Part shown: piece by piece, positions 1 through 64,000 of the stretch
Position numbering within the stretch: the stretch's first letter is position 1
How the letters are laid out: each line of letters starts with the position of its first letter
Origin: Hexactinellida sp. DTS-2022
Taxonomy: Eukaryota; Porifera; Hexactinellida
Direction of reading: 5' to 3'
Assembly (NCBI GenBank): GCA_028753945.1
Contig: JAPNXP010000017.1
Location: forward strand, 2,232,001 to 2,296,000
DNA length: 64,000 nucleotides
The notes under the pieces: model-generated
Told to the model about the DNA's origin: nothing
The model's database searches: none
What the model saw: only the letters and a program-made list of their open reading frames with translations
Made by a program: the position numbers and the translations under genes

Positions 1-72
1 TATAAATATTATGTTTAATATATATAAATTAACTTGGTTCTTATCACAGAACGTTCCAGTCTATTCCAGCTC
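1..72 (-). other. Probable start of the SNRK 3' UTR
   Basis: This is AT-rich sequence directly after the SNRK stop codon on the minus strand. An ATTAAA hexamer (minus strand, 19-14), about 55 nt past the stop, could be a variant poly(A) signal. The window ends before a cleavage site can be judged. Confidence 0.3.
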
Positions 73-3000
73 TCACAGCAGATTGCATCTTATCCGATGT
101 TTGTGTTTACTTTGTGAAATCAAGGTGTCTGAGGTTGTTATTGGGAAGTGTCGACTGCCCCTCCCATTTGCGCGTGTTGGCGATATCTGTTCGCTCTCAT
201 TAAAGGTGTTGTTGTTGTTTTGGTGTGAATTTAAACCCATGGGACATGACCTTGATTTAGGCGTACCAGGGCAAGGTACATCTATGTTTGCTTCTTTCGA
301 TTGTACGTTTATAACAATCGGTGACTCCATCCTTTCGAAACCGGGGTTACTCGTGCTCACAGGTTGAGAGCTCTTTCTAACGGGCTCGGTACCAATCGCA
401 CCTCTAAGGTGCAATTCCTTTCGAGTCTCAGGGTAACGTTTCTTATCGTTTGAAAGCTTATATTTGGGAACTGTTGGTTGGTGTGAGGTTTTAAAGAATT
501 TCTTTTTCCGTTTTTGCTTAGCGCTGGTGTGTCTGAACTCCTCATCCATGTCCCCTGAGCTCATTCTGCGGATCGGATTCTCGCTGGGGGGGCGCCGCGT
601 GGGGAGGGTGAGGTCGTCTCGGGACGGGATCAGGTCTCCCCCGAAAGCGATCTCCGTTAAAGGGTTAGTGTCCTCTGTGTCAGAGCTGTGGACTAGGGAC
701 ACAACAAGGGGGTAATAATATATGGTCAGTAAACCTCGTTAGTACGAACAGGGTTAATACAATAATTAGAGGTATGAAAATAAGTATATGGATACTGGGC
801 TTATTAGACAATATATTGACAAGGTTAAAGGTGTTAAATATTTATAGTAGACTCTGTTAATAGGAACACCAAGGGACCGTCTTAATATGTTAGTATTATC
901 CGGAATTCGTATTAACCGGAGTCACTTGCATGCATTTGTATAGGCTAGGGTAATTAACCTTGTACTCCTAAACCGATATTCCCTTATCCGTGTTCCTATT
1001 AACCAGAATCTACTGTAGTTTCTATATTGCTATAGGGGGGTCCACGGTTGAAAAGGTGGCATACTGTATATAGTAGGGTGTCTATTAACAAATTAGTTAA
1101 CGGAGTAGAGGTGTGAGTACGTATAAACTAACCGGATGAGTCCTCGAGGGGGCTCTGCGGGGGCACGAGAGAGGGTATGCTCTTGGCCTGGTAGAGTCTG
1201 CTGCTGAGCCCAGAGCCCGCCCTGTTGCAGTGAGGGTCCTCGCACCCCGAGAGGGTGTCCAGGTCAGACTCTACGATCTCAGGAATGCAGAAGTTAGTTC
1301 CCTCGGGAGGGAGACTCAGTCTGCCCCCCACCTTGGTACTCTCTCTCACAGGGGACACGTCTATAGATAAACAACAATGATAACAATAACAACAAAAATA
1401 GTAACAACAATAGTAACAATGATAACAACAACAACAATAATTTATCCTGAAAATTTTGGAAAAATCAAGAAAATAATTTTAATGTAATTTTACATTGCAG
1501 TTATCAACAAATGTGTTTTAATTTGTCATACAAATCTAATTATTATTGACCCGGCGCTTATTCGAAGCAATACGGTACTTTTATAAAACAAGAAAAAAAA
1601 AACGAAATTTAAGTTTAACTACCCTATAATTAAACTATTTAAATAGGAACTATTACAGGAACTATAACAGGAACTAACTCTTGGTGGGAGATCTGAAGCT
1701 GTTGCTCTCCTTTATAGAAACCTCAGCGGGTCTAGCCCACATATCCCTGGTCCCCTCTTCAGGAATGCAGACTGTGTCTTTGTGCCGCGAGGTGGGCACA
1801 TTGGGGATGGATTCTAGAATGTTCCTTTTCCGGAGCACCCCGGTCTCTGCGGCCCCCCGCTTGCTCTCGAATACCGTGGGGAGGGGCGAGGGGCCCGAGG
1901 GGGAGCTGAACTCAAGCTTCCTAACAACAACAACAACAACAGAGGTAAACAACAACAACAACAACAATAGGTGTAATGTAGAACCTCGTTAGTATAGACA
2001 AATGATTTCGTCTTATCCGGAATTTGTATTAACCAATGTCATTTGTATTGAAAAGGCTTTGAAGGGAACTGAAAATGTGTTCGTATTAACCGTGTTCAAA
2101 CTAAAGAGGTTTACTGTAATGGTATATGTAACAATTTGTGTAAAAGTACCATGGATACGCTATGGCCTATCTGTATTACTAACTATGTACTAATGTCTTA
2201 TTTATGGCTTGTTAACAGAACTGTTATTATAGGGACTGAACTAACACAGTATGCCCTATCCCCTACATTTCCCTAACAACCATAGTGTACCTTTGGAGCG
2301 CCCTATGGTCTGCATCGTCCTCGGAACCTGACGAGTTAACAGAATCCTGATAAGCCTTCTTTCTCCGAATCGAAGAGTTGAAGGCTTGTTTCCTTCTCAG
2401 GAACTTCTCCGCGAGAATAAAGTAAGTGGCAGATATGTGGCTGTAGGGCTGCTCTGATAAGTGTCTGTAAACAACAACAGTAGTAAACAAATATATACAC
2501 AAGTAAACAAACCAAATAGTAACGAACAAACGAACAATAAACAAATAGAAATAGCCAACCAAATAGTAACGAACAAAATGTAAATAACAAAGAACCAAAT
2601 GATGACAACAAATAAGCTAAAATATATGTGGCTCCTAAATGTCTGTAAACAATAACAAACAAAAGCAAATAAATAACAAACAAACAAAAAACAATAACAA
2701 TGAGATCATATAAACAAAGTACAGTAGACTCCGCTTAATAGAGCCACCGGTTAATCAGTTTCTCTGCTTAATCGGGTCAAATTTTCACAGGATTTATAGG
2801 ACAGAATTACAGTTTGGCTTACAATATTTTCGGTTAATCCGTTTCTCCGCTTAATGGGGTCAAAACAACCTGGTCCCGAGGTGGCTCTATTAAGCGGAGT
2901 CGACTGTACTAAATATACCTACAAAGCCCGGAATACTCACTTAAGGATTCCATCCTTGGTCCCAAAGTTCCCTTCCTCCATCTGCTGTATGATAACCAGT

Positions 3001-3791
3001 TTGTCTTCTTTCGACAATTCTCTCACTTTTGCTATAAGCGGCATTTGCTTGCTAAGTGGCACGTCCGACAGCCAATCAGAAGACAGGATCTCAGACACAG
3101 TGCATCTGCTGTGGACATCTCGCACCAGCATTCTCTTCAGGAGTCTGCAATGTGGAACTAACTTATGTATAGTTCCAATTATAAGATAATTTTTTTCTAA
3201 ATTTTCAAGACGTTAAAATTTGCCAATAAAATTACAATTTACAGTCAGTTCTGATTATTGTGAACAATATTTCGTCTGCTTAACATGAAACTTTTAAGAA
3301 CAAGCCCTATGGTCCCAATTTAACAACTTACATAAGGTTTGTATTAAGTTGAGTTCGCTTATTATAAAGTCTCTCTATTATGAACACAATATTATTCCCA
3401 TGAATGTTCATACAGTAGAACCTCGTTAGTACGAACACGGTTAATTAATACGAATTTCCGGATAAGACGAACAAACAACAGTTCCACAAAATCAGGTCCC
3501 TAGTATGGCTATTCAATGGGTATTACTCCGGATAAAGCGAACATATTTCACCGTCCCCTGGTGTTCGTATTAACGAGGTTCTACTGTATCAGGAACCGGA
3601 CTGTACTAACAGAGAGGGTATAACCTAACACCTCTAATAGGAACTAACCGTTTACAGGCCGCAGGAATATAATCCGGGATATAATACTTCTCGTCCATAA
3701 TGTTAGTTAGAGTCTCGTTCTCATTTCCCGCAGCAAACGGAGATCTGCCGACCAGCATCATGTACAGGAGCACTCCCATGCTCCACACGTC

Positions 3792-3822
<31 letters not shown>

Positions 3823-5360
3823 TAGTTATTATTATAGGAACTAGATCATCTTGTAAATTCATATTTCGCCCGGAATTTGGGCTTACTTATATATGGGTCA
3901 ACACCTTTTCAATATAAAAACCCGTTTCGAAAAAGTGAATTTTTGAGTTTAGAAATGACATTGTCAGTGCCTGTAATTCCATTAGAAAAGGTGTTATCCG
4001 ATATACAGTATAACAGGGTTATAACGTACCCCCTCGGGAATGGAATAAGTACGTACTAACCGAGTTTACCCTACATAGAAATACATACTGCTTTATTAAC
4101 TTGGTTAAACAAATAAGCACGTACTAACCCAAGGTAAGTAATAACCGAGTTTACTGTATAAGTAATTCCGATTTATATTTTGCCGGGGAATTTGCCCCCA
4201 CATGTGGTTACTTTCAGTTCCATATTACTATAGTTCCACATTACTGTAGAGGTGTTACTCACCAACAGCTGGTCCGTCGTACGACTCTCCTAAGAATATT
4301 TCCGGAGCCGAGTACTCAAGAGAACCACAGAGGGTTTGTAACTTCTGCCCGGGCCTACAGTTTGCAGATAATCCGAAATCCGTGAGTTTAACCAAATCGT
4401 GAGCGAAGAAAACTATATTTTCAGGCTTTAAATCTCTGTGTACAATGTGTAGCTCGTGGCAATACTTAATAGCATTAACTATCTGTAGAAATAGTTTCTT
4501 AGCAAACTCTATGTCTCGAGTCTCCTTCATTCCGTGAGGGTACTTCTTCTCAATAAAGTCGTATAAGTCCCCCCCGGTGCCAAGCTCTAGGATCAGGTAT
4601 AGCTTGTTGTTCGTGTCTATTACCTAGAGAGGGAATTAAACATTATAACCAAACCATATAACCAACCTTATAACCTAGAGAGAGATATAAGGTAAACCTC
4701 TCTTTATGGAACTGTAACTATAGTCAGGTTATTGTATTATGAACATTCAAGGGACCAAAATTGTGTTCATAATAGAGACTTTATAATAAGCGAACTCAAC
4801 TTTAATACAACAAACCCTATGTAAGTTGTTAAATTGGGACCATAGGGCTTGTTCATAAAAAGCAGACCTGACTGTAGTTCCTTATGAAGAGGTGTTAGTT
4901 CCACATTGTCTCACCCAATTAGCTGTAAATACGAATGCTATGTTGTTATTTACAAGTTACAGGTGTGTTTACCTGATACAGAGTGACCACATTGGTGTGC
5001 TTGACCAGCTTCATGCACTTTATACATATACATATCTTAACACCTCTATATATTTGTTGTTATTTACGTGTGTTTACCTGATACAGAGTGACCACATTGG
5101 TGTGCTTGACTAGCTTCATGCACTGCACCTCCTGCACCAACTGTTCCTTGGCCTCTTTGGCGTCGGAGCGGTTATACAGCTTAGTCTTGTCGATAACCTT
5201 AACGGCAACTCTCTGCCCGGTGAACACGTGGCGAGCCCGCTTAACCACTCCGAAGTGACCCTCTCCTAAGGTGTTGTTGTTGTTAGGATAACATGTTGTG
5301 TTGTTGTTGTTTACAGTAGGATAACATGTTGTGTTGTTGTTACAGTTATATAACATGTTG

Positions 5361-5402
<42 letters not shown>

Positions 5403-5943
5403 CAGTAGGATAACATGTTGTGTTGTTGTTACAGTTATATAACATGTTGTGTTGTTGTTGTTGTTGTTTACAGTAGGATAACATGTTGTGTTGTTGTTGT
5501 TTATAGTAGTGTAACATGTGTTTATAGTACAGTGCATGTCGGTTATAAGAACATCGTAGGGAACTGCATATAATGTTCTTATAACCGACATAAAGTATAT
5601 AGGGTATATGGCAACCGTTTTCCAGTATAATGTTCTTATATACTACTGTATATCTGCCAACACCTTTCTAATGTAATTTTAAGTGTAATTTTTAACTTTA
5701 ACAATTCACCTTTGCGAAGATATATTGAGATATTTATATTGAAAAGGTGTTGGCCGATATATAAAGCCCAAACAAACAACTTATATTAATGGGACTAGCG
5801 AGGTTCTACTGTACATATAACTCCCTGGTTACATTAGTGTGCATAAGGAATGTACCTATGGTATCCTCTAGATCGTAGCAGCCGGCTATAGACCGCATCT
5901 TGTCGTGAGAGGAGGGAATGGACTGAGTTCTCCTGCTAGTCAT
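73..5943 (-). CDS. SNRK: SNRK-type serine/threonine protein kinase, complete, 9 coding exons
   Basis: Exons (minus strand): 5943-5856, 5265-5078, 4623-4263, 3790-3649, 3144-2941, 2464-2291, 1920-1679, 1360-1133, 692-73. All introns are GT-AG and every junction keeps phase. The 2247 nt give 748 residues plus TGA; human SNRK is about 765. Seen: glycine loop IGEGHFGVV (29-37), VAVK Lys52, helix-C Glu75, HRDLKPEN (Asp156, Asn161), DFG (Asp174), activation-loop Thr189 in [15 protein letters not shown], and APE Glu200. The kinase domain spans about 23-285. Residues 304-355 ([13 protein letters not shown] to [15 protein letters not shown]) match SNRK's UBA-like segment. The tail is Ser/Pro-rich with a basic patch ([10 protein letters not shown]). 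Family knowledge: SNRK is an AMPK-related kinase activated by LKB1 on the activation-loop Thr, which is kept; the usual TSCGS is TLCGS here. ATG at 5943 was chosen because upstream frame runs into a minisatellite; ATG at 5898 is an alternative. The kinase part is very secure; tail splice sites rest on phase and consensus only. Confidence 0.93.
727..760. mobile_element. Solo terminus of a pogo/Tigger-like MITE (SNRK intron 8)
   Basis: The sequence CAGTAAACCTCGTTAGTACG differs by one base from the terminus of the complete MITE at 3413. No matching right end was found before the next element at 845, so this is a truncated copy or isolated end. Confidence 0.5.
845..1015. mobile_element. Pogo/Tigger-like MITE, 171 bp (SNRK intron 8)
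   Basis: Termini starting TAGTAGACTCTG and ending AGAATCTACTG are inverted repeats over about 25 bp with one substitution and one indel. Both continue inward to GTGTTCCTATTAA or its complement. TA dinucleotides flank both ends (843-844 and 1016-1017), as expected for Tc1/mariner-pogo target-site duplications. No coding capacity, so non-autonomous. Confidence 0.75.
1369..1440. repeat. AAC/AAT-rich simple repeat at the exon 8 acceptor
   Basis: Interrupted AAC, AAT and GATAAC units on the plus strand, read as TTG/ATT-rich RNA in the gene's sense. The tract ends a few bases upstream of the exon 8 acceptor (TATCTATAG then ACGTG) and occupies the place of a polypyrimidine tract. Confidence 0.8.
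1923..1970. repeat. (AAC)n/(TTG)n tract at the exon 7 acceptor
   Basis: Two runs of six to seven AAC units are separated by AGAGGTA. In the sense of the gene this is (TTG)n running straight into the acceptor dinucleotide of exon 7 (GTTAG then GAAGC). Confidence 0.9.
1976..2116. mobile_element. Pogo/Tigger-like MITE, about 141 bp (SNRK intron 6)
   Basis: The left end reads TGTAGAACCTCGTTAGTA after a degraded CAG. The right end reads AAAGAGGTTTACTG before TA. Internal TCTTATCCGGAATTTGTATTAACC and related segments resemble the 3413 element. The inverted ends are more diverged than in other copies, suggesting an older insertion. Confidence 0.6.
2467..2705. repeat. AAC-rich degenerate repeats in SNRK intron 5
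   Basis: AAC/AAAC-rich sequence with a repeated unit, AACCAAATAGTAACGAAC, seen twice about 47 bp apart, and further AATAACAAAC runs. On the minus strand this is TTG/TTTG-rich and reaches the exon 6 acceptor. Open frames across it are low-complexity and not credible as protein. Confidence 0.6.
2612..2660 (-). pseudogene. Degenerate duplicate of the exon 6 acceptor and exon start
   Basis: In the minus sense, TTGTTTACAG then ACATTTAGGAGCCACATATA parallels the real exon 6 start, TTGTTTACAG then ACACTTATC...AGCCACATAT. It encodes [11 protein letters not shown] against [21 protein letters not shown]. The copy lies 178 bp upstream of the true acceptor, keeps a plausible AG, but lacks the middle of the exon and any evident donor, so it is a non-functional fragment or cryptic acceptor. 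Confidence 0.55.
2722..2906. mobile_element. Pogo/Tigger-like MITE, 185 bp (SNRK intron 5)
   Basis: Termini CAGTAGACTCCGCTTAATAG and the complement of CTATTAAGCGGAGTCGACTG form a roughly 27-bp inverted repeat with one mismatch, extended by GAGCCACC/GGTGGCTC. TA flanks both sides (2720-2721, 2907-2908). The interior repeats TCCGCTTAATSGGGTCAAA. It is a family distinct from the AACCTCGTTAGTA elements but has the same end design. Confidence 0.85.
3242..3603. mobile_element. Pogo-like MITE (about 186 bp) split by a nested MITE (SNRK intron 4)
   Basis: The left end CAGTCAGTTCTGATTATTG follows TA at 3240-3241. The body is homologous, in inverted orientation, to the element at 4721-4874. The body stops at GAATGTTCATA, where another MITE (3413-3586) begins, and the right end TCAGGAACCGGACTG resumes after it, before TA at 3604-3605. 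The later element therefore inserted into a TA of this one. Confidence 0.75.
3413..3586. mobile_element. Pogo/Tigger-like MITE, 174 bp, nested
   Basis: Near-perfect 26-bp terminal inverted repeats, CAGTAGAACCTCGTTAGTAC... against its complement, with one mismatch. TA is duplicated at 3411-3412 and 3587-3588. It is the best-preserved copy in the window, so probably the youngest. Its terminus shares AGAACCTCGTTAGTA exactly with the satellite monomer that fills the right of the window. Confidence 0.9.
3793..3823. repeat. Pure (AAC)n/(TTG)n tract at the exon 4 acceptor
   Basis: About ten uninterrupted AAC units on the plus strand. In gene sense, (TTG)n runs directly into GTTTAG and then exon 4 (ACGTGTGG), so it takes the position of the polypyrimidine tract. 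Confidence 0.95.
3891..4004. mobile_element. Short MITE, about 114 bp, AACACCTTTT termini (SNRK intron 3)
   Basis: The end ATATGGGTCAACACCTTTT and the complement of AAAAGGTGTTATCCGATAT match at 16 of 19 positions. The same terminal motif bounds the element at 5650-5760, so this is a small recurring family. It abuts the next element at 4006. Confidence 0.65.
4006..4156. mobile_element. Pogo-like MITE, about 151 bp (SNRK intron 3)
   Basis: The left end CAGTATAACAGGGTTATAAC and right end AATAACCGAGTTTACTG are imperfect inverted repeats with TA at 4004-4005 and 4157-4158. Internal ACGTACTAACC repeats occur twice. The ends are diverged, so the boundary is less secure than for the 3413 copy. Confidence 0.55.
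4721..4874. mobile_element. Pogo-like MITE, 154 bp, inverted relative of the 3242 element (SNRK intron 2)
   Basis: The left end TAGTCAGGTTATTG and right end AGCAGACCTGACTG are flanked by TA (4719-4720, 4875-4876). Positions 4818-4854 are the exact reverse complement of 3298-3334 (37 bp), and a second block containing GAGTTCGCTTATTATAAAG also matches. The two copies lie in opposite orientation on either side of exons 3 and 4. Confidence 0.85.
4963..5019 (-). pseudogene. Duplicate of the exon 2 3' end with its splice donor
   Basis: These 57 bp equal 5068-5124 with one mismatch (5006 C against 5111 T). The copy includes the last 47 nt of exon 2 (encoding ...[13 protein letters not shown]) and the donor CAG/GTAAAC. 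It lies 105 bp further into intron 2. It has no acceptor of its own in sight, so it is a non-functional fragment or a cryptic donor. Confidence 0.85.
5271..5517. repeat. (TTG)n-based compound minisatellite (SNRK intron 1)
   Basis: Six copies of AACATGTTGTGTTGTTGTT alternate with TTTACAGTAGGAT or ACAGTTATAT linkers and include one long pure (TTG)n run around 5361-5400. It ends five bases from the exon 2 acceptor (CACCTTAG then GAGAGG). In gene sense it reads CAA here, opposite to the TTG sense at the other acceptors. Asn/Gln-rich frames across it are repeat translations. Confidence 0.9.
5530..5648. mobile_element. TA-flanked CAGT...ACTG element with a 19-bp hairpin (SNRK intron 1)
   Basis: Bounded by TA-CAGT and ACTG-TA like the other MITEs. 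Inside, ATGTCGGTTATAAGAACAT (5536-5554) is the perfect reverse complement of 5573-5591 across an 18-nt spacer, and TAATGTTCTTATA recurs a third time near 5627. This could be a diverged MITE with an internal partial duplication. Confidence 0.5.
5650..5760. mobile_element. Short MITE, 111 bp, AACACCTTT termini (SNRK intron 1)
   Basis: ATATCTGCCAACACCTTT (5650-5667) and AAAGGTGTTGGCCGATAT (5743-5760) are 18-bp inverted repeats with one mismatch. The interior is AT-rich and non-coding. Same family as 3891-4004. Confidence 0.75.
5784..5811. mobile_element. Solo right terminus of a Tigger-like MITE (SNRK intron 1)
   Basis: GACTAGCGAGGTTCTACTG followed by TA matches the right terminus of the 3413 element (TTAACGAGGTTCTACTG). 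No left partner is recognisable; it is probably a truncated copy disrupted by the element next to it. Confidence 0.5.
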
Positions 5944-6112
5944 CTCGCTGTCAATGGGTGTATTATAATGTCTCTTGTATTGTCTCTTATAAGGTGTCGT
6001 ATAAGGTGTCGGTGTAAGTGGCTGGATTGGAGTGGCAGATCTAATCTCATGTGGTGCTAGATAAGCGTTAATTGTAGATAGATAGGAGACACAATTTATA
6101 GTTCTAAACCAC
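5944..6112 (-). promoter_or_regulatory. Immediate 5' flank of SNRK, probable 5' UTR or promoter
   Basis: This 170-bp stretch lies between the chosen start codon and the minisatellite. It contains short direct repeats (TCTCTTRTATT and ATAAGGTGTCG, each twice). The frame is open upstream of the start ATG, so an N-terminal extension cannot be excluded, but its Thr/Pro/Tyr repeats look like translated simple sequence. No defined core-promoter motif was identified. Confidence 0.3.
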
Positions 6113-6490
6113 CTAATAGTGGCACGAATATCGACCAAATAATGCCACAAATATCGACCAAATAAGGTCTCAAATAAGTTGAAAATATCTATCAAATAAT
6201 GTCACAAATAACCACTAAAAATAGTGCCACAAATAATTAGCAAATAATGTCACAAATAGTGGCACTAAATCCATCGAACTGTTATACAATTTCCCCAAAT
6301 AGTGGCACAAAAATCGATCAAATAATGCCACAAATTTCCACCAAATAATGCCATAAATAACCACTAAATTGTGACACATATTACCACCAAATAATGTCAC
6401 AAATGCCCTGAAAAATCCGTCTAATTGTGACACAAATATAAACAAAGTGACACAAAATAATGTCACAAATATCCACCAAATTGTGTCCAA
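6113..6490. repeat. Degenerate minisatellite, about 23-28 bp period
   Basis: Imperfect units of the type CAAATAATGTCACAAATA followed by five to eight variable bases (such as TCGAC or TCCAC) repeat roughly 15 times. ATAGTGGCAC and AATGTCACAAAT variants read partly as complements of each other. Open frames here (Trp/Phe/Leu-rich) are translations of the repeat. Confidence 0.8.
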
Positions 6491-6984
6491 ATAACAGACT
6501 ACTAATCTTATTTCTTATCTGCATATTTATACACAAACAGTACACATATTGATATATAAATTGATAAATCAGCAATTTTATGAGAACCTTAAGAATTAAT
6601 GGAAAGGTGTTAGTTCGTATTGTCTGACTAGTTTTGATATTAATTAACAGGTAAACTAAATATATGCTGATAATCAATCAATTTGTTACTAATAAACAAA
6701 ATTAATAAGAGTATCCTTATATTGTAGACGGTCTATAAAACCCCATACAAACTAAGCTAATAATTTGTAGACCGTCTATAAATTCTGTAGACCAAAAGTC
6801 TATGGGTAATACTAATAGTATTATAGTAAAGAAACTATAAATATACGGTCTATGTAGGTATAAGCTATTTTGAATTCATAAATAAAGTTAATAAATAGAC
6901 AGTAAATTCATCTATAAGAAACACCTCGTAATTGGAAATACGAGTAAACAATAACAAAGTACGTAAATCACTAAATCCCGTATT
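6491..6984. other. AT-rich intergenic sequence with a small repeated near-palindrome
   Basis: No gene seen. GTAGACGGTCTATAAA (6724-6739) and GTAGACCGTCTATAAA (6767-6782) are direct copies differing only at the centre of a TAGAC-N-GTCTA palindrome, with partial copies near 6787-6813 and 6844-6855. An end fragment near 6605 (AAGGTGTTAGTTCG) resembles sequence in the introns. Confidence 0.4.
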
Positions 6985-7026
6985 ATGCCTATGCCTATGC
7001 CTATGCCTATGCCTATGCCTATGCCT
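6985..7026. repeat. (ATGCCT)7 hexanucleotide repeat
   Basis: Seven perfect ATGCCT units in tandem, 42 bp, preceded by a partial unit. Confidence 0.97.
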
Positions 7027-7261
7027 ATATGACTATGCATACCTTATTATAGGAATTAATTTCCTGCTACGTATGTAGCAAAAGTATAATGGATGAAAAA
7101 CTTCCGAGCTACATATTTTCAGATGTGCAACTAGTTTTAATGTTATGGTCAATTATTTGTCGTTTAGTTCCATATCCACATACCTTGCTGTATCTCGGGA
7201 AGTATATTACAGAGTCAAACTTTGTCTTAAAGGATTACCATGTCTATCAAGTAGATTGGAA
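7027..7261. other. Non-coding spacer, nothing recognised
   Basis: A short frame is open here (from 7089) but has no recognisable domain, runs into the GC-rich repeat and shows no supporting context. No RNA gene or transposon end was identified. Confidence 0.4.
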
Positions 7262-7392
7262 CAGAGTTGGAATCGGGTTCGGGTTTCTCGGGTCGGGTCG
7301 AGTTCGGATTTAGAATCGGGTTCGGGTCGGGTTCGGGATGAAGATCGTCGGGTCGGGTCGGGTTCTGAAAAGTGTACCCGATTCCAACTCTG
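7262..7392. repeat. TCGGG-rich segment bounded by a 17-bp perfect inverted repeat
   Basis: CAGAGTTGGAATCGGGT (7262-7278) is the exact reverse complement of 7376-7392. Between them are about 11 TCGGG units, singly or in pairs (TCGGGT, TCGGGTCGGG). It is sharply GC-rich against AT-rich flanks and ends about 50 bp before the satellite. It may be a small foldback element or a simple-repeat expansion. Confidence 0.85.
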
Positions 7393-7442
7393 GACTGGAA
7401 GCCTATTTGGGCACAATAAAGAAATCAATCAAGAGATTAATA

Positions 7443-7556
7443 ATCCTGAAATTTTAATGAATTTTGAATCCCAAAAAGGTCTGGTGTATATAATTTGCTA
7501 TATATTGTACTCAAAATGCGTACAATGTTATAAAGTGGATATATAAAGTGCGAATA
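7443..7556. repeat. Diverged partial monomer at the left edge of the satellite
   Basis: From about 7450 the sequence aligns with the second part of the monomer (TTTTGAATCCCAAAAAGGTC against TTTCAAATCCCAACGAAGGT), then becomes canonical by about 7480, ending in the AAAGTGCGAATAT tail variant. Higher divergence at the edge than inside is typical of arrays homogenised by unequal exchange. Confidence 0.85.
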
Positions 7557-8210
7557 TTAACGAGGTTCTCCTTTGTAGAATGTCCTAGATATAGAAAGTA
7601 TGAATGTTTCATTATGTTATTGGTTGATATAATGAATTTCAAATCCCAACGAAGGTCTACTATATATAATTTGCTATATATTGTACTCAAAATGCGTACA
7701 ATGTTATAAAGTGGATATTTAAATTAGCAAATACTAACGAGGTTCTCCTTTGTAGAATGTCCTAGATATAGAAAGTATGAATGTTTCATTATGTTATTGG
7801 TTGATATAATTAATTTCAAATCCCAACGAAGGTCTACTATATATAATTTGCTATATATTGTACTCAAAATGCGTACAATGTTATAAAGTGGATATTTAAA
7901 TTAGCAAATACTAACGAGGTTCTCCTTTGTAGAATGTCCTAGATATAGAAAGTATGAATGTTTCATTATGTTATTGGTTGATATAATTAATTTCAAATCC
8001 CAACGAAGGTCTACTATATATAATGTGCCATATATTGTACGCAAAATGCGTACAATATTATAAAGTGGATATATAAATTGCGAATATACTAACGAGGTTC
8101 TCCTTTGTAGAATGTCCTAGATATAGAAAGTATGAATGTTTCATTATGTTATTGGTTGATATAATGAATTTCAAATCCCAACGAAGGTCTACTATATATA
8201 ATGTGCCATA

Positions 8211-11200
8211 CATTGTACGCAAAATGCGTACAATGTTATAAAGTGGATATTTAAATTAGCAAATACTAACGAGGTTCTCCTTTGTAGAATGTCCTAGATA
8301 TAGAAAGTATGAATGTTTCATTATGTTATTGGTTGATATAATTAATTTCAAATCCCAACGAAGGTCTACTATATATAATGTGCCATATATTGTACGCAAA
8401 ATGCGTACAATATTATAAAGTGGATATATAAATTGCGAATATACTAACGAGGTTCTCCTTTGTAGAATGTCCTAGATATAGAAAGTATGAATGTTTCATT
8501 ATGTTATTGGTTGATATAATGAATTTCAAATCCCAACGAAGGTCTACTATATATAATTTGCTATATATTGTACTCAAAATGCGTACAATGTTATAAAGTG
8601 GATATTTAAATTAGCAAATACTAACGAGGTTCTCCTTTGTAGAATGTCCTAGATATAGAAAGTATGAATGTTTCATTATGTTATTGGTTGATATAATTAA
8701 TTTCAAATCCCAACGAAGGTCTACTATATATAATGTGCCATATATTGTACGCAAAATGCGTACAATATTATAAAGTGGATATATAAATTGCGAATATACT
8801 AACGAGGTTCTCCTTTGTAGAATGTCCTAGATATAGAAAGTATGAATGTTTCATTATGTTATTGGTTGATATAATGAATTTCAAATCCCAACGAAGGTCT
8901 ACTATATATAATGTGCCATATATTGTACGCAAAATGCGTACAATATTATAAAGTGGATATATAAATTGCGAATATACTAACGAGGTTCTCCTTTGTAGAA
9001 TGTCCTAGATATAGAAAGTATGAATGTTTCATTATGTTATTGGTTGATATAATGAATTTCAAATCCCAACGAAGGTCTACTATATATAATGTGCCATATA
9101 TTGTACGCAAAATGCGTACAATATTATAAAGTGGATATATAAATTGCGAATATACTAACGAGGTTCTCCTTTGTAGAATGTCCTAGATATAGAAAGTATG
9201 AATGTTTCATTATGTTATTGGTTGATATAATGAATTTCAAATCCCAACGAAGGTCTACTATATATAATGTGCCATATATTGTACGCAAAATGCGTACAAT
9301 ATTATAAAGTGGATATATAAATTGCGAATATACTAACGAGGTTCTCCTTTGTAGAATGTCCTAGATATAGAAAGTATGAATGTTTCATTATGTTATTGGT
9401 TGATATAATGAATTTCAAATCCCAACGAAGGTCTACTATATATAATGTGCCATATATTGTACGCAAAATGCGTACAATATTATAAAGTGGATATATAAAT
9501 TGCGAATATACTAACGAGGTTCTCCTTTGTAGAATGTCCTAGATATAGAAAGTATGAATGTTTCATTATGTTATTGGTTGATATAATTAATTTCAAATCC
9601 CAACGAAGGTCTACTATATATAATGTGCCATATATTGTACGCAAAATGCGTACAATATTATAAAGTGGATATATAAATTGCGAATATACTAACGAGGTTC
9701 TCCTTTGTAGAATGTCCTAGATATAGAAAGTATGAATGTTTCATTATGTTATTGGTTGATATAATGAATTTCAAATCCCAACGAAGGTCTACTATATATA
9801 ATGTGCCATACATTGTACGCAAAATGCGTACAATGTTATAAAGTGGATATTTAAATTAGCAAATACTAACGAGGTTCTCCTTTGTAGAATGTCCTAGATA
9901 TAGAAAGTATGAATGTTTCATTATGTTATTGGTTGATATAATTAATTTCAAATCCCAACGAAGGTCTACTATATATAATGTGCCATATATTGTACGCAAA
10001 ATGCGTACAATATTATAAAGTGGATATATAAATTGCGAATATACTAACGAGGTTCTCCTTTGTAGAATGTCCTAGATATAGAAAGTATGAATGTTTCATT
10101 ATGTTATTGGTTGATATAATGAATTTCAAATCCCAACGAAGGTCTACTATATATAATTTGCTATATATTGTACTCAAAATGCGTACAATGTTATAAAGTG
10201 GATATTTAAATTAGCAAATACTAACGAGGTTCTCCTTTGTAGAATGTCCTAGATATAGAAAGTATGAATGTTTCATTATGTTATTGGTTGATATAATTAA
10301 TTTCAAATCCCAACGAAGGTCTACTATATATAATGTGCCATATATTGTACGCAAAATGCGTACAATATTATAAAGTGGATATATAAATTGCGAATATACT
10401 AACGAGGTTCTCCTTTGTAGAATGTCCTAGATATAGAAAGTATGAATGTTTCATTATGTTATTGGTTGATATAATGAATTTCAAATCCCAACGAAGGTCT
10501 ACTATATATAATGTGCCATATATTGTACGCAAAATGCGTACAATATTATAAAGTGGATATATAAATTGCGAATATACTAACGAGGTTCTCCTTTGTAGAA
10601 TGTCCTAGATATAGAAAGTATGAATGTTTCATTATGTTATTGGTTGATATAATGAATTTCAAATCCCAACGAAGGTCTACTATATATAATGTGCCATATA
10701 TTGTACGCAAAATGCGTACAATATTATAAAGTGGATATATAAATTGCGAATATACTAACGAGGTTCTCCTTTGTAGAATGTCCTAGATATAGAAAGTATG
10801 AATGTTTCATTATGTTATTGGTTGATATAATGAATTTCAAATCCCAACGAAGGTCTACTATATATAATGTGCCATATATTGTACGCAAAATGCGTACAAT
10901 ATTATAAAGTGGATATATAAATTGCGAATATACTAACGAGGTTCTCCTTTGTAGAATGTCCTAGATATAGAAAGTATGAATGTTTCATTATGTTATTGGT
11001 TGATATAATGAATTTCAAATCCCAACGAAGGTCTACTATATATAATGTGCCATATATTGTACGCAAAATGCGTACAATATTATAAAGTGGATATATAAAT
11101 TGCGAATATACTAACGAGGTTCTCCTTTGTAGAATGTCCTAGATATAGAAAGTATGAATGTTTCATTATGTTATTGGTTGATATAATTAATTTCAAATCC

Positions 11201-11767
11201 CAACGAAGGTCTACTATATATAATGTGCCATATATTGTACGCAAAATGCGTACAATATTATAAAGTGGATATATAAATTGCGAATATACTAACGAGGTTC
11301 TCCTTTGTAGAATGTCCTAGATATAGAAAGTATGAATGTTTCATTATGTTATTGGTTGATATAATTAATTTCAAATCCCAACGAAGGTCTACTATATATA
11401 ATGTGCCATATATTGTACGCAAAATGCGTACAATATTATAAAGTGGATATATAAATTGCGATTATACTAACGAGGTTCTCCTTTGTAGAATGTCCTAGAT
11501 ATAGAAAGTATGAATGTTTCATTATGTTATTGGTTGATATAATGAATTTCAAATCCCAACGAAGGTCTACTATATATAATGTGCCATATATTGTACGCAA
11601 AATGCGTACAATATTATAAAGTGGATATATAAATTGCGAATATACTAACGAGGTTCTCCTTTGTAGAATGTCCTAGATATAGAAAGTATGAATGTTTCAT
11701 TATGTTATTGGTTGATATAATGAATTTCAAATCCCAACGAAGGTCTACTATATATAATGTGCCATAC
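8211..11767. repeat. Higher-order repeat block: 9-mer (1600 bp) then 11-mer
   Basis: Class B monomers mark the units at 8211, 9811 and 11767. Monomer order is B-A-C followed by six A, then B-A-C followed by eight A. The first spacing is 1600 bp, equal to two 177-bp plus seven 178-bp monomers. The second unit is longer by two A monomers (1956 bp). Confidence 0.75.
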
Positions 11768-14700
11768 ATTGTACGCAAAATGCGTACAATGTTATAAAGT
11801 GGATATTTAAATTAACAAATACTAACGAGGTTCTCCTTTGTAGAATGTCCTAGATATAGAAAGTATGAATGTTTCATTATGTTATTGGTTGATATAATTA
11901 ATTTCAAATCCCAACGAAGGTCTACTATATATAATGTGCCATATATTGTACGCAAAATGCGTACAATATTATAAAGTGGATATATAAATTGCGAATATAC
12001 TAACGAGGTTCTCCTTTGTAGAATGTCCTAGATATAGAAAGTATGAATGTTTCATTATGTTATTGGTTGATATAATGAATTTCAAATCCCAACGAAGGTC
12101 TACTATATATAATTTGCTATATATTGTACTCAAAATGCGTACAATATTATAAAGTGGATATATAAATTGCGAATATACTAACGAGGTTCTCCTTTGTAGA
12201 ATGTCCTAGATATAGAAAGTATGAATGTTTCATTATGTTATTGGTTGATATAATTAATTTCAAATCCCAACGAAGGTCTACTATATATAATGTGCCATAC
12301 ATTGTACGCAAAATGCGTACAATGTTATAAAGTGGATATTTAAATTAGCAAATACTAACGAGGTTCTCCTTTGTAGAATGTCCTAGATATAGAAAGTATG
12401 AATGTTTCATTATGTTATTGGTTGATATAATGAATTTCAAATCCCAACGAAGGTCTACTATATATAATGTGCCATATATTGTACGCAAAATGCGTACAAT
12501 ATTATAAAGTGGATATATAAATTGCGAATATACTAACGAGGTTCTCCTTTGTAGAATGTCCTAGATATAGAAAGTATGAATGTTTCATTATGTTATTGGT
12601 TGATATAATGAATTTCAAATCCCAACGAAGGTCTACTATATATAATGTGCCATATATTGTACGCAAAATGCGTACAATATTATAAAGTGGATATATAAAT
12701 TGCGAATATACTAACGAGGTTCTCCTTTGTAGAATGTCCTAGATATAGAAAGTATGAATGTTTCATTATGTTATTGGTTGATATAATTAATTTCAAATCC
12801 CAACGAAGGTCTACTATATATAATGTGCCATACATTGTACGCAAAATGCGTACAATGTTATAAAGTGGATATTTAAATTAGCAAATACTAACGAGGTTCT
12901 CCTTTGTAGAATGTCCTAGATATAGAAAGTATGAATGTTTCATTATGTTATTGGTTGATATAATTAATTTCAAATCCCAACGAAGGTCTACTATATATAA
13001 TGTGCCATATATTGTACGCAAAATGCGTACAATATTATAAAGTGGATATATAAATTGCGAATATACTAACGAGGTTCTCCTTTGTAGAATGTCCTAGATA
13101 TAGAAAGTATGAATGTTTCATTATGTTATTGGTTGATATAATGAATTTCAAATCCCAACGAAGGTCTACTATATATAATGTGCCATATATTGTACGCAAA
13201 ATGCGTACAATATTATAAAGTGGATATATAAATTGCGAATATACTAACGAGGTTCTCCTTTGTAGAATGTCCTAGATATAGAAAGTATGAATGTTTCATT
13301 ATGTTATTGGTTGATATAATGAATTTCAAATCCCAACGAAGGTCTACTATATATAATGTGCCATATATTGTACGCAAAATGCGTACAATATTATAAAGTG
13401 GATATATAAATTGCGAATATACTAACGAGGTTCTCCTTTGTAGAATGTCCTAGATATAGAAAGTATGAATGTTTCATTATGTTATTGGTTGATATAATGA
13501 ATTTCAAATCCCAACGAAGGTCTACTATATATAATGTGCCATACATTGTACGCAAAATGCGTACAATGTTATAAAGTGGATATTTAAATTAGCAAATACT
13601 AACGAGGTTCTCCTTTGTAGAATTTCCTAGATATTGAAAGTATGAATGTTTCATTATGTTATTGGTTGATATAATTAATTTCAAATCCCAACGAAGGTCT
13701 ACTATATATAATGTGCCATACATTGTACGCAAAATGCGTACAATGTTATAAAGTGGATATTTAAATTAGCAAATACTAACGAGGTTCTCCTTTGTAGAAT
13801 GTCCTAGATATAGAAAGTATGAATGTTTCATTATGTTATTGGTTGATATAATGAATTTCAAATCCCAACGAAGGTCTACTATATATAATGTGCTATATAT
13901 TGTACTCAAAATGCGTACAATGTTATAAAGTGGATATTTAAATTAGCAAATACTAACGAGGTTCTCCTTTGTAGAATGTCCTAGATATAGAAAGTATGAA
14001 TGTTTCATTATGTTATTGGTTGATATAATTAATTTCAAATCCCAACGAAGGTCTACTATATATAATGTGCCATATATTGTACGCAAAATGCGTACAATAT
14101 TATAAAGTGGATATATAAATTGCGAATATACCAACGAGGTTCTCCTTTGTAGAATGTCCTAGAAATAGAAAGTATGAATGTTTCATTATGTTATTGGTTG
14201 ATATAATGAATTTCAAATCCCAACGAAGGTCTACTATATATAATGTGCCATATATTGTACGCAAAATGCGTACAATATTATAAAGTGGATATATAAATTG
14301 CGAATATACTAACGAGGTTCTCCTTTGTAGAATGTCCTAGATATAGAAAGTATGAATGTTTCATTATGTTATTGGTTGATATAATGAATTTCAAATCCCA
14401 ACGAAGGTCTACTATATATAATGTGCCATACATTGTACGCAAAATGCGTACAATGTTATAAAGTGGATATTTAAATTAGCAAATACTAACGAGGTTCTCC
14501 TTTGTAGAATGTCCTAGATATAGAAAGTATGAATGTTTCATTATGTTATTGGTTGATATAATTAATTTCAAATCCCAACGAAGGTCTACTATATATAATT
14601 TGCTATATATTGTACTCAAAATGCGTACAATGTTATAAAGTGGATATTTAAATTAGCAAATACTAACGAGGTTCTCCTTTGTAGAATGTCCTAGATATAG

Positions 14701-15315
14701 AAAGTATGAATGTTTCATTATGTTATTGGTTGATATAATGAATTTCAAATCCCAACGAAGGTCTACTATATATAATGTGCCATACATTGTACGCAAAATG
14801 CGTACAATGTTATAAAGTGGATATTTAAATTAGCAAATACTAACGAGGTTCTCCTTTGTAGAATGTCCTAGATATAGAAAGTATGAATGTTTCATTATGT
14901 TATTGGTTGATATAATGAATTTCAAATCCCAACGAAGGTCTACTATATATAATGTGCCATACATTGTACGCAAAATGCGTACAATGTTATAAAGTGGATA
15001 TTTAAATTAGCAAATACTAACGAGGTTCTCCTTTGTAGAATGTCCTAGATATAGAAAGTATGAATGTTTCATTATGTTATTGGTTGATATAATTAATTTC
15101 AAATCCCAACGAAGGTCTACTATATATAATTTGCTATATATTGTACTCAAAATGCGTACAATGTTATAAAGTGGATATTTAAATTAGCAAATACTAACGA
15201 GGTTCTCCTTTGTAGAATGTCCTAGATATAGAAAGTATGAATGTTTCATTATGTTATTGGTTGATATAATGAATTTCAAATCCCAACGAAGGTCTACTAT
15301 ATATAATGTGCCATA

Positions 15316-17802
15316 CATTGTACGCAAAATGCGTACAATGTTATAAAGTGGATATTTAAATTAGCAAATACTAACGAGGTTCTCTTTTGTAGAATGTCCT
15401 AGATATAGAAAGTATGAATGTTTCATTATGTTATTGGTTGATATAATTAATTTCAAATCCCAACGAAGGTCTACTATATATAATGTGCCATATATTGTAC
15501 GCAAAATGCGTACAATATTATAAAGTGGATATATAAATTGCGAATATACTAACGAGGTTCTCCTTTGTAGAATGTCCTAGATATAGAAAGTATGAATGTT
15601 TCATTATGTTATTGGTTGATATAATGAATTTCAAATCCCAACGAAGGTCTACTATATATAATGTGCCATATATTGTACGCAAAATGCGTACAATATTATA
15701 AAGTGGATATATAAATTGCGAATATACTAACGAGGTTCTCCTTTGTAGAATGTCCTAGATATAGAAAGTATGAATGTTTCATTATGTTATTGGTTGATAT
15801 AATGAATTTCAAATCCCAACGAAGGTCTACTATATATAATGTGCCATACATTGTACGCAAAATGCGTACAATGTTATAAAGTGGATATTTATATTAGCAA
15901 ATACTAACGAGGTTCTCCTTTGTAGAATGTCCTAGATATAGAAAGTATGAATGTTTCATTATGTTATTGGTTGATATAATTAATTTCAAATCCCAACGAA
16001 GGTCTACTATATATAATGTGCCATATATTGTACGCAAAATGCGTACAATATTATAAAGTGGATATATAAATTGCGAATATACTAACGAGGTTCTCCTTTG
16101 TAGAATGTCCTAGATATAGAAAGTATGAATGTTTCATTATGTTATTGGTTGATATAATGAATTTCAAATCCCAACGAAGGTCTACTATATATAATGTGCC
16201 ATATATTGTACGCAAAATGCGTACAATATTATAAAGTGGATATATAAATTGCGAATATACTAACGAGGTTCTCCTTTGTAGAATGTCCTAGATATAGAAA
16301 GTATGAATGTTTCATTATGTTATTGGTTGATATAATGAATTTCAAATCCCAACGAAGGTCTACTATATATAATGTGCCATACATTGTACGCAAAATGCGT
16401 ACAATGTTATAAAGTGGATATTTAAATTAGCAAATACTAACGAGGTTCTCCTTTGTAGAATGTCCTAGATATAGAAAGTATGAATGTTTCATTATGTTAT
16501 TGGTTGATATAATTAATTTCAAATCCCAACGAAGGTCTACTATATATAATGTGCCATATATTGTACGCAAAATGCGTACAATATTATAAAGTGGATATAT
16601 AAATTGCGAATATACTAACGAGGTTCTCCTTTGTAGAATGTCCTAGATATAGAAAGTATGAATGTTTCATTATGTTATTGGTTGATATAATGAATTTCAA
16701 ATCCCAACGAAGGTCTACTATATATAATGTGCCATACATTGTACGCAAAATGCGTACAATGTTATAAAGTGGATATTTAAATTAGCAAATACTAACGAGG
16801 TTCTCCTTTGTAGAATTTCCTAGATATAGAAAGTATGAATGTTTCATTATGTTATTGGTTGATATAATTAATTTCAAATCCCAACGAAGGTCTACTATAT
16901 ATAATGTGCCATATATTGTACGCAAAATGCGTACAATTTTATAAAGTGGATATATAAATTGCGAATATACTAACGAGGTTAACCTTTGTAGAATGTCCTA
17001 GATATAGAAAGTATGAATGTTTCATTATGTTATTGGTTGATATAATGAATTTCAAATCCCAACGAAGGTCTACTATATATAATGTGCCATATATTGTACG
17101 CAAAATGCGTACAATATTATAAAGTGGATATATAAATTGCGAATATACTAACGAGGTTCTCCTTTGTAGAATGTCCTAGATATAGAAAGTATGAATGTTT
17201 CATTATGTTATTGGTTGATATAATGAATTTCAAATCCCAACGAAGGTCTACTATATATAATGTGCCATACATTGTACGCAAAATGCGTACAATGTTATAA
17301 AGTGGATATTTAAATTAGCAAATACTAACGAGGTTCTCCTTTGTAGAATGTCCTAGATATAGAAAGTATGAATGTTTCATTATGTTATTGGTTGATATAA
17401 TTAATTTCAAATCCCAACGAAGGTCTACTATATATAATGTGCCATATATTGTACGCAAAATGCGTACAATATTATAAAGTGGATATATAAATTGCGAATA
17501 TACTAACGAGGTTCTCCTTTGTAGAATGTCCTAGATATAGAAAGTATGAATGTTTCATTATGTTATTGGTTGATATAATGAATTTCAAATCCCAACAAAG
17601 GTCTACTATATATAATGTGCCATATATTGTACGCAAAATGCGTACAATATTATAAAGTGGATATATAAATTGCGAATATACTAACGAGGTTCTCCTTTGT
17701 AGAATGTCCTAGATATAGAAAGTATGAATGTTTCATTATGTTATTGGTTGATATAATGAATTTCAAATCCCAAAAAGGTCTACTATATATAATGTGCCAT
17801 AC
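15316..17802. repeat. Trimer higher-order repeat stretch, about 533 bp period (B-A-A)
   Basis: The B-specific motif CATTGTACGC occurs at 15316, 15849, 16382, 16737, 17270 and 17802. Spacings are 533, 533, 355, 533 and 532, i.e. B-A-A trimers with one dimer; the 532 reflects a 1-nt deletion in CCCAAAAAGG near 17771. Similar 533-bp steps occur at 11767, 12300 and 12833. Confidence 0.7.
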
Positions 17803-20800
17803 ATTGTACGCAAAATGCGTACAATGTTATAAAGTGGATATTTAAATTAGCAAATACTAACGAGGTTCTCCTTTGTAGAATGTCCTAGATATAGAAAGTA
17901 TGAATGTTTCATTATGTTATTGGTTGATATAATTAATTTCAAATCCCAACGAATGTCTACTATATATAATTTGCTATATATTGTACTCAAAATGCGTACA
18001 ATGTTATAAAGTGGATATTTAAATTAGCAAATACTAACGAGGTTCTCCTTTGTAGAATGTCCTAGATATAGAAAGTATGAATGTTTCATTATGTTATTGG
18101 TTGATATAATGAATTTCAAATCCCAACGAAGGTCTACTATATATAATGTGCCATACATTGTACGCAAAATGCGTACAATGTTATAAAGTGGATATTTAAA
18201 TTAGCAAATACTAACGAGGTTCTCCTTTGTAGAATGTCCTAGATATAGAAAGTATGAATGTTTCATTATGTTATTGGTTGATATAATGAATTTCAAATCC
18301 CAACGAAGGTCTACTATATATAATGTGCCATACATTGTACGCAAAATGCGTACAATGTTATAAAGTGGATATTTAAATTAGCAAATACTAACGAGGTTCT
18401 CCTTTGTAGAATGTCCTAGATATAGAAAGTATGAATGTTTCATTATGTTATTGGTTGATATAATTAATTTCAAATCCCAACGAAGGTCTACTATATATAA
18501 TGTGCCATATATTGTCGCAAAATGCGTACAATATTATAAAGTGGATATATAAATTGCGAATATACTAACGAGGTTCTCCTTTGTAGAATGTCCTAGATAT
18601 AGAAAGTATGAATGTTTCATTATGTTATTGGTTGATATAATGAATTTCAAATCCCAACGAAGGTCTACTATATATAATGTGCCATATATTGTACGCAAAA
18701 TGCGTACAATATTATAAAGTGGATATATAAATTGCGAATATACTAACGAGGTTCTCCTTTGTAGAATGTCCTAGATATAGAAAGTATGAATGTTTCATTA
18801 TGTTATTGGTTGATATAATGAATTTCAAATCCCAACGAAGGTCTACTATATATAATGTGCCATACATTGTACGCAAAATGCGTACAATGTTATAAAGTGG
18901 ATATTTAAATTAGCAAATACTAACGAGGTTCTCCTTTGTAGAATGTCCTAGATATAGAAAGTATGAATGTTTCATTATGTTATTGGTTGATATAATTAAT
19001 TTCAAATCCCAACGAAGGTCTACTATATATAATGTGCCATATATTGTACGCAAAATGCGTACAATATTATAAAGTGGATATATAAATTGCGAATATACTA
19101 ACGAGGTTCTCCTTTGTAGAATGTCCTAGATATAGAAAGTATGAATGTTTCATTATGTTATTGGTTGATATAATTAATTTCAAATCCCAACGAAGGTCTA
19201 CTATATATAATGTGCCATATATTGTACGCAAAATGCGTACAATATTATACAGTGGATATATAAATTGCGAATATACTAACGAGGTTCTCCTTTGTAGAAT
19301 GTCCTAGATATAGAAAGTATGAATGTTTCATTATGTTATTGGTTGATATAATGAATTTCAAATCCCAACGAAGGTCTACTATATATAATGTGCCATACAT
19401 TGTACGCAAAATGCGTACAATGTTATAAAGTGGATATTTAAATTAGCAAATACTAGCGAGGTTCTCCTTTGTAGAATGTCCTAGATATAGAAAGTATGAA
19501 TGTTTCATTATGTTATTGGTTGATATAATTAATTTCAAATCCCAACGAAGGTCTACTATATATAATGTGCCATATATTGTACGCAAAATGCGTACAATAT
19601 TATAAAGTGGATATATAAATTGCGAATATACTAACGAGGTTCTCCTTTGTAGAATGTCCTAGATATAGAAAGTATGAATGTTTCATTATGTTATTGGTTG
19701 ATATAATTAATTTCAAATCCCAACGAAGGTCTACTGTATATAATGGGCTATATATTGTACGCAAAATGCGTACAATGTTATAAAGTGGATATATAATTGC
19801 GAATACTAACGAGGTTCTCCTTTGTAGAATGTCCTAGATATAGAAAGTATGAATGTTTCATTATGTTATTGGTTGATATAATTAATTTCAAATCCCAACG
19901 AAGGTCTACTATATATAATGTGCCATATATTGTACGCAAAATGCGTACAATGTTATAAAGTGGATATATAAATTGCGAATATACTAACGAGGTTCTCCTT
20001 TGTAGAATGTCCTAGATATAGAAAGTATGAATGTTTCATTATGTTATTGGTTGATATAATGAATTTCAAATCCCAACGAAGGTCTACTATATATAATTTG
20101 CTATATATTGTACTCAAAATGCGTACAATGTTATAAAGTGGATATTTAAATTAGCAAATACTAACGAGGTTCTCCTTTGTAGAATGTCCTAGATATAGAA
20201 AGTATGAATGTTTCATTATGTTATTGGTTGATATAATTAATTTCAAATCCCAACGAAGGTCTACTATATATAATGTGCCATACATTGTACGCAAAATGCG
20301 TACAATGTTATAAAGTGGATATTTAAATTAGCAAATACTAACGAGGTTCTCCTTTGTAGAATGTCCTAGATATAGAAAGTATGAATGTTTCATTATGTTA
20401 TTGGTTGATATAATTAATTTCAAATCCCAACGAAGGTCTACTATATATAATTTGCTATATATTGTACTCAAAATGCGTACAATGTTATAAAGTGGATATT
20501 TAAATTAGCAAATACTAACGAGGTTCTCCTTTGTAGAATGTCCTAGATATAGAAAGTATGAATGTTTCATTATGTTATTGGTTGATATAATGAATTTCAA
20601 AGCCCAACGAAGGTCTACTATATATAATGTGCCATACATTGTACGCAAAATGCGTACAATGTTATAAAGTGGATATTTAAATTAGCAAATACTAACGAGG
20701 TTCTCCTTTGTAGAATGTCCTAGATATAGAAAGTATGAATGTTTCATTATGTTATTGGTTGATATAATTAATTTCAAATCCCAACGAAGGTCTACTATAT

Positions 20801-23293
20801 ATAATGTGCCATATATTGTACGCAAAATGCGTACAATATTATAAAGTGGATATATAAATTGCGAATATACTAACGAGGTTCTCCTTTGTAGAATGTCCTA
20901 GATATAGAAAGTATGAATGTTTCATTATGTTATTGGTTGATATAATTAATTTCAAATCCCAACGAAGGTCTACTATATATAATGTGCCATACATTGTACG
21001 CAAAATGCGTACAATATTATAAAGTGGATATATAAATTGCGAATATACTAACGAGGTTCTCCTTTGTAGAATGTCCTAGATATAGAAAGTATGAATGTTT
21101 CATTATGTTATTGGTTGATATAATGAATTTCAAATCCCAACGAAGGTCTACTATATATAATGTGCCATACATTGTACGCAAAATGCGTACAATGTTATAA
21201 AGTGGATATTTAAATTAACAAATACTAACGAGGTTCTCCTTTGTAGAATGTCCTAGATATAGAAAGTATGAATGTTTCATTATGTTATTGGTTGATATAA
21301 TTAATTTCAAATCCCAACGAAGGTCTACTATATATAATGTGCCATATATTGTACGCAAAATGCGTACAATATTATAAAGTGGATATATAAATTGCGAATA
21401 TACTAACGAGGTTCTCCTTTGTAGAATGTCCTAGATATAGAAAGTATGAATGTTTCATTATGTTATTGGTTGATATAATGAATTTCAAATCCCAACGAAG
21501 GTCTACTATATATAATGTGCCATATATTGTACGCAAAATGCGTACAATATTATAAAGTGGATATATAAATTGCGAATATACTAACGAGGTTCTCCTTTGT
21601 AGAATGTCCTAGATATAGAAAGTATGAATGTTTCATTATGTTATTGGTTGATATAATTAATTTCAAATCCCAACGAAGGTCTACTATATATAATGTGCCA
21701 TATATTGTACGCAAAATGCGTACAATGTTATAAAGTGGATATATAAATTGCGAATATACTAACGAGGTTCTCCTTTGTAGAATGTCCTAGATATAGAAAG
21801 TATGAATGTTTCATTATGTTATTGGTTGATATAATGAATTTCAAATCCCAACGAAGGTCTACTATATATAATTTGCTATATATTGTACTCAAAATGCGTA
21901 CAATGTTATAAAGTGGATATTTAAATTAGCAAATACTAACGAGGTTCTCCTTTGTAGAATGTCCTAGATATAGAAAGTATGAATGTTTCATTATGTTATT
22001 GGTTGATATAATGAATTTCAAATCCCAACGAAGGTCTACTATATATAATGTGCCATACATTGTACGCAAAATGCGTACAATGTTATAAAGTGGATATTTA
22101 AATTAGCAAATACTAACGAGGTTCTCCTTTGTAGAATGTCCTAGATATAGAAAGTATGAATGTTTCATTATGTTATTGGTTGATATAATTAATTTCAAAT
22201 CCCAACGAAGGTCTACTATATATAATGTGCCATATATTGTACGCAAAATGCGTACAATATTATAAAGTGGATATATAAATTGCGAATATACTAACGAGGT
22301 TCTCCTTTGTAGAATGTCCTAGATATAGAAAGTATGAATGTTTCATTATGTTATTGGTTGATATAATTAATTTCAAATCCCAACGAAGGTCTACTATATA
22401 TAATGTGCCATACATTGTACGCAAAATGCGTACAATATTATAAAGTGGATATATAAATTGCGAATATACTAACGAGGTTCTCCTTTGTAGAATGTCCTAG
22501 ATATAGAAAGTATGAATGTTTCATTATGTTATTGGTTGATATAATGAATTTCAAATCCCAACGAAGGTCTACTATATATAATGTGCCGTACATTGTACGC
22601 AAAATGCGTACAATGTTATAAAGTGGATATTTAAATTAACAAATACTAACGAGGTTCTCCTTTGTAGAATGTCCTAGATATAGAAAGTATGAATGTTTCA
22701 TTATGTTATTGGTTGATATAATTAATTTCAAATCCCAACGAAGGTCTACTATATATAATGTGCCATATATTGTACGCAAAATGCGTACAATATTATAAAG
22801 TGGATATATAAATTGCGAATATACTAACGAGGTTCTCCTTTGTAGAATGTCCTAGATATAGAAAGTATGAATGTTTCATTATGTTATTGGTTGATATAAT
22901 GAATTTCAAATCCCAACGAAGGTCTACTATATATAATGTGCCATATATTGTACGCAAAATGCGTACAATATTATAAAGTGGATATATAAATTGCGAATAT
23001 ACTAACGAGGTTCTCCTTTGTAGAATGTCCTAGATATAGAAAGTATGAATGTTTCATTATGTTATTGGTTGATATAATTAATTTCAAATCCCAACGAAGG
23101 TCTACTATATATAATGTGCCATATATTGTACGCAAAATGCGTACAATATTATAAAGTGGATATATAAATTGCGAATATACTAACGAGGTTCTCCTTTGTA
23201 GAATGTCCTAGATATAGAAAGTATGAATGTTTCATTATGTTATTGGTTGATATAATTAATTTCAAATCCCAACGAAGGTCTACTGTATATAAT

Positions 23294-26200
23294 GGGCTAT
23301 ATATTGTACGCAAAATGCGTACAATGTTATAAAGTGGATATATAATTGCGAATACTAACGAGGTTCTCCTTTGTAGAATGTCCTAGATATAGAAAGTATG
23401 AATGTTTCATTATGTTATTGGTTGATATAATTAATTTCAAATCCCAACGAAGGTCTACTATATATAATGTGCCATATATTGTACTCAAAATGCGTACAAT
23501 GTTATAAAGTGGATATATAAAGTGCGAATATTAACGAGGTTCTCCTTTGTAGAATGTCCTAGATATAGAAAGTATGAATGTTTCATTATGTTATTGGTTG
23601 ATATAATGAATTTCAAATCCCAACGAAGGTCTACTATATATAATTTGCTATATATTGTACTCAAAATGCGTACAATGTTATAAAGTGGATATTTAAATTA
23701 GCAAATACTAACGAGGTTCTCCTTTGTAGAATGTCCTAGATATAGAAAGTATGAATGTTTCATTATGTTATTGGTTGATATAATGAATTTCAAATCCCAA
23801 CGAAGGTCTACTATATATAATGTGCCATACATTGTACGCAAAATGCGTACAATGTTATAAAGTGGATATTTAAATTAGCAAATACTAACGAGGTTCTCCT
23901 TTGTAGAATGTCCTAGATATAGAAAGTATGAATGTTTCATTATGTTATTGGTTGATATAATTAATTTCAAATCCCAACGAAGGTCTACTATATATAATTT
24001 GCTATATATTGTACTCAAAATGCGTACAATGTTATAAAGTGGATATTTAAATTAGCAAATACTAACGAGGTTCTCCTTTGTAGAATGTCCTAGATATAGA
24101 AAGTATGAATGTTTCATTATGTTATTGGTTGATATAATGAATTTCAAATCCCAACGAAGGTCGACTATATATAATGTGCCATACATTGTACGCAAAATGC
24201 GTACAATGTAATAAAGTGGATATTTAAATTAGCAAATACTAACGAGGTTCTCCTTTGTAGAATGTCCTAGATATAGAAAGTATGAATGTTTCATTATGTT
24301 ATTGGTTGATATAATTAATTTCAAATCCCAACGAAGGTCTACTATATATAATGTGCCATATATTGTACGCAAAATGCGTACAATATTATAAAGTGGATAT
24401 ATAAATTGCGAATATACTAACGAGGTTCTCCTTTGTAGAATGTCCTAGATATAGAAAGTATGAATGTTTCATTATGTTATTGGTTGATATAATTAATTTC
24501 AAATCCCAACGAAGGTCTACTATATATAATGTGCCATATATTGTACGCAAAATGCGTACAATATTATAAAGTGGATATATAAATTGCGAATATACTAACG
24601 AGGTTCTCCTTTGTAGAATGTCCTAGATATAGAAAGTATGAATGTTTCATTATGTTATTGGTTGATATAATTAATTTCAAATCCCAACGAAGGTCTACTG
24701 TATATAATGGGCTATATATTGTACGCAAAATGCGTACAATGTTATAAAGTGGATATATAATTGCGAATACTAACGAGGTTCTCCTTTGTAGAATGTCCTA
24801 GATATAGAAAGTATGAATGTTTCATTATGTTATTGGTTGATATAATTAATTTCAAATCCCAACGAAGGTCTACTATATATAATGTGCCATATATTGTACG
24901 CAAAATGCGTACAATGTTATAAAGTGGATATATAAAGTGCGAATACTAACGAGGTTCTCCTTTGTAGAATGTCCTAGATATAGAAAGTATGAATGTTTCA
25001 TTATGTTATTGGTTGATATAATGAATTTCAAATCCCAAAGAAGGTCTACTATATATAATTTGCTATATATTGTACTCAAAATGCGTACAATGTTATAAAG
25101 TGGATATTTAAATTAGCAAATACTAACGAGGTTCTCCTTTGTAGAATGTCCTAGATATAGAAAGTATGAATGTTTCATTATGTTATTGGTTGATATAATG
25201 AATTTCAAATCCCAACGAAGGTCTACTATATATAATGTGCCATACATTGTACGCAAAATGCGTACAATGTTATAAAGTGGATATTTAAATTAGCAAATAC
25301 TAACGAGGTTCTCCTTTGTAGAATGTCCTAGATATAGAAAGTATGAATGTTTCATTATGTTATTGGTTGATATAATTAATTTCAAATCCCAACGAAGGTC
25401 TACTATATATAATGTGCCATATATTGTACGCAAAATGCGTACAATATTATAAAGTGGATATATAAATTGCGAATATACTAACGAGGTTCTCCTTTGTAGA
25501 ATGTCCTAGATATAGAAAGTATGAATGTTTCATTATGTTATTGGTTGATATAATTAATTTCAAATCCCAACGAAGGTCTACTATATATAATGTGCCATAT
25601 ATTGTACGCAAAATGCGTACAATATTATAAAGTGGATATATAAATTGCGAATATACTAACGAGGTTCTCCTTTGTAGAATGTCCTAGATATAGAAAGTAT
25701 GAATGTTTCATTATGTTATTGGTTGATATAATTAATTTCCAATCCCAACGAAGGTCTACTGTATATAATGGGCTATATATTGTACGCAAAATGCGTACAA
25801 TGTTATAAAGTGGATATATAATTGCGAATACTAACGAGGTTCTCCTTTGTAGAATGTCCTAGATATAGAAAGTATGAATGTTTCATTATGTTATTGGTTG
25901 ATATAATTAATTTCAAATCCCAACGAAGGTCTACTATATATAATGTGCCATATATTGTACGCAAAATGCGTACAATGTTATAAAGTGGATATATAAATTG
26001 CGAATATACTAACGAGGTTCTCCTTTGTAGAATGTCCTAGATATAGAAAGTATGAATGTTTCATTATGTTATTGGTTGATATAATGAATTTCAAATCCCA
26101 ACGAAGGTCTACTATATATAATTTGCTATATATTGTACTCAAAATGCGTACAATGTTATAAAGTGGATATTTAAATTAGCAAATACTAACGAGGTTCTCC

Positions 26201-29200
26201 TTTGTAGAATGTCCTAGATATAGAAAGTATGAATGTTTCATTATGTTATTGGTTGATATAATGAATTTCAAATCCCAACGAAGGTCTACTATATATAATG
26301 TGCCATACATTGTACGCAAAATGCGTACAATGTTATAAAGTGGATATTTAAATTAGCAAATACTAACGAGGTTCTCCTTTGTAGAATGTCCTAGATATAG
26401 AAAGTATGAATGTTTCATTATGTTATTGGTTGATATAATTAATTTCAAATCCCAACGAAGGTCTACTATATATAATGTGCCATATATTGTACGCAAAATG
26501 CGTACAATATTATAAAGTGGATATATAAATTGCGAATATACTAACGAGGTTCTCCTTTGTAGAATGTCCTAGATATAGAAAGTATGAATGTTTCATTATG
26601 TTATTGGTTGATATAATTAATTTCAAATCCCAACGAAGGTCTACTATATATAATGTGCCATATATTGTACGCAAAATGCGTACAATATTATAAAGTGGAT
26701 ATATAAATTGCGAATATACTAACGAGGTTCTCCTTTGTAGAATGTCCTAGATATAGAAAGTATGAATGTTTCATTATGTTATTGGTTGATATAATTAATT
26801 TCAAATCCCAACGAAGGTCTACTGTATATAATGGGCTATATATTGTACGCAAAATGCGTACAATGTTATAAAGTGGATATATAATTGCGAATACTAACGA
26901 GGTTCTCCTTTGTAGAATGTCCTAGATATAGAAAGTATGAATGTTTCATTATGTTATTGGTTGATATAATGAATTTCAAATCCCAACGAAGGTCTACTAT
27001 ATATAATTTGCTATATATTGTACTCAAAATGCGTACAATGTTATAAAGTGGATATTTAAATTAGCAAATACTAACGAGGTTCTCCTTTGTAGAATGTCCT
27101 AGATATAGAAAGTATGAATGTTTCATTATGTTATTGGTTGATATAATGAATTTCAAATCCCAACGAAGGTCTACTATATATAATGTGCCATACATTGTAC
27201 GCAAAATGCGTACAATGTTATAAAGTGGATATTTAAATTAGCAAATACTAACGAGGTTCTCCTTTGTAGAATGTCCTAGATATAGAAAGTATGAATGTTT
27301 CATTATGTTATTGGTTGATATAATTAATTTCAAATCCCAACGAAGGTCTACTATATATAATTTGCTATATATTGTACTCAAAATGCGTACAATGTTATAA
27401 AGTGGATATTTAAATTAGCAAATACTAACGAGGTTCTCCTTTGTAGAATGTCCTAGATATAGAAAGTATGAATGTTTCATTATGTTATTGGTTGATATAA
27501 TGAATTTCAAATCCCAACGAAGGTCGACTATATATAATGTGCCATACATTGTACGCAAAATGCGTACAATGTTATAAAGTGGATATTTAAATTAGCAAAT
27601 ACTAACGAGGTTCTCCTTTGTAGAATGTCCTAGATATAGAAAGTATGAATGTTTCATTATGTTATTGGTTGATATAATTAATTTCAAATCCCAACGAAGG
27701 TCTACTATATATAATGTGCCATATATTGTACGCAAAATGCGTACAATATTATAAAGTGGATATATAAATTGCGAATATACTAACGAGGTTCTCCTTTGTA
27801 GAATGTCCTAGATATAGAAAGTATGAATGTTTCATTATGTTATTGGTTGATATAATTAATTTCAAATCCCAACGAAGGTCTACTGTATATAATGGGCTAT
27901 ATATTGTACGCAAAATGCGTACAATGTTATAAAGTGGATATATAATTGCGAATACTAACGAGGTTCTCCTTTGTAGAATGTCCTAGATATAGAAAGTATG
28001 AATGTTTCATTATGTTATTGGTTGATATAATTAATTTCAAATCCCAACGAAGGTCTACTATATATAATGTGCCATATATTGTACTCAAAATGCGTACAAT
28101 GTTATAAAGTGGATATATAAAGTGCGAATATTAACGAGGTTCTCCTTTGTAGAATGTCCTAGATATAGAAAGTATGAATGTTTCATTATGTTATTGGTTG
28201 ATATAATGAATTTCAAATCCCAACGAAGGTCTACTATATATAATTTGCTATATATTGTACTCAAAATGCGTACAATGTTATAAAGTGGATATTTAAATTA
28301 GCAAATACTAACGAGGTTCTCCTTTGTAGAATGTCCTAGATATAGAAAGTATGAATGTTTCATTATGTTATTGGTTGATATAATGAATTTCAAATCCCAA
28401 CGAAGGTCTACTATATATAATGTGCCATACATTGTACGCAAAATGCGTACAATGTTATAAAGTGGATATTTAAATTAGCAAATACTAACGAGGTTCTCCT
28501 TTGTAGAATGTCCTAGATATAGAAAGTATGAATGTTTCATTATGTTATTGGTTGATATAATTAATTTCAAATCCCAACGAAGGTCTACTATATATAATTT
28601 GCTATATATTGTACTCAAAATGCGTACAATGTTATAAAGTGGATATTTAAATTAGCAAATACTAACGAGGTTCTCCTTTGTAGAATGTCCTAGATATAGA
28701 AAGTATGAATGTTTCATTATGTTATTGGTTGATATAATGAATTTCAAATCCCAACGAAGGTCGACTATATATAATGTGCCATACATTGTACGCAAAATGC
28801 GTACAATGTTATAAAGTGGATATTTAAATTAGCAAATACTAACGAGGTTCTCCTTTGTAGAATGTCCTAGATATAGAAAGTATGAGTGTTTCATTATGTT
28901 ATTGGTTGATATAATTAATTTCAAATCCCAACGAAGGTCTACTATATATAATGTGCCATATATTGTACGCAAAATGCGTACAATATTATAAAGTGGATAT
29001 ATAAATTGCGAATATACTAACGAGGTTCTCCTTTGTAGAATGTCCTAGATATAGAAAGTATGAATGTTTCATTATGTTATTGGTTGATATAATTAATTTC
29101 AAATCCCAACGAAGGTCTACTATATATAATGTGCCATATATTGTACGCAAAATGCGTACAATATTATAAAGTGGATATATAAATTGCGAATATACTAACG

Positions 29201-30018
29201 AGGTTCTCCTTTGTAGAATGTCCTAGATATAGAAAGTATGAATGTTTCATTATGTTATTGGTTGATATAATTAATTTCAAATCCCAACGAAGGTCTACTG
29301 TATATAATGGGCTATATATTGTACGCAAAATGCGTACAATGTTATAAAGTGGATATATAATTGCGAATACTAACGAGGTTCTCCTTTGTAGAATGTCCTA
29401 GATATAGAAAGTATGAATGTTTCATTATGTTATTGGTTGATATAATGAATTTCAAATCCCAACGAAGGTCTACTATATATAATGTGCCATACATTGTACG
29501 CAAAATGCGTACAATGTTATAAAGTGGATATTTAAAATTAGCAAATACTAACGAGGTTCTCCTTTGTAGAATGTCCTAGATATAGAAAGTATGAATGTTT
29601 CATTATGTTATTGGTTGATATAATTAATTTCAAATCCCAACGAAGGTCTACTATATATAATGTGCCATATATTGTACGCAAAATGCGTACAATATTATAA
29701 AGTGGATATATAAATTGCGAATATACTAACGAGGTTCTCCTTTGTAGAATGTCCTAGATATAGAAAGTATGAATGTTTCATTATGTTATTGGTTGATATA
29801 ATTAATTTCAAATCCCAACGAAGGTCTACTATATATAATGTGCCATATATTGTACGCAAAATGCGTACAATATTATAAAGTGGATATATAAATTGCGAAT
29901 ATACTAACGAGGTTCTCCTTTGTAGAATGTCCTAGATATAGAAAGTATGAATGTTTCATTATGTTATTGGTTGATATAATTAATTTCAAATCCCAACGAA
30001 GGTCTACTGTATATAATG
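23294..30018. repeat. D-monomer higher-order repeats: 6-mer (1061-1063 bp) and 8-mer (1415 bp)
   Basis: GGGC of class D lies at 23294, 24709, 25770, 26833, 27894, 29309 and 30018. Spacings are 1415, 1061, 1063, 1061, 1415 and 709. The private variant GGTCGACTATATA is at 24161 and 28761, and the F monomers at about 23520 and 28118, all giving a 4600-bp (26-monomer) longer-range repeat. Confidence 0.75.
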
Positions 30019-31199
30019 GGCTATATATTGTACGCAAAATGCGTACAATGTTATAAAGTGGATATATAATTGCGAATACTAACGAGGTTCTCCTTTGTAG
30101 AATGTCCTAGATATAGAAAGTATGAATGTTTCATTATGTTATTGGTTGATATAATTAATTTCAAATCCCAACGAAGGTCTACTGTATATAATGTGCCATA
30201 TATTGTACTCAAAATGCGTACAATGTTATAAAGTGGATATATAAAGTGCGAATATTAACGAGGTTCTCCTTTGTAGAATGTCCTAGATATAGAAAGTATG
30301 AATGTTTCATTATGTTATTGGTTGATATAATGAATTTCAAATCCCAACGAAGGTCTACTATATATAATTTGCTATATATTGTACTCAAAATGCGTACAAT
30401 GTTATAAAGTGGATATTTAAATTAGCAAATACTAACGAGGTTCTCCTTTGTAGAATGTCCTAGATATAGAAAGTATGAATGTTTCATTATGTTATTGGTT
30501 GATATAATGAATTTCAAATCCCAACGAAGGTCTACTATATATAATGTGCCATACATTGTACGCAAAATGCGTACAATGTTATAAAGTGGATATTTAAATT
30601 AGCAAATACTAACGAGGTTCTCCTTTGTAGAATGTCCTAGATATAGAAAGTATGAATGTTTCATTATGTTATTGGTTGATATAATGAATTTCAAATCCCA
30701 ACGAAGGTCTACTATATATAATTTGCTATATATTGTACTCAAAATGCGTACAATGTTATAAAGTGGATATTTAAATTAGCAAATACTAACGAGGTTCTCC
30801 TTTGTAGAATGTCCTAGATATAGAAAGTATGAATGTTTCATTATGTTATTGGTTGATATAATGAATTTCAAATCCCAACGAAGGTCTACTATATATAATG
30901 TGCCATACATTGTACGCAAAATGCGTACAATGTTATAAAGTGGATATTTAAATTAGCAAATACTAACGAGGTTCTCCTTTGTAGAATGTCCTAGATATAG
31001 AAAGTATGAATGTTTCATTATGTTATTGGTTGATATAATTAATTTCAAATCCCAACGAAGGTCTACTATATATAATTTGCTATATATTGTACTCAAAATG
31101 CGTACAATGTTATAAAGTGGATATTTAAATTAGCAAATACTAACGAGGTTCTCCTTTGTAGAATGTCCTAGATATAGAAAGTATGAATGTTTCATTATG

Positions 31200-34100
31200 T
31201 TATTGGTTGATATAATGAATTTCAAATCCCAACGAAGGTCTACTATATATAATGTGCCATACATTGTACGCAAAATGCGTACAATGTTATAAAGTGGATA
31301 TTTAAATTAGCAAATACTAACGAGGTTCTCCTTTGTAGAATGTCCTAGATATAGAAAGTATGAATGTTTCATTATGTTATTGGTTGATATAATGAATTTC
31401 AAATCCCAACGAAGGTCTACTATATATAATGTGCCATATATTGTACGCAAAATGCGTACAATATTATAAAGTGGATATATAAATTGCGAATATACTAACG
31501 AGGTTCTCCTTTGTAGAATGTCCTAGATATAGAAAGTATGAATGTTTCATTATGTTATTGGTTGATATAATGAATTTCAAATCCCAACGAAGGTCTACTA
31601 TATATAATGTGCCATATATTGTACGCAAAATGCGTACAATATTATAAAGTGGATATATAAATTGCGAATATACTAACGAGGTTCTCCTTTGTAGAATGTC
31701 CTAGATATAGAAAGTATGAATGTTTCATTATGTTATTGGTTGATATAATGAATTTCAAATCCCAACGAAGGTCTACTATATATAATGTGCCATACATTGT
31801 ACGCAAAATGCGTACAATGTTATAAAGTGGATATTTAAATTAGCAAATACTAACGAGGTTCTCCTTTGTAGAATGTCCTAGATATAGAAAGTATGAATGT
31901 TTCATTATGTTATTGGTTGATATAATTAATTTCAAATCCCAACGAAGGTCTACTATATATAATGTGCCATATATTGTACGCAAAATGCGTACAATATTAT
32001 AAAGTGGATATATAAATTGCGAATATACTAACGAGGTTCTCCTTTGTAGAATGTCCTAGATATAGAAAGTATGAATGTTTCATTATGTTATTGGTTGATA
32101 TAATGAATTTCAAATCCCAACGAAGGTCTACTATATATAATGTGCCATATATTGTACGCAAAATGCGTACAATATTATAAAGTGGATATATAAATTGCGA
32201 ATATACTAACGAGGTTCTCCTTTGTAGAATGTCCTAGATATAGAAAGTATGAATGTTTCATTATGTTATTGGTTGATATAATGAATTTCAAATCCCAACG
32301 AAGGTCTACTATATATAATGTGCCATATATTGTACGCAAAATGCGTACAATATTATAAAGTGGATATATAAATTGCGAATATACTAACGAGGTTCTCCTT
32401 TGTAGAATGTCCTAGATATAGAAAGTATGAATGTTTCATTATGTTATTGGTTGATATAATGAATTTCAAATCCCAACGAAGGTCTACTATATATAATGTG
32501 CCATACATTGTACGCAAAATGCGTACAATGTTATAAAGTGGATATTTAAATTAGCAAATACTAACGAGGTTCTCCTTTGTAGAATGTCCTAGATATAGAA
32601 AGTATGAATGTTTCATTATGTTATTGGTTGATATAATTAATTTCAAATCCCAACGAAGGTCTACTATATATAATGTGCCATATATTGTACGCAAAATGCG
32701 TACAATATTATAAAGTGGATATATAAATTGCGAATATACTAACGAGGTTCTCCTTTGTAGAATGTCCTAGATATAGAAAGTATGAATGTTTCATTATGTT
32801 ATTGGTTGATATAATTAATTTCAAATCCCAACGAAGGTCTACTATATATAATGTGCCATATATTGTACGCAAAATGCGTACAATATTATAAAGTGGATAT
32901 ATAAATTGCGAATATACTAACGAGGTTCTCCTTTGTAGAATGTCCTAGATATAGAAAGTATGAATGTTTCATTATGTTATTGGTTGATATAATGAATTTC
33001 AAATCCCAACGAAGGTCTACTATATATAATTTGCTATATATTGTACTCAAAATGCGTACAATGTTATAAAGTGGATATTTAAATTAGCAAATACTAACGA
33101 GGTTCTCCTTTGTAGAATGTCCTAGATATAGAAAGTATGAATGTTTCATTATGTTATTGGTTGATATAATTAATTTCAAATCCCAACGAAGGTCTACTAT
33201 ATATAATTTGCTATATATTGTACTCAAAATGCGTACAATGTTATAAAGTGGATATTTAAATTAGCAAATACTAACGAGGTTCTCCTTTGTAGAATGTCCT
33301 AGATATAGAAAGTATGAATGTTTCATTATGTTATTGGTTGATATAATGAATTTCAAATCCCAACGAAGGTCTACTATATATAATGTGCCATACATTGTAC
33401 GCAAAATGCGTACAATGTTATAAAGTGGATATTTAAATTAGCAAATACTAACGAGGTTCTCCTTTGTAGAATGTCCTAGATATAGAAAGTATGAATGTTT
33501 CATTATGTTATTGGTTGATATAATTAATTTCAAATCCCAACGAAGGTCTACTATATATAATGTGCCATATATTGTACGCAAAATGCGTTCAATACTATAA
33601 AGTGGATATATAAATTGCGAATATACTAACGAGGTTCTCCTTTGTAGAATGTCCTAGATATAGAAAGTATGAATGTTTCATTATGTGATTGGTTGATATA
33701 ATGAATTTCAAATCCCAACGAAGGTCTACTATATATAATGTGCCATATATTGTACGCAAAATGCGTACAATATTATAAAGTGGATATATAAATTGCGAAT
33801 ATACTAACGAGGTTCTCCTTTGTAGAATGTCCTAGATATAGAAAGTATGAATGTTTCATTATGTTATTGGTTGATATAATGAATTTCAAATCCCAACGAA
33901 GGTCTACTATATATAATGTGCCATACATTGTACGCAAAATGCGTACAATGTTATAAAGTGGATATTTAAATTAGCAAATACTAACGAGGTTCTCCTTTGT
34001 AGAATGTCCTAGATATAGAAAGTATGAATGTTTCATTATGTTATTGGTTGATATAATTAATTTCAAATCCCAACGAAGGTCTACTATATATAATGTGCCA

Positions 34101-37100
34101 TATATTGTACGCAAAATGCGTACAATATTATAAAGTGGATATATAAATTGCGAATATACTAACGAGGTTCTCCTTTGTAGAATGTCCTAGATATAGAAAG
34201 TATGAATGTTTCATTATGTTATTGGTTGATATAATTAATTTCAAATCCCAACGAAGGTCTACTATATATAATGTGCCATATATTGTACGCAAAATGCGTA
34301 CAATATTATAAAGTGGATATATAAATTGCGAATATACTAACGAGGTTCTCCTTTGTAGAATGTCCTAGATATAGAAAGTATGAATGTTTCATTATGTTAT
34401 TGGTTGATATAATTAATTTCAAATCCCAACGAAGGTCTACTGTATATAATGGGCTATATATTGTACGCAAAATGCGTACAATGTTATAAAGTGGATATAT
34501 AATTGCGAATACTAACGAGGTTCTCCTTTGTAGAATGTCCTAGATATAGAAAGTATGAATGTTTCATTATGTTATTGGTTGATATAATTAATTTCAAATC
34601 CCAACGAAGGTCTACTATATATAATGTGCCATATATTGTACGCAAAATGCGTACAATGTTATAAAGTGGATATATAAATTGCGAATATACTAACGAGGTT
34701 CTCCTTTGTAGAATGTCCTAGATATAGAAAGTATGAATGTTTCATTATGTTATTGGTTGATATAATGAATTTCAAATCCCTCCGAAGGTCAACTATATAT
34801 AATTTGCTATATATTGTACTCAAAATGCGTACAATGTTATAAAGTGGATATTTAAATTAGCAAATACTAACGAGGTTCTCCTTTGTAGAATGTCCTAGAT
34901 ATAGAAAGTATGAATGTTTCATTATGTTATTGGTTGATATAATGAATTTCAAATCCCAACGAAGGTCTACTATATATAATGTGCCATACATTGTACGCAA
35001 AATGCGTACAATGTTATAAAGTGGATATTTAAATTAGCAAATACTAACGAGGTTCTCCTTTGTAGAATGTCCTAGATATAGAAAGTATGAATGTTTCATT
35101 ATGTTATTGGTTGATATAATGAATTTCAAATCCCAACGAAGGTCTACTATATATAATGTGCCATACATTGTACGCAAAATGCGTACAATGTTATAAATTG
35201 GATATTTAAATTAGCAAATACTAACGAGGTTCTCCTTTGTAGAATGTCCTAGATATAGAAAGTATGAATGTTTCATTATGTTATTGGTTGATATAATGAA
35301 TTTCAAATCCCAACGAAGGTCTACTATATATAATGTGCCATATATTGTACGCAAAATGCGTACAATATTATAAAGTGGATATATAAATTGCGAATATACT
35401 AACGAGGTTCTCCTTTGTAGAATGTCCTAGATATAGAAAGTATGAATGTTTCATTATGTTATTGGTTGATATAATGAATTTCAAATCCCAACGAAGGTCT
35501 ACTATATATAATGTGCCATATATTGTACGCAAAATGCGTACAATATTATAAAGTGGATATATAAATTGCGAATATACTAACGAGGTTCTCCTTTGTAGAA
35601 TGTCCTAGATATAGAAAGTATGAATGTTTCATTATGTTATTGGTTGATATAATGAATTTCAAATCCCAACGAAGGTCTACTATATATAATGTGCCATACA
35701 TTGTACGCAAAATGCGTACAATGTTATAAAGTGGATATTTAAATTAGCAAATACTAACGAGGTTCTCCTTTGTAGAATGTCCTAGATATAGAAAGTATGA
35801 ATGTTTCATTATGTTATTGGTTGATATAATTAATTTCAAATCCCAACGAAGGTCTACTATATATAATGTGCCATATATTGTACGCAAAATGCGTACAATA
35901 TTATAAAGTGGATATATAAATTGCGAATATACTAACGAGGTTCTCCTTTGTAGAATGTCCTAGATATAGAAAGTATGAATGTTTCATTATGTTATTGGTT
36001 GATATAATGAATTTCAAATCCCAACGAAGGTCTACTATATATAATGTGCCATATATTGTACGCAAAATGCGTACAATATTATAAAGTGGATATATAAATT
36101 GCGAATATACTAACGAGGTTCTCCTTTGTAGAATGTCCTAGATATAGAAAGTATGAATGTTTCATTATGTTATTGGTTGATATAATGAATTTCAAATCCC
36201 AACGAAGGTCTACTATATATAATGTGCCATATATTGTACGCAAAATGCGTACAATATTATAAAGTGGATATATAAATTGCGAATATACTAACGAGGTTCT
36301 CCTTTGTAGAATGTCCTAGATATAGAAAGTATGAATGTTTCATTATGTTATTGGTTGATATAATGAATTTCAAATCCCAACGAAGGTCTACTATATATAA
36401 TGTGCCATACATTGTACGCAAAATGCGTACAATGTTATAAAGTGGATATTTAAATTAGCAAATACTAACGAGGTTCTCCTTTGTAGAATGTCCTAGATAT
36501 AGAAAGTATGAATGTTTCATTATGTTATTGGTTGATATAATTAATTTCAAATCCCAACGAAGGTCTACTATATATAATGTGCCATATATTGTACGCAAAA
36601 TGCGTACAATATTATAAAGTGGATATATAAATTGCGAATATACTAACGAGGTTCTCCTTTGTAGAATGTCCTAGATATAGAAAGTATGAATGTTTCATTA
36701 TGTTATTGGTTGATATAATTAATTTCAAATCCCAACGAAGGTCTACTATATATAATGTGCCATATATTGTACGCAAAATGCGTACAATATTATAAAGTGG
36801 ATATATAAATTGCGAATATACTAACGAGGTTCTCCTTTGTAGAATGTCCTAGATATAGAAAGTATGAATGTTTCATTATGTTATTGGTTGATATAATGAA
36901 TTTCAAATCCCAACGAAGGTCTACTATATATAATTTGCTATATATTGTACTCAAAATGCGTACAATGTTATAAAGTGGATATTTAAATTAGCAAATACTA
37001 ACGAGGTTCTCCTTTGTAGAATGTCCTAGATATAGAAAGTATGAATGTTTCATTATGTTATTGGTTGATATAATTAATTTCAAATCCCAACGAAGGTCTA

Positions 37101-38980
37101 CTATATATAATTTGCTATATATTGTACTCAAAATGCGTACAATGTTATAAAGTGGATATTTAAATTAGCAAATACTAACGAGGTTCTCCTTTGTAGAATG
37201 TCCTAGATATAGAAAGTATGAATGTTTCATTATGTTATTGGTTGATATAATGAATTTCAAATCCCAACGAAGGTCTACTATATATAATGTGCCATACATT
37301 GTACGCAAAATGCGTACAATGTTATAAAGTGGATATTTAAATTAGCAAATACTAACGAGGTTCTCCTTTGTAGAATGTCCTAGATATAGAAAGTATGAAT
37401 GTTTCATTATGTTATTGGTTGATATAATTAATTTCAAATCCCAACGAAGGTCTACTATATATAATGTGCCATATATTGTACGCAAAATGCGTTCAATACT
37501 ATAAAGTGGATATATAAATTGCGAATATACTAACGAGGTTCTCCTTTGTAGAATGTCCTAGATATAGAAAGTATGAATGTTTCATTATGTGATTGGTTGA
37601 TATAATGAATTTCAAATCCCAACGAAGGTCTACTATATATAATGTGCCATATATTGTACGCAAAATGCGTACAATATTATAAAGTGGATATATAAATTGC
37701 GAATATACTAACGAGGTTCTCCTTTGTAGAATGTCCTAGATATAGAAAGTATGAATGTTTCATTATGTTATTGGTTGATATAATGAATTTCAAATCCCAA
37801 CGAAGGTCTACTATATATAATGTGCCATACATTGTACGCAAAATGCGTACAATGTTATAAAGTGGATATTTAAATTAGCAAATACTAACGAGGTTCTCCT
37901 TTGTAGAATGTCCTAGATATAGAAAGTATGAATGTTTCATTATGTTATTGGTTGATATAATTAATTTCAAATCCCAACGAAGGTCTACTATATATAATGT
38001 GCCATATATTGTACGCAAAATGCGTACAATATTATAAAGTGGATATATAAATTGCGAATATACTAACGAGGTTCTCCTTTGTAGAATGTCCTAGATATAG
38101 AAAGTATGAATGTTTCATTATGTTATTGGTTGATATAATTAATTTCAAATCCCAACGAAGGTCTACTATATATAATGTGCCATATATTGTACGCAAAATG
38201 CGTACAATATTATAAAGTGGATATATAAATTGCGAATATACTAACGAGGTTCTCCTTTGTAGAATGTCCTAGATATAGAAAGTATGAATGTTTCATTATG
38301 TTATTGGTTGATATAATTAATTTCAAATCCCAACGAAGGTCTACTGTATATAATGGGCTATATATTGTACGCAAAATGCGTACAATGTTATAAAGTGGAT
38401 ATATAATTGCGAATACTAACGAGGTTCTCCTTTGTAGAATGTCCTAGATATAGAAAGTATGAATGTTTCATTATGTTATTGGTTGATATAATTAATTTCA
38501 AATCCCAACGAAGGTCTACTATATATAATGTGCCATATATTGTACGCAAAATGCGTACAATGTTATAAAGTGGATATATAAATTGCGAATATACTAACGA
38601 GGTTCTCCTTTGTAGAATGTCCTAGATATAGAAAGTATGAATGTTTCATTATGTTATTGGTTGATATAATGAATTTCAAATCCCTCCGAAGGTCAACTAT
38701 ATATAATTTGCTATATATTGTACTCAAAATGCGTACAATGTTATAAAGTGGATATTTAAATTAGCAAATACTAACGAGGTTCTCCTTTGTAGAATGTCCT
38801 AGATATAGAAAGTATGAATGTTTCATTATGTTATTGGTTGATATAATGAATTTCAAATCCCAACGAAGGTCTACTATATATAATGTGCCATACATTGTAC
38901 GCAAAATGCGTACAATGTTATAAAGTGGATATTTAAATTAGCAAATACTAACGAGGTTCTCCTTTGTAGAATGTCCTAGA
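31200..38980. repeat. Tandem 22-mer higher-order repeat, 3904 bp, two copies
   Basis: Three private variants recur at exactly 3904 bp: GCGTTCAATACT at 33585 and 37489, TTATGTGATTGG (33681 and 37585), and CCCTCCGAAGGTCAAC (TCC at 34781 and 38685). The class order of flanking monomers matches back to about 31.2 kb and breaks after about 38.98 kb. Outer limits are approximate. Confidence 0.8.
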
Positions 38981-41900
38981 TATAGAAAGTATGAATGTTT
39001 CATTATGTTATTGGTTGATATAATTAATTTCAAATCCCAACGAAGGTCTACTATATATAATGTGCCATATATTGTACGCAAAATGCGTACAATATTATAA
39101 AGTGGATATATAAATTGCGAATATACTAACGAGGTTCTCCTTTGTAGAATGTCCTAGATATAGAAAGTATGAATGTTTCATTATGTTATTGGTTGATATA
39201 ATGAATTTCAAATCCCAACGAAGGTCTACTATATATAATGTGCCATATATTGTACGCAAAATGCGTACAATATTATAAAGTGGATATATAAATTGCGAAT
39301 ATACTAACGAGGTTCTCCTTTGTAGAATGTCCTAGATATAGAAAGTATGAATGTTTCATTATGTTATTGGTTGATATAATTAATTTCAAATCCCAACGAA
39401 GGTCTACTGTATATAATGGGCTATATATTGTACGCAAAATGCGTACAATGTTATAAAGTGGATATATAATTGCGAATACTAACGAGGTTCTCCTTTGTAG
39501 AATGTCCTAGATATAGAAAGTATGAATGTTTCATTATGTTATTGGTTGATATAATTAATTTCAAATCCCAACGAAGGTCTACTATATATAATGTGCCATA
39601 TATTGTACTCAAAATGCGTACAATGTTATAAAGTGGATATATAAAGTGCGAATATTAACGAGGTTCTCCTTTGTAGAATGTCCTAGATATAGAAAGTATG
39701 AATGTTTCATTATGTTATTGGTTGATATAATGAATTTGAAATCCCAACGAAGGTCTACTATATATAATTTGCTATATATTGTACTCAAAATGCGTACAAT
39801 GTTATAAAGTGGATATTTAAATTAGCAAATACTAACGAGGTTCTCCTTTGTAGAATGTCCTAGATATAGAAAGTATGAATGTTTCATTATGTTATTGGTT
39901 GATATAATGAATTTCAAATCCCAACGAAGGTCTACTATATATAATGTGCCATACATTGTACGCAAAATGCGTACAATGTTATAAAGTGGATATTTAAATT
40001 AGCAAATACTAACGAGGTTCTCCTTTGTAGAATGTCCTAGATATAGAAAATATGAATGTTTCATTATGTTATTGGTTGATATAATTAATTTCAAATCCCA
40101 ACGAAGGTCTACTATATATAATTTGCTATATATTGTACTCAAAATGCGTACAATGTTATAAAGTGGATATTTAAATTAGCAAATACTAACGAGGTTCTCC
40201 TTTGTAGAATGTCCTAGATATAGAAAGTATGAATGTTTCATTATGTTATTGGTTGATATAATGAATTTCAAATCCCAACGAAGGTCTACTATATATAATG
40301 TGCCATACATTGTACGCAAAATGCGTACAATGTTATAAAGTGGATATTTAAATTAGCAAATACTAACGAGGTTCTCCTTTGTAGAATGTCCTAGATATAG
40401 AAAGTATGAATGTTTCATTATGTTATTGGTTGATATAATTAATTTCAAATCCCAACGAAGGTCTACTATATATAATGTGCCATATATTGTACGCAAAATG
40501 CGTACAATATTATAAAGTGGATATATAAATTGCGAATATACTAACGAGGTTCTCCTTTGTAGAATGTCCTAGATATAGAAAGTATGAATGTTTCATTATG
40601 TTATTGGTTGATATAATGAATTTCAAATCCCAACGAAGGTCTACTATATATAATGTGCCATATATTGTACGCAAAATGCGTACAATATTATAAAGTGGAT
40701 ATATAAATTGCGAATATACTAACGAGGTTCTCCTTTGTAGAATGTCCTAGATATAGAAAGTATGAATGTTTCATTATGTTATTGGTTGATATAATGAATT
40801 TCAAATCCCAACGAAGGTCTACTATATATAATGTGCCATACATTGTACGCAAAATGCGTACAATGTTATAAAGTGGATATTTAAATTAGCAAATACTAAC
40901 GAGGTTCTCCTTTGTAGAATGTCCTAGATATAGAAAGTATGAATGTTTCATTATGTTATTGGTTGATATAATTAATTTCAAATCCCAACGAAGGTCTACT
41001 ATATATAATTTGCTATATATTGTACTCAAAATGCGTACAATGTTATAAAGTGGATATTTATATTAGCAAATACTAACGAGGTTCTCCTTTGTAGAATGTC
41101 CTAGATATAGAAAGTATGAATGTTTCATTATGTTATTGGTTGATATAATGAATTTCAAATCCCAACGAAGGTCTACTATATATAATGTGCCATACATTGT
41201 ACGCAAAATGCGTACAATGTTATAAAGTGGATATTTAAATTAGCAAATACTAACGAGGTTCTCCTTTGTAGAATGTCCTAGATATAGAAAGTATGAATGT
41301 TTCATTATGTTATTGGTTGATATAATTAATTTCAAATCCCAACGAAGGTCTACTATATATAATGTGCCATATATTGTACGCAAAATGCGTACAATATTAT
41401 AAAGTGGATATATAAATTGCGAATATACTAACGAGGTTCTCCTTTGTAGAATGTCCTAGATATAGAAAGTATGAATGTTTCATTATGTTATTGGTTGATA
41501 TAATGAATTTCAAATCCCAACGAAGGTCTACTATATATAATGTGCCATACATTGTACGCAAAATGCGTACAATGTTATAAAGTGGATATTTAAATTAGCA
41601 AATACTAACGAGGTTCTCCTTTGTAGAATGTCCTAGATATAGAAAGTATGAATGTTTCATTATGTTATTGGTTGATATAATTAATTTCAAATCCCAACGA
41701 AGGTCTACTATATATAATGTGCCATATATTGTACGCAAAATGCGTACAATATTATAAAGTGGATATATAAATTGCGAATATACTAACGAGGTTCTCCTTT
41801 GTAGAATGTCCTAGATATAGAAAGTATGAATGTTTCATTATGTTATTGGTTGATATAATGAATTTCAAATCCCAACGAAGGTCTACTATATATAATGTGC

Positions 41901-44900
41901 CATACATTGTACGCAAAATGCGTACAATGTTATAAAGTGGATATTTAAATTAGCAAATACTAACGAGGTTCTCCTTTGTAGAATGTCCTAGATATAGAAA
42001 GTATGAATGTTTCATTATGTTATTGGTTGATATAATTAATTTCAAATCCCAACGAAGGTCTACTATATATAATGTGCCATATATTGTACGCAAAATGCGT
42101 ACAATATTATAAAGTGGATATATAAATTGCGAATATACTAACGAGGTTCTCCTTTGTAGAATGTCCTAGATATAGAAAGTATGAATGTTTCATTATGTTA
42201 TTGGTTGATATAATGAATTTCAAATCCCAACGAAGGTCTACTATATATAATGTGCCATACATTGTACGCAAAATGCGTACAATGTTATAAAGTGGATATT
42301 TAAATTAGCAAATACTAACGAGGTTCTCCTTTGTAGAATGTCCTAGATATAGAAAGTATGAATGTTTCATTATGTTATTGGTTGATATAATGAATTTCAA
42401 ATCCCAACGAAGGTCCTCTATATATAATGTGCCATATATTGTACGCAAAATGCGTACAATATTATAAAGTGGATATATAAATTGCGAATATACTAACGAG
42501 GTTCTCCTTTGTAGAATGTCCTAGATATAGAAAGTATGAATGTTTCATTATGTTATTGGTTGATATAATGAATTTCAAATCCCAACGAAGGTCTACTATA
42601 TATAATGTGCCATACATTGTACGCAAAATGCGTACAATGTTATAAAGTGGATATTTAAATTAGCAAATACTAACGAGGTTCTCCTTTGTAGAATGTCCTA
42701 GATATAGAAAGTATGAATGTTTCATTATGTTATTGGTTGATATAATTAATTTCAAATCCCAACGAAGGTCTACTATATATAATTTGCTATATATTGTACT
42801 CAAAATGCGTACAATGTTATAAAGTGGATATTTATATTAGCAAATACTAACGAGGTTCTCCTTTGTAGAATGTCCTAGATATAGAAAGTATGAATGTTTC
42901 ATTATGTTATTGGTTGATATAATGAATTTCAAATCCCAACGAAGGTCTACTATATATAATGTGCCATACATTGTACGCAAAATGCGTACAATGTTATAAA
43001 GTGGATATTTAAATTAGCAAATACTAACGAGGTTCTCCTTTGTAGAATGTCCTAGATATAGAAAGTATGAATGTTTCATTATGTTATTGGTTGATATAAT
43101 TAATTTCAAATCCCAACGAAGGTCTACTATATATAATGTGCCATATATTGTACGCAAAATGCGTACAATATTATAAAGTGGATATATAAATTGCGAATAT
43201 ACTAACGAGGTTCTCCTTTGTAGAATGTCCTAGATATAGAAAGTATGAATGTTTCATTATGTTATTGGTTGATATAATGAATTTCAAATCCCAACGAAGG
43301 TCTACTATATATAATGTGCCATACATTGTACGCAAAATGCGTACAATGTTATAAAGTGGATATTTAAATTAGCAAATACTAACGAGGTTCTCCTTTGTAG
43401 AATGTCCTAGATATAGAAAGTATGAATGTTTCATTATGTTATTGGTTGATATAATTAATTTCAAATCCCAACGAAGGTCTACTATATATAATGTGCCATA
43501 TATTGTACGCAAAATGCGTACAATATTATAAAGTGGATATATAAATTGCGAATATACTAACGAGGTTCTCCTTTGTAGAATGTCCTAGATATAGAAAGTA
43601 TGAATGTTTCATTATGTTATTGGTTGATATAATGAATTTCAAATCCCAACGAAGGTCTACTATATATAATGTGCCATACATTGTACGCAAAATGCGTACA
43701 ATGTTATTAAGTGGATATTTAAATTAGCAAATACTAACGAGGTTCTCCTTTGTAGAATGTCCTAGATATAGAAAGTATGAATGTTTCATTATGTTATTGG
43801 TTGATATAATGAATTTCAAATCCCAACGAAGGTCTACTATATATAATGTGCCATACATTGTACGCAAAATGCGTACAATGTTATAAAGTGGATATTTAAA
43901 TTAGCAAATACTAACGAGGTTCTCCTTTGTAGAATGTCCTAGATATAGAAAGTATGAATGTTTCATTATGTTATTGGTTGATATAATTAATTTCAAATCC
44001 CAACGAAGGTCTACTATATATAATGTGCCATATATTGTACGCAAAATGCGTACAATATTATAAAGTGGATATATAAATTGCGAATATACTAACGAGGTTC
44101 TCCTTTGTAGAATGTCCTAGATATAGAAAGTATGAATGTTTCATTATGTTATTGGTTGATATAATGAATTTCAAATCCCAATGAAGGTCTACTATATATA
44201 ATGTGCCATACATTGTACGCAAAATGCGTACAATGTTATAAAGTGGATATTTAAATTAGCAAATACTAACGAGGTTCTCCTTTGTAGCATGTCCTAGATA
44301 TAGAAAGTATGAATGTTTCATTATGTTATTGGTTGATATAATGAATTTCAAATCCCAACGAAGGTCTACTATATATAATGTGCCATATATTGTACGCAAA
44401 ATGCGTACAATATTATAAAGTGGATATATAAATTGCGAATATACTAACGAGGTTCTCCTTTGTAGAATGTCCTAGATATAGAAAGTATGAATGTTTCATT
44501 ATGTTATTGGTTGATATAATTAATTTCAAATCCCAACGAAGGTCTACTATATATAATGTGCCATATATTGTACGCAAAATGCGTACAATATTATAAAGTG
44601 GATATATAAATTGCGAATATACTAACGAGGTTCTCCTTTGTAGAATGTCCTAGATATAGAAAGTATGAATGTTTCATTATGTTATTGGTTGATATAATGA
44701 ATTTCAAATCCCAACGAAGGTCTACTATATATAATGTGCCATACATTGTACGCAAAATGCGTACAATGTTATAAAGTGGATATTTAAATTAGCAAATACT
44801 AACGAGGTTCTCCTTTGTAGAATGTCCTAGATATAGAAAGTATGAATGTTTCATTATGTTATTGGTTGATATAATTAATTTCAAATCCCAACGAAGGTCT

Positions 44901-47900
44901 ACTATATATAATTTGCTATATATTGTACTCAAAATGCGTACAATGTTATAAAGTGGATATTTAAATTAGCAAATACTAACGAGGTTCTCCTTTGTAGAAT
45001 GTCCTAGATATAGAAAGTATGAATGTTTCATTATGTTATTGGTTGATATAATGAATTTCAAATCCCAACGAAGGTCTACTATATATAATGTGCCATACAT
45101 TGTACGCAAAATGCGTACAATGTTATAAAGTGGATATTTAAATTAGCAAATACTAACGAGGTTCTCCTTTGTAGAATGTCCTAGATATAGAAAGTATGAA
45201 TGTTTCATTATGTTATTGGTTGATATAATTAATTTCAAATCCCAACGAAGGTCTACTATATATAATGTGCCATATATTGTACGCAAAATGCGTACAATAT
45301 TATAAAGTGGATATATAAATTGCGAATATACTAACGAGGTTCTCCTTTGTAGAATGTCCTAGATATAGAAAGTATGAATGTTTCATTATGTTATTGGTTG
45401 ATATAATGAATTTCAAATCCCAACGAAGGTCTACTATATATAATGTGCCATATATTGTACGCAAAATGCGTACAATATTATAAAGTGGATATATAAATTG
45501 CGAATATACTAACGAGGTTCTCCTTTGTAGAATGTCCTAGATATAGAAAGTATGAATGTTTCATTATGTTATTGGTTGATATAATTAATTTCAAATCCCA
45601 ACGAAGGTCTACTATATATAATGTGCCATACATTGTACGCAAAATGCGTACAATGTTATAAAGTGGATATTTAAATTAGCAAATACTAACGAGGTTCTCC
45701 TTTGTAGAATGTCCTAGATATAGAAAGTATGAATGTTTCATTATGTTATTGGTTGATATAATTAATTTCAAATCCCAACGAAGGTCTACTTTATATAATT
45801 TGCTATATATTGTACTCAAAATGCGTACAATGTTATAAAGTGGATATTTAAATTAGCAAATACTAACGAGGTTCTCCTTTGTAGAATGTCCTAGATATAG
45901 AAAGTATGAATGTTTCATTATGTTATTGGTTGATATAATGAATTTCAAATCCCAACGAAGGTCTACTATATATAATGTGCCATACATTGTACGCAAAATG
46001 CGTACAATGTTATAAAGTGGATATTTAAATTAGCAAATACTAACGAGGTTCTCCTTTGTAGAATGTCCTAGATATAGAAAGTATGAATGTTTCATTATGT
46101 TATTGGTTGATATAATTAATTTCAAATCCCAACGAAGGTCTACTATATATAATGTGCCATATATTGTACGCAAAATGCGTACAATATTATAAAGTGGATA
46201 TATAAATTGCGAATATACTAACGAGGTTCTCCTTTGTAGAATGTCCTAGATATAGAAAGTATGAATGTTTCATTATGTTATTGGTTGATATAATGAATTT
46301 CAAATCCCAACGAAGGTCTACTATATATAATGTGCCATATATTGTACGCAAAATGCGTACAATATTATAAAGTGGATATATAAATTGCGAATATACTAAC
46401 GAGGTTCTCCTTTGTAGAATGTCCTAGATATAGAAAGTATGAATGTTTCATTATGTTATTGGTTGATATAATTAATTTCAAATCCCAACGAAGGTCTACT
46501 ATATATAATGTGCCATATATTGTACGCAAAATGCGTACAATATTATAAAGTGGATATATAAATTGCGAATATACTAACGAGGTTCTCCTTTGTAGAATGT
46601 CCTAGATATAGAAAGTATGAATGTTTCATTATGTTATTGGTTGATATAATTAATTTCAAATCCCAACGAAGGTCTACTGTATATAATGGGCTATATATTG
46701 TACGCAAAATGCGTACAATGTTATAAAGTGGATATATAATTGCGAATACTAACGAGGTTCTCCTTTGTAGAATGTCCTAGATATAGAAAGTATGAATGTT
46801 TCATTATGTTATTGGTTGATATAATTAATTTCAAATCCCAACGAAGGTCTACTATATATAATGTGCCATATATTGTACGCAAAATGCGTACAATGTTATA
46901 AAGTGGATATATAAATTGCGAATATACTAACGAGGTTCTCCTTTGTAGAATGTCCTAGATATAGAAAGTATGAATGTTTCATTATGTTATTGGTTGATAT
47001 AATTAATTTCAAATCCCAACGAAGGTCTACTATATATAATGTGCCATATATTGTACGCAAAATGCGTACAATGTTATAAAGTGGATATATAAATTGCGAA
47101 TATACTAACGAGGTTCTCCTTTGTAGAATGTCCTAGATATAGAAAGTATGAATGTTTCATTATGTTATTGGTAGATATAATGAATTTCAAATCCCAACGA
47201 AGGTCTACTATATATAATGTGCCATACATTGTACGCAAAATGCGTACAATGTTATAAAGTGGATATTTAAATTAGCAAATACTAACGAGGTTCTCCTTTG
47301 TAGAATGTCCTAGATATAGAAAGTATGAATGTTTCATTATGTTATTGGTTGATATAATTAATTTCAAATCCCAACGAAGGTCTACTATATATAATGTGCC
47401 ATATATTGTACGCAAAATGCGTACAATATTATAAAGTGGATATATAAATTGCGAATATACTAACGAGGTTCTCCTTTGTAGAATGTCCTAGATATAGAAA
47501 GTATGAATGTTTCATTATGTTATTGGTTGATATAATGAATTTCAAATCCCAACGAAGGTCTACTATATATAATTTGCTATATATTGTACTCAAAATGCGT
47601 ACAATGTTATAAAGTGGATATTTAAATTAGCAAATACTAACGAGGTTCTCCTTTGTAGAATGTCCTAGATATAGAAAGTATGAATGTTTCATTATGTTAT
47701 TGGTTGATATAATTAATTTCAAATCCCAACGAAGGTCTACTATATATAATGTGCCATACATTGTACGCAAAATGCGTACAATGTTATAAAGTGGATATTT
47801 AAATTAGCAAATACTAACGAGGTTCTCCTTTGTAGAATGTCCTAGATATAGAAAGTATGAATGTTTCATTATGTTATTGGTTGATATAATTAATTTCAAA

Positions 47901-50900
47901 TCCCAACGAAGGTCTACTATATATAATGTGCCATATATTGTACGCAAAATGCGTACAATATTATAAAGTGGATATTTAAATTAGCAAATACTAACGAGGT
48001 TCTCCTTTGTAGAATGTCCTAGATATAGAAAGTATGAATGTTTCATTATGTTATTGGTTGATATAATTAATTTCAAATCCCAACGAAGGTCTACTATATA
48101 TAATTTGCTATATATTGTACTCAAAATGCGTACAATGTTATAAAGTGGATATTTAAATTAGCAAATACTAACGAGGTTCTCCTTTGTAGAATGTCCTAGA
48201 TATAGAAAGTATGAATGTTTCATTATGTTATTGGTTGATATAATTAATTTCAAATCCCAACGAAGGTCTACTATATATAATTTGCTATATATTGTACTCA
48301 AAATGCGTACAATGTTATAAAGTGGATATTTAAATTAGCAAATACTAACGAGGTTCTCCTTTGTAGAATGTCCTAGATATAGAAAGTATGAATGTTTCAT
48401 TATGTTATCGGTTGATATAATGAATTTCAAATACCAACGAAGGTCTACTATATATAATGTGCCATACATTGTACGCAAAATGCGTACAATGTTATAAAGT
48501 GGATATTTAAATTAGCAAATACTAACGAGGTTCTCCTTTGTAGAATGTCCTAGATATAGAAAGTATGAATGTTTCATTATGTTATTGGTTGATATAATGA
48601 ATTTCAAATCCCAACGAAGGTCTACTATATATAATGTGCCATACATTGTACGCAAAATGCGTACAATGTTATAAAGTGGATATTTAAATTAGCAAATACT
48701 AACGAGGTTCTCCTTTGTAGAATGTCCTAGATATAGAAAGTATGAATGTTTCATTATGTTATTGGTTGATATAATTAATTTCAAATCCCAACGAAGGTCT
48801 ACTATATATAATGTGCCATATATTGTACGCAAAATGCGTACAATATTATAAAGTGGATATATAAATTGCGAATATACTAACGAGGTTCTCCTTTGTAGAA
48901 TGTCCTAGATATAGAAAGTATGAATGTTTCATTATGTTATTGGTTGATATAATGAATTTCAAATCCCAACGAAGGTCTACTATATATAATGTGCCATATA
49001 TTGTACGCAAAATGCGTACAATATTATAAAGTGGATATATAAATTGCGAATATACTAACGAGGTTCTCCTTTGTAGAATGTCCTAGATATAGAAAGTATG
49101 AATGTTTCATTATGTTATTGGTTGATATAATGAATTTCAAATCCCAACGAAGGTCTACTGTATATAATGGGCTATATATTGTACGCAAAATGCGTACAAT
49201 GTTATAAAGTGGATATATAATTGCGAATACTAACGAGCTTCTCCTTTGTAGAATGTCCTAGATATAGAAAGTATGAATGTTTCATTATGTTATTGGTTGA
49301 TATAATTAATTTCAAATCCCAACGAAGGTCTACTATATATAATGTGCCATATATTGTACGCAAAATGCGTACAATGTTATAAAGTGGATATATAAATTGC
49401 GAATATACTAACGAGGTTCTCCTTTGTAGAATGTCCTAGATATAGAAAGTATGAATGTTTCATTATGTTATTGGTTGATATAATGAATTTCAAATCCCAA
49501 CGAAGGTCTACTATATATAATTTGCTATATATTGTACTCAAAATGCGTACAATGTTATAAAGTGGATATTTAAATTAGCAAATACTAACGAGGTTTACCT
49601 TTGTAGAATGTCCTAGATATAGAAAGTATGAATGTTTCATTATGTTATTGGTTGATATAATGAATTTCAAATCCCAACGAAGGTCTACTATATATAATGT
49701 GCCATACATTGTACGCAAAATGCGTACAATGTTATAAAGTGGATATTTAAATTAGCAAATACTAACGAGGTTCTCCTTTGTAGAATGTCCTAGATATAGA
49801 AAGTATGAATGTTTCATTATGTTATTGGTTGATATAATTAATTTCAAATCCCAACGAAGGTCTACTATATATAATGTGCCATATATTGTACGCAAAATGC
49901 GTACAATATTATAAAGTGGATATATAAATTGCGAATATACTAACGAGGTTCTCCTTTGTAGAATGTCCTAGATATAGAAAGTATGAATGTTTCATTATGT
50001 TATTGGTTGATATAATTAATTTCAAATCCCAACGAAGGTCTACTATATATAATGTGCCATATATTGTACGCAAAATGCGTACAATATTATATAGTGGATA
50101 TATAAATTGCGAATATACTAACGAGGTTCTCCTTTGTAGAATGTCCTAGATATAGAAAGTATGAATGTTTCATTATGTTATTGGTTGATATAATTAATTT
50201 CAAATCCCAACGAAGGTCTACTATATATAATGTGCCATATATTGTACGCAAAATGAGTACAATGTTATAAAGTGGATATATAAATTGCGAATAAACTAAC
50301 GAGGTTCTCCTTTGTAGAATGTCCTAGATATAGAAAGTATGAATGTTTCATTATGTTATTGGTTGATATAATGAATTTCAAATCCCAACGAAGGTCTACT
50401 ATATATAATTTGCTATATATTGTACTCAAAATGCGTACAATGTTATAAAGTGGATATTTAAATTAGCAAATACTAACGAGGTTCTCCTTTGTAGAATGTC
50501 CTAGATATAGAAAGTATGAATGTTTCATTATGTTATTGGTTGATATAATTAATTTCAAATCCCAACGAAGGTCTACTATATATAATGTGCCATATATTGT
50601 ACGCAAAATGCGTACAATATTATAAAGTGGATATATAAATTGCGAATATACTAACGAGGTTCTCCTTTGTAGAATGTCCTAGATATAGAAAGTATGAATG
50701 TTTCATTATGTTATTGGTTGATATAATTAATTTCAAATCCCAACGAAGGTCTACTGTATATAATGGGCTATATATTGTACGCAAAATGCGTACAATGTTA
50801 TAAAGTGGATATATAATTGCGAATACTAACGAGGTTCTCCTTTGTAGAATGTCCTAGATATAGAAAGTATGAATGTTTCATTATGTTATTGGTTGATATA

Positions 50901-53199
50901 ATTAATTTCAAATCCCAACGAAGGTCTACTATATATAATGTGCCATATATTGTACGCAAAATGCGTACAATGTTATAAAGTGGATATATAAATTGCGAAT
51001 ATACTAACGAGGTTCTCCTTTGTAGAATGTCCTAGATATAGAAAGTATGAATGTTTCATTATGTTATTGGTTGATATAATGAATTTCAAATCCCAACGAA
51101 GGTCTACTATATATAATTTGCTATATATTGTACTCAAAATGCGTACAATGTTATAAAGTGGATATTTAAATTAGCAAATACTAACGAGGTTCTCCTTTGT
51201 AGAATGTCCTAGATATAGAAAGTATGAATGTTTCATTATGTTATTGGTTGATATAATTAATTTCAAATCCCAACGAAGGTCTACTATATATAATTTGCTA
51301 TATATTGTACTCAAAATGCGTACAATGTTATAAAGTGGATATTTAAATTAGCAAATACTAACGAGGTTCTCCTTTGTAGAATGTCCTAGATATAGAAAGT
51401 ATGAATGTTTCATTATGTTATTGGTTGATATAATGAATTTCAAATCCCAACGAAGGTCTACTATATATAATGTGCCATACATTGTACGCAAAATGCGTAC
51501 AATGTTATAAAGTGGATATTTAAATTAGCAAATACTAACGAGGTTCTCCTTTGTAGAATGTCCTAGATATAGAAAGTATGAATGTTTCATTATGTTATTG
51601 GTTGATATAATTAATTTCAAATCCCAACGAAGGTCTACTATATATAATGTGCCATATATTGTACGCAAAATGCGTACAATATTATAAAGTGGATATATAA
51701 ATTGCGAATATACTAACGAGGTTCTCCTTTGTAGAATGTCCTAGATATAGAAAGTATGAATGTTTCATTATGTTATTGGTTGATATAATGAATTTCAAAT
51801 CCCAACGAAGGTCTACTATATATAATTTGCTATATATTGTACTCAAAATGCGTACAATGTTATAAAGTGGATATTTAAATTAGCAAATACTAACGAGGTT
51901 CTCCTTTGTAGAATGTCCTAGATATAGAAAGTATGAATGTTTCATTATGTTATTGGTTGATATAATGAATTTCAAATCCCAACGAAGGTCTACTATATAT
52001 AATGTGCCATACATTGTACGCAAAATGCGTACAATGTTATAAAGTGGATATTTAAATTAGCAAATACTAACGAGGTTCTCCTTTGTAGAATGTCCTAGAT
52101 ATAGAAAGTATGAATGTTTCATTATGTTATTGGTTGATATAATTAATTTCAAATCCCAACGAAGGTCTACTATATATAATGTGCCATATATTGTACGCAA
52201 AATGCGTACAATATTATAAAGTGGATATATAAATTGCGAATATACTAACGAGGTTCTCCTTTGTAGAATGTCCTAGATATAGAAAGTATGAATGTTTCAT
52301 TATGTTATTGGTTGATATAATGAATTTCAAATCCCAACGAAGGTCTACTATATATAATGTGCCATATATTGTACGCAAAATGCGTACAATATTATAAAGT
52401 GGATATATAAATTGCGAATATACTAACGAGGTTCTCCTTTGTAGAATGTCCTAGATATAGAAAGTATGAATGTTTCATTATGTTATTGGTTGATATAATT
52501 AATTTCAAATCCCAACGAAGGTCTACTATATATAATTTGCTATATATTGTACTCAAAATGCGTACAATGTTATAAAGTGGATATTTAAATTAGCAAATAC
52601 TAACGAGGTTCTCCTTTGTAGAATGTCCTAGATATAGAAAGTATGAATGTTTCATTATGTTATTGGTTGATATAATGAATTTCAAATCCCAACGAAGGTC
52701 TACTATATATAATGTGCCATATATTGTACGCAAAATGCGTACAATATTATAAAGTGGATATATAAATTGCGAATATACTAACGAGGTTCTCCTTTGTAGA
52801 ATGTCCTAGATATAGAAAGTATGAATGTTTCATTATGTTATTGGTTGATATAATTAATTTCAAATCCCAACGAAGGTCTACTGTATATAATGGGCTATAT
52901 ATTGTACGCAAAATGCGTACAATGTTATAAAGTGGATATATAATTGCGAATACTAACGAGGTACTCCTTTGTAGAATGTCCTAGATATAGAAAGTATGAA
53001 TGTTTCATTATGTTATTGGTTGATATAATTAATTTCAAATCCCAACGAAGGTCTACTATATAATGTGCCATATATTGTACTCAAAATGCGTACAATGTTA
53101 TAAAGTGGATATATAAAGTGCGAATATTACCGAGGTTCTCCTTTGTAGAATGTCCTAGATATAGAAAGTATGAATGTTTCATTATGTTATTGGTTGATA

Positions 53200-56100
53200 T
53201 AATTAATTTCAAATCCCAACGAAGGTCTACTATATATAATTTGCTATATATTGTACTCAAAATGCGTACAATGTTATAAAGTGGATATTTAAATTAGCAA
53301 ATACTAACGAGGTTCTCCTTTGTAGAATGTCCTAGATATAGAAAGTATGAATGTTTCATTATGTTATTGGTTGATATAATGAATTTCAAATCCCAACGAA
53401 GGTCTACTATATATAATGTGCCATACATTGTACGCAAAATGCGTACAATGTTATAAAGTGGATATTTAAATTAGCAAATACTAACGAGGTTCTCCTTTGT
53501 AGAATGTCCTAGATATAGAAAGTATGAATGTTTCATTATGTTATTGGTTGATATAATGAATTTCAAATCCCAACGAAGGTCTACTATATATAATGTGCCA
53601 TATATTGTACGCAAAATGCGTACAATATTATAAAGTGGATATATAAATTGCGAATATACTAACGAGGTTCTCCTTTGTAGAATGTCCTAGATATAGAAAG
53701 TATGAATGTTTCATTATGTTATTGGTTGATATAATGAATTTCAAATCCCAACGAAGGTCTACTATATATAATGTGCCATATATTGTACGCAAAATGCGTA
53801 CAATATTATAAAGTGGATATATAAATAGCGAATATACTAACGAGGTTCTCCTTTGTCGAATGTCCTAGATATAGAAAGTATGAATGTTTCATTATGTTAT
53901 TGGTTGATATAATGAATTTCAAATCCCAACGAAGGTCTACTATATATAATGTGCCATACATTGTACGCAAAATGCGTACAATGTTATAAAGTGGATATTT
54001 AAATTAGCAAATATTAACGAGGTTCTCCTTTGTAGAATGTCCTAGATATAGAAAGTATGAATGTTTCATTATGTTATTGGTTGATATAATTAATTTCAAA
54101 TCCCAACGAAGGTCTACTATATATAATGTGCCATATATTGTATGCAAAATGCGTACAATATTATAAAGTGGATATATAAATTGCGAATATACTAACGAGG
54201 TTCTCCTTTGTAGAATGTCCTAGATATAGAAAGTATGAATGTTTCATTATGTTATTGGTTGATATAATTAATTTCAAATCCCAACGAAGGTCTACTATAT
54301 ATAATGTGCCATATATTGTACGCAAAATGCGTACAATATTATAAAGTGGATATATAAATTGCGAATATACTAACGAGGTTCTCCTTTGTAGAATGTCCTA
54401 GATATAGAAAGTATGAATGTTTCATTATGTTATTGGTTGATATAATTAATTTCAAATCCCAACGAAGGTCTACTATATATAATTTGCTATATATTGTACT
54501 CAAAATGCGTACAATGTTATAAAGTGGATATTTAAATTAGCAAATACTAACGAGGTTCTCCTTTGTAGAATGTCCTAGATATAGAAAGTATGAATGTTTC
54601 ATTATGTTATTGGTTGATATAATGAATTTCAAATCCCAACGAAGGCCTACTATATATAATGTGCCATACATTGTACGCAAAATGCGTACAATGTTATAAA
54701 GTGGATATTTAAATTAGCAAATACTAACGAGGTTCTCCTTTGTAGAATGTCCTAGATATAGAAAGTATGAATGTTTCATTATGTTATTGGTTGATATAAT
54801 GAATTTCAAATCCCAACGAAGGTCTACTATATATAATGTGCCATGCATTGTACGCAAAATGCGTACAATGTTATAAAGTGGATATTTAAATTAGCAAATA
54901 CTAACGAGGTTCTCCTTTGTAGAATGTCCTAGATATAGAAAGTATGAATGTTTCATTATGTTATTGGTTGATATAATGAATTTCAAATCCCAACGAAGGT
55001 CTACTATATATAATGTGCCATATATTGTACGCAAAATGCGTACAATATTATAAAGTGGATATATAAATTGCGAATATACTAACGAGGTTCTCCTTTGTAG
55101 AATGTCCTAGATATAGAAAGTATGAATGTTTCATTATGTTATTGGTTGATATAATGAATTTCAAATCCCAACGAAGGTCTACTATATATAATGTGCCATA
55201 TATTGTACGCAAAATGCGTACAATATTATAAAGTGGATATATAAATTGCGAATATACTAACGAGGTTCTCCTTTGTCGAATGTCCTAGATATAGAAAGTA
55301 TGAATGTTTCATTATGTTATTGGTTGATATAATGAATTTCAAATCCCAACGAAGGTCTACTATATATAATGTGCCATACATTGTACGCAAAATGCGTACA
55401 ATGTTATAAAGTGGATATTTAAATTAGCAAATATTAACGAGGTTCTCCTTTGTAGAATGTCCTAGATATAGAAAGTATGAATGTTTCATTATGTTATTGG
55501 TTGATATAATTAATTTCAAATCCCAACGAAGGTCTACTATATATAATGTGCCATATATTGTATGCAAAATGCGTTCAATATTATAAAGTGGATATATAAA
55601 TTGCGAATATACTAACGAGGTTCTCCTTTGTAGAATGTCCTAGATATAGAAAGTATGAATGTTTCATTATGTTATTGGTTGATATAATTAATTTCAAATC
55701 CCAACGAAGGTCTACTATATATAATTTGCTATATATTGTACTCAAAATGCGTACAATGTTATATAGTGGATATTTAAATTAGCAAATACCAACGAGGTTC
55801 TCCTTTGTAGAATGTCCTAGATATAGAAAGTATGAATGTTTCATTATGTTATTGGTTGATATAATGAATTTCAAATCCCAACGAAGGTCTACTATATATA
55901 ATGTGCCATACATTGTACGCAAAATGCGTACAATGTTATAAAGTGGATATTTAAATTAGCAAATACTAACGAGGTTCTCCTTTGTAGAATGTCCTAGATA
56001 TAGAAAGTATGAATGTTTCATTATGTTATTGGTTGATATAATTAATTTCAAATCCCAACGAAGGTCTACTATATATAATGTGCCATACATTGTACGCAAA

Positions 56101-59100
56101 ATGCGTACAATGTTATAAAGTGGATATTTAAATTAGCAAATACTAACGAGGTTCTCCTTTGAAGAATGTCCTAGATATAGAAAGTATGAATGTTTCATTA
56201 TGTTATTGGTTGATATAATTAATTTCAAATCCCAACGAAGGTCTACTATATATAATTTGCTATATATTGTACTCAAAATGCGTACAATGTTATAAAGTGG
56301 ATATTTAAATTAGCAAATACTAACGAGGTTCTCCTTTGTAGAATGTCCTAGATATAGAAAGTATGAATGTTTCATTATGTTATTGGTTGATATAATGAAT
56401 TTCAAATCCCAACGAAGGTCTACTATATATAATGTGCCATACATTGTACGCAAAATGCGTACAATGTTATAAAGTGGATATTTAAATTAGCAAATACTAA
56501 CGAGGTTCTCCTTTGTAGAATGTCCTAGATATAGAAAGTATGAATGTTTCATTATGTTATTGGTTGATATAATGAATTTCAAATCCCAACGAAGGTCTAC
56601 TATATATAATGTGCCATATATTGTACGCAAAATGCGTACAATATTATAAAGTGGATATATAAATTGCGAATATACTAACGAGGTTCTCCTTTGTAGAATG
56701 TCCTAGATATAGAAAGTATGAATGTTTCATTATGTTATTGGTTGATATAATGAATTTCAAATCCCAACGAAGGTCTACTATATATAATGTGCCATATATT
56801 GTACGCAAAATGCGTACAATATTATAAAGTGGATATATAAATTGCGAATATACTAACGAGGTTCTCCTTTGTCGAATGTCCTAGATATAGAAAGTATGAA
56901 TGTTTCATTATGTTATTGGTTGATATAATGAATTTCAAATCCCAACGAAGGTCTACTATATATAATGTGCCATACATTGTACGCAAAATGCGTACAATGT
57001 TATAAAGTGGATATTTAAATTAGCAAATATTAACGAGGTTCTCCTTTGTAGAATGTCCTAGATATAGAAAGTATGAATGTTTCATTATGTTATTGGTTGA
57101 TATAATTAATTTCAAATCCCAACGAAGGTCTACTATATATAATGTGCCATATATTGTATGCAAAATGCGTACAATATTATAAAGTGGATATATAAATTGC
57201 GAATATACTAACGAGGTTCTCCTTTGTAGAATGTCCTAGATATAGAAAGTATGAATGTTTCATTATGTTATTGGTTGATATAATTAATTTCAAATCCCAA
57301 CGAAGGTCTACTATATATAATGTGCCATATATTGTACGCAAAATGCGTACAATATTATAAAGTGGATATATAAATTGCGAATATACTAACGAGGTTCTCC
57401 TTTGTAGAATGTCCTAGATATAGAAAGTATGAATGTTTCATTATGTTATTGGTTGATATAATTAATTTCAAATCCCAACGAAGGTCTACTATATATAATT
57501 TGCTATATATTGTACTCAAAATGCGTACAATGTTATAAAGTGGATATTTAAATTAGCAAATACTAACGAGGTTCTCCTTTGTAGAATGTCCTAGATATAG
57601 AAAGTATGAATGTTTCATTATGTTATTGGTTGATATAATGAATTTCAAATCCCAACGAAGGCCTACTATATATAATGTGCCATACATTGTACGCAAAATG
57701 CGTACAATGTTATAAAGTGGATATTTAAATTAGCAAATACTAACGAGGTTCTCCTTTGTAGAATGTCCTAGATATAGAAAGTATGAATGTTTCATTATGT
57801 TATTGGTTGATATAATGAATTTCAAATCCCAACGAAGGTCTACTATATATAATGTGCCATGCATTGTACGCAAAATGCGTACAATGTTATAAAGTGGATA
57901 TTTAAATTAGCAAATACTAACGAGGTTCTCCTTTGTAGAATGTCCTAGATATAGAAAGTATGAATGTTTCATTATGTTATTGGTTGATATAATGAATTTC
58001 AAATCCCAACGAAGGTCTACTATATATAATGTGCCATATATTGTACGCAAAATGCGTACAATATTATAAAGTGGATATATAAATTGCGAATATACTAACG
58101 AGGTTCTCCTTTGTAGAATGTCCTAGATATAGAAAGTATGAATGTTTCATTATGTTATTGGTTGATATAATGAATTTCAAATCCCAACGAAGGTCTACTA
58201 TATATAATGTGCCATATATTGTACGCAAAATGCGTACAATATTATAAAGTGGATATATAAATTGCGAATATACTAACGAGGTTCTCCTTTGTCGAATGTC
58301 CTAGATATAGAAAGTATGAATGTTTCATTATGTTATTGGTTGATATAATGAATTTCAAATCCCAACGAAGGTCTACTATATATAATGTGCCATACATTGT
58401 ACGCAAAATGCGTACAATGTTATAAAGTGGATATTTAAATTAGCAAATATTAACGAGGTTCTCCTTTGTAGAATGTCCTAGATATAGAAAGTATGAATGT
58501 TTCATTATGTTATTGGTTGATATAATTAATTTCAAATCCCAACGAAGGTCTACTATATATAATGTGCCATATATTGTATGCAAAATGCGTTCAATATTAT
58601 AAAGTGGATATATAAATTGCGAATATACTAACGAGGTTCTCCTTTGTAGAATGTCCTAGATATAGAAAGTATGAATGTTTCATTATGTTATTGGTTGATA
58701 TAATTAATTTCAAATCCCAACGAAGGTCTACTATATATAATTTGCTATATATTGTACTCAAAATGCGTACAATGTTATATAGTGGATATTTAAATTAGCA
58801 AATACCAACGAGGTTCTCCTTTGTAGAATGTCCTAGATATAGAAAGTATGAATGTTTCATTATGTTATTGGTTGATATAATGAATTTCAAATCCCAACGA
58901 AGGTCTACTATATATAATGTGCCATACATTGTACGCAAAATGCGTACAATGTTATAAAGTGGATATTTAAATTAGCAAATACTAACGAGGTTCTCCTTTG
59001 TAGAATGTCCTAGATATAGAAAGTATGAATGTTTCATTATGTTATTGGTTGATATAATTAATTTCAAATCCCAACGAAGGTCTACTATATATAATGTGCC

Positions 59101-60750
59101 ATACATTGTACGCAAAATGCGTACAATGTTATAAAGTGGATATTTAAATTAGCAAATACTAACGAGGTTCTCCTTTGAAGAATGTCCTAGATATAGAAAG
59201 TATGAATGTTTCATTATGTTATTGGTTGATATAATTAATTTCAAATCCCAACGAAGGTCTACTATATATAATTTGCTATATATTGTACTCAAAATGCGTA
59301 CAATGTTATAAAGTGGATATTTAAATTAGCAAATACTAACGAGGTTCTCCTTTGTAGAATGTCCTAGATATAGAAAGTATGAATGTTTCATTATGTTATT
59401 GGTTGATATAATGAATTTCAAATCCCAACGAAGGTCTACTATATATAATGTGCCATACATTGTACGCAAAATGCGTACAATGTTATAAAGTGGATATTTA
59501 AATTAGCAAATACTAACGAGGTTCTCCTTTGTAGAATGTCCTAGATATAGAAAGTATGAATGTTTCATTATGTTATTGGTTGATATAATGAATTTCAAAT
59601 CCCAACGAAGGTCTACTATATATAATGTGCCATATATTGTACGCAAAATGCGTACAATATTATAAAGTGGATATATAAATTGCGAATATACTAACGAGGT
59701 TCTCCTTTGTAGAATGTCCTAGATATAGAAAGTATGAATGTTTCATTATGTTATTGGTTGATATAATGAATTTCAAATCCCAACGAAGGTCTACTATATA
59801 TAATGTGCCATATATTGTACGCAAAATGCGTACAATATTATAAAGTGGATATATAAATTGCGAATATACTAACGAGGTTCTCCTTTGTCGAATGTCCTAG
59901 ATATAGAAAGTATGAATGTTTCATTATGTTATTGGTTGATATAATGAATTTCAAATCCCAACGAAGGTCTACTATATATAATGTGCCATACATTGTACGC
60001 AAAATGCGTACAATGTTATAAAGTGGATATTTAAATTAGCAAATATTAACGAGGTTCTCCTTTGTAGAATGTCCTAGATATAGAAAGTATGAATGTTTCA
60101 TTATGTTATTGGTTGATATAATTAATTTCAAATCCCAACGAAGGTCTACTATATATAATGTGCCATATATTGTATGCAAAATGCGTACAATATTATAAAG
60201 TGGATATATAAATTGCGAATATACTAACGAGGTTCTCCTTTGTAGAATGTCCTAGATATAGAAAGTATGAATGTTTCATTATGTTATTGGTTGATATAAT
60301 TAATTTCAAATCCCAACGAAGGTCTACTATATATAATGTGCCATATATTGTACGCAAAATGCGTACAATATTATAAAGTGGATATATAAATTGCGAATAT
60401 ACTAACGAGGTTCTCCTTTGTAGAATGTCCTAGATATAGAAAGTATGAATGTTTCATTATGTTATTGGTTGATATAATTAATTTCAAATCCCAACGAAGG
60501 TCTACTATATATAATTTGCTATATATTGTACTCAAAATGCGTACAATGTTATAAAGTGGATATTTAAATTAGCAAATACTAACGAGGTTCTCCTTTGTAG
60601 AATGTCCTAGATATAGAAAGTATGAATGTTTCATTATGTTATTGGTTGATATAATGAATTTCAAATCCCAACGAAGGTCTACTATATATAATGTGCCATA
60701 CATTGTACGCAAAATGCGTACAATGTTATAAAGTGGATATTTAAATTAGC
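53200..60750. repeat. 17-mer higher-order repeat, 3016 bp, about 2.5 copies, with 1420/1596-bp sub-repeats
   Basis: The private variant TTTGTCGAATG (GTCG) is at 53855, 55275, 56871, 58291 and 59887, with spacings alternating 1420 and 1596. Markers at exactly 3016 bp include CCATGCATTG (54841, 57857), GGCCTACT (54645, 57661), GCGTTCAATATT (55571, 58587) and TTTGAAGAATG (56161, 59177). The 1420-bp (8-mer) and 1596-bp (9-mer) parts share the TATGCAAAATG variant, so they derive from each other. Confidence 0.85.
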
Positions 60751-62824
60751 AAATACTAACGAGGTTCTCCTTTGTAGAATGTCCTAGATATAGAAAGTAT
60801 GAATGTTTCATTATGTTATTGGTTGATATAATTAATTTCAAATCCCAACGAAGGTCTACTATATATAATGTGCCATATATTGTACGCAAAATGCGTACAA
60901 TATTATAAAGTGGATATATAAATTGCGAATATACTAACGAGGTTCTCCTTTGTAGAATGTCCTAGATATAGAAAGTATGAATGTTTCATTATGTTATTGG
61001 TTGATATAATGAATTTCAAATCCCAACGAAGGTCTACTATATATAATGTGCCATATATTGTACGCAAAATGCGTACAATATTATAAAGTGGATATATAAA
61101 TTGCGAATATACTAACGAGGTTCTCCTTTGTAGAATGTCCTAGATATAGAAAGTATGAATGTTTCATTATGTTATTGGTTGATATAATGAATTTCAAATC
61201 CCAACGAAGGTCTACTATATATAATGTGCCATACATTGTACGCAAAATGCGTACAATGTTATAAAGTGGATATTTAAATTAGCAAATACTAACGAGGTTC
61301 TCCTTTGTAGAATGTCCTAGATATAGAAAGTATGAATGTTTCATTATGTTATTGGTTGATATAATGAATTTCAAATCCCAACGAAGGTCTACTATATATA
61401 ATGTGCCATATATTGTACGCAAAATGCGTACAATATTATAAAGTGGATATATAAATTGCGAATATACTAACGAGGTTCTCCTTTGTAGAATGTCCTAGAT
61501 ATAGAAAGTATGAATGTTTCATTATGTTATTGGTTGATATAATGAATTTCAAATCCCAACGAAGGTCTACTATATATAATGTGCCATATATTGTACGCAA
61601 AATGCGTACAATATTATAAAGTGGATATATAAATTGCGAATATACTAACGAGGTTCTCCTTTGTAGAATGTCCTAGATATAGAAAGTATGAATGTTTCAT
61701 TATGTTATTGGTTGATATAATGAATTTCAAATCCCAACGAAGGTCTACTATATATAATGTGCCATACATTGTACGCAAAATGCGTACAATGTTATAAAGT
61801 GGATATTTAAATTAGCAAATACTAACGAGGTTCTCCTTTGTAGAATGTCCTAGATATAGAAAGTATGAATGTTTCATTATGTTATTGGTTGATATAATTA
61901 ATTTCAAATCCCAACGAAGGTCTACTATATATAATGTGCCATATATTGTACGCAAAATGCGTACAATATTATAAAGTGGATATATAAATTGCGAATATAC
62001 TAACGAGGTTCTCCTTTGTAGAATGTCCTAGATATAGAAAGTATGAATGTTTCATTATGTTATTGGTTGATATAATGAATTTCAAATCCCAACGAAGGTC
62101 TACTATATATAATGTGCCATATATTGTACGCAAAATGCGTACAATATTATAAAGTGGATATATAAATTGCGAATATACTAACGAGGTTCTCCTTTGTAGA
62201 ATGTCCTAGATATAGAAAGTATGAATGTTTCATTATGTTATTGGTTGATATAATGAATTTCAAATCCCAACGAAGGTCTACTATATATAATGTGCCATAC
62301 ATTGTACGCAAAATGCGTACAATGTTATAAAGTGGATATTTAAATTAGCAAATACTAACGAGGTTCTCCTTTGTAGAATGTCCTAGATATAGAAAGTATG
62401 AATGTTTCATTATGTTATTGGTTGATATAATTAATTTCAAATCCCAACGAAGGTCTACTATATATAATGTGCCATATATTGTACGCAAAATGCGTACAAT
62501 ATTATAAAGTGGATATATAAATTGCGAATATACTAACGAGGTTCTCCTTTGTAGAATGTCCTAGATATAGAAAGTATGAATGTTTCATTATGTTATTGGT
62601 TGATATAATTAATTTCAAATCCCAACGAAGGTCTACTATATATAATGTGCCATATATTGTACGCAAAATGCGTACAATATTATAAAGTGGATATATAAAT
62701 TGCGAATATACTAACGAGGTTCTCCTTTGTAGAATGTCCTAGATATAGAAAGTATGAATGTTTCATTATGTTATTGGTTGATATAATTAATTTCAAATCC
62801 CAACGAAGGTCTACTGTATATAAT

Positions 62825-63884
62825 GGGCTATATATTGTACGCAAAATGCGTACAATGTTATAAAGTGGATAATAAATTGAGAATACTAACGAGGTTCTCC
62901 TTTGTAGAATGTCCTAGATATAGAAAGTATGAAAGTTTCATTATGTTATTGGTTGATATAATTAATTTCAAATCCCAACGAAGGTCTACTATATATAATG
63001 TGCCATATATTGTACGCAAAATGCGTACAATGTTATAAAGTGGATATATAAATTGCGAATATACTAACGAGGTTCTCCTTTGTAGAATGTCCTAGATATA
63101 GAAAGTATGAATGTTTCATTATGTTATTGGTTGATATAATGAATTTCAAATCCCAACGAAGGTCTACTATATATAATTTGCTATATATTGTACTCAAAAT
63201 GCGTACAATGTTATAAAGTGGATATTTAAATTAGCAAATACTAACGAGGTTCTCCTTTGTAGAATGTCCTAGATATAGAAAGTATGAATGTTTCATTATG
63301 TTATTGGTTGATATAATGAATTTCAAATCCCAACGAAGGTCTACTGTATATAATGGGCTATATATTGTACGCAAAATGCGTACAATGTTATAAAGTGGAT
63401 ATATAATTGCGAATACTAACGAGGTTCTCCTTTGTAGAATGTCCTAGATATAGAAAGTATGAAAGTTTCATTATGTTATTGGTTGATATAATTAATTTCA
63501 AATCCCAACGAAGGTCTACTATATATAATGTGCCATATATTGTACGCAAAATGCGTACAATGTTATAAAGTGGATATATAAATTGCGAATATACTAACGA
63601 GGTTCTCCTTTGTAGAATGTCCTAGATATAGAAAGTATGAATGTTTCATTATGTTATTGGTTGATATAATGAATTTCAAATCCCAACGAAGGTCTACTAT
63701 ATATAATTTGCTATATATTGTACTCAAAATGCGTACAATGTTATAAAGTGGATATTTAAATTAGCAAATACTAACGAGGTTCTCCTTTGTAGAATGTCCT
63801 AGATATAGAAAGTATGAATGTTTCATTATGTTATTGGTTGATATAATGAATTTCAAATCCCAACGAAGGTCTACTATATATAAT
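62825..63884. repeat. Tandem 3-mer repeat, 530 bp, at the right end of the window
   Basis: D monomers lie at 62825 and 63355, and the private variant TATGAAAGTTTCA (for TATGAATGTTTCA) at 62931 and 63461, both 530 bp apart. The order is D-E-C in both. The first D has an altered tail (GGATAATAAATTGAGAATAC). Confidence 0.7.
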
Positions 63885-64000
63885 GTGCCATACATTGTAC
63901 GCAAAATGCGTACAATGTTATAAAGTGGATATTTAAATTAGCAAATACTAACGAGGTTCTCCTTTGTAGAATGTCCTAGATATAGAAAGTATGAATGTTT

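What the first reader, a model, noticed from the sequence alone, without database searches (positions are those of the whole stretch)
3413..64000. The satellite shares its core with the terminal repeat of a neighbouring pogo/Tigger-like MITE
AGAACCTCGTTAGTA, in the terminus of the intronic MITE at 3413, is found exactly (minus strand) in the typical monomer (tail GCGAATATACTAACG). In D monomers the second half-unit keeps more of the terminus: on the minus strand it reads TACAGTAGACCTTCGTT against TACAGTAGAACCTCGTT in the MITE, including the TA target dinucleotide. The MITE is 174 bp and the monomer 175-178 bp. This points to birth of the satellite by tandem amplification of a MITE or of MITE ends. 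A caveat is that the two terminus-like motifs in a monomer are in direct, not inverted, orientation.
Basis: partly seen in the sequence, partly recalled or inferred. Interest (0 to 1): 0.8.

Follow-up and report, generated by a model that had tools for sequence, protein, structure and literature searches.

The report
Satellite built on a transposon end
The tandem repeat that fills most of this window carries, in each of its two half-units, one end of a cut-and-paste DNA transposon; it probably grew from a short unit with a single transposon end, not from the neighbouring element.

Summary
The MITE at 3413-3586 is real and its 15-mer occurs in 299 of about 318 monomers; 1 of 2000 shuffles matches as well. 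(1) The neighbouring MITE is not the source: with its ends trimmed it resembles the monomer no more than shuffled sequence does. (2) The 174 versus 178 bp agreement is coincidence: the monomer is an old dimer of ~88-bp half-units (63 of 91 columns identical, z 7.5), and 88/89-bp arrays exist on contig C15. (3) Unit sequences match the pogo-type terminus at 16-17 of 19 bases (at most 15 in 8000 simulated 90-mers). One transposon end, not a whole MITE, seems to have gone into the founder. (4) An independent analogue exists: on C1 a 99-bp direct duplication repeats one MITE end plus flank. (5) Related arrays were read on 9 contigs and indicated by pattern hits on 7 more of 18, nearly all near contig ends. 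(6) Between arrays the terminus motifs are no better conserved than the rest; a 21-bp palindrome is. CENP-B-box-like retention is not supported. Ordinary in kind, well documented.

The parts
3413..3586 (.). 174-bp pogo-type MITE (subfamily I), inverted CAGTAGAACCTCGTTA ends
3411..3412 (.). TA target duplication, left copy
3587..3588 (.). TA target duplication, right copy
7455..64000 (.). Satellite array, mostly 177-178-bp monomers, each a dimer of ~88-bp half-units; continues past the window to about C9:2325198 in the stretches sampled
8087..8101 (-). Example of the B motif, inner part of the terminus (AGAACCTCGTTAGTA on the minus strand); 299 in the array
19722..19738 (-). Example of the A motif with its outer terminus and TA kept (D monomer, TACAGTAGACCTTCGTT on the minus strand); 18 in the window
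8002..8018 (-). Example of the common C9 form of the A motif, first base of the terminus lost; 286 in the window
8035..8055 (.). Example of the 21-bp palindrome TTGTACGCAAAATGCGTACAA; 250 exact copies in the window; best-conserved part between arrays

Best explanation
A ~88-bp founder sequence contained one pogo-type transposon terminus (about 19 recognisable bases with the TA, perhaps up to ~35) next to ~50 bp of other DNA that holds a palindrome. It was repeated in direct orientation, so every unit carries one terminus pointing the same way. A dimer of two diverged copies (A and B) became the 175-178-bp monomer seen here. The family spread among chromosome ends and each array was homogenised on its own; the window's C9 array is a recent, uniform expansion in which terminus A has mostly lost its first base. 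Amplification was probably by ordinary tandem-repeat processes (unequal exchange, perhaps slippage or DNA circles). Shown: anatomy, dimer structure, terminus match, distribution as far as sampled, array-specific variants. Inferred: order of events, mechanism of amplification, and that the end came from a MITE and not from a full-length pogo element.
For: Unit sequences match TACAGTAGAACCTCGTTAG at 16, 17, 16, 17 and 16 of 19 bases; 8000 Markov and 8000 shuffled sequences reach at most 15. Halves align at 63 of 91 columns, z 7.5. 88/89-bp arrays on C15. Remnants of three half-units at C1:15.5 kb and C6:5.35 Mb; the first C6 unit reads CAGTAGAACCTAGTTA, 15 of 16 bases of the MITE end. A keeps the outer part and B the inner part of the terminus. 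An independent 99-bp direct duplication of one MITE end plus flank at C1:6516570. No similarity to the window MITE outside the terminus.
Against: No dispersed single copy of the unit was found: all places at 2 mismatches to the extended terminus lie in or near array regions, and the 3-mismatch list was cut at 100 of 1554; so the founder itself is not seen. MITEs with the longer satellite-like end CAGTAGAACCTCGTTAGNATTCG do exist (5 places at up to 1 mismatch), but the 4 fetched are not the unit. The C15 unit shares only a 7-base exact word with the window MITE, which is chance level. C15 units join an A terminus to the spacer that follows B in dimers, so the 88-bp arrays may be a later collapse and not the ancestral state. 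The order terminus-first or repeat-first is not resolved.
Confidence: 0.68

Rival explanations
1. A MITE or its end inserted into an already existing tandem repeat, and the interrupted unit was then spread by homogenisation.
For: MITE ends are common in this genome and one is fused to the left edge of a small C9 array.
Against: Both half-units carry the terminus at the same place, so it would have had to enter before the A/B duplication; no array without it was found, but arrays were found with patterns from this family, so such an array could have been missed.
Confidence: 0.17
2. The terminus motif is kept because a pogo-derived, CENP-B-like protein binds it.
For: Pogo-type transposase domains are abundant here (114 DDE_1 matches). 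Within arrays the B motif varies less than the rest in 5 of 8 arrays and A in 5 of 8.
Against: Between 13 arrays A (0.118) and B (0.111) differ about as much as the rest (0.128); 100 of 157 and 78 of 160 windows are at least as conserved. The C9 array has lost the outer base of A in 286 copies against 18. Between arrays the palindrome is the conserved part (0.035; 4 of 154).
Confidence: 0.06
3. Tandem amplification of a whole ~174-bp MITE.
For: Similar length; MITE-MITE junctions exist (5 sites).
Against: Termini are direct, not alternating; the repeat is a dimer of 88 bp; the window MITE's interior does not match.
Confidence: 0.04
4. The dispersed MITE ends derive from the satellite, or both from a third source.
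For: The shared sequence alone does not give a direction.
Against: 14 of 20 dispersed copies read have an inverted partner end, and transposase loci carry a similar end; a transposon end needs no satellite to arise.
Confidence: 0.03
5. Chance similarity.
For: Fifteen bases are few and were picked after the fact; the C15 unit alone is at chance for exact words.
Against: 1 of 2000 shuffles; 16-17 of 19 in five unit sequences against at most 15 in 16000 simulated ones.
Confidence: 0.02

Closest known systems
Satellites derived from transposon parts, including terminal inverted repeats and MITEs (reviews PMC12628747 and PMC6947457; passages seen)
   Same: A tandem repeat that contains part of a DNA transposon; PMC12628747 states that satellites can arise from terminal inverted repeats.
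   Different: Here a single end per ~88-bp unit, in direct orientation; the source element is not identified beyond its end; later dimerised; mostly near chromosome ends.
Root-knot nematode satellites with a CENP-B-box-like motif (PMC3694981; passages seen)
   Same: Satellite monomers carry a motif related to pogo-family ends, and arrays are rearranged into higher-order forms.
   Different: There the box is a low-variability domain; here the terminus motifs are not better conserved than the rest between arrays.
Pogo family of Tc1/mariner elements (PMC7325037; passages seen)
   Same: TA target duplications and terminal inverted repeats of MITEs in this genome.
   Different: The satellite itself has no inverted pair of ends per unit and no transposase.
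Alpha satellite with CENP-B box (recalled; mentioned in the passages)
   Same: Monomer of about 171-178 bp with a pogo-like motif. By eye and from memory, the derived A motif shares CTTCGTTGG with the start of the box.
   Different: The rest of the box is not matched by eye; no centromere or protein evidence.

Membership tests
Pogo-type (Tc1/mariner) MITE: the element at 3413 | Terminal inverted repeats | tested here: met
   CAGTAGAACCTCGTTA at both ends, 3413-3586
Pogo-type (Tc1/mariner) MITE: the element at 3413 | TA target duplication | tested here: met
   TA at 3411-3412 and 3587-3588
Pogo-type (Tc1/mariner) MITE: the element at 3413 | Short, repeated in the genome | tested here: met
   14 of 20 sampled C1 places have a paired end 100-184 bp away
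Pogo-type (Tc1/mariner) MITE: the element at 3413 | Mobilised by a pogo-family transposase with the same ends | tested here: inconclusive
   DDE_1 (PF03184) has 114 matches; of 30 loci fetched, two (L014, L015) carry a related end CAGTAAAACCTCC beside TA; the exact end CAGTAGAACCTCGTT was not seen there
Satellite DNA | Long head-to-tail arrays with local homogenisation | tested here: met
   318.9 copies in the window, 96% matches; array-specific consensuses
Satellite built by tandem repetition of a whole MITE | Similarity over the whole MITE | tested here: not met
   Trimmed window MITE at shuffle level
Satellite built by tandem repetition of a whole MITE | Inverted pair of ends in each monomer | tested here: not met
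   Ends are direct in the half-units aligned
CENP-B-box satellite | Motif better conserved than the rest of the monomer | tested here: not met
   0.118 and 0.111 against 0.128; ranks 100 of 157 and 78 of 160
CENP-B-box satellite | Match to the 17-bp box | not tested
   Compared by eye with a recalled sequence only
CENP-B-box satellite | Bound by a CENP-B-like protein at centromeres | not testable with these tools
   Needs ChIP or cytology

The most novel reading that the evidence does not exclude
The direct, regularly spaced transposon ends are still usable: a pogo-type transposase cuts at TA-CAGTAG in the older arrays, so that blocks of whole units leave one chromosome end and enter another. 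That would explain how one satellite reached the ends of most chromosomes. The conserved 21-bp palindrome would be a second site, bound by a host factor.
Probability: 0.06. Interest if true: 0.8.

Novelty: new member of a known kind. Interest (0 to 1): 0.45.

Why it matters
Satellites are often said to come from transposons, but the steps are rarely visible. Here one genome holds a one-ended tandem duplication beside MITE sequence, 88-bp arrays, dimeric arrays, an array with a 528-bp (three-monomer) spacing and a freshly homogenised array, so the order of steps can be tested in sister species. It also warns that a transposon-end or CENP-B-box-like motif in a satellite can be mere ancestry: between arrays this motif is not the conserved part.

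Tried and rejected
Array edges: I lined up 32 edges by eye (17 starts, 15 ends; some share a flank and are not independent). About 6 fall within 4 bp of the terminus against about 3 expected, and several fall near its inner side. Looked at after seeing the data; counted as no result.

Left edge of the short C9 array (about C9:2332278-2333082): a terminus CAGTAGAACCTCGTTTGTAGGACA stands 58 bp before the end of the first A motif, making a TA-flanked mini-element. One other site in the genome resembles it at up to 3 mismatches and it is not satellite. With ends this common, coincidence is possible.

Compensatory changes in the palindrome: 399 one-arm changes and 2 double ones, counted on both strands, so 1 site. 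No evidence of selection on pairing.

Similarity to MITE subfamily II: best 3 and 4 of 500 among 12 tests, the others 42 to 329 of 500. Satellite-spacer model against MITE loci: best hit a reversed decoy, 10.7 bits, against 9.1 for the best real copy. Converse model: nothing below E = 1; real sequence above decoys (5.1 against 0.8 bits), but the top hits are in one array and on the strand opposite to the terminus. Unproven.

The 'all MITEs' test first looked significant (5, 3 and 0 of 200); one search shows that the top score comes from a nested pair in L054 that still held an untrimmed terminus.

Rows left out: one search uses 13 of 16 array consensuses (C15a, C15b and C6 lack a full monomer). 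In one search the pairs W 1976-2195 and L054 (322 bp) are not true single elements. C6:4370356 is a MITE end, not satellite.

Full report
What is there. The window is C9:2232001-2296000 of a 112.4-Mb genome in 18 contigs. The 174-bp element at 3413-3586 has inverted CAGTAGAACCTCGTTA ends and TA on both sides. It lies between two open stretches on the minus strand that read like kinase exons; two further stretches upstream in that gene match the kinase domain. The array from 7455 to the window end has mostly 177-178-bp monomers and, in the stretches sampled, runs on to about C9:2325198. A separate short array of about 4.5 monomers lies at C9:2332278-2333082.

The match. The exact 15-mer is found 299 times in the array. 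For each of two monomer consensuses, 1 of 2000 shuffles shares a word that long with the MITE. Genome-wide it occurs 4368 times against 0 for the backwards control. Of 20 scattered C1 places that I read (a run of places from the list), 14 had an inverted partner end 100-184 bp away. The terminus thus belongs to an abundant group of MITEs with, by my reading, at least three interiors.

Whole MITE or one end? With 24 bases trimmed from each end, the window MITE scores 19 against the monomer; 342 and 344 of 1000 shuffles do as well. In 12 tests against six unit sequences the window subfamily is at or near chance (lowest 38 of 500). Subfamily II has a collinear GGAATTC...CCA...ATA...TTGAAA stretch, best 3 and 4 of 500 in 12 tests, but a reversed decoy outscored the real copies in the model search. 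I treat it as unproven.

The unit. The two halves of the monomer align at 63 of 91 columns, z 7.5. C15 carries arrays of 88 and 89 bp, and C1:15.5 kb and C6:5.35 Mb hold remnants of three half-units each. So the two direct termini in a monomer are one terminus, duplicated. Five unit sequences match TACAGTAGAACCTCGTTAG at 16-17 of 19 bases; 8000 Markov sequences and 8000 shuffles reach at most 15. A keeps the outer part and B the inner part; the first C6 unit reads CAGTAGAACCTAGTTA, both parts but for one base, although no TA stands directly before it. C15 units combine an A terminus with the palindrome spacer that follows B in dimers, so they may be a secondary collapse. Against this reading, the C15 unit on its own shares no exact word longer than chance with the window MITE.

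Looking for the founder. The terminus extended by the satellite's own inner bases gave no place at 0 or 1 mismatch. All places at 2 mismatches lie in array regions or, on C6, in the remnant. The list of 3-mismatch places was cut, but before C1:9.88 Mb it showed only the C1:15.5-kb remnant. A shorter extension found 5 places at up to 1 mismatch; the 4 fetched carry MITE ends and not the unit.

An analogue of the first step. At C1:6516570-6516760 a block of 20 bp of flank plus 36 bp of MITE end is repeated directly at a distance of 99 bp, and the second copy continues into MITE sequence as far as read. C1:6592367-6592557 is identical over 191 of 191 bases, hence the same event copied. Its spacer does not resemble the satellite's significantly (lowest 32 of 500 in 14 tests). 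It is an independent event of the same shape, not the founder. Tail-to-head MITE junctions are few (5 sites).

Where the family lives. I read array DNA on 9 contigs: C1, C2, C6, C9, C11, C12, C14, C15 and C16. Pattern hits alone, not read, point to 7 more: C4, C5, C8, C10, C13, C17 and C18, with a single hit each on C4 and C10. C3 and C7 gave none in these searches, which sample rare variants and do not exclude arrays. The places found lie within 0.5 Mb of a contig end (for C8 by arithmetic on contig lengths), except the C1 array at 9.88-10.03 Mb of 17.64 Mb. C11 and C18 have places near both ends. The C14 array shows a 528-bp, three-monomer spacing and begins beside a 212-bp terminal repeat.

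Constraint. Between 13 array consensuses the mean pairwise difference is 0.118 at A, 0.111 at B, 0.035 at the palindrome TTGTACGCAAAATGCGTACAA and 0.128 elsewhere; 4 of 154 windows are as conserved as the palindrome. Within arrays the palindrome varies less than the rest in 7 of 8 (not in C11R, 0.056 against 0.022), and A and B in 5 of 8 each. If anything in the repeat is under selection, it is more likely this palindrome than the transposon end.

How it works. Most likely it no longer acts as a transposon: it is a chromosome-end satellite whose founder included a transposon end. Literature seen: passages of PMC5139131, PMC6947457, PMC3694981, PMC12628747 and PMC7325037 and listings. In these listings and passages I saw no satellite described as built on a single pogo end; only open-licence papers are held, and I read no paper in full.

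Noticed in passing
L087 (C14:1-600), L093 (C16:1-600), L094 (C1 end): Three contig ends consist of related 212-bp tandem repeats (about 80% alike). TTAGGG x4 has a single hit in the whole genome, with one mismatch. The chromosome ends may be complex repeats, or telomeres are not assembled; TTAGG was not searched.
   Followed up: partly
L001 (C1:14047-14891), L088 (C1:1-600): The start of C1 carries another tandem repeat of about 408 bp next to the satellite remnant.
   Followed up: no
window 8035-8055 and other monomers: The 21-bp palindrome is the best-conserved part of the satellite between arrays; what binds it, if anything, is unknown.
   Followed up: partly
C1:9880000-10032000: The only large interior array found, about 150 kb with interruptions, on the largest contig: a centromere or a fusion relic.
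   Followed up: no
L014 and L015 (C9:474783, C3:2932541): DDE_1 transposase loci with open frames of 391 and 543 aa have a related end, CAGTAAAACCTCCATTAGGGAACACC, next to TA.
   Followed up: no
window 5271-5501: Nested TGTTGT / 89-bp tandem repeat next to a kinase exon.
   Followed up: no
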